Assembly: GCA_014155875.1 (NCBI GenBank)
Contig: JACEFZ010017682.1
Location: 27,043 to 91,042, forward strand
Length of the DNA stretch: 64,000 nt
Source of the DNA: Cepaea nemoralis
Taxonomy: Eukaryota > Mollusca > Gastropoda > Stylommatophora > Helicidae
Reading direction: 5' to 3'
In this document: piece by piece, positions 1 to 64,000 of the stretch
Layout of the letters: each line of letters opens with the position of its first letter
Numbering within the stretch: the first letter of the stretch is position 1
Notes under the pieces: generated by a model
Told to the model about the DNA's origin: nothing
What the model saw: the letters and a program-made list of their open reading frames with translations, nothing else
Database searches by the model: none
Position numbers and translations under genes: made by a program

Positions 1-1083
1 GTTGCCATTACTGTCTGTATTGTCTTTTGTTGCCATTACTGCTGTATTGTTGCCATTACTGTCTGTATTGTCTGTTTGTTGCCATTACTGTCTGTATTGT
101 CTGTTTGTTGCCATTACTGTCTGTATTGTCTGTTTGTTGCCATTACTGTCTGTATTGTCTGTTTGTTGCCATTACTGTCTGTATTGTCTGTTTGTTGCCA
201 TTACTGTCTGTATTGTCTGTTTGTTGCCATTACTGTCTGTATTGTCTGTTTGTTGCCATTACTGTCTGTATTGTCTGTTTGTTGCCATTACTGTCTGTAT
301 TGTCTGTTTGTTGCCATTACTGTCTGTATTGTCTGTTTGTTGCCATTACTGTCTGTATTGTCTGTTTGTTGCCATTACTGTCTGTATTGTCTGTTTGTTG
401 CCATTACTGTCTGTATTGTCTGTTTGTTGCCATTACTGTCTGTATTGTCTGTTTGTTGCCATTACTGTCTGTATTGTCTGTTTGTTGCCATTACTGTCTG
501 TATTGTCTGTTTGTTGCCATTACTGTCTGTATTGTCTGTTTGTTGCCATTACTGTCTGTATTGTCTGTTTGTTGCCATTACTGTCTGTATTGTCTGTTTG
601 TTGCCATTACTGTCTGTATTGTCTGTTTGTTGCCATTACTGTCTGTATTGTCTGTTTGTTGCCATTACTGTCTGTATTGTCTGTTTGTTGCCATTACTGT
701 CTGTATTGTCTGTTTGTTGCCATTACTGTCTGTATTGTCTGTTTGTTGCCATTACTGTCTGTATTGTCTGTTTGTTGCCATTACTGTCTGTATTGTCTGT
801 TTGTTGCCATTACTGTCTGTATTGTCTGTTTGTTGCCATTACTGTCTGTATTGTCTGTTTGTTGCCATTACTGTCTGTATTGTCTGTTTGTTGCCATTAC
901 TGTCTGTATTGTCTGTTTATTGCCATTACTGTCTGTATTGTCTGTTTATTGCCATTACTGTCTGTATTGTCTGTTTATTGCCATTACTGTCTGTATTGTC
1001 TGTTTGTTGCCATTACTGTCTGTATTGTCTGTTTGTTGCCATTACTGACTGTATTGTCTGTTTGTTGCCATTACTGACTGTAA
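1..1083. repeat. 29-bp minisatellite (about 37 copies)
   Basis: A nearly perfect head-to-tail array with a 29-bp period and core GTTGCCATTACTGTCTGTAT. Because 29 is not a multiple of 3 and the unit lacks stops, all three plus frames are open for over 1 kb; this is not coding. A few G-to-A and T-to-A variants appear only at the right end (about 918-1075). It lies downstream of ABCC exon 3 on the minus strand, so it is probably intronic. The array begins at the window edge and may extend further. Confidence 0.97.
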
Positions 1084-1087
1084 TCAC

Positions 1088-1717
1088 AACAATGGCACTT
1101 ATAAGTATCATCAATATAAGTACAATCATAATGGGGGACTTAAAAGTATCATCAATATAAGTACTATCATAATCGGGAACTTACAAGTTTCATCAATATA
1201 AGTACTATCATAATGGGAGACTTACAAGTATATCAATATAAGTAATATCACAATGGGGGACTTACAAGTATCTTCAATATAAGTAATATCATAATGGGGG
1301 ACTTACAAGTATCTTCAATATAAGTAATATCATAATGTGGGACTGACAAGTATCATCAATATACATACAATCATAATGGGGGACTGACAAGTATCATCAA
1401 TATAAGCACAATCATAATGATGGGACTTACAAGTATCATCAATATAAGTACTATCATAATCGGGAACTTACAAGTTTCATCAATATAAGTACTATCATAA
1501 TGGGGGACTTACAAGTATATCAATATAAGTAATATCACAATGGGGGACTTACAAGTATCTTCAATATAAGTAATATGATAATGGGGGACTTACAAGTATC
1601 TTCAATATAAGTAATATCATAATGGAGGACTTACAAGTATCATCAATATAAGTACTATCATAATGGGGGACTTACAAGTATCATCAATATAAGCAGAATC
1701 ACAACAAAGGGACTTAC
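1088..1717 (-). repeat. 41-bp minisatellite carrying copies of the ABCC exon 3 splice donor
   Basis: About 15 units of ~41 bp. Read on the minus strand each unit contains GATGATACTTGTAAGTCCC. The true end of the neighbouring exon reads GATGATACTCACACTT followed by GTAAGTCCC. The array starts exactly at the donor of that exon and repeats the exon tail plus the first intron bases, so it appears to have been seeded from the exon-intron junction. Each unit keeps a near-consensus 5' splice site in the sense orientation. Confidence 0.85.
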
Positions 1718-1846
1718 AAGTGTGAGTATCATCACTACTGGAGCAAACACATCAGCTGTGAGCAGACTATGAACCTCTGTGTGTGTGTGACCAACAACAT
1801 CGATGAAATCCAACGCTGACAGGACAACCATAAGTATAAGTAGAAT
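1718..1846 (-). CDS. ABCC/MRP-type ABC transporter, exon 3 (TMD0 segment)
   Basis: A 129-bp exon in phase 0 at both ends (43 residues), bounded by acceptor TTTTATCTTGCAG and donor GTAAGTC on the minus strand. It encodes a hydrophobic helix starting ILLILMVVLSALDFIDVV, then a short loop and a second hydrophobic stretch ending VVMILTL. It follows in frame from the upstream exon at 2323-2505, which matches the N-terminal domain of ABCC (MRP) transporters. In that family the equivalent exon encodes the second TMD0 helix. The assignment rests mainly on exon 2 and on phase; this segment alone is not diagnostic. The rest of the transporter lies beyond the left edge of the window. Confidence 0.6.
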
Positions 1847-2137
1847 CTGCAAGATAAAATATCCGTTTTCACTTTGTGGTCACATTAATGTCATTTGAAC
1901 AAACAAGTTCACATCCATTACAGCATGCTGCCTTATATTTACTCCCACCCAAGTCCAAGGCAACTGAAATCATGGAAAGCGGCAACACTTCTTAAATTTG
2001 TTGGTGAATATGTATTAAATTCATGCTAAAGATGAGCGGTTTCTATTCTGAGAGCTCTTACTCAACTCCTTTCTAAATGCATTTCTTCAGTTCTGACTTC
2101 CTGTTGTCCTGTGTATCCTCATTGTTGCGGTCATCTT

Positions 2138-2325
2138 CCAGGTCAAACACATGCCCAACACCTGTGACAATGTGTCCCGTCTAAACTATGAAATATGGGC
2201 AAGTGAAACACTGGAAACCCCAACCTTACCAGTAATCCTCCAGGTCACACACATCCCCAAGATGTGTGACAATATGTCCCGTCTAAACTATGAAATATGG
2301 GCAAGTGAAACCCCAACCTTACCAG
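2138..2325 (-). repeat. Tandem duplication (two ~95-bp copies) spanning the exon 2 splice donor
   Basis: Two adjacent copies share GTCCCGTCTAAACTATGAAA and the end CCCAACCTTACCAG on the plus strand. On the minus strand the true donor is AGGCTG then GTAAGGTTGGGG, and the duplicated copy ends ATTACTG then GTAAGGTTGGGG. A second potential donor about 93 bp inside the intron therefore follows from the duplication. Confidence 0.8.
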
Positions 2326-2505
2326 CCTCATCAGAACCAGCCAACTGAAGGTCTGCCCAGACACTGTCGTGGGCCAGCCAGTTAAGTACCATGTGTAGAA
2401 GGGGGCACTTAGCCACAGCCAGCCACACGGCACCCACACCAGCACTGTGGAGCGGAAACACTCGGTAAACTGTGGCCAGCTTCCATGCCAGGTGAGATCT
2501 TCGTC
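2323..2505 (-). CDS. ABCC/MRP-type ABC transporter, exon 2 (TMD0 start)
   Basis: A 183-bp exon, phase 0 to phase 0 (61 residues), with acceptor CTATTTCAAG and donor GTAAGG on the minus strand. The protein begins DEDLTWHGSWPQFTECFRST and continues VLVWVPCGWLWLSAPFY. This fits the conserved start of ABCC transporters: in human MRP1 the same place has a tryptophan-bearing segment, then FTKCFQNTVLVWVPC and an aromatic first helix. ABCC proteins export conjugated organic anions across the plasma membrane with ATP; TMD0 is the N-terminal five-helix extension of the long members. The exon joins the downstream exon at 1718-1846 in frame. Which ABCC member it is cannot be told from two exons. Confidence 0.8.
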
Positions 2506-2509
2506 CTTG

Positions 2510-2850
2510 AAATAGGAGAACAGAAACAACAATCAGTCACACATACGAGGTCAGTTTCTAGGATATGTTAAAACAACATATCAGGCTAGTCTACATAGTA
2601 CAGAGAACAGAAGCAATAATCAGTCACACATACGAGGTCAGTTTCTGGGATATGGGGAACACAACATATCAGGCTAGTCTACACTACACAGAGAACAGAA
2701 ACAACAATCAGTCACACATACGAGGTCAGTTTCTGGGATATGGGGAACACAACATATCAGGCTAGTCTACACTACACAGAGAACAGAAACAACAATCAGT
2801 CACACATACGAGGTCAGTTTCTGGGATATGGGGAACACACACACATAGTA
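2510..2850 (-). repeat. ~88-bp minisatellite abutting and copying the ABCC exon 2 acceptor tract
   Basis: Almost four units of ~88 bp run from the acceptor of exon 2 into the intron. On the minus strand each unit carries GATTGTTGTTTCTGTTCTC, the same pyrimidine tract that precedes the real acceptor, and in the repeats it is followed by TGTGTAG instead of CTATTTCAAG. The units thus look like extra 3' splice sites upstream of the true one. Confidence 0.8.
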
Positions 2851-3121
2851 CCAACTTTCAGTGACACATATCAGGCTGGTCTACACCAAACTTACCATCT
2901 TGATAGACGATAGTTTGTAAACTGGAGTTATACCTCTCCATAACACAAAGCCTGTACTTAATTTACAGACCATGTGTTGCCCATGTAGCATGATCCCTCT
3001 CTCGGCCTGCCTAGTTCACTCCAGAGGAATAGATGTTAGTTACTCTGGCAGTCAAAGGTATTTGCAACATCTCCATTGCTTATAAGCGCTTCCTAATTTG
3101 TTGATTAATGTTCCATTATTA

Positions 3122-4242
3122 GTTAGTTAGTTAGTTAGTCGACAGATCATCCTCGTTGCACATCGAACCATTCAGTCCATAAGTGCTCGGATCCCCTCCT
3201 CAGCAAATCCCGCAGCGTGTAGCGGCTAACGACGCCAGTTCTGTGTTGGTTTATCAATCTTCTTTGGCTTCCTGCATAGTGTTCTTGTTTGGCCAGCCCT
3301 CTTTTAATTTGCTGCTCCCGCAGTCTGGCCATTGTTGTAGATTCACAGTCATCACTTGGTTCTCGCAAAAGTCTCACTTCTCGTAGAGCATTCAGAATGT
3401 CAGCCTGGTCCATGGCGCGTCCGCCCTCCACAGTAGCCTCACCTGCGAGCTTGTCAGCCCGCTCATTTCCTTGTACTCCCGCATGACCTGGCACGAAGAT
3501 GAAACTAATCTTTGCCAGCCGAGACCGCTTCAGTGGCAGCAACCATTCTCTTCGGATCGACCCCTCCTCTATCCTCTTGATCATGTTCATTGAGTCGCTA
3601 AGGAAACAAGCCCTAGTGAATGTCTGTGTCTCGAGCCATGTTATTGCTTTACTTACTGCCATGACTTCCATGGTCAGGCTACTTGTGGTTTCAGTGAAAG
3701 CACCAGAGTCCTCCTTCACAATTCTCCCTCCGGCCCGAGCTATAAAGGCCCATGAGCTTCTCACATGTCGGACGACCGACCCATCTGTGTAGATGACCGC
3801 GTCACCGTCTAGCGAATTCTCGAAAATCAACGCTTGTACTTCAGCCTCCACAGCAGCCGGATTTTCTTGTCTGCATTTTCTATCTAGTTGGATGCAAACT
3901 GAAAAGGATGTGCAGAAGTCTGTTGGCACTTGCACCCACTCCTCGCCAGGTTCTAAGTCCTCAAGTGAACACACCTGTTGAAGAATGTCTTCGGCTTGAC
4001 CCATCCACGACCGTCCTCTTTTTAACCTGCTGCCCTTCACCTTCCTAATTTCACTATGCAGTGGATGTTGTGTGTTTGCGTTAATTCTGAGGTAGGCGCG
4101 TGCCCTGCAAACTTGTACTCTCTCTTCAATGGTTGGAAAATCAAGAAGGTAGCGCATCGCCCTGCATGCTGTATCTCTTGTACATCCAAGAATAATGTGC
4201 ATAGCTTCATTCTGTATCCTTTCCATCCTTTCTATCTGCTTA
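3122..4242 (-). mobile_element. 5'-truncated LINE with RNase H domain, flanked by a 16-bp target-site duplication
   Basis: The element is bounded by identical 16-bp direct repeats, TAATGTTCCATTATTA, at 3106-3121 and 4243-4258. Its 3' end on the minus strand is a short (CTAA)n tail at about 3122-3138. It keeps only the distal part of ORF2. The RNase H domain downstream of RT and the short tandem tail point to the I-like group of LINEs. It sits in the proposed first intron of the ABCC gene in the same orientation as that gene. Confidence 0.85.
3147..4242 (-). CDS. LINE ORF2 C-terminus: RT thumb remnant and RNase H
   Basis: An uninterrupted frame of ~365 residues inside the truncated LINE. It opens with the post-RT segment (ERMERIQNEAMHIILGCT) typical of LINE polymerases, then a linker. 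The RNase H domain follows with its acidic residues visible: YTDGSV (first Asp), LTMEVMAV (Glu), FLSDSMNMI (second Asp) and PGHAGVQGNERADKLAGEA (the His and last Asp). RNase H removes RNA from the cDNA hybrid during target-primed reverse transcription. An ATG frame extends ~12 codons further right into host flank; those codons lie beyond the target-site duplication and do not belong to the element. Without endonuclease or RT it cannot move alone. Confidence 0.9.
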
Positions 4243-4728
4243 TAATGTTCCATTATTAACCCAACACAGCAAAACATGTCCTATACAAGATTTCATCACT
4301 CTCTGTCTGACATTACATAGCGAAATACATGCTAATCAATCAATGTGTCAACAAGATTACCCAGAAAGGAGTGTCACAAAAGCCTTGAAGGTATCCAGAC
4401 ATCAGGGCTGTGTCAGTGTCCATCACTCCCCTCCACTTCTGGCTGGGGGAGGGTGAGGTGGAGCACAATTCAAATAATGAGTGGCAAATCAAAACACTTT
4501 ATGTCGCTCACTTTATGTATGCTTCCGATCAACTGGAAAGAAAGAATTTCTCTAGTGTAAATTTTCATTGACTGGACATTAAAATTGTGGAAGTTACTGG
4601 AAAATAAACAAATAAAACACTGTCAACATCCAGGCAATTTATCATCCCATGGCAGTTTCAGGAAGTTTGAATAAGACAATTAATCTTGCCATGGCACCCA
4701 AACAGTTAATCAAGTCTGAATATTCAAG

Positions 4729-5040
4729 ATTATAGTGGCCACGTGATCTTTAGGTTCCATTCATTCATCTCCAAATATTGAAGATTACAGCCTCCATGTG
4801 ATCTTTAGGTTCCTTTCATTCATCTCCAAATATTGAAGATTACAGCATCAATGTGATCTTTAGGTTCCATTCACTCATCTCCAAATGTTGAAGATTACAG
4901 CCTCCATGTGATCTTTAGGTTCCATTCATTCATCTTCAAATATTGAAAATGACAGTGAAAATGTGATCTTTAAGTTTCTTTCATTAATCTTTAGGTTCCT
5001 TTCATTCATCTTTAGGTTCCTTTCATTTATCTCCAAATAA
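4729..5040. repeat. ~60-bp imperfect tandem repeat (about 5 units)
   Basis: Units share GTGATCTTTAGGTTCC and CATTCATCTCCAAATATTGA with a 60-bp period from about 4729 to 4960; shortened units (TCTTTAGGTTCCTTTCATT) follow to 5040. The stretch 4243-4728 to its left shows no gene that I can support. Confidence 0.8.
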
Positions 5041-5283
5041 AAACTTATGGTGTCCAAGATGCTTCAGGTTTTCTTTTTTTAACACAATGTAACATTATGA
5101 TACAGAAAATGATGTTTACAATGAAGTCCATTGGAATGCCTCCCAGCATGACTCAAGTTTCTTGGAAAGTTTGTCCCCGAAGGATGAGACTGTATTTGTT
5201 GCCATTTTGTCCATGGTAATGACGAAACCCATCATTTTTTTCCCCACTTATTTCATTTTCATTTATTTTATTGTTTATATTAA

Positions 5284-5520
5284 TGGCCGGTCTCCATGGC
5301 GAAGAGATTACGGACGCGGTTCATGATCCCGCATATCCATGTTCAAAACACAGCTGTGTGTGAATTTGCAGCAGACCGCGTTGCGCTGGTTTTTTACAAA
5401 ATGGTATGGGTGGTGGTCGTTCAGAAAGCAATGGCAAATTACTAAACATAAACTTGCCAAGATATCAACAACAGCAAAAATTCTGGTGCTGACTGCAAAC
5501 GTCCTGTAAAGGATATGCAC
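5284..5520 (+). mobile_element. tRNA-derived SINE (family A)
   Basis: The head resembles a pol III promoter: A-box-like TGGCGAAGAGATTA and a degenerate B box TGTTCAAAACA. The body carries the family signature CAGAAAGCAATGGCAAA and ends with TGCTGACTGCAAACGTCCTG. The same body recurs at 11500-11715, 14518-14757, 17357-17575, 20365-20600 and, inverted, at 22680-22921. The 350 bases after it (5521-5880) hold nothing recognisable. Confidence 0.75.
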
Positions 5521-5884
5521 CTAACTTGTTTTATATCAGTGGATAGCCATTTTGAATATTAATTTAAGTAAATGAAACAATATTTCAAAAATGTATGGTT
5601 ACTTAATTAGGTCTGATGTCATGAACAAAATAATAAATGGTAGCTAAGGTCTTTCTTCACAAATAAAAAAGTTACACTGAGGTAAATGTTAAAAAACGGT
5701 AATATAGGTGATAGGGCACATGTTATCAAAGTGCTCAAACACTATTTTCTTGTTTGTTCGCATGAAATGATATGACTGACACACATTAACATGTCGGCTT
5801 AGGAATGACCTACAAACTTGAATAAGGTACTTTTGGGTTGGGTTTTTTTCTAGAGGTATCCAACAATGTAAATGGCTGTTGTTT

Positions 5885-6027
5885 GTCGAGACTCCTGTCT
5901 TTTCCACTTTTCACATTGGGCAGTGGGGAGTGTTTTGTGTGATATTCACTGGCACAGGAACGGAGCATAATGGGGACGACCCGTTGCTGTGAAGTTGGAA
6001 CTGCAACTAACTAACTAACTAACTAAA
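5885..6027 (+). mobile_element. LINE 3' end with (CTAA)n tail
   Basis: A short 3' fragment ending in five CTAA units. It contains GGGGACGACCCGTTGCTGTG near the tail. The same sequence occurs inverted at about 14798-15070, 20638-20920 and 25968-26130, so this is a dispersed family. The CTAA tail matches that of the RNase H LINE at 3122-4242, so the copies probably derive from a related LINE. Confidence 0.75.
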
Positions 6028-6552
6028 TTGCATAATTGAAAAGCAATTTAGAAAATGCTACTAAAATTAAGTCGGGGTGAGAAAGGGTGAAATAACGACA
6101 GGTGGAGGTCGTTGCCAACTATTTGAGACTGAAGGAATTTAAGAATTTACCAATCTGGTTGTAATGTGTAAAGATAAGGAACTGACACAGGGCTATCTTA
6201 TCTATCAGAACATGTTGTGATGTTCACCTAATCTAATCTTATCTGTTGATCTAGATGTTGGATACATCGTGGGATCTGTAACTAAATCTCCACTAATTTC
6301 AATCATTATTAAGGACTATTGATTGACGTAGTATTTAAATAGTAGTTAGTTTAACTCAGCTACCATCGGAACTCCGTGGACAAAAACATTCAACAATTCA
6401 ATAACAATCAATCAGGCAGATCCCGACTGTGTATAAATTCAAGATGCGGGTTATACAGTTATGCCCTTGCTAAACTAAACAACATTTAAACATACCAAAC
6501 AGCCGTCAGTGGCCGTGTAAGATGAATGATTAGATAGAGAGAGAGAAGATAC

Positions 6553-6678
6553 CTGAGATGAGAGACAACATGCAACTGTCCGCCCGCCCCGGCCGGTCGA
6601 CCTCTCGTCTGCTATCTCCTGCTCCATGGCTGGAGGGGGCGGGTCGGGCGGCGCTGGCTGTTTCATTCTCCCAGCCAC
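6553..6678 (-). CDS. Candidate first coding exon (possibly ABCC exon 1)
   Basis: On the minus strand an ATG opens a 42-codon frame, MAGRMKQPAPPDPPPPAMEQ and onward, ending CLSSQ at a good donor (CTCAG then GTATCT) in phase 0. The stretch is GC-rich and CpG-rich in contrast to the AT-rich surroundings, as expected of a 5' exon. Its phase fits exon 2 at 2323-2505, so joining the two is possible; exon 1 of ABCC genes is short and poorly conserved. No other evidence links them, so this is a suggestion. A transcript would settle it. Confidence 0.4.
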
Positions 6679-6899
6679 AAGAGTTCGCTTTCATGTTTGC
6701 TGCTGTGGCCTCTTCTTCTTCTATCTCATCTCTGTATCAAGATCTAAAGGAGGTTCTGGAACTATCTATGATGTTTAGAGTTTAGTCGATGGATCAACAT
6801 CACAGCACACGGGTATAACCCGTAAGGTGTAACCCATAAGTGCTCCGTTCTACTCCTAACTCAAACCTGAGTCTAGAGAGACTCAACTCAGTGCACGAA

Positions 6900-7192
6900 C
6901 TCCGTAGCACCGGCGAGGATCCTGAAATACTTTGGGTAGATTTTTTACTCGAAATTTTGTCCGGGCAGCGCCGTTAGGCTACTCTTTTTCGATTTCCAAC
7001 TGCCAAGGGATTTTTTTACGTGCACAACAATACACACGGGCGTCCGATCTCACTATCCAGAGACCAGAGGAATTGTTATTACTAGAAGTCCACGTGAAAA
7101 AAATCCCGGTCGTCACCGGGGCTTAAACCCGTGACCTCCAGCACTCGAGGCAGACACCATACCTCGAAACCACGCAGACACCCCCCCCCCCC
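6900..7192 (-). mobile_element. tRNA-derived SINE (family B)
   Basis: On the minus strand a tRNA-like head has A-box-like TGGTTTCGAGGTATGG and B-box-like GGGTTTAAGCCCC, followed by a non-tRNA body. A run of C (plus strand, 7181-7192) lies at its 5' side. The stretch to the right, 7200-8530, has no recognisable gene; it contains a short ~15-bp repeat (CACTAATCCACCAAA) at about 8150-8250. Confidence 0.65.
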
Positions 7193-8530
7193 ACTATCTA
7201 TGATGTTATGTCATTTACGGTAGTAGTGCTGTTTGCCTCCAGTACATGATAATTGTTGCAAGGGTGACCTCCTGCTACTCATGTCGTATTGCTGTGTGGC
7301 TTTAATTGGCAAGATGTGAATTGTGTTCATTCTCAAATTATTGTGGGTTCAGGTGGATGATAAACCTGACTAACAGGGCGTAGACTTGGAGCATTTCGTG
7401 GATGTTCTACCCAGGGCATGCAGGTGTGCGGGGCAATGGGTAGGCTGACAGATCAGCTGTGCTACCCCTCTAGGTGGAGGGCTACTTTTTTATGATACAA
7501 TGATGTGGCGACGGCTGTCTGGGGTCGGGTGCGGAATGCGGATGAACAGACTGAGTATCCACACCTGGAATGATTGGCTCTGCGGAAAGTGAGTGGAGGG
7601 TCTGGGCGATACTCAAAGCGTAGATGACAAAAGATTTCCAGCTAATTGCTACTGCAATAGTCAGCCAGGGGACTCTTCATTGACTTTTGAAGTGAAACAG
7701 AGGTAAAAACAGGAGCAAGGACCACTTACTTCTGCTACGGTGATGTGAGGAGAAGAGCGCAACCCTGGACTGCGTAGGGCCAAAGAAGAAAATGAATGAA
7801 GAAGAAAGAACCTCTCACCGTCCTCGGTTAACAAGAATAGAAAAGAATTAAGGTTTAAGAAGGTCCAGGGTGGGCCGACAGGGAATTGGAACAATATTCT
7901 CCAATTCCAGACAAAGAATTACTCCAAGGGCTGTTCTAAGCACCAATGACTATAACAAGAGTCTATCAACTAAACGACAAAGTAAGAGTAACACAAGCAT
8001 CATTTGTTTATTAAACTTCTGAACTTCACAATAATATACAGACATGTAGCATCAACAAGGAAGTTAGGATACAGCAAAAATCAAACAGCAAAAGACACTA
8101 ATCCAACAAATAAAATTCCTAAGTGTAGCAAAAACTTCTAATCCAGTAAAAACTCCAAATCTACCAAACACTAATCCACCAAACACTAATCCACCAAAAA
8201 CTAATCCACCAACAACTAATTCACTAGACACTAATTTACCAAAAACTTCTAGTCCACTAAAAACTAATTTAACAAAAGCTTCTAGCCACCAAAAAACCCA
8301 GGAAAATCTAAAATCTAAAACTAGAATTCTGGCTTTTCCACTGCAAAACTTCAGGGTCTAACTACTAAACACACATTAGCAATAGGCATTGGCGCCTCGT
8401 CACTCAGTGTGGTGGACTACGGAAAAGGCCAGTTCTACGTGCGCAGAGGCCTTTTATACTGGGGTCCCAGAGTTCCAGACCAATCAGACGCCCTCTTGCA
8501 GAATTCCACCATCATCGCGAGCCGAGTAAA

Positions 8531-8850
8531 GAAGGGGAAGGCAGAGCATGTGTGGGAATGTCCAGCGTGAAATGAAGGGGAAGGCAGAGCATGTGTGGGA
8601 ATGTCCAGCGTGAAATGAAGGGGAAGGCAGAGCATGTGTGGGAATGTCCAGTGTGAAATGAAGGGGAAGGCAGAGCATGTGTGGGAATGTCCAGTGTGAA
8701 ATTAAAGGGAAGGCAGGGCATGTGTGGGAATGTCCAGGGTGAAATGATGTCGACTCTTGAAGGGGAAGGCAGAGCATGTGTAGGAATTTCAAGCGTGAAA
8801 TGATGTCGATTCTTGAGTTGAGTTGAAGGGGAAGGCAGCGCATGTGTTTA
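8531..8850. repeat. 43-bp minisatellite (about 6 to 7 units)
   Basis: Units begin GAAGGGGAAGGCAGAGCATG and repeat every 43 bp from 8531 to about 8735. Two or three longer variants follow, with an inserted GATGTCGA(C/T)TCTTGA segment, to 8850. Open frames over it on the minus strand (HALPSPSFH repeats) reflect the repeat only. Confidence 0.92.
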
Positions 8851-8920
8851 AGATCAAATAAGCTAATTCGATAGAGGTTACAAATAGTACATAATAAACA
8901 CATGACACGAAAGAAAGAAA
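8844..8920. repeat. Left arm of a 77-bp inverted repeat
   Basis: This arm matches the reverse complement of 9964-10040 over 77 bases with a single mismatch. It contains AAGCTAATTCGATAGAGG in the middle. The arms are 1,043 bp apart and enclose the decayed LINE RNase H segment and its 57-bp array. They may be terminal repeats of a composite element. Confidence 0.85.
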
Positions 8921-8994
8921 CATACACCCCACAATTTCAATATGTAATATATGTACTTAATATTAGAATAGGGTCATAAATGCAGTGAACAAGA

Positions 8995-9372
8995 GTGCCG
9001 GGGTTGTCCGACAGGCAGCGCTGAATGGAAGATGCAACGACTGATTCACGGCAACTTGCGCCCATCTACACGGATGGCTCTGTGCTAAGAAGCAAACGAA
9101 GCGTCTGTGGGTTCAAAGCGAAGATTGATGGGCGATGTTTAATTCAGGAGATCCTGGCATATGATACCACAACATTTAGTCTATGATTGGAGGTGGAGGC
9201 GGTCACTGCTGTGTTTCGCTGGCTGAAGGACAAACAGCATACACATGTGATTGTAACGGACTCACGGAGCTTCTGAGTAGAGTTAGTACAGGCATGTTTC
9301 GTGCACAGTGACATGCTTCAATTAAACATCAAATCTAAGGAGCATCAGTTTAATCTTTTCCCCAGTACATGC
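8995..9372 (+). pseudogene. Decayed LINE RNase H segment
   Basis: The translation reads IYTDGSVLRSKRSVCGFKAK and continues with an Asp-containing TDSRSF, interrupted by stops (for example within the TFSL-LEVEAV and SRSF-VELV regions). YTDGS and the Glu of LEVEAV are RNase H catalytic motifs. The final motif begins at about 9369 (HAGVLGNEQANWL) and becomes the unit of the tandem array that follows. After the array the frame resumes at about 9840 as DKADVVGALRDHVYS, similar in position to DQADILNALREV of the LINE at 3147-4242. Confidence 0.75.
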
Positions 9373-9838
9373 TGGTGTACTGGGAAACGAGCAGGCAAAT
9401 TGGTTGGATCTGCACCCAGGGTGGGGTACTGGTGTACTGGGAAACGAGCAGGCAAATTGGCTGGATCTGCACCCAGTGTGGGGTACTGGTGAACTGGGAA
9501 ACGAGCAGGCAAATTGGTTGGATATGCACCCAGGGTGAGGTACTGGTGTACTGGGAAACAAGCAGGCAAATTGGTTGGATCTGCACCCAGTGTGGGGTAC
9601 TGGTGTACTGGGAAACGAGCAGGCAAATTGGTTGGATCTGCAGCCAGGGTGGGGTACTGGTGTACTGGGAAACGAGCAGGCAAATTGGTTTGATATGCAC
9701 CCAGGGTGAGGTACTGGTGTACTGGGAAACAAGCAGGCAAATATTGGTTGGATCTGCACCCAGTGTGGGGTACTGGTGTACTGGGAAACGAGCAGGCAAA
9801 TTGGTTGGATCTGCACCCAGTGTGGGGTACTGGTGTAC
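9373..9838 (+). repeat. 57-bp minisatellite amplified from an RNase H motif (8 units)
   Basis: Eight units of 57 bp (one 59). In the RNase H frame each unit encodes GVLGNEQANWLDLHPGWGT or a close variant, which is the conserved last motif of LINE RNase H (GHAGV-GNE-AD-LA). The period is exactly 19 codons, so all frames stay open. Units alternate between three spellings of the spacer (CAGGGTGGGG, CAGTGTGGGG, CAGGGTGAGG). A second copy is at 15228-15698. Confidence 0.9.
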
Positions 9839-9963
9839 GATAAGGCAGATGTAGTCGGGGCCCTATGAGATCATGTGTATAGTGTGGACGAACGGATAAT
9901 CATCGCGTTGAAAGAACCGTTGCAACAGGAAGTGACCAGGGGATATGGCCGACGCCTCAGTAC

Positions 9964-10040
9964 TTTCTTTCTTTCGTGTCATGTGTTTATTATGTACTAT
10001 TTGTAACCTCTATCGAATTAGCTTATTTGATCTTTAACAC
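9964..10040. repeat. Right arm of the 77-bp inverted repeat
   Basis: Reverse complement of 8844-8920 with one mismatch. It begins TTTCTTTCTTTCGTGTCATG. It is duplicated at about 15827-15898 in the second block, where no left arm exists. The stretch 10041-10540 holds nothing recognisable. Confidence 0.85.
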
Positions 10041-10545
10041 CTATTTTCAATTTCAGCACTTTATTCTTATTTCAATGGGACAAAATGATAAACCTTGATG
10101 TGTGAAATGTTTTCCTTGCTTTAGTTGCTGTAAAACTGTTGAGGCTATTGAAATAGCATTAGAAATAAATGCGCAGGTATTGATATACACGCATAAATGT
10201 AAATGAAAGAATTAGAGACTAGGGGACACACCTGACAGCATAAAAATGGAACGTTATAGGCACAGTGGAATTGGAACGTGTCCTCTCCAAATTATGACAG
10301 CACCTCGCTGAACGAAAAAGTGCATTTTGACGATTGACCAACTAGACACTACAAAAGAAAAACATCTTGAACTCACAGTTGTAGAAAGTTGATAGAATTC
10401 CCACCCTGCCAGTGTTATAGCACTGTCAGTCTAAGAAATGAGGTTAATGCGCACTGAAAAATCACCTAGTGCTTGTTTTAATTGTACAGACCATGGTACA
10501 AGACATTACTAATTAGCACAGATGTGGGTGTCACATGTTATAGAT

Positions 10546-10763
10546 CATCATCATCATCATCATCATGTGCCATGCCGGTAGACGTGGGCGGTCATGTTTT
10601 GCCATCTAACTCGATCACCAGAGTCGTGGATCAGCTCAATGTTCTTGTCTCGACCATACCACGTGGCCAAGCCATCCAGGTATTTACTTCTTTGCCCTCC
10701 CCTTGTTCTCTTCCCCTCGATGTTGCCAGTTGTCACCAAGTTCTCTCTTATTTTATACAACAA
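10546..10763 (-). mobile_element. RTE-like LINE 3' fragment with (ATG)n tail
   Basis: On the minus strand the frame reads KIEGKRTRGG-like sequence (NIEGKRTRGGQRSKYLDGLA) then NIELIHDSGDRVRWQNMTAH, ending at a (ATG)n run (plus strand CATCATCATCATCATCATCA at 10546). This is the far C-terminus of an APE-type LINE ORF2; RTE-like elements end in such short tandem tails. A related copy lies on the plus strand at 21836-22085. Duplicated at about 16405-16617. Confidence 0.75.
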
Positions 10764-10778
10764 ACACGTTGAACTTTA

Positions 10779-11165
10779 TACGAGGGGTGTTCAGAAAGTA
10801 ATGCGCCACGTCGTTTTTCCAAGGAGCTGTTTATTCAAAAAGCATGACATTTATTCACAAAATACATGGATATGTCATGTAAACATCAGTATTATTCAAC
10901 ATAATCCCCATTAATTTGTACGGCATTATGTCAGCGCGAAACAAGTGTATTTATCCTTGCCCGTACCAGATTTTGTCTTGATCATGTAGCCATTTCTTCG
11001 CTGCATGAATCACCCCCTTCATCTTCAAACCTCGTCCCATGGAGTGCATCTTTAAGTGGACCAAAATAGATTAAAATCAGAGAGAGCCAAATCGGGACTA
11101 CAGGGTGAATGGGGTAGTAGTCCGACCCAATTTGGTGATTGCTTCCGTGTTGCCAGACTTGTGTG
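10779..11165 (-). pseudogene. Mariner-family transposase C-terminal remnant with one terminal repeat
   Basis: The left end has the TA-flanked terminal-repeat-like CGAGGGGTGTTCAGAAAGTA typical of mariner elements. On the minus strand the translation includes SLILIYFGPLKDALHGTRFE and, in another frame, INTLVSR then NAVQINGDYVE, which resemble the FGPLK..LRG.RF and W..C....GDYVE ends of mariner transposases. Stops and frame breaks make it dead, and the other end is missing. The motif ACAACAAACAC..TTG occurs on both sides (10757 and repeated at 11178-11245). Confidence 0.7.
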
Positions 11166-11499
11166 AGGGCGCTCGTACAACAAACACATTGGACGTTACT
11201 CAACAAACATATTGAACGTTGTACAACAAACACAGTGAACGTGGCCAGTTGGTGCACTGAGGTAAACTTCTCATAAATGTGATTTATGAGAGGAGACACT
11301 TCTAGAGATATATGTGCGATCTATGGCATGAGACTGAGACACTTATAAAGATATCTGTGTGATGAGACAGTTATCTTTGACCACAAGACAATACCAAAAC
11401 CTGCCCCTCGATGCTTTATTAATCTCTTTTATTAATCTAAATTATCCCGAAACTGTCAAGTCATATACTGCCTATGCCTATAGTAATTAGTATGTAACC

Positions 11500-11715
11500 T
11501 CCACCCCTGGCCTAGGGGTTAGAAACTTTCTCCGTAATCCCGTATATTCACGCGAGGAACGTAACATGCGCGAGAATCGGTAGCGGTTCTCGCCGCGTTG
11601 GTAACTTACGGAGTATGTGAGCCGGTCGCTCAGAAAACTATGGCAAACTACTGAGCGTAATCTTGCCAAGAAATCAACAATCATCTGAAAGATGCTGAGC
11701 CTGAGGAATAAGGCG
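11500..11715 (+). mobile_element. tRNA-derived SINE (family A)
   Basis: Head CCTGGCCTAGGGGTTAGAAA resembles an A box; the body has GAGCCGGTCGCTCAGAAA and GGCAAACTACTGAGCGTAAT, and the end is GCTGAAAGATGCTGAGCC-like. Same family as 22680-22921. Duplicated at 17357-17575. Confidence 0.75.
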
Positions 11716-11754
11716 TTTGGCTAGTGGGGTCGCCGCGAACTGTGCAGGTTAGGA

Positions 11755-11868
11755 TTTTCTTTTTGCCCCCGACAGAAAAAGAAAAATCCCACACACTACC
11801 GAGGATTCGAGCGGGGTGTTCCAAAGGGAGACCCCGGCGTTCTTAGCCACTCGGCCAGTCGCTCAATA
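11755..11868 (-). mobile_element. tRNA-derived SINE (family C) just upstream of SMG9
   Basis: On the minus strand: CTGGCCGAGTGGCTAAGAAC (A box) and GCTCGAATCCTCGG (B box), spaced as in a Leu/Ser-type tRNA, followed by a non-tRNA body with TTTTTCTTTTTCTGTCGGGG. I do not call it a functional tRNA because no clear acceptor stem pairs. It ends about 155 bp before the SMG9 start codon. Duplicated at about 17608-17726. Confidence 0.6.
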
Positions 11869-12024
11869 ACCAAATCAATCAATTTATAAATCTCTGGGAC
11901 GGAAGAGTGGTTAGCGGAAGTTGATGTTTTTGGTGGCTGGACGTGAGCTGTGTTCATGCTGGCCTTGTTTCTTCTCTCTGGTGAACTGGAATTTGTTGCT
12001 GGTTTGTGAGTTGTGTTTACAAGT

Positions 12025-13598
12025 ATGGCAGATCCGTATGACAGACATCGGCGACGACGCCGGCGCGATCGGTTGGAGTACGAGCGACACAGCGAGGACG
12101 TATCACCAGCAGCTACCGTCAACAAACCGCCGGTGACAATTCTGGGCCTGGCTAAACCGATCAGAAGTATTTGCCATAACAAGCACGACGATGAGTGGCT
12201 CGACAACAGGTACCGGCGACCATGTCACTAATATAGGAGCAGATACTGAGGTTTCCGACAATGTTGCTCATCAACTTTCAGAGCTGTCGGTTGATGCTGT
12301 ACCAGGTGTGGATAAATCATCCATGGCGTTGGAGAGTAATAATAAAACTCGTTTGACTTCTATGAAATCCACAGAGCTGGACTCTACGACAGAGATAACA
12401 CGCTCACAGCTAGAGGACAGTTGCCATTCTACAGATGATAGTTCCACCTCCACCGGCACAGCCAGGAAAACCTCTACAGCTAGCGCTGTAGGAATATCAT
12501 CAGTGGTGTCATCGACCAAAGCGCCCAAACTCAGTTAAAGTTAGCCCCTCCATTTGAAAAACAACGACAGTGAAAATGATAGATGGTAACTTTCAGTGGA
12601 CAGAGGTTGGACATGACCTGATGTTAGATCACACAGATCTGTTGGTGGTGGGGTGGTTGGTCTGCAGGGCTGCGGCAAGTCCACCTTGTTGTCACTTCTA
12701 GCGGGGAACACCAATCAAGACGCTTACAGAAATTATGTCTTCTTTCCTCAAACAAAGGAAGCAAAGAGGATTCTTTGTATCAGACATCGGGAGTGGATAT
12801 GTTTATCACCACAGAAAGAATGATATTGCTGGACACTCAGCCTCTCCTCAGTGTTGCTATGATGGATGGCATGTTGAGGTACGAGAGAAAAATTCCGTCC
12901 GAATATTCATCTCTGTATAACTTTATTGAGGTACAGTCAGTGCAGCTTTTGACTTTCATGTTGTCTGTTTGTAACGTCATCCTAGTTGCTGATGATTGGT
13001 TTACAGATATTAATTTACTAAAACTTATTCAAGATGCAGAAATGCTAAAACCTTCCACACAAAAACCCCGTCATCGTCCACTGACAACTCATCCATGAGA
13101 GAGGATGGGCTGGATTTCTATCCGACTGTCATCTTTGTCCACAACAAAGCTTCTCGTGATGACTTCAGCCCGGAGGCTTACTTCTCCATGCAGCAGGTGC
13201 TCCTCAGGATGTTCTCCTCCTCCAAGCTGAAGATTGCCAGTGGCATTACCATGACCAGCACCCTTCTAGGTGAGCCCATCATTCAGCCACTACCTGGCAC
13301 GGAGGAAACAGTGGCCAGAGATGTCAATCTACTGCTGATCCCCACCATGGAGTTCTACAAGTCAGAGCCCGATTTCCTGGAGACCACTCTTCCAGAGTAC
13401 AGAGGCTATCCCAGCTTTAGCACCATTTTGTCGTTCTTTCGAGCCCAGATCTTGGCCTCGCCTCGTTCTCCTGTGACCCCCACAGTTCTCTCGGAGAAGA
13501 ACTGGTATCATTTCACCGCCAGAATGTGGGATTCCGTGAAGAAGTCTAGCCTCATTGCTGAATATAATCGACTGTTGGCGTCGACTTCCTCGGTGTAA
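12025..13598 (+). pseudogene. SMG9: SMG9 copy 1, intronless and frameshifted
   Basis: Same gene as 17880-19456. SMG9 partners SMG8 to hold the SMG1 kinase, which phosphorylates UPF1 in nonsense-mediated mRNA decay. The start (MADPYDRHRRRRRRDRLEYE) and the C-terminus (LPEYRGYPSFSTILSFFRAQ and EKNWYHFTARMWDSVKKSS) are clear. Relative to copy 2 the frame is broken at about 12168 (one extra base), 12490, 12560, 12651, 12755 (each one base short in a short run) and 13064 (two extra bases in A and C runs). In contrast, at the two places near the N-terminus where copy 2 is broken, copy 1 reads through. The errors are thus complementary and mostly in homopolymers, which suggests poor consensus or one collapsed or artefactual copy; real pseudogenisation is the other option. 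Confidence 0.85.
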
Positions 13599-13789
13599 AG
13601 TGCTCAAAGTAGTCACCAGTATGAACAATAATTAATTTGATGCTGATTGATTGTATTGAACTTGTTGTGAATCGCTGCCTGTTATTTGTCATATATTTGC
13701 TGTAAGTTATGTTTGTGATGTCCAAGATGCTGACTAGCTGATAGTACCATGGAAAAACATTGAAGGACTCTTGTAGATACCCAAGTGTA

Positions 13790-14000
13790 CCGGGTATATG
13801 GGGCTCGACCCATATTTATGTAGACCAGGTGTCATTCAAAGGTTGGTGTGGGTAATGTCCCCCTGGTGCCTTCACCTTCCCAAGGCATTAGACACTTTAG
13901 TCTGGGAGCCCAGACCAGTTTGACAAGTCAGCCTTGATGTGGGTTCGAACCCATGATCACTGGACTGGCAGGTCAGCATCTAGCAGCTACAATACAGTGA
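13790..14000 (-). mobile_element. tRNA-derived SINE-like repeat (family D)
   Basis: On the minus strand a B-box-like CATGGGTTCGAACCCACATC is preceded by GATGCTGACCTGCCAGTCCA and followed by a non-tRNA body that includes AGGGGGACATTACCCACACC. No convincing A box is visible, so this is less sure than the other SINEs. Duplicated at about 19645-19850. Confidence 0.5.
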
Positions 14001-14517
14001 CTCACAATTTACTAGCAGATTTGAAATTCATAGCTGCTGAGACAGGCAGCTGGCCATTGGCGTAACTTCCCTGCATCGAGTATCAAATTTGTGGTCTGAG
14101 TTAGGGAAGGAACCGTTTGTGAGGAAGGGACTTGCTCAGTGGACCTAATACTATCATGACTATGTATGTGTGTGTGTATGTAAGGGTTCTGATGTGGGGA
14201 CATCACATCAGTGTAGACAAACTAACATAATTCTGGCATGGGGATATCTCACATGGTCAGGATGGGTGCAGGATGTGGCGAATGATCTCCAGATGGGTGT
14301 GTCGGACGCGGGACATCTTGCTTGTGATTGAGAGGTTTTCCAGGGGGTTGTTATGGGAGCGAGGTTCTGCAAGGGACATGCTACTGAAGGAATGTGGTAA
14401 GTTGTAAAGAGTTCTGGTGTGGGGATATCACACTCATATTGAAGTCTGATCTGCTCCTGATGTGGAAGCATATAGCTTCTGGGACTGTGGATGTTTCATG
14501 ATGATTATTGTCTGTTT

Positions 14518-14757
14518 TTTCCGGTCTCAGCGGCCAAAGGCATGCGAACGCGGTTCGTGCGCCACTTACCAGGTGTTCGAAACGCAGCCGCGACCGATTT
14601 GTGCAGCAGACCGTGTCACGTTGTGTTATAATGTGTTGGTATGGGAGCCGGTAATTCAGAAAGCAATGGCAAACTACTGAACGTAAAATTTGCCTAGTAC
14701 ATCAACAGCAGCTGAAAAATGCTGGTGTTGACTGCAACGTCCTGCAAGACATATGCA
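14518..14757 (+). mobile_element. tRNA-derived SINE (family A)
   Basis: CGGTCTCAGCGGCCAAAGGC head, B-box-like GTGTTCGAAACGC, body CAGAAAGCAATGGCAAACTA, 3' part ATGCTGGTGTTGACTGCAAC. Duplicated at about 20365-20600. The stretch 14001-14517 to its left shows nothing recognisable beyond a TG-rich microsatellite near 14165. Confidence 0.75.
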
Positions 14758-14797
14758 ACATAAGAAAACAAAATTGTCTCTTTCATTGTATGGTAGT

Positions 14798-15080
14798 ACT
14801 AGTTAGTTAATCGCAGTTCCAGCTTCACAGCAACGGGTCGTCCCCATTATGCTTCGTTCCTGTGCCTGTGAATATCACATAAAATGCTCCTCACTCCCTA
14901 TATGAAAAATGGAATAGACAGGAGTCTCGGCAAGCCAACAACCCGCACAGGTACACTGTGCATAATGCTGCCGTCAGAATGCCAACACAAAAGTCCTCCA
15001 CGGAAAATACAGTTCATTGTCGATGGAAGGGCAGTCACTAGAAAACCAGCAGCCACACATTACTGATCATTACTGCATTT
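14798..15080 (-). mobile_element. LINE 3' end, minus orientation
   Basis: Starts with a short TTAG tail (plus strand AGTTAGTTAA) then GCAGTTCCAGCTTCACAGCA, the reverse complement of the fragment at 5885-6027. It is the same dispersed family. The duplicated copy at 20638 continues further right into sequence lost here at the duplication junction. Confidence 0.7.
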
Positions 15081-15227
15081 AAAACATTGGGGGGAAAAAA
15101 TACACATGTGATTGTAACGGACTCACGGAGCTTCTGAGTAGAGTTAGTACAGGCATGTTTCGTGCACAGTGACATGCTTCAATTAAACATCAAATCTAAG
15201 GAGCATCAGTTTAATCTTTTCCCCAGT

Positions 15228-15698
15228 ACATGCTGGTGACTGGGAAACGAGCAGGCAAATTGGTTGGATCTGCACCCAGGGTGGGGTACTGGTGTACTGG
15301 GAAACGAGCGGGCAAATTGGCTGGATCTGCACCCAGTGTGGGGAAACTGGTGAACTGGGAAACGAGCAGGCAAATTGGTTGGATATGCACCCAGGGTGAG
15401 GTACTGGTGTACTGGGAAACAAGCAGGCAAATTGGTTGGATCTGCACCCAGTGTGGGGTACTGGTGTACTGGGAAACGAGCAGGCAATTGGTTGGATCTG
15501 CAGCCAGGGTGGGTACTGGTGTACTGGGAAACGAGCAGGCAAATTGGTTTGATATGCACCCAGGGTGAGGTACTGGTGTACGGGGAAACAAGCAGGCAAA
15601 TATTGGTTGGATCTGCACCCAGTGTGGGGTACTGGTGTACTGGGAAACGAGCAGGCAAATTGGTTGGATCTGCACCCAGTGTGGGGTACTGGTGTACG
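15228..15698 (+). repeat. 57-bp RNase H-derived minisatellite, second copy
   Basis: Same eight units in the same order of variants as 9373-9838, with several one- to two-base differences that break the long open frames seen in copy 1. The shared order shows that the array expanded before the block was duplicated. Confidence 0.88.
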
Positions 15699-16404
15699 AT
15701 AAGGCAGATGTAGTCGGGGCCCTATGAGATCATGTGTATAGTGTGGACGAACGGATAATCATCGCGTTGAAAGAACCGTGCAACAGGAAGTGACCAGGGG
15801 ATATGGCCGACGCTCAGTACTTTCTTTCTTTCGTGTCATGTGTTTATTATGTACTATTTGTAACCTCTATCGAATTAGCTTATTTGATCTTTAACACCTA
15901 TTTCAATTTCAGCACTTTATTCTTATTTCAATGGGACAAAATGATAAACCTTGATGTGTGAAATGTTTTCCTTGCTTTAGTTGCTGTAAAACTGTTGAGG
16001 CTATTGAAATAGCATTAGAAATAAATGCGCAGGTATTGATATACACGCATAAATGTAAATGAAAGAATTAGAGACTAGGGGACACACCTGACAGCATAAA
16101 AATGGAACGTTATAGGCACAGTGGAATTGGAACGTGTCCTCTCCAAATTATGACAGCACCTCGCTGAACGAAAAAGTGCATTTTGACGATTGACCAACTA
16201 GACACTACAAAAGAAAAACATCTTGAACTCACAGTTGTAGAAAGTTGATAGAATTCCCACCCTGCCAGTGTTATAGCACTGTCAGTCTAAGAAATGAGGT
16301 TAATGCGCACTGAAAATCACCTAGTGCTTGTTTTAATTGTACAGACCATGGTACAAGACATTACTAATTAGCACAGATGTGGGTGTCACATGTTATAGAT
16401 CATC

Positions 16405-16617
16405 ATCATCATCATCATCATGTGCCATGCCGGTAGACGTGGGCGGTCATGTTTTGCCATCTACTCGATCACCAGAGTCGTGGATCAGCTCAGTGTTCTT
16501 GTCTCGACCATACCACGTGGCCAAGCCATCCAGGTATTTACTTCTCTGCCCTCCCCTTGTTCTCTTCCCCTCGATGTTGCCAGTTGTCACCAAGTTCTCT
16601 CTTATTTTATACAACAA
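16405..16617 (-). mobile_element. RTE-like LINE 3' fragment, duplicated copy
   Basis: Duplicate of 10546-10763, again with the CATCATCATCATCATCATCA run at its 3' side. The minus frame is interrupted by small indels relative to the first copy. Confidence 0.72.
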
Positions 16618-16634
16618 ACACGTTGAACTTTATA

Positions 16635-17022
16635 CGAGGGGTGTTCAGAAAGTAATGCGCCCACGTCGTTTTTCCCAAGGAGCTGTTTATTCAAAAAGCA
16701 TGACATTTATTCACAAAATACATGGATATGTCATGTAAACATCAGGTATTATTCACATAATCCCCATTAATTTGTACGGCATTATGTCAGCGCGAAACAA
16801 GTGTATTTATCCTTGCCCGTACCAGATTTTGTCTTGATCATGTAGCCATTTCTTCGCTGCATGAATCACCCCTTCATCTTCAAACCTCGTCCCATGGAGT
16901 GCATCTTTAAGTGGACCAAAATAGATTAAAATCAGAGAGAGCCAAATCGGGACTACAGGGTGAATGGGGTAGTAGTCCGACCCAATTTGGTGATTGCTTC
17001 CGTGTTGCCAGACTTGTGTGAG
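16635..17022 (-). pseudogene. Mariner-family transposase remnant, duplicated copy
   Basis: Duplicate of 10779-11165. Here one base less in a C run lets the frame GTRFEDEGVIHAAKKWLHDQ read on, which looks more like the mariner consensus than the first copy does. Other stops remain. Confidence 0.68.
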
Positions 17023-17356
17023 GGCGCTCGTACAACAAACACATTGGACGTTACTCAACAAACATATTGAACGTTGTACAACAAACACAGTGAACGTGGC
17101 CAGTTGGTGCACTGAGGTAAACTTCTCATAAATGTGATTTATGAGAGGAGACACTTCTAGAGATATATGTGCGATCTATGGCATGAGACTGAGACACTTA
17201 TAAAGATATCTGTGTGATGAGACAGTTATCTTTGACCACAAGACAATACCAAAACCTGCCCCTCGATGCTTTATTAATCTCTTTTATTAATCTAAATTAT
17301 CCCGAAACTGTCAAGTCATATACTGCCTATGCCTATAGTAATTAGTATGTAACCTC

Positions 17357-17575
17357 CACCCCTGGCCTAGGGGTTAGAAACTTTCTCCGTAATCCGTATA
17401 TTCACGCGAGGAACGTAAACATGCGCGAGAATCGGTAGCGGTTCTCGCCGCGTTGGTAACTTACGGAGTATGTGAGCCGGTCGCTCAGAAAACTATGGCA
17501 AACTACTGAGCGTAATCTTGCCAAGAAATCAACAATCATCTGAAAGATGCTGAGCCTGAGGAATAAGGCGTTTGG
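17357..17575 (+). mobile_element. tRNA-derived SINE (family A), duplicated copy
   Basis: Duplicate of 11500-11715, identical apart from one- or two-base length changes. Confidence 0.72.
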
Positions 17576-17607
17576 CTAGTGGGGTCGCCGCGAACTGTGC
17601 AGGTTAG

Positions 17608-17726
17608 GATTTTCTTTTTGCCCCCGACAGAAAAAGAAAAATCCCACACACTACCGAGGATTCGAGCGTGGGTGTTCCGAAGGAGACCCCGGCGTTCTTA
17701 GCCACTCGGCCAGTCGCTCAATAACC
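17608..17726 (-). mobile_element. tRNA-derived SINE (family C), duplicated copy
   Basis: Duplicate of 11755-11868, directly upstream of the second SMG9 copy. Confidence 0.58.
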
Positions 17727-17879
17727 AAATCAATCAATTTATAAATCTCTGGGACGGAAGAGTGGTTAGCGGAAGTTGATGTTTTTGGTGGCTGGACGTG
17801 AGCTGTGTTCATGCTGGCCTTGTTTCTTCTCTCTGGTGAACTGGAATTTGTTGCTGGTTTGTGAGTTGTGTTTACAAGT

Positions 17880-19456
17880 ATGGCAGATCCGTATGACAGA
17901 CATCGGCGACGACGCCGGCGCGATCGGTTGGAGTACGAGCGACACAGCGAGGACGTATCACCAGCAGCTACCGTCAACAAACCGCCGGTGACAATTCCTG
18001 GGCCTGGCTAAACCGATCAGAAGTAGTGCCATAACAAGCACGACGATGAGTGGCCTCGACAACAGGTACCGGCGACCATGTCACTAATATAGGAGCAGAT
18101 ACTGAGGTTTCCGACAATGTTGCTCATCAACTTTCAGAGCTGTCGGTTGATGCTGTACCAGGTGTGGATAAATCATCCATGGCGTTGGAGAGTAATAATA
18201 AAACTCGTTTGACTTCTATGAAATCCACAGAGCTGGACTCTACGACAGAGATAACACGCTCACAGCTAGAGGACAGTTGCCATTCTACAGATGATAGTTC
18301 CACCTCCACCGGCACAGCCAGGAAAACCTCTACAGCTAGCGCTGTAGGGAATATCATCAGTGGTGTCATCGACCAAAGCGCCCAAACTCAGTTAAAGTTA
18401 GCCCCTCCATTTGAGAAACAAACGACAGTGAAAATGATAGATGGTAACTTTCAGTGGACAGAGGTTGGACATGACCTGATGTTAGATCACACAGATCTGT
18501 TGGTTGTGGGGGTGGTTGGTCTGCAGGGCTGCGGCAAGTCCACCTTGTTGTCACTTCTAGCGGGGAACACCAATCAAGACGCTTACAGAAATTATGTCTT
18601 CTTTCCTCAAACAAAGGAAGCAAAAGAGGATTCTTTGTATCAGACATCGGGAGTGGATATGTTTATCACCACAGAAAGAATGATATTGCTGGACACTCAG
18701 CCTCTCCTCAGTGTTGCTATGATGGATGGCATGTTGAGGTACGAGAGAAAAATTCCGTCCGAATATTCATCTCTGTATAACTTTATTGAGGTACAGTCAG
18801 TGCAGCTTTTGACTTTCATGTTGTCTGTTTGTAACGTCATCCTAGTTGCTGATGATTGGTTTACAGATATTAATTTACTAAAACTTATTCAAGATGCAGA
18901 AATGCTAAAACCTTCCACACAAACCTCGTCATCGTCCACTGACAACTCATCCATGAGAGAGGATGGGCTGGATTTCTATCCGACTGTCATCTTTGTCCAC
19001 AACAAAGCTTCTCGTGATGACTTCAGCCCGGAGGCTTACTTCTCCATGCAGCAGGTGCTCCTCAGGATGTTCTCCTCCTCCAAGCTGAAGATTGCCAGTG
19101 GCATTACCATGACCAGCACCCTTCTAGGTGAGCCCATCATTCAGCCACTACCTGGCACGGAGGAAACAGTGGCCAGAGATGTCAATCTACTGCTGATCCC
19201 CACCATGGAGTTCTACAAGTCAGAGCCCGATTTCCTGGAGACCACTCTTCCAGAGTACAGAGGCTATCCCAGCTTTAGCACCATTTTGTCGTTCTTTCGA
19301 GCCCAGATCTTGGCCTCGCCTCGTTCTCCTGTGACCCCCACAGTTCTCTCGGAGAAGAACTGGTATCATTTCACCGCCAGAATGTGGGATTCCGTGAAGA
19401 AGTCTAGCCTCATTGCTGAATATAATCGACTGTTGGCGTCGACTTCCTCGGTGTAA
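17880..19456 (+). CDS. SMG9: SMG9, nonsense-mediated decay factor (intronless copy 2)
   Basis: SMG9 with SMG8 regulates the SMG1 kinase that phosphorylates UPF1 during nonsense-mediated decay in the cytoplasm. The frame runs ~524 codons, close to human SMG9 (520). Visible features: Arg-rich N-terminus (MADPYDRHRRRRRRDR), a Ser/Thr-rich low-complexity linker, the SMG9 G-fold-like domain with P-loop VVGLQGCGKSTLLSLLAGNT (at ~18507-18566), LDTQPLLS, ADDWFTDINL, and the C-terminal EKNWYHFTARMWDSVKKSS. The ATG at 17880 gives the basic N-terminus and is preceded by AAGT. Two extra bases interrupt the frame, in a CC at ~17997 and a CC at ~18054; copy 1 lacks both, so I read them as likely sequence errors. 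From 18050 the frame is open to the stop. Human SMG9 has many introns; none is present here, which suggests a retrocopy or lineage-specific intron loss. No poly(A) tract or flanking repeat proves retroposition. Confidence 0.9.
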
Positions 19457-19644
19457 AGTGCTCAAAGTAGTCACCAGTATGAACAATAATTAATTTGATG
19501 CTGATTGATTGTATTGAACTTGTGAATCGCTGCCTGTTATTTGTTCATATATTTGCTGTAACTTATGTTTGTGATGTCCAAGATGCTGACTAGCTGATAG
19601 TACCATGGAAAAACATTGAAGGACTCTTGTAGATACCCAAGTGT

Positions 19645-19850
19645 ACCGGGTATATGGGGCTCGACCCATATTTATGTAGACCAGGTGTCATTCAAGGTTG
19701 GTGTGGGTAATGTCCCCCTGGTGCCTTCACCTTCCCAAGGCATTAGGACACTTTAGTCTGGGAGCCCAGACCAGTTTGACAAGTCAGCCTTGATGTGGGT
19801 TCGAACCCATGATCACTGGACTGGCAGGTCAGCATCTAGTAGCTACAATA
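19645..19850 (-). mobile_element. tRNA-derived SINE-like repeat (family D), duplicated copy
   Basis: Duplicate of 13790-14000 with the same GGGTTCGAACCC box. It lies ~190 bp downstream of the SMG9 stop codon. Confidence 0.48.
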
Positions 19851-20364
19851 CAGTGACTCACAATTTACTAGCAGATTTGAAATTCATAGCTGCTGAGACA
19901 GGCAGCTGTCCATTGGCGTAACTTCCCTGCATCGAGTATCAAATTTGTGGTCTGAGTTAGGGAAGGGACCGGTTGTGAGGAAGGGACCTTGCTCAGTGGA
20001 CCTAATACTAGTCATGACTATGTATGTGTGTGTGTGTGTAAGGGTTCTGATGTGGGGACATCATAGTGTAGACAAACTAACATAATTCTGGCATGGGGAT
20101 ATCTCACATGGTCAGGATGGGTGCAGGATGTGGCGAATGATCTCCAGATGGGTGTGTCGGACGCGGGACATCTTGCTTGTGATTGAGAGGTTTTCCAGGG
20201 GGTTGTTATGGGAGCGAGGTTCTGCAAGGGACATGCTACTGAAGGAATGTGGTAAGTTGTAAAGAGTTCTGGTGTGGGGATATCACACTCATATTGAAGT
20301 CCTGATGTGGAAGCATATAGCTTCTGGGACTGTGGATGTTTTCATGATGATTATTGTCTGTTTC

Positions 20365-20600
20365 TCCGGTCTCAGCGGCCAAAGGCATGCGAACGCGGTT
20401 CGTGCGCCACTTACCAGGTGTTCGAAACGCAGCCGCGACCGATTTGTGCAGCAGACCGTGTCACGTTGTGTTATAATGTGTTGGTATGGGAGCCGGTAAT
20501 TCAGAAAGCAATGGCAAACTACTGAACGTAAAATTTGCCTAGTACATCAACAGCAGCTGAAAAATGCTGGTGTTGACTGCAACGTCCTGCAAGACATATG
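20365..20600 (+). mobile_element. tRNA-derived SINE (family A), duplicated copy
   Basis: Duplicate of 14518-14757. Confidence 0.72.
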
Positions 20601-20637
20601 CAACATAAGAAAACAAAATTGTCTCTTTCATTGTATG

Positions 20638-20935
20638 GTAGTACTAGTTAGTTAATCGCAGTTCCAGCTTCACAGCAACGGGTCGTCCCCATTATGCTTC
20701 GTTCCTGTGCCTGTGAATATCACATAAAATGCTCCTCACTCCCTATATGAAAAATGGAATAGACAGGAGTCTCGGCAAGCCAACAACCCGCACAGGTACA
20801 CTGTGCATAATGCTGCCGTCAGAATGCCAACACAAAAGTCCTCCACGGAAAATACAGTTCATTGTCGATGGAAGTGGCAGTCACTAGAAAACCAGCAGCC
20901 ACACATTACTGATCATTACTGCATTAAAAGTCGAG
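20638..20935 (-). mobile_element. LINE 3' end, duplicated copy
   Basis: Duplicate of 14798-15080. Beyond 20925 the sequence is not shared with copy 1. The following stretch, 20936-21400, contains a minus frame with hydrophobic YMLGTMAIGLSLGIDWIAF but no convincing pair of splice sites, so I call nothing in it. Confidence 0.68.
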
Positions 20936-21404
20936 AGGATTGGCTTCATTGCCCCGGGATTTATCCCATTCAGCAGGGCAGCTTGCTGAAAGCATAGCAC
21001 AAAGCACGAACACCGTAGCTCTGGCGACGACCCCCAGGAGTCTCCGGAAAAAAAATGTACTCGTGAACCGAAAAGGCAATCCAGTCAATTCCAAGGGACA
21101 GGCCGATCGCCATCGTACCGAGCATGTAGTTCACGCTACAACAAGTGCGGACAGATGTAAAAAATTTCCAAACAAAATTCACAGCTCACAGTGTTGCACC
21201 ATGTACTCAACTCAGTAGCAGGGCGACGGAATCATGTATGGTAGTGCTGTTGTATGCAAACCTAAAGCTTGGGATATGTTGAAACCATTGCTGACCTTGA
21301 GTGCATGTTATTGTGACTGGATAGTTCAGCATGTGCTGTGGATGTTTGTTGCCTGGCATCACCACATTCAATAAAGGGTCAAGATGTAGCACAAATATAT
21401 AGTC

Positions 21405-21522
21405 ATGGGAAGGATGTCTGTGGGAAGGATGTCTGTGGGAAGGATGTCTGTGGGAAGGATGTCTGTGGGAAGGATGTCTGTGGGAAGGATGTCTGTGGGA
21501 AGGATGTCTGTGGGAAGGATGT
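21405..21522. repeat. 15-bp tandem repeat (8 units)
   Basis: Perfect units AAGGATGTCTGTGGG. The 15-bp period gives a meaningless GKDVC peptide repeat on the plus strand and HPSHR on the minus strand. Sequence 21523-21835 shows no supported gene. Confidence 0.95.
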
Positions 21523-21835
21523 GATAATCTGGGCTGCTGCTCTTCCAGCCTGGACTGCGGAGACACCGTGTGATCTATAGTTAGTCTTTGTTCCAAACTG
21601 TTGGTAGAGTTTGTGGATTATTTGTCAGCCCCTGACAACAAAGTCCAGCTCCTTGCCTTCTTATTGCAGAACTGGAGGAAGGGGAAAACCATGAGTCTGG
21701 TGCGTAGGCCAAGAATGCCTGAACTAGGTCTTCTTCTTCTCTTCCTCTATTGACTTCAGTGAAGTGTTGGGGGCAGATGTAAGGATCTCTTGTGTGCTCT
21801 TTCCAATGCACTTTGATATTTTGTGTTAACTGATT

Positions 21836-22085
21836 AGAGTCATTAGACGTAGACAGTCACAATTTGTTGGGCATGTTATGGGAAGAAATGAATTGAAGAA
21901 CTTGGTGACAAATGGCAAGATCGAAGGGAAGAGACTAAGGGGAAGACCGAGAAGTAAATACCTGGATGGCTTGGCCATGTGGCATGGTCAAGACAGAAAC
22001 ACAGAGCTAATCCATGACTCTGGTGATTGAGTGAAATGGCAAAACATGACCGCCCACGCTAATGGGCGTGGAACATGAGGGATGG
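21836..22085 (+). pseudogene. RTE-like LINE ORF2 C-terminal fragment
   Basis: The plus frame reads FVGHVMGRNELKNLVTNGKI, then EGKRLRGRPRSKYLDGLAMW and NTELIHDSGD before a stop, followed by VKWQNMTAHANGHGT. It is homologous to the minus-strand fragment at 10546-10763. The (G)HV.GR and GRPRSKYLD motifs are usual after the RT domain of RTE-like and related LINEs. Only the 3' end is present. Confidence 0.75.
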
Positions 22086-22679
22086 ATGGTTCTTGATTCC
22101 ATCACTCCATCTTTTACACGGTCTTCCTCATGCTCTGTAGCCATGATACTTCTTCAATGTGACTTTTGTGGTACATAGTACCGGGGCATTCTTGTGAGGT
22201 GACCAAACCATTTAATCTCGGCTAGGTGAATCTTTTAATAGTAGACAGTAGTTGATCTAGAACAGTGATACCCAATATAGGGGTTGTCACAGTCATTGAT
22301 AGCTGCAGTTGTTTGTATAGGAGCTTATAGATTCCATTTTGGAGATTATAAACATTGATATGAATGTGGCAACACTGCAGTCTTGATTGATTTTTGCAAC
22401 ACTCGTTTTTTATCATTGAAAAAGTGTGAATTACTGTCCACTATGACAAGATGCATAAACAGTTGTAAACACCCTCTCTGTTCACACAGATGAATCACTT
22501 GTATGAATTGCCATGGTATGTCATTCACACGTTCAGTCGCTAGCTGTATTATGTGTGATTGGCTCTTTCCCCTGAATCCCAACCATCACGTCGTGTGTTC
22601 TCTTAATTTTTATATTTGGTCAGAACATATTAAAGAAATCTGGCTTCCCCAGTATCACTTCTTTTTTCTTTTTTTCTTT

Positions 22680-22921
22680 TTTTTATCCGCGTTTCCATCC
22701 TGTTTCAGGATATTGCGGTCAACACCAGCATCTTTCAGCTGTATGTTGATTCCTAGGCTAGATTACGCTCATCAGCACGCCACGACTTTCTGAGCGACCG
22801 GCTCCATACTCTCATGTCACTTTTGCGATTCGAACCACTGCTAAGTCTCGTCGCGTCACGTGACGAGAGTATTCGGGGTTAGCGGAGAAAGCTGCTAACC
22901 CCTCGGCCATGGAGCCGGCCC
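22680..22921 (-). mobile_element. tRNA-derived SINE (family A), best-preserved copy
   Basis: On the minus strand: A box CATGGCCGAGGGGTTAGCAG, B box GTGGTTCGAATCGC, body GGAGCCGGTCGCTCAGAAAG, then GATGCTGGTGTTGACCGCAA and an A/G-rich tail (about 22660-22690). It is the clearest copy of the family in the window and defines its tRNA-like head. Confidence 0.85.
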
Positions 22922-23404
22922 AGTATCACTTCTACTATTATTTACTTAGTCTCTTTACAAGTAAAACAGTGACAATTTCCATATCGGTTATGACTTTCCT
23001 GTGAACATCTGTAGAACATTCTGTGATCGAAAGTATGACAATTGTTCATAGTGGTTATATTCTATCTGTGAAACATTCTATGACTGACAGTGTGAACAAT
23101 TTTAACATTTCTGTTTCAAGGACATTTATTCACTTTCAAAAAATAAAACACAGAGATTCAATGCTAAAATTATTATACAATGTGTTACAATGAGTATAAA
23201 TTGAAACAAAAAAATATTTTATGATCCTGCAGAGAAACATGTACAAACACATGTACATACCTTACAAGGATCTCAATTTTAACAATATAAATCAATGCGG
23301 GGAGAGCAAATAAAAGTAAGATAAATGATATAATAATGGGGTAAGAAAAATAATAATAAATATGTTAAATCATGCCACATGACCAACGTTTCAGTTACAA
23401 GAAC

Positions 23405-23610
23405 AACACAAACTTTACTTATGGGAAAATTGATTATAAATTATATCACACAGACAGTATGTTAACAATTAAGCATAAACTTTGCATATGGGAAAATTGA
23501 TTATAAATTATATCACACAGTATATGAACAATTAAAAATAAACTTTACAAGTGGGAACATTGATTATAAATTATATTACACAATATAAAAACAATTAAAC
23601 ATAAGCAGCT
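23405..23610. repeat. ~72-bp AT-rich tandem repeat (3 units)
   Basis: Units share ATTGATTATAAATTATAT followed by (C/A)ACA and ACAATTAA.CATAA. The wider stretch 22922-24120 is AT-rich and holds no gene I can support; at 23950-24080 a looser motif (CACATGGCTATCATGTCACA) also recurs. Confidence 0.7.
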
Positions 23611-24139
23611 TGTGCACAACTTCCATGTATAGTAATAATGTGCAATAAAAATTGTTGAAAGACTGTGGACAAGCTGGTTTCTGAAATGTAGTCATGAAAA
23701 TAGATTGTCATTTGGCAATTTCGGTTATTTTAGAATTAACAGGTGATGAAAGAAGATATGTTTTTGACAGGCAGAAAGTGTGGGTAGAATGTAAGGATGA
23801 GTTGGGTTGGTTAGAGGAGGTCTCGTGAGTGTGTGTTGAAAGACATTTGTGGCATTACCTGTTACAGGTAGTCAACTGAGACAAATATTAATTGTGATGC
23901 AACTTTCAAATATCACAGTTCTTTACCCTAGTAATGTCTTTTTATGCATATGTGGAGGGAGATTAATGTGACTTGGTTATCATGTCACAGTGGGTTACCT
24001 GTCACATGGCTATCATGTCACAATGGGTCTTGGGTCACTTAGCTATCATATCAAGGTTGGTCATGGGTTACTTGGCAGTTGTAAATGGGGTTTATGAGTT
24101 TCTTGGCTTTATGAAAGGGAGTTGTGGGTATACTTGAGT

Positions 24140-24480
24140 GTTACAGGGGGTGGAAAGTGGTCAAGCTATGTGGCTGTTGTGTGTGGGAGTGGCAAGTGGT
24201 CAAGTGATGTGGCTGTTGTGTGTGGGGGTGGCATGTGGTCAAGCTATGTGGCTGTTGTGTGTGGGAGTGGCAAGTGGTCAAGTGATGTGGCTGTTGTGTG
24301 TGGGAGTGGCAAGTGGTCAAGTGATGTGGCTGTTGTGTGTGGGGGTGGCAAGTGGTCAAGTGATGTGGCTGTTGTGTGTGGGGGTAGCAAGTGGTCAAGT
24401 GATGTGGCTGTTGTGTGTGGGGGTGGCAAGTGGTCAAGTGATGTGGCTGTTGTGTGTGGGGGTGGCAAGTGGTAATACAA
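24140..24480. repeat. 39-bp minisatellite (about 9 units)
   Basis: Units contain GGCAAGTGGTCAAGTGATGT and GGCTGTTGTGTGTGGG with a 39-bp period, so all frames are open on both strands. Not coding. It lies just downstream (minus strand) of the exon at 24562-24674. Confidence 0.95.
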
Positions 24481-24561
24481 TGTGACTGTTGTGTGTGGGG
24501 GTGCTAACTGGAAGTAGGCAAGCGAGCACTGGTCTAGGAGATGGGAAACGTCTCACGCCAC

Positions 24562-24674
24562 CTGTTGCCTGCAGGTAGTCCTGGAACAGGTATGACAGGA
24601 ATATGTAGATGAGGAACAGGTCGGCGGCGAACAAGGAGATCAGAGCAACAGGTGGTCCTGAATACAAGAACCTT
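24562..24674 (-). CDS. Orphan exon encoding a transmembrane segment
   Basis: On the minus strand an acceptor (ACCTGGTTTCAG) opens a frame RFLYSGPPVALISLFAADLF then LIYIFLSYLFQDYLQAT, ending at a donor (CAACAG then GTGGCG; an alternative donor GTGAGA lies 5 bases on). The ~25-residue hydrophobic core with charged and aromatic ends looks like a membrane helix. Coding composition contrasts with the repeats on both sides. It lies between the TPR gene's stop codon (26185) and the ABCC exons, so it belongs to another gene or to an unseen 5' exon. I do not recognise the family. Confidence 0.4.
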
Positions 24675-24689
24675 CTGAAACCAGGTGCC

Positions 24690-24857
24690 AGTACAATGTG
24701 GTAGCCAGTACAATGTGGCAGCCAGTACAATGTGACAGCCAGTACAATGTGACAGCCAGTACAATGTGGTAGCCAGTACGATGTGGCAGCCAGTACAATG
24801 TGGCAGCCAGTACAATGTGGCATCCAATACAATGTGGCAGCCAGTACAATGTGGAAC
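24690..24857 (-). repeat. 17-bp minisatellite abutting the acceptor of the orphan exon
   Basis: About ten units of AGCCAGTACAATGTGGC begin ~14 bp upstream of the acceptor at 24675. On the minus strand the unit is pyrimidine-rich (CCACATTGTACTGGCT). Unlike other arrays here the unit has no AG acceptor of its own. A (CA)n run follows at about 24940. Confidence 0.88.
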
Positions 24858-25068
24858 CAAATTGAACACTTGAACTTGACCTCATGTCAGCTCATACCAG
24901 CCAAGGTTTTGTTCAGACATGCATGCATGTGCTCACAGACACACACACACACAGACTGGTTCTGGCAAATCAAGGTCAGTGACATTCCCTTGGGGAAGCC
25001 TGTACTCCTGCAGCAGTGTTCAGATAACAGTTTATAACCAACATCTTCCACTAGAGAAGCCTTTCATG

Positions 25069-25305
25069 AGGTGCAACATATGCTTGCAAATGGGCACAGC
25101 CTGTGAACAGGAGGCCCAGTATGAGTGGCACCTTGCCATCTTTACAGATGAAAGTATGTGGATTGGAATTAGGCCAGAATTCCATCGCACATTGCCTGGG
25201 CATAGATTCAGAGAACATGTGTTACCCATGCAACATGTTACCTCTCTCAGCCTTGCCTTTTTTACTCCAGAGGAAAGGATAACCAGTATGTCTGGAACAA
25301 GGTAG
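25069..25305 (+). pseudogene. Possible DNA-transposase fragment
   Basis: The frame EWHLAIFTDESMWIGIRPEF resembles the 'FTDES' (second Asp) motif of Tc1/IS630-type transposases, followed by GHRFREHVLP. The 3' part is repeated elsewhere: 2965-3040 has a related stretch (CATGTGTTGCCCATGTAGCA then ACTCCAGAGGAA). This shows a dispersed repeat, but the transposase identity rests on a short motif only. Confidence 0.3.
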
Positions 25306-25571
25306 GCTGCAGATGCTGGCAGCTCAGCATCAACAGGCCCAGTATACAGCAGTGAGGTAAAGCAGTCATGTGCAAAACATAATGATTCCTTGGGTTAGTC
25401 CAGCACCAAAGTATCATGTGTCAGCTCTGCATGTATGAAAGCCTCCCTGGATGGTGGGAAATACCAGTGTTCTTCCCTGGATGGCGGGAAATACTAGTGT
25501 TCTTCCCTGGAGGGCGAGCCAGCATCCATGTGACTATTCTGGGCAGACCTGTTAGAGGACGCCACCAGTAG

Positions 25572-25745
25572 TTGAAATGGTGATGATTTCATCACCTCCC
25601 TGAGGCTGTAGATGAAATGGCGATGATTTCGTCTCCTCCCTGAGGCTGTAGATAAAATGGCGATGGTTTTGTCACCTCCCTGAGGCTGTAGATGAAATGG
25701 CAATGATTTTGTCACCTCCCTGAGGCTCTAAATGAAATGGCGACG
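25572..25745. repeat. 40-bp tandem repeat (about 4.5 units)
   Basis: Units contain CACCTCCCTGAGGCTGTAGA and GAAATGGCGATGATTT. Imperfect 29-bp doublets (TTCCCTGGATGGCGGGAAAT) lie just left at 25440-25520. Confidence 0.85.
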
Positions 25746-25967
25746 ATGTCGTCATCTCTCGGAGGCTGTGGAGTGTCCCACAGCACTACCATGGGAAGAT
25801 TAACCCAGTCAACAAATGCCAGGAAGAAGTTGGATGTCTCAGCCAAAAGGTGCAGATATTGCAGCTCTGCTGTAAACAGGCACAGCGCAAAAGAAACAAA
25901 AAAATATTGGACGAATGAAGAAGCAGAATTATATATGCTTTCGAGAATACTCAGCCTCGTTCCATGT

Positions 25968-26135
25968 TAGTTAGTTAATCGCAGTTCCAACTTCATGGGA
26001 AAGGATCACCCCATTATGCTCCGTTGCTGTGCCAGTGAATATCACACAAAATGCTCCTTACTGCCCCATGTGACAAGTGGAGCAGACAGGAGTCTCGACA
26101 AACCAACAGTCTGCACAGGTAAACTGCATAAAACC
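25968..26135 (-). mobile_element. LINE 3' end, minus orientation
   Basis: TTAGTTAGTTAATCGCAGTT at the left, then GGGAAAGGATCACCCCATTA and CACACAAAATGCTCCTTACT. Same family as 5885-6027. It ends ~50 bp from the TPR gene's stop codon and could overlap its 3' untranslated region. Confidence 0.7.
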
Positions 26136-26184
26136 GCTGCATGATTAGGTTTAGAGAGTCAGTGTCAGAACCTGACCAGGCCTG

Positions 26185-26313
26185 TCATCCCGTCAGACGG
26201 TCAGCCTTGTGGTAGACTTGCTTCAGTTTGTCCAGGTTTAATTTGGCCAGTCCATTATTGGGGTCAATCTTCAGGGCTTGCAGGTAGTACATTTCTGCTT
26301 GACGGAAGTCTTT
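26185..26313 (-). CDS. TPR-repeat protein, last exon (exon 6 of those seen)
   Basis: Acceptor CAACTTTTCAG, then KDFRQAEMYYLQALKIDPNN, GLAKLNLDKLKQVYHKADRL and TG before a TGA stop. It forms the second half of a TPR hairpin (A-x-YYLQALKIDPNN-LA is a TPR signature) and a basic capping helix. Joined in phase 0 to 36028-36105. With the five upstream exons it gives ~248 continuous residues of TPR solenoid; the N-terminal part lies beyond what I can see to the right. I could not decide which TPR family this is; TMTC-like and TTC-like proteins are possibilities. Confidence 0.85.
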   Translation of the reverse strand, partial: KDFRQAEMYYLQALKIDPNNGLAKLNLDKLKQVYHKADRLTG

Positions 26314-26419
26314 CTGAAAAGTTGAAGCCAAATTGTGAGAAATAATCAGACATGGTAATTTGAGTTTGGGGTCAGCCTTGTTTGCCTTTGTACAAGTAAC
26401 TGTCTTTGTTTTAGAATAT

Positions 26420-27975
26420 ATTACTGACTGTTCTAATATTGGAATACATCTCTAACTGTCCTGATATTGGAATACATCTCTAACTGTCCTGATATTGGAA
26501 TACATCTCTAACTGTCCTGATATTGGAATACATTACTGACTGTCCTGATATTGGAATACATTATTGATTGTCCTGATATTGGAATACATCTCTAACTGTC
26601 CTGATATTGGAATACATTACTGACTGCCCTGATATTGGAATACATTACTGACTGTCCTGATATTGGAATACATTATTGACTGTCCTGATATTGGAATACA
26701 TCTTTAACTGTTATGATATTGGAATACATCTCTAACTGTCCTGATATTGGAATACATTACTGACTGTCCTGATATTGGAATACATTACTGACTGTCCTGA
26801 TATTGGAATACATCTCTAACTGTCCTGATATTGGAATACATCACTAACTGTCCTGATATTGGAATACATCTCTAACTATCCTGATATTGGAATACATCAC
26901 CAACTGTCCTGATATTGGAATACATCTCTAACTGTCCTGATATTGGAATACATCACTAACTGTCCTGATATTGGAATAAATCTCTAACTGTATTGATATT
27001 GGAATACATTACTGACTGTCCTGGTATTGGAATACATTACTGACTGCCCTGATATTGGAATACATTATTGACTCCTGATATTGGAATACATCTTTAACTG
27101 CCATGATATTGGAATACATTATTGATTGTCCTGATATTAGAATACATCAGCTAACTGTCCTGATAATGGAATGCATTACTGACTGTCCTGATATTGGAAT
27201 ACATCTCTAACTGTCCTGATAATGGAATGCATTACTGACTGTCCTGATATTGGAATACATTACTGACTGCCCTGATATTGTAATACATTACTGACTGTCC
27301 TGATATTGGATCTCATTATTGACTGTCCTGATATTGGAATACATCTTTACTTGCCCTGATATTGGAATACACCTTTACCTGCCCTGATAATGGAATACAT
27401 TACTGACTGCCCTGATATTGGAATACATCACTAATTGTCCTGATATTGGAATAAATCTCTAACTGTCCTGATATTGGAATACATCACTAACTGTCCTGAT
27501 ATTGGAATAAATCTCTAACTGTCCTGATATTGGAATACATTACTGACTGCCCTGATATTGGAATACATCACTAACTGTCCTGATATTGGAATAAATCTCT
27601 AACTGTCCTGGTATTGGAATACATTACTGACTGTCCTGGTATTAGAATACATTACTGACTGTCCTGGTATTGGAATACATCTTTAACTGCCCTGATATTG
27701 GAATACATTATTGATTTTCCTGATATTAGAATACATCACTAACTGTCCTGATAATGGAATGCATTACTGTCTGTCCTGATATTGGAATACATCACTAACT
27801 GTCCTGATATTGGAATAAATCTCTAACTGTCCTGGTATTGGAATACATCTTTAACTGCCCTGATATTGGAATACATTATTGATTTTCCTGATATTAGAAT
27901 ACATCACTAACTGTCCTGATAATTGGAATGCATTACTGACTGTCCTGATATTGGAATACATCTCTAGCTGTCCTG
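26420..27975. repeat. 28-bp satellite, block 1 (about 55 units)
   Basis: Core TGATATTGGAATACAT then (C/T)(A/T)CT(A/G)ACTGTCC. Units fall into recurring variants (TCTCTAACTGTCC, TACTGACTGCCC, TTTAACTGCC) that repeat in larger multi-unit patterns, indicating higher-order amplification. It fills part of the 9.7-kb intron between TPR exons 5 and 6. Confidence 0.95.
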
Positions 27976-28089
27976 ACATTTTTATGAGACTGCTCATGAC
28001 AAGTGTCAGTGTATGTGTGTGAGTAAAGTGTGGGAGTTTGTTCATACTAGTTTCAATACTAACGTGAGACATTTTGTATGTGCCTAGAT

Positions 28090-29770
28090 GTGAGGAAGTG
28101 TGAGTGTATGTGGAGGATGTGTGTGAGTGTGGGGATATGTGTGGGTGGGGGGTGTGTGGGTGGGGGTATGCATTTGGATGGGTTGGGGTGTGTGGGTTTT
28201 GGTGGGTAGTGATATTTGTGGGTGTTGGTGGGATGTGTGGATGGATGTGTGGGGGTGAAAGTACGGGTGTTGGAATGGGTGTGGGGGATGTGTGTATGGG
28301 TGGAGGATATGTGTATGGGACGGATGCAGGGGATGTGTGTTTATGTGGGTGGAGATGTGCGGATGGTTTGAGGAAGATGTGTGGGAGGCGGGGTTGTGTG
28401 GGTAGGGGATTGTGTTGGGTGGATTTGGGATGGAAGGCGGATGGGAGAAGTGTATGGTGTGTGGGTTTGAGATATGTGTGCGGTGTGTTGGTGGGGGATG
28501 TGTGAATGATGTGTGGGTGGAGGGTATGTTTGTGGTGGTATGGGTGGAGGATAGTGTGTGGTGTAGGGGATGTGTGCGATGGGTGTGGGGAATGTGCGTA
28601 TGGGTGGGGTATATGTGTGGGTGAGGCAGGGGATTGTGGTGGTTGGGGGAAGTATGTGGGGGAGTGTGTGTGGGAGATGTGTGTATGTGGATGGGGAATG
28701 TGTGGGTGGGGGTGTATGAGTGGCTTAGGGATGTGTAGGTGGGTGAGGGAGTTGTATGTGTCGGGGTGGGATGTGTGAGTGGGTGGAGGATGTGTGTGGG
28801 GGTAGGGGTATTGTGATCGAGAGATGTTTGGTTGGGAGTGGGTTGGTGGGGGTGTGTGGGTGCGTAGTGGAGGATGTGTGAGTGAGTGTGTGTTGGTGGA
28901 CGGGTAGGGAATGCGTGTGTGGGTGGGGAGAGGTGTGTGGTGTGTTGGTTGGTGATATTGTGTGGGTGAGGTATGTGTGATGTGGGTGGGGGATTTTTGT
29001 GGTGTGTGAGTGGGGGTATGTGGGGTGGATGGGTAAGGGTATCTGTGTGGGTGTGGGTGGGATTATTTTGTGGTATCTGGGTGGGGGATATGTGTGTGGT
29101 GTGTAAGTGGGGATGTGGTGGTGAGGGATATGTGTGTGTGTGGTGCGTGGGTTGGGAATAGTGCGTGGTAGGAGGTGTATGTGATGTGCGGGTGGGGGAT
29201 TGTGCGGGTGGGGGATTGTGTGGCGGGGGATTAGGTTAAGGCATGTGTGGGTGGGTGGAAGTTGTATGTGTGGGTGGTGGTGTGTGTGTGAGTGGATTGG
29301 GGATGTATGGGTGGTTAGGGAGATGTGTGTGTGTGGGGGGGGGGGGGGGTAGGGACATGTCAGTTGGTGGGGATGTGTGTGTATGGTTTGGGGATGTGTG
29401 AGTGGATGTGCGATGTGTGGGTTGGTGGGGGATTGTGTGTGGTGGGGAATATGTTGTCGATGGAGATGTGGCTGGGGGAAGGGTGGTTTGAGGTGTGGGT
29501 GGGGAGAGGATGTGTGGGGTATAATGTGGATGGGCGTGGGATGTGTGGGTTGGTGGGGGAATGTTTGTGGGTGGCGAGTGTGTTTTGGTTGGGGGATCAG
29601 GTGAGGGCAGTGTGTGTGGGTGGGGGATGTGCGGGAGGGGGATGGGTCGGTTGGTGGGGTATGTATGTGTCCCTTGGTGTGCGTGTGTGTCGGTAGGTGG
29701 GGGTGTGTATGTGTCCCTTGGTGCGCATGTGTGTGGGTAGGTGGGGGTGTTGTGTGGGTGGGGTGATGTA
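28090..29770. repeat. G/T-rich degenerate tandem repeat, copy 1
   Basis: Built from short degenerate motifs of the type GTGTGGGTGGGGGATGTGTG. The plus strand is almost free of C over 1.7 kb and has many G-runs of 3 to 5, so intramolecular G-quadruplexes are likely; a 14-G run is at about 29335-29348. The minus strand (sense of the TPR gene) is C/A-rich and therefore open in translation as a Pro/Thr/His-rich artefact. Confidence 0.9.
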
Positions 29771-29779
29771 GGATAGGTG

Positions 29780-29978
29780 GGAGATGGGCTTCATAACATG
29801 GTAATTAGCCTTGTTTATGTTTACAACATTCATTTCACAATGTTTATTTTTCTTCCTATGTAAATGTATAATGCTCTTGATGAACGAAAGACGAGTGATT
29901 GGAAGGGCCGAATGTAAGACGGGCCTGCGCGCCCAATTTGTGACCCTAATAAAGTTGATTTGATTTGATTTGATTTGA
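29780..29978 (+). mobile_element. LINE 3' end with (TTGAT)n tail
   Basis: GGGCTTCATAACATGGTAAT at the left, an AATAAA within CCCTAATAAAGTTGATTTGA, then TTGAT repeats merging directly into the 28-bp satellite. A polyadenylation-like signal followed by a pentanucleotide tail is usual for LINE 3' ends. No coding part is present. Identical copy at 33440-33640. Confidence 0.7.
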
Positions 29979-31662
29979 TATTGGAATACATTACTGACTG
30001 TCCTGGTATTGGAATACATTACTGACTGCCCTGATATTGGAATACATTACTGACTGTCCTGATATTGGAATACATTATTGACTGTCCTTATATTGGAATA
30101 CATCTTTAACTGCCATGATATTGGAATACATTATTGATTGTCCTGATATTAGAATACATCGCTAACTGTCCTGATAATGGAATGCATTACTGACTGTCCT
30201 GATATTGGAATACATCTCTAACTGTCCTGATAATGGAATGCATTACTGACTGCCCTGATATTGTAATACATTACTGACTGTCCTGATATTGTAATACATT
30301 ACTGACTGTCCTGATATTGTAATACATTACTGACTGTCCTGATATTGGATCTCATTATTGACTGTCCTGATATTGGAATACATCTTTACTTGCCCTGATA
30401 TTGGAATACACCTTTACCTGCCCTGATATTGGAATACATTACTGACTGTCCTGATATTGGAATACATTACTGACTGTCCTGATATTGGAACTCATTATCG
30501 ACCGTCCTGATATTGAATACATCTTTACCTGGCCTGATATTGGAATACATTACTGACTGTCCTGATATTGAAATACATCTCTAACTGCCCTGATATTGGA
30601 ATACATTACTGACTGTCCTGATATTGGAATACATTACTGACTGTCCTGATATTGGAATACATCTCTAACTGTCCTGATATTGGAATACATCACTAACTGT
30701 CCTGATATTGGAATGCATCTCTAACTATCCTGATATTGGAATACATCACTAACTGTCCTGATATTGGAATACATCTCTAACTGTCCTGATATTGGAATAC
30801 ATCACTAACTGTCCTGATATTGGAATAAATCTCTAACTGTCCTGATATTGGAATACATTACTGACTGTCCTGGTATTGGAATACATTACTGACTGCCCTG
30901 ATATTGGAATACATTATTGACTGTCCTGATATTGGAATACATCTTTAACTGCCATGATATTGGAATACATTATTGATTGTCCTGATATTAGAATACATCG
31001 CTAACTGTCCTGATAATGGAATGCATTACTGACTGTCCTGATATTGGAATACATCTCTAACTGTCCTGATAATGGAATGCATTACTGACTGTCCTGATAT
31101 TGGAATACATTACTGACTGCCCTGATATTGTAATACATTACTGACTGTCCTGATATTGGATCTCATTATTGACTGTCCTGATATTGGAATACATCTTTAC
31201 TTGCCCTGATATTGGAATACACCTTTACCTGCCCTGATAATGGAATACATTACTGACTGCCCTGATATTGGAATACATCACTAATTGTCCTGATATTGGA
31301 ATAAATCTCTAACTGTCCTGATATTGGAATACATCACTAACTGTCCTGATATTGGAATAAATCTCTAACTGTCCTGATATTGGAATACATTACTGACTGC
31401 CCTGATATTGGAATACATCACTAACTGTCCTGATATTGGAATAAATCTCTAACTGTCCTCGTATTGGAATACATTACTGACTGTCCTGGTATTAGAATAC
31501 ATTACTGACTGTCCTGGTATTGGAATACATCTTTAACTGCCCTGATATTGGAATACATTATTGATTTTCCTGATATTAGAATACATCACTAACTGTCCTG
31601 ATAATGGAATGCATTACTGACTGTCCTGATATTGGAATACATCTCTAGCTGTCCTGACATTT
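29979..31662. repeat. 28-bp satellite, block 2 (about 60 units)
   Basis: Continuation of the same satellite. Its left ~620 bp match 33640-34260 and its right ~1 kb match the end of block 1, which defines the 3.66-kb duplication described under 26950-30600. Confidence 0.95.
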
Positions 31663-31769
31663 TTATGAGACTGCTCATGACAAGTGTCAGTGTATGTGTG
31701 TGAGTAAAGTGTGGGAGTTTGTTCATACTAGTTTCAATACTAACGTGAGACATTTTGTATGTGCCTAGA

Positions 31770-33430
31770 TGTGAGGAAGCGTGAGTGTATGTGGAGGATG
31801 TGTGTGAGTGTGGGGATATGTGTGGGTGGGGGGTGTGTGGGTGGGGGTATGCATTTGGATGGGTTGGGGTGTGTGGGTTTTGGTGGGTAGTGATATTTGT
31901 GGGTGTTGGTGGGATGTGTGGATGGATGTGTGGGGGTGAAAGTACGGGTGTTGGAATGGGTGTGGGGGATGTGTGTATGGGTGGGAGGATATGTGTATGG
32001 GACGGATGCAGGGTATGTGTGTTTATGTGGGTGGAGATGTGCGGATGGTTTGAGGAAGATGTGTGGGAGGCGGGGTTGTGTGGGTAGGGGATTGTGTTGG
32101 GTGGATTTGGGATGGAAGGGCGGATGGGGAGAAGTGTATGGTGTGTGGGTTTGAGATATGTGTGCGGTGTGTTGGTGGGGGATGTGTGAATGATGTGTGG
32201 GTGGAGGGTATGTTTGTGGTGGTATGGGTGGAGGATAGTGTGTGGTGTAGGGGATGTGTGTGATGGGTGTGGGGAATGTGCGTATGGGTGGGGTATATGT
32301 GTGGGTGAGCAGGGGATTGTGGTGGTTGGGGGAAGTATGTGGGGGAGTGTGTGTGGGAGATGTGTGTATGTGGATGGGGAATGTGTGGGTGGGGGTGTGT
32401 GAGTGGCTTAGGGATGTGTAGGTGGGTGAGGGAGTTGTATGTGTCGGGGTGGGATGTGTGAGTGGGTGGAGGATGTGTGTGGGGGTAGGGGTATTGTGAT
32501 CGAGAGATGTTTGGTTGGGAGTGGGTTGGTGGGGTGTGTGGGTGCGTAGTGGAGGATGTGTGAGTGAGTGTCTGTTGGTGGACGGGTAGGGAATGCGTGT
32601 GTGGGTGGGGAGAGGTGTGTGGTGTGTTGGTTGGTGATATTGTGTGGGTGAGGTATGTGTGAGTGGGTGGGGGATTTTTGTGGTGTGTGAGTGGGGGTAT
32701 GTGGGGTGGATGGGTAAGGGTATCTGTGTGGGTGTGGGTGGGATTATTTTGTGGTATCTGGGTGGGGGATATGTGTGTGGTGTGTAAGTGGGGATGTGGT
32801 GGTGAGGGATATGTGTGTGTGTGGTGCGTGGGTTGGGAATAGTGCGTGGTAGGAGGTGTATGTGATGTGCGGGTGGGGGATTGTGCGGGTGGGGGATTGT
32901 GTGGTGGGGGATTAGGTTAAGGCATGTGTGGGTGGGTGGAAGTTGTATGTGTGGGTGGTGGTGTGTGTGTGAGTGGATTGGGGATGTATGGGTGGTTAGG
33001 GAGATGTGTGTGGGGGGGGGGGGGGGTAGGGACATGTCAGTTGGTGGGGATGTGTGTGTATGGTTTGTGGATGTGTGAGTGGATGTGCGATGTGTGGGTT
33101 GGTGGGGGATTGTGGGTGGGGAATATGTTGTCGATGGAGATGTGGCTGGGGGAAGGGTGGTTTGAGGTGTGGGTGGGGAGAGGATGTGTGGGGTAGAATG
33201 TGGATGGGCGTGGGATGTGTGGGTTGGTGGGGTGGCGAGTGTGTTTTGGTTGGGGGATCAGGTGAGGGCAGTGTGTGTGGGTGGGGGATGTGCGGGAGGG
33301 GGATGGGTCGGTTGGTGGGGTATGTATGTGTCCCTTGGTGTGCGTGTGTGTCGGTAGGTGGGGGTGTGTATGTGTCCCTTGGTGCGCATGTGTGTGGGTA
33401 GGTGGGGGTGTTGTGTGGGTGGGGTGATGT
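31770..33430. repeat. G/T-rich degenerate tandem repeat, copy 2
   Basis: Duplicate of 28090-29770, including the long G run (about 33013-33026). A missing 11-base piece near 33231 and one-base differences in G-runs distinguish it. The 431-codon stop-free frame on its minus strand comes only from the C/A-rich composition. Confidence 0.9.
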
Positions 33431-33439
33431 ATGGATAGG

Positions 33440-33640
33440 TGGGAGATGGGCTTCATAACATGGTAATTAGCCTTGTTTATGTTTACAACATTCATTTCAC
33501 AATGTTTATTTTTCTTCCTATGTAAATGTATAATGCTCTTGATGAACGAAAGACGAGTGATTGGAAGGGCCGAATGTAAGACGGGCCTGCGCGCCCAATT
33601 TGTGACCCTAATAAAGTTGATTTGATTTGATTTGATTTGA
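33440..33640 (+). mobile_element. LINE 3' end with (TTGAT)n tail, duplicated copy
   Basis: Same sequence as 29780-29978, including AATAAAG and the TTGAT tail running into the satellite. Confidence 0.7.
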
Positions 33641-35190
33641 TATTGGAATACATTACTGACTGTCCTGGTATTGGAATACATTACTGACTGCCCTGATATT
33701 GGAATACATTACTGACTGTCCTGATATTGGAATACATTATTGACTGTCCTTATATTGGAATACATCTTTAACTGCCATGATATTGGAATACATTATTGAT
33801 TGTCCTGATATTAGAATACATCGCTAACTGTCCTGATAATGGAATGCATTACTGACTGTCCTGATATTGGAATACATCTCTAACTGTCCTGATAATGGAA
33901 TGCATTACTGACTGCCCTGATATTGTAATACATTACTGACTGTCCTGATATTGTAATACATTACTGACTGTCCTGATATTGTAATACATTACTGACTGTC
34001 CTGATATTGGATCTCATTATTGACTGTCCTGATATTGGAATACATCTTTACTTGCCCTGATATTGGAATACACCTTTACCTGCCCTGATATTGGAATACA
34101 TTACTGACTGTCCTGATATTGGAATACATTACTGACTGTCCTGATATTGGAACTCATTATCGACCGTCCTGATATTGAATACATCTTTACCTGGCCTGAT
34201 ATTGGAATACATTACTGACTGTCCTGATATTGAAATACATCTCTAACTGCCCTGATATTGGAATACATTACTGATTGCCCTGATATTGGAATACATTACT
34301 GATTGCCCTGATATTATAACTCATTACTGACTGTCCTGATATTGGAATAATCTTTACCTGCTCTGATATTGGAATACATCTCTAACTGTCCTGATATTGG
34401 AATACATTACTGACTGCCCTGATATTGGAACTCATTACTGACTGCCCTGATATTGGAATGCATTACTCACTGTCCTGATATTGGAATACATTACTGACTG
34501 CCCTGATATTGGAATACATCTCTAACTGTCCTGATAGTGGAATACATTACTGACTGCCCTGATATTGGAACTCATTACTGACTGCCCTGATTTTGGAATG
34601 CATTACTCACTGTCCTGATATTGGAATACATTACTGACTGTCTTGATATTGGAATACATTACTGACTGTCTTGATATTGGAATACATTACTGACTGCCCT
34701 GATATTGGAATACATCTCTAACTGTCCTGATATTGGAATACATTACTGACTGCCCTGATATTGGAAGTCATTACTGACTGCCCTGATATTGGAATGCATT
34801 ACTGACTGCCCTGATATTGGAATACATTACTGACTGTCCTGATATTGGAATACATCTCTAACTGTCGTCATGTTGGAATACATTACTGACTGCCCTGATA
34901 TTGGAATATATTACTGACTGCCCTGATATTGGAATACATCTCTAACTGTCCTGATATTGGAACTCATTACTGACTGCCCTGATATTGGAATGCATTACTG
35001 ACTGCCCTGATATTGGAATACATTACTGACTGTCCTGATATTGGAATACATTACTGACTGTCCTGATATTGGAATACATTACTAACTGTCCTGATATTAG
35101 AATACATTACTGAATGCCCTGATATTGGTATACATCTCTAACTGCCGTCATGTTGGAATACATTACTGACTGTCCTGATATTGGAATACA
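33640..35190. repeat. 28-bp satellite, block 3 (about 55 units)
   Basis: Same satellite. After ~34265 the units differ from the other blocks (more TACTGACTGCCC and AACTCATTACTG variants), so this part lies outside the 3.66-kb duplication. It stops abruptly at ~35188 (GGAATACAGGACAGATTGTC). Confidence 0.95.
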
Positions 35191-36027
35191 GGACAGATTG
35201 TCTTGACAGTGCTGCAGTGCCTCTGCAACCAGACTTCTTTGAGTATTCTTACGATCTCCCATCTTGGGTTGTCTTGTGGTCTTTCATGTTGGATACATCA
35301 TTTGTTGATCTCCCATCTTGGGTGCATGTTTTGTTGGTCTCCCATCCTGGATACATCTTGTAACAACTGGTCTTCATAACTGTTTTCTTCTTCCTTGTTA
35401 TCCCTTGACAGGTTATGAAGACCTTTCTAGACAAGGCGTCTGTGTGGAATGTGGACCAGTTAATTGTCTCTGTTATTCCACCAATCCAATGCTTTTGGTT
35501 CCTGCCATAATCCACTTTCTGTTGTCTCATGACCCTTCTTGTGTTTTGTGCCATGCCCCAACTCTACAAGTGTCTGCAGATTTGAACCTAATCCTTCTGT
35601 CTCCAGCTATCAGTGATACTTCCTCTGCTTGTTTGTTATTCTGCAAGTGGGGCACAGACTATTCCCTAACTAATGTTAAGCCCTCTTATTTGCCTCCCTG
35701 TCCTCCCCACATTATTCATCAGTCTCCAATTCTCTGCTCCATGTGTGTTGAAGTCTCTCTCTCTCTCGCTCTATTTGGTTTATCCTGTGGGATATAGACA
35801 AGGGACTTTCTAGTTGTACTGTTCTCATGTTTTCTGACTATGTTCACCAGCATCTGTTCTCCATCTCTTGGTTCAGGGGTATTTCAGTTCTCAGCCAGTT
35901 CCACATTGGGCATTCTCTCTTAGCCTTGTAGTCCTTATATTCTGCAAAGACATCAGTCAATGAATGGCTGCAGCTGACTAGTTATCTGTTCTCATCATGC
36001 GGCTCTTTCCTGTAGAGATGCACTTAC
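35190..36027. other. Intron stretch without an assignable gene
   Basis: The left part has a loose ~35-bp repeat (TCTCCCATCTTGGGT) at 35255-35355. A pyrimidine-rich segment with CTCTCTCTCTCGCTC follows near 35757. Frames of 100-159 codons occur on both strands but show no motif I recognise, and the plus frame lacks coding character. It belongs to the intron between TPR exons 5 and 6. Confidence 0.5.
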
Positions 36028-36105
36028 TTGAAGGAAATGCCAGCTTCCAGCATCAGTGATGGCTTCCACATTGGTGGAGTTGAACTGTATGGCTTTCTCT
36101 ATGGC
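36028..36105 (-). CDS. TPR-repeat protein, exon 5 of those seen
   Basis: A 78-bp exon, phase 0 to 0, acceptor TACTGGTATTGCAG and donor GTAAGTGC. It encodes AIEKAIQFNSTNVEAITDAG SWHFLQ in 26 residues: the second helix of one TPR (A-x-x-KAIQFN) and the first helix of the next. It continues directly from exon 4 (36937-37062) and into exon 6 (26185-26313). Confidence 0.85.
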
Positions 36106-36106
36106 C

Positions 36107-36640
36107 TGCAATACCAGTAGAACATGGTCAACTTCTCAATCATCTACAATACAAGTAGAATATGGTCAACTTCTCAATCATCTACAAGTAGAACATGGTC
36201 AACTTCTCAATCATCTACAATACAAGTAAAACATGGTCAACTTCTCACTGAACTACAATACAAGTAGAACATGGTCAACTTCTCAATCATCTACAATACA
36301 AGTAGAACATGGTCAACTTCTCAATCATCCACAATACAAGTAGAATATGGTCAACTTCTCAATCATCTACAATACAAGTAGAACATGGTCAACTTCTCAA
36401 TCATCTACAATACAAGTAGAACATGGTCAACTTCTCAATCATCTACAATACAAGTAGAACATGGTCAACTTCTCAATCATCTACAATACCAGTAGAGCAT
36501 GGTAAACTTCTCAATCATCTACAATACCAGTAGAGCATGGTAAACTTCTCAATCATCTACAATACCAGTAGAGCATGGTAAACTTCTCAATCATCTACAA
36601 TACCAGTAGAGCATGGTAAACTTCACACTGATGTACACTG
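36107..36640 (-). repeat. 38-bp minisatellite copying the TPR exon 5 acceptor
   Basis: About 14 units of ~38 bp start at the acceptor of exon 5. On the minus strand each unit carries CTACTTGTATTGTAG (or CTACTGGTATTGTAG); the real acceptor reads CTACTGGTATTGCAG before GCC. The preceding GAGAAGTTGACCATGTT is also shared. Each unit is therefore a possible upstream 3' splice site. Confidence 0.88.
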
Positions 36641-36679
36641 AAGCTGTGACATGGTGAACCTGGCAAGTCACTGCTAGCA

Positions 36680-36800
36680 TGGTACACCACCCACATATAG
36701 ACCAGTGATACACCACCCACATATAGACCAGTGATACACCACCCACATATAGACCAGTGATATACCACCCACATATAGACTAGTGATACACCACCCATAT
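36680..36800. repeat. 26-bp minisatellite (about 5 units)
   Basis: Units ACACCACCCACATATAGACC plus AGTGAT. It lies between the acceptor-type array and the donor-type array, so the whole intron between TPR exons 4 and 5 is made of three arrays. Confidence 0.92.
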
Positions 36801-36805
36801 GTATA

Positions 36806-36936
36806 TACTATCGCACACAACGCACCTGGAGTGCACACAACAAACCTGGAACACACACAACACACATGGAGCGCACACAACAAACCTGGAACACACACAA
36901 CACACATGGAGCGCACCTAGTGCGCACACAACGCAC
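36806..36936 (-). repeat. ~20-bp minisatellite copying the TPR exon 4 donor
   Basis: On the minus strand the exon ends CGCTCCAG with donor GTGCGTTGTG. The adjacent array repeats GCGCTCCATGTGTGTTGTGT, TGTTCCAGGTTTGTTGTGTG and, at its far end, CTCCAGGTGCGTTGTGTG, which is identical to the real junction. About seven units. Confidence 0.85.
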
Positions 36937-37062
36937 CTGGAGCGCATTGACGGGCTCGTTGATGTGTCTGTAGACCTCGCCCAGATCACGGTACAGATCA
37001 CTCAGGGAGTTGTCTCCCACAGCTTCGAGAAGATGAATGACGTCTCGGATGTGCTGGAGTGC
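36937..37062 (-). CDS. TPR-repeat protein, exon 4 of those seen
   Basis: 126 bp, phase 0 to 0, acceptor CCCATTCTAG and donor GTGCGT. It encodes ALQHIRDVIHLLEAVGDNSL SDLYRDLGEVYRHINEPVNALQ in 42 residues, with a full TPR hairpin (LYRDLGEVYRHINEPVNALQ: Leu/Gly/Tyr spacing of helix A, Ala in helix B). On its 5' side (plus 37080-37145) is an ATGATG-type microsatellite. Confidence 0.87.
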
Positions 37063-37204
37063 CTAGAATGGGAAACTATGTTGGAGATGACATAGATGAG
37101 ACATAGATGATGATGGTGATGATATAGATGATGATGGCGAGGATTAACGTGATAGAATGTGCCAGATGTAACAATAAATAAACAATAGAGTGTCACACCA
37201 CAGT

Positions 37205-38370
37205 GGTGAACTCTTCAGCAATTTGTTTACATGTAAAGTGACCCACTCTCTGCACGTGGTGTATTTCTTTACATGTGAAGTGACCCACTCTCTGGTGAAG
37301 TGACCCACTCTCTGCATGTGGTGTATTTGTTTACATGTGAAGTGACCCACTCTCTGGTGAATCTGACCCCACTCTCTGGGGAAGTGATCCACTCTCCTGG
37401 TGGAAGTGACCCACTCTCTGCCTGTGGTGTAGTTCTCTTACTGGTGAAAGTGAGCCACTCTCTGGTGAAGTTGACCCCACCTCTGCACGTGGTGTATTTC
37501 TTTACATGTGAAGTGACCCACTCTCTGGTGAAGTGACCCACTCTCTGCATGTGGTGTATTTCTTTACTGGTGAAGTGACCCACTCTCTGGTGAAGTGACC
37601 CACTCTCTGCACGTGGTGTATTTCTTTACATGTGAAGTGACCCACTCTCTGGTGAAGTGACCCACTCTCTGGTGAAGTGACTCACTCTCTGGTGAAGAGA
37701 CCCACTCTCTGCACGTGGTGTATTTCTTTACATGTGAAGTGACCCACTCTCTGGTGAAGTGACCCACTCTCTGCACGTGGTGTATTTCTTTACATGTGAA
37801 GTGACCCACTCTCTGGTGAAGTGACCCACTCTCTGCACGTGGTGTATTTCTTTACTGGTGAAGTGACCCACTCTCTGGTGAAGTGACCCACTCTCTGCAT
37901 GTGGTGTATTTGTTTACATGTGAAGTGACCCACTCTCTGGTGAAGTGACTCACTCTCTGGTGAAGTGACCCACTCTGGTGAAGTGACCCACTCTCTGCAC
38001 GTGGTGTATTGTTTACATGTGAAGTGACCCACTCTCTGGTGAAGTGACCCACTCTCTGCACGTGGTTTATTTGTTTACATGTGAAGTGACCCACTCTCTG
38101 GTGAAGTGACCCACTCTCTGGTGAAGTGACCCACTCTGGTGAAGTGACCCACTCTCTGCACGTGGTGCATTTGTTTACATGTGAAGTGACCCACTCTCTG
38201 GTGAAGTGACCCACTCTCTGCACGTGGTTTATTTGTTTACATGTGAAGTGACCCACTCTCTGGTGAAGTGACCCACTCTCTGGTGAAGTGACCCACTCTC
38301 TGCACGTGATGCATTTGTTTACATGTGAAGTGACCCACTCTCTGGTGAAGTGACCCACTATCTGCACGTG
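37205..38370. repeat. Compound minisatellite of ~20-bp and ~42-bp units
   Basis: The short unit is GTGAAGTGACCCACTCTCTG. The long unit adds CACGTGGTGTATTTCTTTACAT. They alternate in irregular order over 1.2 kb within the intron between TPR exons 3 and 4. No splice-site copy is obvious in this one. Confidence 0.93.
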
Positions 38371-38429
38371 GTGTATTTGCTAACAAACAGATGAATAAAC
38401 ATGTCTCTTACATCTGTGTAATTGTTCTC

Positions 38430-39858
38430 TTATCACCGTCGTCGTGTATCTGAACCCTTATTTCTGTTTATCTGTTCCCCTACCTCCGTCTTATCTGTTC
38501 CCTTACCTCCGTGTATCTGTTCCCTCACCTCTTTGTATCTGTTCCCTTACATCTGGGTATCTGTTCCCTTACCTCTGGGTATCTGCTTCCTTACTCCTGT
38601 GTATATGTTACCCACCTCCGTGTATCCGTTCCATTACCTCTGTGCATCTGTTTCCTTACCACTGTATATCTGTTTCCTTACCACTGTATATCTGTTTCCT
38701 TACCACTGTATATCTGTTTCCTTACCACTGTATATCTGTTGCCTTACCACTGTATATCTGTTTCCTTACCACTGTATATCTGTTTCCTTACCACTGTGTA
38801 TCTGTTGCCTTACCACTGTATATCTGTTTCCTTACCACTGTATATCTGTTTCCTTACCACTGTGTATCTGTTGCTTTACCTCTGTTATCTGTTCCATTAC
38901 CTCTGTTATCTGTTCCCTTACCTCTGTGTATCTGCCCCCTTACCTCCTATATCTGTTCCCTTATCTCTGTGTATCTGTTCCCTTACTCCTGTGTATCTGT
39001 TATCCACCTCCATGTATCTGTTCCTTTGCCTCTGTGTATCTATTCCCTTACCTCTGTGTATCTGTTCTCTTACCTGTATGTATATTTTACCTTACCTCTG
39101 TGTATCTGTTCCCTTACCTCTGTTTATCTGTTTCCTTACCTCTGTGTATCTGTTCCACACCTCCGTCTTATCTGTTCCCTTACCTCCACATATCTGTTCC
39201 CTTACTCCCGTGTATATGTTACCTCACCTATGTGTCTCTGTTACCATATCTCTGTGTATCTGTTCCCTTACCTCTGGGTATCTGTTCCCTTACCTCTGGG
39301 TATCCGTTCCGTTACCTCTGTGCATCTGTTTCCTTACCACTGTATCTGTTCCCTTACCTCTGTTATCTGTTCCCTTACCTCTGTTATCTGTTCCCTTACC
39401 TCTGAATTTGTTCCCTTACCTATGTGTATCTGCTCCCTTACATCCTATATCTGTTCCCTTACCTCTGTGTATCTGTTCTCTTACTCCTGTGTATCTGTTA
39501 TCTACCTCCATGTATCTGTTCCTTTGTCTCTGTGTATCTGTTCCCTTACCTCTGCATATCTGTTCCATTACCTCTGTGTATTTGTTCCCCACCTCCGCAT
39601 ATCTGTTCCCTTACTTCTATGTATATGTTACCTTACCTCTGTGTATCTGTTCCCCACCTCCGTGTTATCTGTTCCTTACCTCTGCGTATCTGTTTTCTTA
39701 CCTCTGTGTATCTGTTTCCTTACTCTGTGTATGTTTCATTTCCACCGTACATCAGTTCCCTTACCTCTGTATCTATTACCCTACCTCTGTGTATCTGTTC
39801 CCTTACCTCAGTGTATCTGTTCCCTTACCTCTGTGTATCTGTTACTTTACCTCTATGT
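38430..39858 (-). repeat. 22-bp minisatellite copying the TPR exon 3 donor (left part)
   Basis: About 65 units of 22 bp. On the minus strand the unit contains CAGATACACAGAGGTAAG; exon 3 ends CAGATACACGGAG with donor GTAAG. The array thus repeats the last 13 exon bases plus the donor, giving dozens of near-consensus 5' splice sites. Local variants (TATACAGTGGTAAG) form blocks. It is split from its right part (43990-44187) by the LINE insertion; the last 10 bp (39849-39858) are one copy of that LINE's target-site duplication. Confidence 0.9.
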
Positions 39859-39872
39859 TGTTGTTTGTCCCA

Positions 39873-41519
39873 TCAAGAATGATGATGACCATTCATTTCA
39901 TCCAGTGGGGTTGAAGGTGTGGAGCCGTGGGTTCTAAGATGGCTGATAAGGCCTATTTTGGCTCGAAATGTTATTTGACAATGTGGGCAAAGAATGCTTG
40001 ACGTCTCTGGAGGAGGATTTCCTGCAGTGGTTTTTCTGTCCTGCCTTTTCTTCACAGCTCTTGCAGTCCTGGTTGCCTCACATATGACTGCACCTTTGCG
40101 CAATGATGCACGCCACGAATTTCGGTCTCTGGCTGCAGCCTCCCAGGTGTCATGATGAATTCCAAAAGCATTCAGTGAAATTTTCAGAGTGTCTTTAAAA
40201 CGTTTCCTCTGGCCACCTTGAGAGGGTTTACCACAACGCAGTTCGCTGTAAAAAATTCGTTTAGGGAGCCTGTGATCTGGCATGCGAGTCAAGTGACCAG
40301 CCCAGCGAATCTGATTCTTCATCAGTAGATTGTGGATACTGGGCATGGATGCTCTTTCTAGGACTTCAGTGTCTGGAATCTTGTCTTGCCATTTAATCTT
40401 CAGTAGCTTCCTTAGGCAGACTGTGTGGAAGTGGTTTAATTTCCTAGCGTGTCGCTGATAAACAGTCCAGGTTTCACAAGCATATAGCAGTGTGGATAAT
40501 ACAACTGCTTTGTAGACTTTTAGCTTTGTTTGCAGGCTTATTCCAGTTCTGTCCCACACATTCTTGTACAGTCTGCCAAAGGCTGCACTGGCCTTGGAGA
40601 TTCTTGCATTCACTTCGTCATCGATTGTGGCAGCTTGTGACACAGTGCTGCCAAGATAGGTGAATTTGTCCACAACACTTAGTCTATGATCATTCACTTT
40701 GATATTCGGCACAGTGTGATTATTCCCTGGAGCTGGCTGGTACATAACTACAGTCTTCTCCAAGTTGATATTGAGCCCAAAGTTGGCACAGGCATGTGAG
40801 AAAGCTGAAACATTATGTTGCATGTCCGTCTCTGAGTTGGCGTATAGAGCGCAATCATCAGCAAACAGGAGCTCTCTGACGGTGCCGCTGTTAATTTTGG
40901 TTTTAGCTTTCAGCCTTCTGAGATTGAATAACTTTCCATCCATACGGTAGTTGATGTCTATTCCAATGTCGTCGTTCTCGAAGGCATTCATCAACATGGC
41001 TGAAAACATGAGGCTGAACAGTGTTGGTGCCAGGACACATCCTTGCTTCACTCCATTGGTGACAGGAAAGGGTTCAGACAGTTCACCATTTTCCTGTACT
41101 CTTGCCTGCATGCCGTCATGAAATAGCCGCACTATTTGGACAAACTTTCGTGGACAGCCATATTTTGCCATAATCTTCCACAGTCCTTCTCTGCTGACTG
41201 TATCAAAAGCCTTGGTAAGGTCAATGAAAGTGGAGAACATTTCGCAGTTCTGTTCCTGACATTTCTCTTGCAGCTGCCTTGCAGCGAAAATCATGTCAAC
41301 AGTTCCACGTTCTTTTCTGAAGCCACATTGACTCTCAGGAAGAAGACCTTGATCGAGATGGGCTGTGAGGCGATTGAGAAGAATTCTGGCGAGTATCTTC
41401 CCTGCAATTGAAAGCAAGGAGATGCCTCGGTGGTTGTCACAGGATTGGCGGTTTCCTTTACGTTTGTAAAGGTGGACTATTGACGCGTCCTTAAAATCTT
41501 GTGGCATGGTCTCGTTCAT
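39873..41519 (-). CDS. LINE ORF2, reverse transcriptase and C2H2-finger tail
   Basis: 548 codons. RT motifs in order: LYKRKGNRQSCDNHRGISLL, QCGFRKERGTVDMIF, TFIDLTKAFDTVSREGLW, NGVKQGCVLAPTLFSLMFSA, and the catalytic LLFADDCALYA. The thumb follows (KFTYLGSTVSQAATIDDEV, LLYACETWTVY, RWAGHLTRMPDHRLPK). The C-terminal end has CPHCQITFRAKIGLISHLRT then H, a CX2CX12HX3H zinc finger. It copies element RNA at the nicked target. The frame breaks just upstream at ~41600 cut it off from the endonuclease part; the first ATG here is internal to the polyprotein. Confidence 0.92.
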   Translation of the reverse strand: MNETMPQDFKDASIVHLYKRKGNRQSCDNHRGISLLSIAGKILARILLNRLTAHLDQGLLPESQCGFRKERGTVDMIFAARQLQEKCQEQNCEMFSTFIDLTKAFDTVSREGLWKIMAKYGCPRKFVQIVRLFHDGMQARVQENGELSEPFPVTNGVKQGCVLAPTLFSLMFSAMLMNAFENDDIGIDINYRMDGKLFNLRRLKAKTKINSGTVRELLFADDCALYANSETDMQHNVSAFSHACANFGLNINLEKTVVMYQPAPGNNHTVPNIKVNDHRLSVVDKFTYLGSTVSQAATIDDEVNARISKASAAFGRLYKNVWDRTGISLQTKLKVYKAVVLSTLLYACETWTVYQRHARKLNHFHTVCLRKLLKIKWQDKIPDTEVLERASMPSIHNLLMKNQIRWAGHLTRMPDHRLPKRIFYSELRCGKPSQGGQRKRFKDTLKISLNAFGIHHDTWEAAARDRNSWRASLRKGAVICEATRTARAVKKRQDRKTTAGNPPPETSSILCPHCQITFRAKIGLISHLRTHGSTPSTPLDEMNGHHHS

Positions 41520-42008
41520 CCATATGTTTGTGAAGACTTGGTGAAGCTGCTCTGTTAGGACCGGCCCACCTGCCTTGCATATCTCTGCTGGGATGGAGTC
41601 AGGACCAGGTGCCTCTCGCCGCTGGAGAGTTGCTGGATGGCTTTGTTTATTTCCACTATGGTTGGCAGGTCATCAAGAGTCTCATTGGTGGGAACTTGAG
41701 GAAGGCAGTTGATGGTTTCATCATCGAAGAAGGAAGTTGCATTTAAGATTTTGCTGAAATGCTCTGCCCAGCGTTGGAGGATTTCTTTCTTATCGGTGAC
41801 CAATGTTCCCCCAATCTGCACTGAGGAGGGGAACTATGCCTGGTGATGAAGGACCATAGACCGCTTTCAGTGAGTCGTAGAAGTTTTTCATATCATGTCT
41901 GTCAGCAAAGCCCTGAATTTCATCAGCTTTGCTGCTCAGCCAGGTGTCCCGCATGTGCCGAAGTTTCTGCTGCACTACTCTCTGAATGTTCTTGAAAGCA
42001 TCTTTTTT
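41520..42008 (-). pseudogene. LINE ORF2 linker between endonuclease and RT, frameshifted
   Basis: Two overlapping minus frames (41790-41975 and 41555-41821) carry the linker: RHMRDTWLSSKADEIQGFAD, then VTDKKEILQRWAEHFSKILN and TLDDLPTIVEINKAIQQLSS, usual before the RT of RTE-like LINEs. Each changes frame by a short indel. Confidence 0.8.
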
Positions 42009-43226
42009 TTATGTTGACTTTGGGTCATTCAAATGTGCCTTGAGGAGAAGATGTTTCTCGGCCAGCAATTGGTTGATGTCTTCGGAATTTTCATCAAACC
42101 AGTCTTTATGCTTTCGGGGGGCTGGACCCAGGATTTCCATAGCAGTGTTGTAAATTGTGTCCTTTAGGGCTCTCCATTCTGTTTCTGTATCCTGTTTAGC
42201 TTCAGCATTGGGCTTGAGGCGGTCTTCCAGCATATTTTCAAACGACTGCTGCATTTTCTTGCTGTTTAGGCGGGTGACATTTAGCTTTGTTTGCATTTTC
42301 GCCCCTTGAGGACGCCGTGGTGGCCTGATGTGGATGTTCATTTTCGAGACAATGAGACGATGGTCTGTCCAACATTCGGCACCACACATGGATTTTGTCA
42401 CTCGAACGTCTTGTCTGTCACTCCTCCTGACGATGACATAGTCAATGAGGTGCCAGTGTTTCGAGCGAGGGTGCATCCACGATGTCCTATTTCTCATGGG
42501 GAGACGGAAAATTGTGTTCGTAATCAGGAGATCATGTTCGGCACATGTCTGAAGGAGGCGGAGTCCATTGCCGTTACAATTTCCGACTCCATGCTTTCCA
42601 ATAATGCCACTCCAAGAGGTGGTGTCCGTGCCTACTCTGGCATTGAAATCCCCAAGGAGTATAAGTTTGTCTCCTTTGGGAACAGATGTTAATACATTGT
42701 GCAGGTCCTCATAGAACTTGTTCTTGACATCATCTTCGTTGGTCATAGTTGGTGCGTAGACACTCACAATGGTTGCGTGCTTCCTTCCATTCAGCAGAGG
42801 CAACTTCATGGTCATGAGCCTGTCGTTTATAGCCTTTGGAAATCCAGCTAATTTGCCGACCAGGGCCGACTTAATGGCAAATCCCACACCGGATTGGCGT
42901 CTTTCCTCGCTTTTCCTTCCACTCCAGAAAAATGTGTAGCCGGCACCAATTTCACAGATTTGGCCTTCTTCTGCAAGTCGTGTCTCGCTCAAGGCTGCAA
43001 TGTCGATGTTGTACCTGCCCAGCTCTCTCCCAATTACTGCTGTTCGTCTCTCTGGACCCGACGCGCCGTCTCTGTCAAGTAGGGTGCGTACATTCCAAGT
43101 TCCAATTGTTAAGGGAATATGGTTTACTCTTTTAGCTTTGCTTGTTTTATCTTTCTTTGTATGTCGACCGCAGTTTGGGTACCCACCAACCGCGGCCAGC
43201 TGGTTAGGTAGTGATGGAGCAGACAA
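42009..43226 (-). CDS. LINE ORF2, APE-type endonuclease domain
   Basis: 405 codons from an ATG. The apurinic/apyrimidinic-type endonuclease motifs are visible: IGTWNVRTLLDRDG (Asn), ALSETRLAEEGQ (Glu), SVYAPTM, LILLGDFNARVGTD (Asp, Asn), LIDYVIVRRSD and CWTDHRLIVSKM (Asp-His). It nicks target DNA to prime reverse transcription. It precedes the linker and RT in the same original frame. The intact motif set and clean flanks suggest a recent insertion. Confidence 0.92.
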   Translation of the reverse strand: MSAPSLPNQLAAVGGYPNCGRHTKKDKTSKAKRVNHIPLTIGTWNVRTLLDRDGASGPERRTAVIGRELGRYNIDIAALSETRLAEEGQICEIGAGYTFFWSGRKSEERRQSGVGFAIKSALVGKLAGFPKAINDRLMTMKLPLLNGRKHATIVSVYAPTMTNEDDVKNKFYEDLHNVLTSVPKGDKLILLGDFNARVGTDTTSWSGIIGKHGVGNCNGNGLRLLQTCAEHDLLITNTIFRLPMRNRTSWMHPRSKHWHLIDYVIVRRSDRQDVRVTKSMCGAECWTDHRLIVSKMNIHIRPPRRPQGAKMQTKLNVTRLNSKKMQQSFENMLEDRLKPNAEAKQDTETEWRALKDTIYNTAMEILGPAPRKHKDWFDENSEDINQLLAEKHLLLKAHLNDPKST

Positions 43227-43989
43227 TGTTTAGGGCAGCCTTTTCTAGCCCCTTCCTCATGCTATGGAGGTGAGCAGTGTGTTCCTATAGAGGGCTGCTC
43301 AGTCACTCAGGGGGCTGCCGAATCCCACTGCTGCTCCGGTCAGTAGAAGACGACCATATGGCCTGAGCCGCCTGTGTGCAGGTCTGCGACTACGGCTGCC
43401 AGCGTTCCCACGCCTGCCGCTTTGCCGCTCGCCCATCGCCACAGGGCTTGAAGGTGATATGTGATGTTGGATGAAAGAATGACTTGCGCGATGACCTGGA
43501 TTAAAGTGAGGAAGAGTTGCGCAATTCGTCGACCTCACTCTCTCGCCCGAGTCCATCTGAGTCCAGTGGCAAGACAAGTCGAGACGATTGGAGACGAATA
43601 CAGGTGCAGTGGATGACCAGGGCGCTCTACGTGCCTTGCCGTGCTCATTACGTTCCACAACGCTTTGCAGGTAAACGCCGTCTTGCCCGTTGAATCAGGA
43701 ATGATTTCTTCCGCGCAGTCTGCCGAATCCTGTCTTCACATGCTGGGTAGGCATACCCTAGTTTACCTCTTGGTTTGACACCTAATCGGATACCCACGCC
43801 TGGTTTAGCCAGCCTCTCACAGCTGTTGCCCGGGGGGTGGCCGATGTCGCATGCTGACAGCTACTAGGAGACACAGGCACGAGCTGGGTGTCAGACTTGG
43901 ACCAGTGGGGGATGGGTCCTGAAAGGACATGAGAGTCATCCTTACCAAAGGTGCTACCAATGCCTGACACCCCGTACCCCCCAATAAGC
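43227..43989 (-). other. LINE 5' region
   Basis: GC-rich stretch between the element's 5' end (minus-strand start GCTTATTGGGGGGTACGGGG) and the endonuclease ATG. It has small open frames but no recognised motif. It probably holds the internal promoter and 5' untranslated region. Its right edge is fixed by the target-site duplication. Confidence 0.7.
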
Positions 43990-44187
43990 ACCTCTATGTA
44001 TATGTTGCCTTACCTCTACGTATCTGTTTCCTTACCTCCGTGCGTATGTTGCCTTACCTCTATGTATGTGTTTCCTTACCTCTGTGTATCTGTTCCTTTC
44101 CTCCGTGTATCTGTTTCATACCTCTGTGTATCTGTTCCCTTACCTCTGTGTATCTATTACCCTATCTCTGTGTATCTGTTCGCTTAC
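43990..44187 (-). repeat. 22-bp minisatellite copying the TPR exon 3 donor (right part)
   Basis: About nine units that run without a gap into the donor of exon 3 at 44187. On the minus strand: exon tail CAGATACACGGAG, donor GTAAGCGAACAGATACACAG and so on. The first repeat follows ~20 bases after the real junction, so the array is in register with it. Confidence 0.9.
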
Positions 44188-44319
44188 CTCCGTGTATCTG
44201 TGCTCCTCCATGGCAAACGCGAAGGCAAACTTGAGAATGTCCTGGTTGCCAGGGAAACGGACCATCATTTCCTGCAGAACTGCCCTGGCCTTGGCATTTT
44301 GACTGCTGTTTTTCAAAGC
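44188..44319 (-). CDS. TPR-repeat protein, exon 3 of those seen
   Basis: 132 bp, phase 0 to 0, acceptor GTGTCAGGTTCAG and donor GTAAGCG. It encodes ALKNSSQNAKARAVLQEMMV, RFPGNQDILKFAFAFAMEEH and RYTE in 44 residues: a TPR-like pair of helices. Upstream it follows exon 2 (46641-46788) and downstream exon 4 (36937-37062). The exon's last 13 bases are the seed of the adjacent 22-bp array. Confidence 0.85.
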
Positions 44320-44324
44320 CTGAA

Positions 44325-44885
44325 CCTGACACGGGCATTCACTTTATACATAATTTGTATCACATACTTTCACTGTATATATAATTTGTATCACATACTT
44401 TCACTGTATATATAATTTGTATCACAGGCAGACGTTTTATACATACTTTATATCACAAACAGGCTCTGTATACATAATTTATATCACAGAAACCCACTTT
44501 AAATATAATTCTTAGCACATACACTTTATGCATAATTTATATCACATACATCTTCTACATTATTATCACAGACATACAATATATATATAATTTATATCAC
44601 AGAGATACACTTTAAATATAATTTATAGCACGAAAAACGTTATGCATAATTTATATCACAGACGGACACTATACAAAATGTATATCATATACAGACACTT
44701 TATACATAATTTATATCACATACACTTTATACATAATTATCACAAGTATACACTGTATATATAATTTATATCACAGTCATACACTTTACATATAATTTAT
44801 AGCGCATACACTTTATTCGTAATTAATATCACAGACTGACACTTTATACATAATTTATATCACATACATCTATATATATGATTTA
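44325..44885. repeat. ~30-bp AT-rich minisatellite
   Basis: Units of variable length contain ACTTTATACATAATTTATAT then CACA(G/T)A. It begins ~15 bp upstream of the exon 3 acceptor (minus strand) but carries no obvious acceptor copy. Confidence 0.88.
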
Positions 44886-44890
44886 TATCA

Positions 44891-44900
44891 CAAGTATGCT

Positions 44901-44967
<67 letters not shown>
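44891..44967. repeat. (GT)n and (GA)n microsatellite
   Basis: About 30 GT dinucleotides followed by GAGAGAGA. It separates the AT-rich array from the 27-bp array. Confidence 0.97.
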
Positions 44968-44968
<1 letters not shown>

Positions 44969-45012
44969 AACAATACATAAAGATGGAGTTAAACACAAGC
45001 GGGTAGGAACAG

Positions 45013-46630
45013 GTTGCTAATGGCACTGTTTACATGAAGGTTGCTAATGGCACTGTTTACATGAAGGTTGCTAATGGCACTGTTTACATGAAGGTTGCTA
45101 ATGGCACTGTTTAGATAAAGGTTGCTAATGGCACTGTTTACATGAAGGTTGCTAATGGCACTGTTTACATGAAGGTTGCTAATGGCACTGTTTACATAAA
45201 GGTTGCTAATGGCACTGTTTACATAAAGGTTGCTAATGGCACTGTTTACATAAAGGTTGCTAATGGCACTGTTTACATGAAGGTTGCTAATGGCACTGTT
45301 TACATGAAGGTTGCTAATGGCACTGTTTACATGAAGGTTGCTAATGGCACTGTTTAGATAAAGGTTGCTAATGGCACTGTTTACATGAAGGTTGCTAATG
45401 GCACTGTTTACATGAAGGTTGCTAATGGCACTGTTTACATGAAGGTTGCTAATGGCACTGTTTAGATAAAGGTTGCTAATGGCACTGTTTACATGAAGGT
45501 TGCTAATGGCACTGTTTAGATAAAGGTTGCTAATGGCACTGTTTAGATAAAGGTTGCTAATGGCACTGTTTAGATAAAGGTTGCTAATGGCACTGTTTAC
45601 ATGAAGGTTGCTAATGGCACTGTTTAGATAAAGGTTGCTAATGGCACTGTTTACATGAAGGTTGCTAATGGCACTGTTTAGATAAAGGTTGCTAATGGCA
45701 CTGTTTAGATAAAGGTTGCTAATGGCACTGTTTAGATAAAGGTTGCTAATGGCACTGTTTAGATAAAGGTTGCTAATGGCACTGTTTAGATAAAGGTTGC
45801 TAATGGCACTGTTTAGATAAAGGTTGCTAATGGCACTGTTTAGATAAAGGTTGCTAATGGCACTGTTTAGATAAAGGTTGCTAATGGCACTGTTTAGATA
45901 AAGGTTGCTAATGGCACTGTTTAGATAAAGGTTGCTAATGGCACTGTTTAGATAAAGGTTGCTAATGGCACTGTTTAGATAAAGGTTGCTAATGGCACTG
46001 TTTAGATAAAGGTTGCTAATGGCACTGTTTAGATAAAGGTTGCTAATGGCACTGTTTAGATAAAGGTTGCTAATGGCACTGTTTAGATAAAGGTTGCTAA
46101 TGGCACTGTTTAGATAAAGGTTGCTAATGGCACTGTTTAGATAAAGGTTGCTAATGGCACTGTTTAGATAAAGGTTGCTAATGGCACTGTTTAGATAAAG
46201 GTTGCTAATGGCACTGTTTAGATAAAGGTTGCTAATGGCACTGTTTAGATAAAGGTTGCTAATGGCACTGTTTAGATAAAGGTTGCTAATGGCACTGTTT
46301 AGATAAAGGTTGCTAATGGCACTGTTTAGATAAAGGTTGCTAATGGCACTGTTTAGATAAAGGTTGCTAATGGCACTGTTTAGATAAAGGTTGCTAATGG
46401 CACTGTTTAGATAAAGGTTGCTAATGGCACTGTTTAGATAAAGGTTGCTAATGGCACTGTTTAGATAAAGGTTGCTAATGGCACTGTTTAGATAAAGGTT
46501 GCTAATGGCACTGTTTAGATAAAGGTTGCTAATGGCACTGTTTAGATAAAGGTTGCTAATGGCACTGTTTAGATAAAGGTTGCTAATGGCACTGTTTAGA
46601 TAAAGGTTGCTAATGGCACTGTTGAGATAA
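45013..46630 (-). repeat. 27-bp minisatellite next to the TPR exon 2 donor (about 60 units)
   Basis: Units GGTTGCTAATGGCACTGTTT plus A(G/C)AT(A/G)AA. It starts at intron position +9 after exon 2. On the minus strand each unit has TTTATCTAAACAGTGCC, a pyrimidine/AG motif that loosely resembles an acceptor; the donor itself is not repeated. ACATGAA variants are confined to the far end (45030-45660) and AGATAAA units fill the exon-proximal part. The 27-bp period makes a 589-codon stop-free minus frame that I do not accept as coding. Confidence 0.95.
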
Positions 46631-46640
46631 AGAAACTTAC

Positions 46641-46788
46641 ATATTTCAGCTTGGTGAGGGTATTGTTGGGTGCCATCTCCGCAGCCTGGGCCAGGGTGAA
46701 GACGGCGTCCCGGTGTCTGCTTGTCCTGGAGTAGACTGACCCTAACAAGGTCAGGCACTCGCTGCAGTTCGTGTTGAGACCGAGAGCT
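46641..46788 (-). CDS. TPR-repeat protein, exon 2 of those seen
   Basis: 148 bp; starts with one base completing a codon from exon 1 and ends in phase 0. Acceptor CGATCTGACAG, donor GTAAGTTTC. It encodes KALGLNTNCSECLTLLGSVY, SRTSRHRDAVFTLAQAAEMA and PNNTLTKLKY: one full TPR hairpin (helix A TLLGSVY, helix B AVFTLAQAAEMAPN). The split Lys codon with exon 1 (AA plus A) confirms the junction. Confidence 0.88.
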
Positions 46789-47068
46789 CTGTCAGATCGT
46801 AAGTTGTGACACCATGTTGTTATCTCATGTATCAAACAGGGGCAGATGAGGTAGTATTACGGATGTCAGACAGACAGGCAGGCAGACAGACATGAAAGAA
46901 TGATAGACAGACAGACAAAGTAAGACACACAGCTAGTCAAGGACATCGTCGACTCGCCCCCAGGCTGTACTAGGTATATGATGCCAGGTCCACGTGTCTA
47001 TAGACCAATCAACGCGCCAGGGGCTGTGTCACGGCGGCCGCCATTACCTCCCGCCACATTTCCTGATA

Positions 47069-47620
47069 TCCATGTCAGGCTGGGTCCACCTGGTAGCCAT
47101 GTCAGGCTGGGTCCACCTGATAGCCATGACAGACTGGGTCCACCTGATATCCATGTCAGACTAGATCGACCATGTCAGGCTGGGTCCACCTGATATCCAT
47201 GTAATACTGGGTCCACCTGATATCCATGTCAGACTGGATCTACCATGTCAGGCTGTGTCCACCTGGTAGCCATGTCAGATTGGGTCCACCTGATAGCCAT
47301 GTCAGGCTGGATCCACCTGGTAGCCATGTCAGACTGGATCCACCTGGTAACCATGTCAGACTGGGTCCACCTGGTAGCCATGTCAGACTGGATCCACCTG
47401 GTAGCCATGTCAGACTGGGTCCACCTGATAGCAATGTCAGCCTGGGTCGCCTTGATATCTATATCAGACTGGGTCCACCTGCCGCCACGTCAGACTGGGT
47501 CACCTTGATATCTATATCAGACTGGGTCCACCTGCCGCCACGTCAGACTGGGTCACCTTGATATCTATATCAGACTGGGTCCACCTGCCGCCACGTCAGA
47601 CTGGGTCCACCTGGTAGCCC
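47069..47620. repeat. ~30-bp minisatellite (about 17 units)
   Basis: Units contain GCCATGTCAGACTGGGTCCA and CCTG(A/G)TA. Some units are fused into longer ~59-bp ones with CTTGATATCTATATCAGACT and CCGCCACGTC. It lies in the intron between TPR exons 1 and 2. A (CAGA)n microsatellite sits near 46868-46892. Confidence 0.92.
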
Positions 47621-47847
47621 AGCTTCATTTAAACAAAATCCCGCCTGATCACAATGTGCTATGTCGTTTGCAGACGTTGCCATCAACATCAGGTTGGTTT
47701 TCTAGACCTTTACTTTGAGTAGTTTGCCATAGCTTTCTCAACAATCAGCCAACATTGATGCCCTTGCATATAATTAGAGAGGTAAAATGTCAATTGTAGG
47801 CGTGTTGGTCACATAACCAAACAGTACAAACATCAGTTGGAGCTCAC

Positions 47848-47983
47848 TTGTCTAAATGTGTTTCTGCCTCTCGGAGCTGCCCGTGTCTGTAGTAGATCCT
47901 CGCTGAGTTCAGGAGAGCCATGCTGTCCCCAGGTTCGAGTCTCAGTGCTGCCTCGTATTCTCTGAGTGCACCGCCAGCTTGTC
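47848..47983 (-). CDS. TPR-repeat protein, first exon seen
   Basis: 136 bp; begins with the last two bases of a codon and ends with the first two of a Lys codon. Acceptor GCTTTCTGTTCCTAG, donor GTGAGCTC. It encodes QAGGALREYEAALRLEPGDS, MALLNSARIYYRHGQLREAE and THLDK: the G-AL-EYEAALRLEPG and ALLNSARIYYRHGQLREAE spacing is a canonical TPR. Upstream exons were not found in the window: the next ~9 kb to the right are an LTR retrotransposon, and beyond it only arrays. The protein is therefore N-terminally incomplete here. Confidence 0.87.
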
Positions 47984-48072
47984 CTAGGAACAGAAAGCAA
48001 CGAAATAAAGATAGACTTTCATATACAAACACTCCCCACTGGGCGTGTCCTGGGAACAGAAAGCAACGACAT
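47984..48072 (-). repeat. ~66-bp minisatellite copying the TPR exon 1 acceptor (left part)
   Basis: On the minus strand the true acceptor is TTGCTTTCTGTTCCTAGGAC and each repeat unit carries TTGCTTTCTGTTCCCAGGAC, followed by ACGCCCAGTGGGGCGTGTTT. The array begins at the real acceptor and is interrupted after ~1.3 units by the LTR retrotransposon; it resumes at 56805-56995. Confidence 0.9.
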
Positions 48073-48748
48073 TATCAAGATGCTGGATAGGCATCAATAG
48101 AAGTAGGATAGGTATAGATAGAATTAGGACAGGACAGAGGAAAGTAAAGGACCGAGACAGGACATAATAAGGACCTTTACAATAGAATAGATAGAGAGAG
48201 ACAGTATAGGGAGATAGAACTCCAAACGAGTGTTAGGACCAGACCTAGACAGGACACACATGTGTCATATCTAGGACATGACTAGGACATACCGGGATTA
48301 ACTCCCGACATAGGACAGAGTATAGTAATCACGGGGACTACCCGTAAACAGACTGAACTCTAGTATAGCGGTAGGCTACGAGGACTGGACCACCAAACTA
48401 CGTGACAAGTAATCCCGCACGCTGTGCGGCTGACCGCACGAGATCGGGGTACGAGGAGCTGGACGAAGCTGTGAATTCAGACAGACCGGGCCGGACAGTT
48501 CGAGCGACAGGACCTTCTGTGTTTACCCTCGCTAGTTGTGTAGTTTAGAGAGGACATAGTATATGCAGCTAATATTGAGAATGTATTTGACTGTTGAATG
48601 CCAGTGGTGTATGCTCGGAAGACGAGCCCTGTAATATGTATATAGATTAAAGTGCGATTCTTTTCATCCATTCACACAAAGACGTGTTTGTAATTATGAG
48701 GTGTGAATGAAGGAACCAGTGTGCTTGTATGAATTCAGGTTGTTGACA
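48073..48748 (+). repeat. 5' LTR of the LTR retrotransposon
   Basis: 676 bp, starts TATCAAGATG (the right LTR has TGTCAAGATG, so the canonical TG is altered here) and ends GTTGTTGACA. ATTAAAG near 48647 could serve as polyadenylation signal. It differs from the 3' LTR by about a dozen substitutions and one 2-bp indel counted by eye. Confidence 0.93.
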
Positions 48749-48760
48749 GGCAGTTCGATA

Positions 48761-48776
48761 TGGTGTCAGAAAGTGG
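48761..48776 (+). promoter_or_regulatory. Primer binding site, probably tRNA-Leu
   Basis: TGGTGTCAGAAAGTGG lies 12 bases after the 5' LTR. It starts with TGG (complement of CCA) and is complementary, apart from one extra A, to the 3' end of metazoan tRNA-Leu (CCCACTTCTGACACCA). Similar stretches recur at about 48855 (ATGGTGTCAGAAGTT) and 49012 (ATTGTCAGAAAGTG). Confidence 0.7.
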
Positions 48777-49589
48777 TTTTTGAATCTACGCGTGATTGTA
48801 TTTGCGAAATGTATCAGACAGTGGTCTATTAATCTACATAAGAATGAATTTCGATATGGTGTCAGAAGTTCTTATGAACCAATGACAAGTTTGAAAGTGT
48901 ACGAAAGAAGACAGTGGTCTTGAAATCTTGCTAGATCAAGCGTGCAAAATGAGGTCAGACAGTGCTCGTTGAATTTACGCAAGATTGTGTGCGCGCTAGA
49001 TTGAGTATCGAAATATTGTCAGAAAGTGCGCTATAAACTTATGCGAGAAAGTGTAATGAAGTGATGTTAGCAGTGCTTATGCTCTAGTGTGAGAGATATC
49101 AATATTCACTAATATTGTGTAAATTGTGAAATAACGAAGATTAACATGTTTCACAGCGACGTTTCAGTTGAGGTCAAAGAAAGGTGAAGACACGACGACA
49201 TTTGACACGACAAACGACAGAAAACTTTAATACGTTATTTCGCATTTCAGCATCCCGTCGGAGCGAATTACTACACATAAATTGTTAAGTGTGATATCAT
49301 CTTGTGCGTGTGTTATATTTTCGGAAAATTAATTTTTGCTGCTCTATGTAACATAATGCAGAGCAGATGTATTTAGAACACCAGTCAGCCTGAAATTGAG
49401 AAGAACTCCCCATAGGCCCAAGAAAGTAACAAGTTTTTCAGATAAGTATACATATAGTTTTGATAGGCAAAGATTAGATAAGCATCTTAAATTCAAATGC
49501 TGTAAATAATTAATATTATTATATAGACATTTAATTCTCTGTGATTGTATATTTAATTGTATTGATTGTGTGTACAAGTACTATCAAAG

Positions 49590-50702
49590 ATGCCAACATT
49601 AGGAGAGTGTATACAGGCAGGTAAAGACCTTGGATATACTGGTGATAAGTTAGAGAAGTGGGCAAATGATAAATTTAAATAATTTAAAAATGCTGAAAGA
49701 GATGAACGAGCACAAGAACGCCAGCATCAGAAAGACCTTGCTGAACTGGCTGAGGCCACACAATTAAAGGAATTAGAAATTAAAGAAAAACAACTTGAAC
49801 TAGAGGCACAAACACAGGTGAAATTAAAGGAGTTAGAGATTGAATCTCACGTACAGATTGCCACCAACAAATTAAAGAATAAAGAAGAGGAGAATAAGTT
49901 CAAGAAGTACAAAGGGTTGGTCAAACCCTTTTGCCAAGGCGATTCCATATCTGCATAGACTGAAAATGTGGAATTCCAGCTTAAATTCCAGGAAGTGCCA
50001 CGAGAACATTGTGCGATGGTCTATATGAAGAACCTCTCGGGGGAGCCTTTAAAAGTCATAGAATCTATTCCCCAAGAGCTCAGAAGTAATTATGATTATA
50101 TTAAACAACGCATTATGCAACATTTTTTGCTAGACGCCCCATGGTACCAAATTCAGTATTCTAAATTAAAACATAAACCAAATGAAACGTTCATTGACTA
50201 TGTTTCTAACGTACAAAGTGTATTTTGCAAATGGCTAAACGCTGCAAAGGTGGACAAAAGCTTTGATAAACTCAAAAACTTGATGATAATGGACAAAATC
50301 ATCTAAACTGTACCTTCTCCCTTTGCAAAGTTTCTGCAGCAAACTGACGTTGAGTCATTATAACAGTTGGAAAAACGGGGGTCCGCATATTTTTCTTCGA
50401 ATCGAGACATTTTAAAGTCATCTGTAGAAGAATCTGAAATTGTACCATTTGCTAAAAGTAAACCTCAGAAACCATTTCAAATGAGGGATAAACCTAAAGC
50501 TAAGCCACCTCAATGCCCTTACTGTCATTTGTTTCATGAACAGTTTTCGATGTGTGATAAAAACCCAGGATATGCGTCTCACTTAGAGATGATGATAAAG
50601 AAGCAAGAGAGCAAGAGAAACACGTATAACGTGCAGTTAAATGATACTTTTGTCGTTCTTACGGACATTATAGCTCTAAGTGTGTTGGACGTCAGAGACT
50701 GA
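49590..50702 (+). pseudogene. gag: gag of the LTR retrotransposon, interrupted by four in-frame stops
   Basis: One frame from ATG 49590 (MPTLGECIQAGKDLGYTGDK) carries gag with stops at 49680, 49956, 50304 and 50361 but no frameshift until ~50640. It has a charged coiled-coil-like region (AELAEATQLKELEIKEKQLE) and then the capsid-like part (LSGEPLKVIESIPQELRSNY, HKPNETFIDYVSNVQSVF). A Cys/His cluster CPYCHLFHEQFSMC follows near 50510. A second, CCHC-type knuckle (CRSYGHYSSKC, ~50653-50690) is in the next frame, with a stop where its first Cys should be. Gag forms the particle that packages the RNA. Confidence 0.8.
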
Positions 50703-50755
50703 GAGCCAGTAATGCTGTACTTGTCGATACTTCGTCTGGGAGTGAAAGTGAGGAA

Positions 50756-51232
50756 TTGTTACCATACAACGATAATATTGTAGCTGCTATTGATGTTCTA
50801 AACTTTGATAGTTGTGTTATGTGCCATCAATTTCATGAAGACGGAGTGCTAAAGTGCGGACACGCAGTTCCGTTTTCCAGTGAAAACGCCAATGCAGCCA
50901 TTGCCTCCAGAGGCAAATTATCGTTCCATAACGGAGTGGTTAATAACAAGCCTTGTCAGTGTTTACTAGATAGCGGGAGTACCCTCATTGGCCTTAGGAA
51001 GGAATTGGCCAAGCCAGAAAATTATACGGGCGGCTTTGTAAAGTGCCGTACCTTCTCGGGTAACATAGAAAAATACCCATTAGCAAAAGCCCGTATAGAC
51101 ACTCCATTTCCTGTCTGGCACATTTACGTGCGCCATCCTATACAACCCGTATACGGATTTGATAATTGGTTGCCTACCAGAGTTAAAAACTTGTACCGCG
51201 AAAGAAATATTAGCCTGGAGAGAAACCCATAA
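50756..51232 (+). pseudogene. pol: Aspartic protease region of pol
   Basis: Frame 2 carries a Cys-rich lead (CVMCHQFHEDGVLKCGH) then the retropepsin active-site motif QCLLDSGSTLIGL, with DSG at 50969-50977. It continues the frame of the second zinc knuckle, one frame away from most of gag; a programmed shift or a simple mutation near 50640 are both possible. The frame ends at a stop at 51230 before integrase. The protease would cut the Gag-Pol precursor. Confidence 0.75.
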
Positions 51233-51239
51233 GGCTAAT

Positions 51240-52570
51240 GCGGTAACCAGGTCAGAAACGCAGAAACAAAAAGATGACCTGCAAGAAGAAATGCTACAAC
51301 TGATAACACCAAGTGGTACCCTAAACAACACCACGAAGCAAAATTTCATAAAGGCGCAACTCGCCGATCCATCTATCTCACCCTATTTCAGATTTGTTGG
51401 CGAGAAACCAAAAATGACCAAAAACGCGTCATGGTATTTTAAACTACATAATGGTATTCTAACTAGAAATTATAATAGAGATAACCATGAAATTCAGCAA
51501 ACAGTACTACCAGTCGAACATCGACAAACAGTCCTACGAATCGCACACGAATCGCCGTTTGCTGGACATCAAGGCTATGATAAAACCAGAGCCAGAATTT
51601 TAGCTCATTTTTACTGGCCGAAATTTTGTAAAGACATTAAAAACTTTTGTCGTTCATGTACCATATTCAGCAATTAGTACGAAAGGGTAAGCATGTTACG
51701 GCTGAGGTCCAACCAACAACATTGGCCTCTAGACCATTTGAATGTGTAGCAGTATATATTGTTGGACCTTTGAACCATGTATCCAACAAAGGAAACAGAT
51801 TCATCCTAACTCTGGTGGATTTTTGTTCGAGATGGGTAGAGGTGGTAGCGCTGAAATACATAAGTTCCAAAGATGTGGTTAACGTATTTTTACATCTGTT
51901 TTCCCGTTTTGGATTCCCCCAGTACCATCTTATCAGATCGGGGAACCCAATTCATATCAGCTGCTACGCAAGTTCTTACAAAATTATTAGGAATAAAGCA
52001 GTGTTTCACAAGCCCCTACCACGCGGCGGCCAATGGTATTGTAGAGAAATAAACGGAGATTTAAAACATATGTTGGCCAAGGTAACAGCAGAAAACCCAG
52101 CAGAATGGGATACACTGTTACCAACAGTGCTGTTCACCTACCGAGAAATTCCGCATTCAAGTACGGGTTTCTCACCATTCGAACTAGTATACGGGGCTAA
52201 CCCACGAGGACCCCTAAGCATTTACCACCAGCTGGTAACCAACACCTCAGAGACCATAACACCGGTATCACCATATGAGGTAGTTACTGAAACACGCGAC
52301 AAAATTATGAGAGCGTGTACCATCGCAAAATCATCTTTGGAATCGAAAAGGACAGATCTACCGCCATTATGCCAACAAAGGTGCCAAGATCTTACACCTC
52401 GAACCAGACCAAAAAGTATTACTCCTGTTACCCGATAAAAGAAATTTACTTTTAACATCATGGCAAGGGCCATTCAGAGTGGTACGAAAGATATCAGATG
52501 TTGATTATGAAATATCGATGAAAAACAAACTCAAGATATTCCATATCAACATGCTGAAAACTTATTACTC
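51240..52570 (+). pseudogene. pol: Integrase region of pol (zinc-binding, core, GPY/F), broken
   Basis: The HHCC zinc-binding domain is in frame at 51540-51665 (LRIAHESPFAGHQGYDKTRA, HFYWPKFCKDIKNFCRSC). The core follows after a frame change: FECVAVYIVGPL at 51740-51772, where the first catalytic Asp is Tyr (codon 51755-51757). The second Asp (SDRGTQFISA, 51936) and the Glu (GIVEK, 52044) are present but in another frame, entered at a C run near 51915 and left near 52048. The C-terminal GPY/F module is at about 52440-52570 (SWQGPFRVVRKISDVDYEIS). Integrase inserts the cDNA. It lies upstream of RT, which is the notable point. Confidence 0.87.
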
Positions 52571-52586
52571 AAGACAGGAACACCAG

Positions 52587-52676
52587 ACAGAAGACGAACA
52601 CAATACAACTACACCAAGTCATCAGACAAGAGATGAACACAATACAACTACACCAAGTCATCAGACAAGAGATTAA
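52587..52676 (+). repeat. 39-bp direct repeat inside pol (about 2.3 units)
   Basis: GAACACAATACAACTACACC and AGTCATCAGACAAGAGAT repeat just after the GPY/F module, in the linker before RT. A looser third copy follows to about 52710. Confidence 0.85.
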
Positions 52677-52749
52677 CACAATGCAACTACACCTTGCAAT
52701 TAGACAGAAAATGTACTCAGCACAACCACAATCTTGAATCAAACTTACA

Positions 52750-54295
52750 ATGAATGACGACATGGAAATACCAGTTCCAACAGTAGACATAACTGCAACA
52801 ATTGACAGCATACACATAGAACCAACACTTACAGACGAACAGAAACAACAGACAATAGCATTAGTGACAGAATACAGACAGATCTTCTCAGACATCCCAG
52901 GTAGGACAGATAGAATAGAGCACTCCATTCTTCTCTCGGACTATACTCCGATAAAATGTAGACCATATTCCATCCCTTTGAATTTTAGGGTAAAAACTCG
53001 ATAAAGAAATTCTTGATTTAGAAGCGAGAGGAATAATTCAAAAGTCTCAGTCGGATTATTCATTTCCTATAGTTCTGGTAAAAAAGAAGGACTCCATGAA
53101 TCGCCTCTGCGTCGATTATAGGAAATTAAATAGTATCACAAAAATAGACGCTAGAACCTATTCCATCCTGTGAAGATCTACTCTTAAATATGGCAACATC
53201 TACCATCTTCTCAAAACTTGACCTAACTAAAGGTTATTGGCAAGTTCCTATGAATAAACATTCTATCCATCTTACTGCATTTTCAACACCTTTAGGTCTT
53301 ATGAATGGCGATTTCTTCCTTTCGGCCTACGCAATGTGCCTGCTACTTTTTTCCATCTAACTAGAGATATTTTACATGGAGTAACAGACAATCAATCATA
53401 TATAGACGACATATGCATACATACAACAGACTGGACAAAACACTTGCAAAAACTAAGACAAGTGTTCGAAAGGATAAAGGTATTTGGACTTACAGTGAAG
53501 CCAACCAAAGTGGAACTGGGCTTGGAGAAAATCGACTTCCTATGCCATACGATATCGAAAGGCCATTTAGAAACTGATAGCAAAATTGTGACAAAAATTC
53601 TAAACCTCACTATGCCAGTTACAAAAAAGCAAGTGAGAAGGTTACTTGGTCTGGTAAACTACTATAACAAATTCATCCCCAATTTAGCAGAAATTACCAG
53701 TGTTTTTTCTAATCTATTGAAGTCGAATGTCAAAATTAGTGTGAAAGATGCTAATCTAATTAATGCTATGTCAAAACTTAAGCATTGTTTTAGCAACGTC
53801 CCAATCCTTCGTTTGCCTAATCCCTTCTTACAATATTTTCTTAGGACTGATGCCAGCACAGTATCCATAGTAGGCGTCCTGGGCCAGAAATATAACGACG
53901 TCCTGCATCCTGTAATGTATGTTAGTCGGAAGATTACTCCAACTGAAGCCAAATATGGAGTCTCTGAATTGGAGGCGTTGGCGATAGTGTACTGTGTCCA
54001 TAAACTGCACCGATTTTTGGCAGGGACACATTTTTTCATCGAGACTGACAACTCCCCGCTCACTGTCATGGAGACAGGGGTCCACAAGAACAATAGAATA
54101 TATAGATGGTCCCTGATCCTCCAAAATTACTCGTTTTTGGTCAGGCACATCAGCGGCAATTGTAATAAACTAGCTGACATGCTAAGTAGACCTACGAACT
54201 TTGAGGTACCTGAACTACCAAAGGAAGACTACATAACTCCATCATCGTCTCTAACATTGGTACCAGAGTGTGAACAGACAGATGTGCCATTATAA
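52750..54295 (+). pseudogene. pol: Reverse transcriptase and RNase H region of pol
   Basis: RT opens with LTDEQKQQTIALVTEYRQIF and HSILLSDYTPIKCRPYSIPL, is shifted near 53000, and continues RGIIQKSQSDYSFPIVLVKK, RLCVDYRKLNSITKIDA; breaks lie between 53160 and 53330. From 53336 a 319-codon frame has ATFFHLTRDILHG, the catalytic YIDD at 53399-53410, TVKPTKVELGLEKIDFLCHT, the connection LLGLVNYYNKFIPN, and RNase H with FLRTDASTVS (Asp), YGVSELEALAIV (Glu), FFIETDNSPL (Asp) and NCNKLADMLSRP. These are Ty3/gypsy-type motifs. No integrase follows. The frame ends at 54293-54295. Confidence 0.9.
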
Positions 54296-56130
54296 AGAGA
54301 ACTGTCCACACGTATGGCTGACTATTTACGTCGAGTTAACATTATATTCGATACTAGTGTTTATACATTATGAATACACTCCAGGAAAATCGCGTGGAAC
54401 ATTGAACTATGATATGAACTTTAGATATTCGTAAAGGAAAGGATGCGACATCTTCAACGTGCCTGGATTAGATTAATTAGTTAGTGTAAGGAATATAAAT
54501 GTATCTATTAATATGTATATAAATATGATATGAATGTCAATGTATGTAATTGTTATGTACAATATATATATTTTTATTGCAGTTGCATATAATACTATAG
54601 TTTGTAGATGTAGTTAGTTTGTAGAAACAGAACTTTAGATTTTGTAGATTAATTACACCTTTCCCAATCCCCAATTAAATACACGTATAATTAGTCTTAA
54701 AACTAAGTACTTTAGCTTCATCACATCCCATCAGTCTTCTGATAGTCTATCATCTCACAAATTAATTTAATTAGAACAATCTATTTAGTTAACACAGTTT
54801 AAGTTACAAATATAACATCCATAAAGTTATTCTTGTACCATCTAGAATTATAAGTAGATTAAGGGAACCAACACATTTCACCCCATTTCATTTAATTATT
54901 CAAATTACCTTCCTTTAGTCAATAAATCTCAGTACACAAAATTATAGGTTAATTATAGATTAGTTAGTAGACTTAGAATATGGGCAAACAACCCACTCAA
55001 CTTATACATATTGTAAATATATATACAGTGCCAATATACCGCACTATTAATCGGCTCAAAGGTCGTCTAAAACTGAGCCAAAACTATTATACATTTTTCT
55101 TTTCATTATTTTATTTTATTTTATTTTTATTTTCCCAATACTTAATTCTCTTGTGTCATTGTAAAGTCACAATAATATTGCAATGACATATCATAACTTT
55201 TTAACATGCGAGAACAAATGTGTGAGAGACAGACGAGAGCAAGAATAGAGTGAATGAATTAAAAACAAGGCGAGTGAACAGCCGGAGAATTTTTTCCGCG
55301 CACAAGAGTTTTTATAATTTGTCTGCGTCTTAAATGTAACACATGTGCTTCTGTGATTTTTATGTGTAGTTGCCACTAATGCATTACAAGTATAGTCACA
55401 TTTTTAAGTCTCCTAGGTCGGCAAGGCAGTCACAAATTATGCTAACGCACTGATTCGTGACGGCATAAACCAACCTACGATGCTTGAAAAACTTCATTCA
55501 GTAAATTATAAACATACATCAATGTTTCTGATTTAAACATACATTAAATTTAACTAAACACGCAAACAACCAGATATACTTACAGATAAAAATGCAGACA
55601 GCAATTAAACGGAAAGGGGTATAACTCATGAACAGGGGACATCACAGACTTACAAAAAACTCTGACTTTGCATTGAAAGATTTAAACACAAACGGAAGTT
55701 AGAAAGGTGAACATTAGCACGCACACAACATGTAATAGAGTTGGAGAAACATTACATGGGGGCATGAATTTATATTCATGTATTGTGCCGTAAAACGTAC
55801 AATCTGTACGGGGTGTCGGTTAATCAACATTTTGAGAAGCAGGCCGTAATGACAATGGCTTCGGGTCGTTACAGCTCTCATATATGTAATGTAGATGAGT
55901 ATATACTCTAGCCAACAGTACAGTTGTGCAACACTGATTACTAAGCCAGTGGATAAATACGACGATGTGACATCAGACGGTCAGAAGTTAGTTATTATAC
56001 CCAGGACATGAGCACTTAACCCTACCACCACTTGACAAAATTAGACCCAACTAATTTTTAAAGGTTACGAAAGATTGTGCCACACTTATGAGCTAAAGCT
56101 GGTGACGCAATACGGAGGGGGACGAGAGCG
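54296..56130 (+). other. Long non-coding 3' region of the LTR retrotransposon
   Basis: 1.8 kb between the pol stop and the 3' LTR. It is AT-rich and has no open frame with a recognisable domain and no envelope-like signal or membrane pattern. A purine-rich tract (GGAGGGGGACGAGAGCG, about 56114-56130) directly before the 3' LTR fits a polypurine tract priming plus-strand synthesis. Confidence 0.7.
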
Positions 56131-56804
56131 TGTCAAGATGCTGGATAGGCATCAATAGAAGTAGGATAGGTATAGATAGAATTAGGACAGGACAGAGGAA
56201 AGTAAAGGACCGAGACAGGACATAATAAGGACCTTTACAATAGAATAGATAGAGAGAGACAGTATAGGGAGATAGAACTCCAAACGAGTGTTAGGACCAG
56301 ACCTAGACAGGACACACATGTGTCATAGTTAGGACATGACTAGGACATACCGGGATTAACTCCCGACATAGGACAGAGTATAGTAATCACGGGGACTACC
56401 CGTAAACAGACTGAACTCTAGTATAGCGGTAGGCTACGAGGACTGGACCACCAAACTACGTGACAAGTAATCCCGCACGCTGTGCGGCTGACCGCACGAG
56501 ATCGGGGTACGAGGAGCTGGACGAAGCTGTGAATTCAGACAGACCGGGACGGACAGTGAGAGCGACAGGATCTTCTGTGTTTACCCTCGCCAGTTGTGTA
56601 GTTTAGAGAGGACATAGTATGTGTAGCTAATATTGAGAATGTATTTGAGTGTTGAATGCCAGTGGTGTATGCTCGGAAGACGAGCCCTGTAATATGTATA
56701 TATTAAAGTGCGATTCTTTTCATCCATTCACACAAAGACGTGTTTGTAATTATGAGGTGTCAATGAAGGAACCAGTGTGCTTGTATGAATTCAGGTTGTT
56801 GACA
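56131..56804 (+). repeat. 3' LTR of the LTR retrotransposon
   Basis: 674 bp, TGTCAAGATG to GTTGTTGACA, with TG and CA termini. It is followed by the target-site duplication GACAT and then the interrupted ~66-bp host repeat. Confidence 0.93.
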
Positions 56805-56995
56805 GACATAAAGATAGACTTTCATATAAAAACACGCCCCACTGGGCGTGTCCTGGGAACAGAAAGCAACGATATAAAGATAGACTTTCATATACAAACA
56901 CGCCCCACTGGGCGTGTCCTGGGAACAGAAAGCAACGATATAAAGATAGACTTTCATATACAAACACACCCCACTGGGTGTGTCCTAACATGGCA
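56805..56995 (-). repeat. ~66-bp minisatellite copying the TPR exon 1 acceptor (right part)
   Basis: Nearly three more units of the array at 47984-48072, with GGGAACAGAAAGCAACGATA on the plus strand. It includes the palindromic-looking CGCCCCACTGGGCG. A plus frame over it reaches 57098 but has no domain. Confidence 0.9.
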
Positions 56996-57064
56996 GTGTG
57001 TGATGGACAAACCTCCGTGTGTTCATCAACCCCAACTGCTGCTTCTTATTCTTGGTATCGCGGA

Positions 57065-57335
57065 GCCAGGACGCCAGCCTGCCGGTCGATGGTCGTGAGT
57101 TCCAGTTCGCCAGGACGCTAGCCTGCCGGTCGATGGTCGTGAGTTCCAGTTCGCCAGGACGCTAGCCTGCCGGTCGATGGTCGTGAGTTCCAGTTCGCCA
57201 GGACGCTAGCCTGCCGGTCGATGGTCGTGAGTTCCAGTTCGCCAGGACGCTAGCCTGCCGGCCGGTGGTCGTGAGTTCCAGTTCGCCAGGACGCTAGCCT
57301 GCCGGCCGGTGGTCGTGAGTTCCAGTTCGCCAGGA
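57065..57335. repeat. 44-bp GC-rich minisatellite (6 units)
   Basis: Units GCCAGGACGCTAGCCTGCCG plus GTCGATGGTCGTGAGTTCCA plus GTTC. The last two units have GCCGG(C/T)G variants. The minus strand has CGACCGGCAGG, a possible acceptor, but I found no exon that fits the phase of TPR exon 1. Confidence 0.93.
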
Positions 57336-57384
57336 GGGACATGTTTTAGAAACTAGCATGGACTCCCGGTGTACAATATTAACA

Positions 57385-59215
57385 ATATCATTTGTTATGT
57401 ACAACACTGAACCACATCACATAGTACATACAACACTGAACCACATCACATAGTACATACAACACTGAACCACATCACATAGTACATACAACACTGAACC
57501 ACATCACATAGTACATACAACACTGAACCACATCACATAGTACATACAACACTGAACCACATCACATAGTACATACAACACTGAACCACATCACATAGTA
57601 CATACAACACTGAACCACATCACATAGTACATACAACACTGAACCACATCACATAGTACATACAACACTGAACCACATCACAGAATACGTACAACACTGA
57701 ACCACATCACAGAATACGTACAACACTGAACCACATCACAGAATACGTACAACACTGAACCACATCACAGAATACGTACAACACTGAACCACATCACAGA
57801 ATACGTACAACACTGAACCACATCACATAGTACATACAACACTGAACCACATCACATAGTACATACAACACTGAACCACATCACAGAATACGTACAACAC
57901 TGAACCACATCACATAGTACATACAACACTGAACCACATCACATAGTACATACAACACTGAACCACATCACATAGTACATACAACACTGAACCACATCAC
58001 AGAAGTACATACAACACTGAACCACATCACATAGTACATACAACACTGAACCACATCACATAGTACGTACAACACTGAACCACATCACATAGTACATACA
58101 ACACTGAACCACATCACAGAATACGTACAACACTGAACCACATCACATAGTACATACAACACTGAACCACATCACATAGTACGTACAACACTGAACCACA
58201 TCACAGAATACGTACAACACTGAACCACATCACAGAATACGTACAACACTGAACCACATCACAGAATACGTACAACACTGAACCACATCACAGAATACGT
58301 ACAACACTGAACCACATCACAGAATACGTACAACACTGAACCACATCACAGAATACGTACAACACTGAACCACATCACAGAATACGTACAACACTGAACC
58401 ACATCACAGAATACGTACAACACTGAACCACATCACAGAATACGTACAACACTGAACCACATCACAGAATACGTACAACACTGAACCACATCACAGAATA
58501 CGTACAACACTGAACCACATCACAGAATACGTACAACACTGAACCACATCACATAGTACTTACAACACTGAACCACATCACATAGTACGTACAACACTGA
58601 ACCACATCACATAGTACATACAACACTGAACCACATCACATAGTACATACAACACTGAACCACATCACATAGTACGTACAACACTGAACCACATCACAGA
58701 ATACGTACAACACTGAACCACATCACATAGTACGTACAACACTGAACCACATCACAGAATACGTACAACACTGAACCACATCACAGAATACGTACAACAC
58801 TGAACCACATCACATAGTACATACAACACTGAACCACATCACAGAATACGTACAACACTGAACCACATCACAGAATACGTACAACACTGAACCACATCAC
58901 AGAATACGTACAACACTGAACCACATCACAGAGTACGTACAACACTGAACCACATCACAGAATACGTACAAACACTGAACCACATCACAGAATACGTTCA
59001 ACACTGAACCACTCACAGAGTACGTACAACACTGAACCACATCACAGAGTACGTACAACACTGAACCACATCACAGAATACGTACAACACTGAACCACAT
59101 CACAGAATACGTACAACACTGAACCACATCACAGAATACGTACAACACTGAACCACATCACAGAATACGTACAACACTGAACCACATCACAGAATACGTA
59201 CAACACTGAACCACA
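57385..59215. repeat. 29-bp satellite, well-ordered part (about 63 units)
   Basis: Core ACAACACTGAACCACATCAC then (ATAGTACAT or AGAATACGT). The two variants occur in blocks and interspersed. Length is nearly invariant until about 58960. Confidence 0.96.
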
Positions 59216-62200
59216 TCACAGTAGACAACAACACTACCACATACAGAATACGTACAACCAACCACACAAAAAAACAACACAAACCCCACAAAAACAAAAA
59301 ACAACAACAACTACAAAAAACACCCCACAATACTACAACCAACCACACAAGTACTACAACACAAACCCCCACACAAAAAACAACAACACATCAAAATACA
59401 CACACTAAACCCCATCACAATAATACAACACTGAACCACATCACAATACTACAAAACTGAACCCCATCACAAATACTACAACACTGAACCACATCACAGA
59501 ATACGTACAACATGAACCAATCACAGATAACAACACTGAACCACAAAAAAACACAACACAAACCCCACACAAAACAACAAAACCACACAAAGCATACAAC
59601 CAACCACCACAAATACAACCAACCACACACAGAAACCCAAAACTGAACCATCACAAAACACACAACCCATACAAAAACACAACCAACCACCACAAAAACA
59701 ACACTACCACATCACAATACACAACACTGAAACAACACCAAAACTACAAAACACCACACAGAATACACAACAAACACATCACAGATACTAACACTGACCA
59801 CTCACAAATACGACAACACTAACCACACACATAGACAACAATAACAACACAATAATACAAAACAACCAACCAAAATAGTACACAAACACCACACAATAGT
59901 ACATACAACAAACCAATCCCCAAATACAAACACAACCACACACATATACAACAACACAACCACTAAAAATCAACACAACCCACATCACAAGTACAACAAC
60001 ACTGAACCACATCACAATCCACAAATGAACCACACAAAATACAACAACACTGACCACATCACATAATCAAACTAACCCCAAAAACAACATACACAACCAC
60101 ACAAACACACATAAAATGAAACAACACAACACAAAACTACAACACTGAACCATCACAGAATACACAACACTGAACCACAAACACAAATACACAACACACC
60201 ACATCACAATACACAACACTACCACACCAACGTACAACATAAACCCAAAAAAAAACAACACGAACCCCACAACAGAATACACAACACGAACCACAACAAT
60301 ACACAACACAAACCCCATCACAGAATACGACAACAAACCACATCACAAATCACAACACAACCACATACAATACACAACAAACCACTCACAATACAACAAC
60401 ACAACCAATCACAAAACGTACAACACTGAACCACATCACAGAATAAACAACACAACCACACACAAATACGACAACTAAAACACACCATACATACAAACGA
60501 AAACATCAAACTACAACACTGAAAAACATCACAAAACACAAAAACCACACACTAGACAAAACACGAAAATCACAACATCACTGAACCACATCACAGAATA
60601 CTACAACCTAAACCCCAAACACAAAAAAACCTGAACCACATCCCAATACACAACAATGAACCACAAAAAAAACAACAACCACACACAAACGACAACACTG
60701 AACCACCACAAATACGTAAACACAACCACAACAAATACACACAACAATCACAGAAACGACACACAAACCCCACACAGAATACTACAACACTGAACCCTCA
60801 CAGATACTACAACACAACACTCACAAATCACAACACAACCACTAAAAAAACCACAACACACACAAAAAATACAAACACAACCACATCACAATCACAAAAC
60901 TGAACCAACACAGAAATAAACAACACCAACCAATACACAACATAACACACACAATACCAAACTGAAACCCCTCACAAATACCACAACCGACCAAAAACAA
61001 AATACACACCGAACCACACACAGAATTTCACAAACTGAACCACATCACAGAAACTACAACGAACCACATCACAGAATAAAAACAACCACACAAAACAAAC
61101 ACAACACTACAAACACAACATGAACCACACAAAATATACAACACTGAACCAATCACAGAATACGTACAACACTGAACACATCACAAAACTACAACACTGA
61201 ACCACATCACAGAATACAACCAACACAAAACACAACAAACACAACACGAACCACACACAAAACACAAACAACACACACACCAAAACAACAACACTGAACC
61301 CACACAAACGTACAAACCAACACAAACACAACACTGAACCAATCACAGATACTACAACACAACCACATACAAATACACAACACAACCACCACGAACACCC
61401 AAAACTAACCCACACAAAAATACAAAAAACCACATCACAATGAAACACAACAATACAAAAACCAAAATACCAAACAAGAAACACCTAACACATCACAAAT
61501 ACGACAAACTAAACCCCTCACAATACAAAAACTGAACCACTCACAGAATACGTACAACATAACCACATCACAAATACTACAAACTAAACCCCAACAAATA
61601 CGTACAACACTGAACCACATCACAGAAAACAAACCAACCAAAACCACAAATACAACACAAACCCCATCACAATAAAAAACACTGAACCCACACACATACT
61701 ACAACACTGAAACCACTCACAAATACACAAACACAACCCACAACAAAACAACAACACAACCACACAAATACATACAACACAACCATCACAAATACAACAA
61801 CACTAACCACCACAAAAAAATAAACAAACCACAACATAAAAACAAACAACCACCACAATACTACAACAAACCACACACAAACAAAAACACTGAACCACAT
61901 CCAAACTACAAACACTGAACCCAACAACATACCCAAAACCGAACCACAACAAGATACAACACTACCACTCACAAACAAACACTAAACCACAACAAACACA
62001 ACACGAACCCCAACAATACAACCAAAAAACCCCAATAACAACCTGAACCACACAAATAGTACAACACAAAACACACAACAAGAATACACAACACTGAACC
62101 ACCAAAATACACAACACGAAACCCCCAAGAAAAACACAACTAACCACACAACATAAAACAAACAACCACCCCTGAACATCACAAAACAAAACACCCCCCC

Positions 62201-64000
62201 CTTACACAACACTGAACCCACAAATACAACCAACACACACAATTTCACAACACCAACCCCATCACAAACATACAACACTGAACCACTCACAGAATACGTC
62301 AACACTGAACCAATCACAGAAACCACACTGAAACCCCACAAGAATACAACAACACAACCCATCACAAACAAACAAACCACACACAAATACACAACACAAC
62401 CACCACACAAAATACTAAACAAACCACACACAATACGTACAACATGAACCACTACAACACAAAAAAAAACCACAACAAACACAACACTGAACCAATCACA
62501 GAATACTACAACACAAACCCACCAAAATACGTAAACAAAACCCCATCACAGAATACACAACAACCACATCACAGAAACTACAACAAACCAACACAATACA
62601 CAACACGAACACACCAATACACAACACAACCACACACAGTACTACAACACTGAACCCATCACAATCAAACACTGAACCACATCACAGAATACACAACAAA
62701 CCACACAGATACTACAACAACTGAACCAACACAGAATACTAACACACCACCACTCACAACAAACAGAACCACCACAAAACACACACTGAACCATCACAGA
62801 AACGTACAACACAACCACACACAAATACGACAACACAACCACATCACAATACGTACAACACGAACCACACACAAAAGACAACGAAACCCCACTGACACAA
62901 CAACATAACACACCTGAACCAATCACAGAAACTACAACAAACCACACACAGAATACGTCAAACCACACACACCAATACGTACACACTGAACCACACACAA
63001 GAATATACAACACCAACCACTCACAATACAACAAACCACATCACATTACAAAACCAACACACACAAAAAACAACACTGAACCACATCACAGAATACACAA
63101 CCAACCCAAAAAAAACAAAAACTAACCACATCAAAATCAAAAAATGAACCATCAAAAAAACAAACCACACAAAATACTACAACACTAACCACATCACATA
63201 CTACAACACTGAACCCCATCACAGATACTACAACTGAACCACATCACAAATAATACAACACACCACCACAAAATACTACAACACACCCACCCCAAAAAAC
63301 AACAAACCACATCACAATACACAACACTGAACCACACACAAACTACAACACTGAACCACACACAATACTAAACACTGAACCACACACAAACTACAACATG
63401 AACCACATCACAGAATACGTACAACAAAACCACATCAACACAACAAACAACACACACATCCAAAATTAAACACTGAACACATCACAGAATACTAACCAAA
63501 ACACAGAACAACAACACTAAACACCAAACACAAAAAACAAAACCCAACACAACTTTTCACAAAACTGAACCACACACAAATACACAAAACTGAAAACATC
63601 ACAAAACTACAAAACTAAACCCCATACAAATACGACAACTAACCCCACCAAACTACAACATAACCCCCACAATACCAAAACAAACAATCACAGAATACAC
63701 AAAACTGAAAACATCACAAACTACAAAACCAACCACTCCAAAAAACAAAAAACTAAACCCCTACAAAATACAAAAACAAACCACACACGAAATACAAACA
63801 AAACCACAAAAAATACAACAACACAACCAATACAATACCAACTAAACCCCAAAAAACTAAACCCCAAAAGAAACACCAAAAAACCCCCAAGAAAAAACAA
63901 CACACACCAAACTACAAACAACCCCAACAATACAAAAACACTGAACCCAAACACAAAACAAACAAAAACCCCACAAAAACTACAAAACTAACCCCATACA
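59216..64000. repeat. 29-bp satellite, strongly degenerate part
   Basis: The same unit remains recognisable (ACTGAACCACATCACAGAAT appears repeatedly) but most units have lost bases. The losses fall mainly on G and T, leaving long A/C-only stretches, and unit length is irregular. Minus frames of up to 166 codons (V/C/F/W-rich) are composition artefacts. It may be an unpolished or low-coverage part of the assembly. Confidence 0.85.

Follow-up and report, generated by a model that had tools for sequence, protein, structure and literature searches.

Tandem repeats that carry exon ends were found at six of seven splice junctions proposed to have them in the DNA analysed here, a window of 64,000 nucleotides from the land snail Cepaea nemoralis. 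An earlier note had proposed that at seven or more exon ends, seven of them listed, the intron begins with an array whose unit includes that exon's own splice site. Reading-frame continuity and the scoring of 24-bp windows placed six of these junctions inside a tandemly repeated unit that extends across the exon-intron border and contains exon sequence, while at the seventh, the acceptor of ABCC exon 2, the array lies about 10 bp off. Between 7 and 21 exonic nucleotides are copied per unit in five of the six confirmed junctions, counted in ungapped copies (the ABCC exon 3 donor was taken on the second contig, C17817, and the ABCC exon 2 donor has no ungapped copy). Both types of boundary are affected, with 5 of 19 donors and 5 of 21 acceptors duplicated in the ABCC and TPR genes. 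We consider it very probable that these are minisatellites of the mirage type, produced by ordinary tandem duplication in array-rich introns, and that the junction-spanning cases survive by their outermost copy. The rate at which junctions are struck is similar to that of other positions in the introns or somewhat lower.

Exon borders were set from the DNA sequence alone, by reading-frame continuity together with GT and AG, and all exons and arrays described for the two genes are on the minus strand; a slash marks the exon-intron border. In the ABCC gene, exon 2 (2323..2505), an MRP1-like N-terminal part, joins in frame with exon 3 (1718..1846), and residues 3-42 of the joined piece match MRP1/ABCC1 (PDB search, best E 9.6e-11). 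The exon 3 donor, CACACTT/GTAAGT, is inside the 41-bp unit of an array of 14.6 copies (1097..1717). The exon 2 donor, CTG/GTAAGG, which was also scored on C17817, is duplicated in two copies only and with little exon sequence (2138..2325). The exon 2 acceptor, proposed as part of a unit, turned out to be outside it: the adjoining 88-bp array (2516..2839) begins inside the intron, and its copies carry TTTCTGTTCTC without the acceptor CTATTTCAAG/GAC. The acceptors of exons 2 and 3, scored on C17817, gave no duplication at a score of 12 of 24.

Six exons of the TPR gene were located by frame and GT/AG, namely exon 1, the first found in the window (47848..47983), exon 2 (46641..46788), exon 3 (44188..44319), exon 4 (36937..37062), exon 5 (36028..36105) and the last exon with the stop codon (26185..26313). 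The exon 3 donor, CGGAG/GTAAGC, is contained in a 22-bp unit present in about 75 copies. This array is split into a proximal part (43990..44187) and a distal part (38444..39858) by a non-LTR retrotransposon on the minus strand (39873..43979, ends approximate; Pfam PF03372 and PF00078), the open reading frames of which encode an endonuclease and a reverse transcriptase. A 20-bp unit (36806..36936) holds the exon 4 donor, CTCCAG/GTGCGT, and a 38-bp unit (36106..36624) holds the exon 5 acceptor (TATTGCAG; most copies TATTGTAG). The exon 1 acceptor lies in a 66-bp unit, and here too the array is divided (47984..48072 and 56805..56995), in this case by an LTR retrotransposon on the plus strand (48073..56804; Pfam Integrase_H2C2 and RT_RNaseH) flanked by the direct repeat GACAT at 48068-48072 and 56805-56809, ends and repeat having been set by eye. 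No duplication at a score of 12 of 24 was seen for the donors of exons 1, 2 and 5 or the acceptors of exons 2, 3, 4 and the last exon. Arrays begin near the exon 2 donor and the exon 3 acceptor with both junctions outside the unit, among them a 27-bp array (45011..46632) starting about 9 bp into intron 2, and most of the sequence of introns 2 to 4 is taken up by arrays and a transposon. Neither the TPR piece nor an approximate ABCC piece returned a match or an orthologous protein when used to search for homologues.

Further cases were found outside the window. On C17817 the ABCC acceptors of exons 9, 12 and 13 and the donor of exon 10 are duplicated, on contig C16396 the donor of exon 8, and elsewhere four exon ends of kinesin and one of myosin genes. 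Outside the window, 4 of 25 junctions are duplicated in the ABCC exons and 5 of 100 in the kinesin/myosin sample, which comprised 57 of 191 listed matches: the best-scoring 30 of 122 for kinesin, and for myosin 27 of 69, picked by hand and mostly without stops. Removal of four near-identical exons (one on L030, two on L054, one on L061) left 53 exons, and of their 106 junctions the 6 that scored below 0 as splice sites were discarded as well, leaving the 100; borders in this sample were assigned with a simple score built on assumed base frequencies. Of the five duplicated junctions, the one on L041 is the weakest and is doubtful, and at a threshold of 10 six junctions are duplicated instead of five. 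The exonic part of the unit is 6-43 nt in the 13 of all 15 duplicated junctions that have an ungapped copy.

The note had further offered, as one possible mechanism, slippage or replication initiated at splice junctions, which would place arrays over splice sites more often than over other intron positions. In order to evaluate this, windows of 24 bp (12 exonic and 12 intronic) at the junctions were compared with control windows in the flanking intron. An unweighted count including every array copy gave 10 of 40 junctions as against 54% of 6030 controls. Since such a count over-weights long arrays, controls were re-weighted by 1/copy number. The ABCC junctions, including those of exons 2 and 3, were scored on C17817 and not on the window, so the counts do not include the array that C16396 has at the exon 8 donor. 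Such seeding was not supported in the sample: outside the window, with intron sequence collapsed per flank, 9 of 125 junctions are duplicated versus 14.6 expected, and all junctions pooled give 15 of 140 versus 18.6. Thresholds of 12, 14 and 16 were applied, as was a filter for low complexity. Stricter thresholds shift the result further towards fewer duplicated junctions than expected; with the filter, the values outside the window become 9 of 124 versus 12.4 (P=0.13) and the deficit is no longer significant. In the kinesin/myosin distance profile, with 99 windows at each position, the number duplicated climbs from the exon through the junction to an intron plateau (3 at -36, 5 at 0, 18 at +24, 30 at +72 and 29 at +150), with no peak at the junction.

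Splice junctions acting as hot spots that seed tandem duplication, for instance at R-loop edges or stalled forks, therefore appear unlikely to us from these counts and this profile, although part of the data leans towards them. Within the window, 6 of 15 junctions are duplicated versus 4.0 expected (P=0.12), and examples are known from amphioxus and human. ABCC exons 2 and 3 give 2 of 4 versus 0.2 (P=0.013), a result confined to the lowest threshold, with 0 of 4 left at thresholds of 14 or 16; in the TPR gene by itself, 4 of 11 are duplicated versus 3.8. For the 40 ABCC/TPR junctions the 10 duplicated compare with 7.1 expected from the mean of introns (control fraction 0.176) or 4.2 from pooled weighting (0.105), and the profile of these genes has a duplicated fraction of 0.25 at the junction versus 0.07-0.17 at interior positions. 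A 1.4- to 2.4-fold junction excess at the ABCC/TPR locus is thus possible.

Under ordinary tandem duplication, which we prefer, the introns of Cepaea nemoralis, which are very rich in tandem arrays, would by chance include duplications spanning an exon-intron border, and the unit would then carry the exon end and its splice site. The array would expand on the intron side, presumably by later unequal exchange or slippage. Copies that span the junction would be retained, since the original exon end with its splice site is still offered by the copy closest to the exon body. This outermost site would be the one spliced, the inner copies would drift as intron sequence, and selection would remove the rest. 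The note had likewise suggested that arrays are tolerated when the splice site is preserved on duplication. The gradient across the junction and the intact outermost copy agree with tolerance, but inner copies have no special retention of GT or AG in the four arrays compared, so any selection would act on the outermost site. GT and AG, which the note had described as kept in the repeats, are kept in these four arrays only about as well as the other columns: 30 to 83% of these are conserved at least as well, with GT kept at 0.93 against a column mean of 0.87 at TPR exon 3 and at 0.83-0.86 against 0.79 at TPR exon 4.

The same comparison bears on whether the repeated sites are functional, forming a selected bank of donors and acceptors that act as alternatives or decoys. 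Good sites do exist in many copies, about 93% of the roughly 75 copies at TPR exon 3 keeping the G and the T each, but in all four arrays the GT/AG columns stay within the range of the others, 9 of the 13 copy offsets measured are not divisible by 3, and the arrays at the ABCC exon 8 donor and exon 2 acceptor are absent on C17817; we regard a bank of this kind as highly improbable. No more credit can be given to the introns having been born by tandem duplication of AGGT-bearing exon sequence, with the arrays as remains. Such intron gain has been put forward, in the available text of the sources, for amphioxus globins (PMC3087553) and for repeats located where human exons and introns meet (PMC2812944). 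The make-up of TPR introns 2 to 4 would suit it; however, the contig lacking the array still has an intron at ABCC exon 8. The ABCC intron phases, which we take to agree with those of human ABCC1, would also count against it. As for an assembly artefact of noisy long reads, the published assembly was built on continuous long reads, and frame-breaking indels occur in SMG9 and ABCC exon 7. Yet the units have diverged copies, the ABCC exon 3 donor array is on both contigs and transposons lie within two arrays, which makes an artefact very improbable as the source of the arrays; exact copy numbers may nevertheless be wrong in the assembly.

Copy number differs between contigs. C17817 is probably the other haplotype of C16396; their divergence reaches about 10% in places and exceeds the 1.42% stated as average heterozygosity of the species, so the pair may represent either strongly diverged haplotypes or duplicates. 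The array at the ABCC exon 3 donor has 14.6 copies versus 17.3 on C17817, and the exon 2 acceptor array 4 versus a single one on C17817. The exon 8 donor lies in a 53-bp unit, 43 nt of it exonic, that occurs 4 times on C16396 and once on C17817; no microhomology was seen by eye at this duplication. One kinesin acceptor array is also unequal in copy number between the near-identical contigs L026 and L030. Provided that C16396 and C17817 are haplotypes, copy number appears to vary between haplotypes, and the copy-number differences at these four arrays point to a recent origin.

The note knew of no named system of this kind, but one is on record: the "mirages" of amphioxus are minisatellite-like repeats across exon-intron boundaries, described for Adh3 and the globins BflGb6 and BflGb9 (PMC3087553, citing Canestro and others 2002). 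As far as the available text of that source goes, regular splicing is undisturbed, units evolve in concert within a cluster, and somatic instability is reported for the Adh3 mirage. The snail arrays resemble them, by the same text, in being minisatellite-like and boundary-spanning at donors and acceptors alike, with exon sequence in the unit, AG/GT in many copies and copy number that varies between haplotypes; unit sizes are mostly 20 to about 100 bp in the snail versus 10-72 bp in Adh3 and 150-160 bp in the globins. The snail arrays differ in coming from a mollusc and several unrelated genes, and in being known here only at the genomic level. The human 6-16/IFI6 minisatellite reportedly also supplies splice donors from its unit, as the snail arrays do, with upstream donors being used. 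In human segmental duplications, the internal tandem repeats at exon-intron boundaries are, in the part of PMC2812944 available, similarly variable minisatellites with units averaging about 30 bp, but they are linked to novel introns and to alternative transcripts of genes that were recently duplicated. Literature leads on Plasmodiophora and earthworm metallothionein introns were dropped as parallels. No report of mirages in a mollusc was found in titles and abstract openings of the literature searched, a body outside which most subscription journals fall.

The arrays extend mirages from amphioxus to a mollusc, in several unrelated genes and with differences between two contigs of one assembly, and they offer a natural test of how the spliceosome chooses among many near-identical sites. 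They also give a first quantitative answer on seeding at junctions, which finds no support in the present sample. Tentatively, and with the balance somewhat against it, land-snail mirages could be a standing, pervasive and polymorphic class, with several percent of splice junctions inside a tandem array. If so, alleles of one gene would differ by extra apparent splice sites, up to dozens, and in a 3.5-Gb genome these would continually supply material from which introns could grow and alternative splicing arise.

The window holds exons 2 and 3 of an ABCC gene and a minus-strand gene for a TPR protein, whose single open frame runs through six exons to a stop codon, with TPR matches in Pfam for the first five. 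Six splice junctions lie inside repeated units, namely the donors of ABCC exons 2 and 3 and TPR exons 3 and 4 and the acceptors of TPR exons 1 and 5. The earlier note had claimed this for seven or more exon ends and listed seven; the remaining one of these, the ABCC exon 2 acceptor, has an array adjacent to it that leaves the site out. A non-LTR retrotransposon splits the TPR exon 3 array, and an LTR retrotransposon (48073-56804), which has a 5-bp direct repeat at its flanks as read by eye, splits that of TPR exon 1. In this plus-strand element an integrase zinc-binding match (51099-51674) precedes the reverse transcriptase match (53258-54292), an order known from Gmr1-type elements. TPR intron 5 holds, at 26414-35190, two successive copies of a block about 3.66 kb long, made up of a 28-bp array and a G-rich stretch, the array being present three times; 57399-64000 carries a 29-bp array and degenerate AC-rich repeats up to the contig end.

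The assembly searched had 26,579 contigs and 3,472,891,610 bases, the window being C16396:27043-91042; the published Cepaea nemoralis assembly has 28,537 contigs and 3,490,924,950 bases, with 26,580 contigs over 10 kb (PMC8022989). Two genomic places were among the best candidates scored for the ABCC exon 2 query, the other being contig C17817, which has ABCC and SMG9 in the window order. There, tblastn with human ABCC1 found most exons between 2 and 17, and reading frame and signals were used to place exon borders and missed exons; exon 5 was not found by these means, and exon 7 carries an indel. The ABCC/TPR set comprised 40 junctions, 29 from C17817 and 11 from the window.

A tandem copy within 400 bp was found for 10 of these 40 (threshold 12 of 24), with no scores between 12 and 8. 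Among 100 kinesin and myosin junctions, 5 were duplicated at threshold 12 and 6 at threshold 10; two kinesin cases are clear (an acceptor with 37 nt and a donor with 35 nt of exon copied), and one of the five, L041, is doubtful at 12/24. By eye, ABCC donors of exons 13, 15 and 16 on C17817 (loci L006-L012) adjoin intronic repeats without the splice site, and at the exon 14 acceptor the repeats stop short of the site, which is not in the unit.

Copies are common away from junctions as well: at least 150 bp from any junction, 21-29% of kinesin/myosin windows and 47-55% of ABCC/TPR windows had one nearby. We compared junctions with intron controls, much as the earlier note had proposed to do genome-wide, computing the expectation junction by junction and weighting controls so that each array counts once. 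Overall, 15 of 140 junctions were duplicated versus 18.6 expected. Outside the window the count was 9/125 versus 14.6 (P of so few 0.03), or 9/124 versus 12.4 with a low-complexity filter (P 0.13). The duplication profile climbs from exon into intron to a plateau from about +70 bp with no junction peak. The proposal that splice junctions seed repeats is not borne out in this sample. The window itself gave 6/15 versus 4.0 (P 0.12). By other weightings the 10/40 at the ABCC/TPR locus face an expectation of 7.1 (mean of introns) or, since pooling all control windows lowers it, only 4.2. ABCC exons 2 and 3 gave 2/4 versus 0.2 at the lowest threshold. There may be a modest excess at the ABCC/TPR locus. 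On balance, the window pattern is close to random duplication in array-filled introns, thinned toward the exon.

The earlier note had also stated that the repeats keep GT or AG. In the TPR exon 3 array each donor column does match in 93% of copies, versus an average of 87% for other columns, 30% of which reach at least that level. The splice columns of the other three arrays compared (ABCC exon 3, TPR exon 5, TPR exon 4) lie within the range of their neighbours. Column comparison of these four arrays gave no sign that inner copied sites are maintained.

Longer matches between C17817 and C16396 outside arrays have about 89-99% identity. We take C17817 to be a residual haplotype: in the assembly paper, regions that assembled separately are attributed to heterozygosity, for which a mean of 1.42% is given (PMC8022989). 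The divergence here exceeds that mean. The ABCC exon 3 donor array has 17.3 copies on C17817 versus 14.6 on C16396; one copy versus four is found both for the ABCC exon 2 acceptor array and for the 53-bp unit of the exon 8 donor, 43 nt of which is exon. ABCC intron 1 in the window contains an element with RNase H (3119-4243); its 98.9% match on C17817 lies elsewhere (3850-4974), and intron 1 of that contig is about 1.4 kb shorter between flanking matches. SMG9 (plus strand) shows no visible intron in the window, only frame shifts. Its block of about 5.86 kb occurs twice in the window (about 9372-15100 and 15233-20950), the first copy having frame-breaking indels, and SMG9 is single on C17817; part of the adjoining 57-bp array matches C17817 in reversed orientation. 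The doubled block is either a heterozygous duplication or an assembly artefact.

A human minisatellite with multiple splice donors has reportedly been described. The earlier note knew of no named system of this kind, but mirages have been described in amphioxus globins: both boundaries are affected, two haplotypes have six versus three units, splicing looked regular by RT-PCR, and the authors call the mechanism unclear (PMC3087553). The snail arrays share those mirage features that were open to testing here. The junction-spanning snail arrays are a real feature and belong to an already known phenomenon, for which the phylum is new within the literature searched. They are probably recent and polymorphic; if both contigs are correct, such arrays arise and change over polymorphic time scales.
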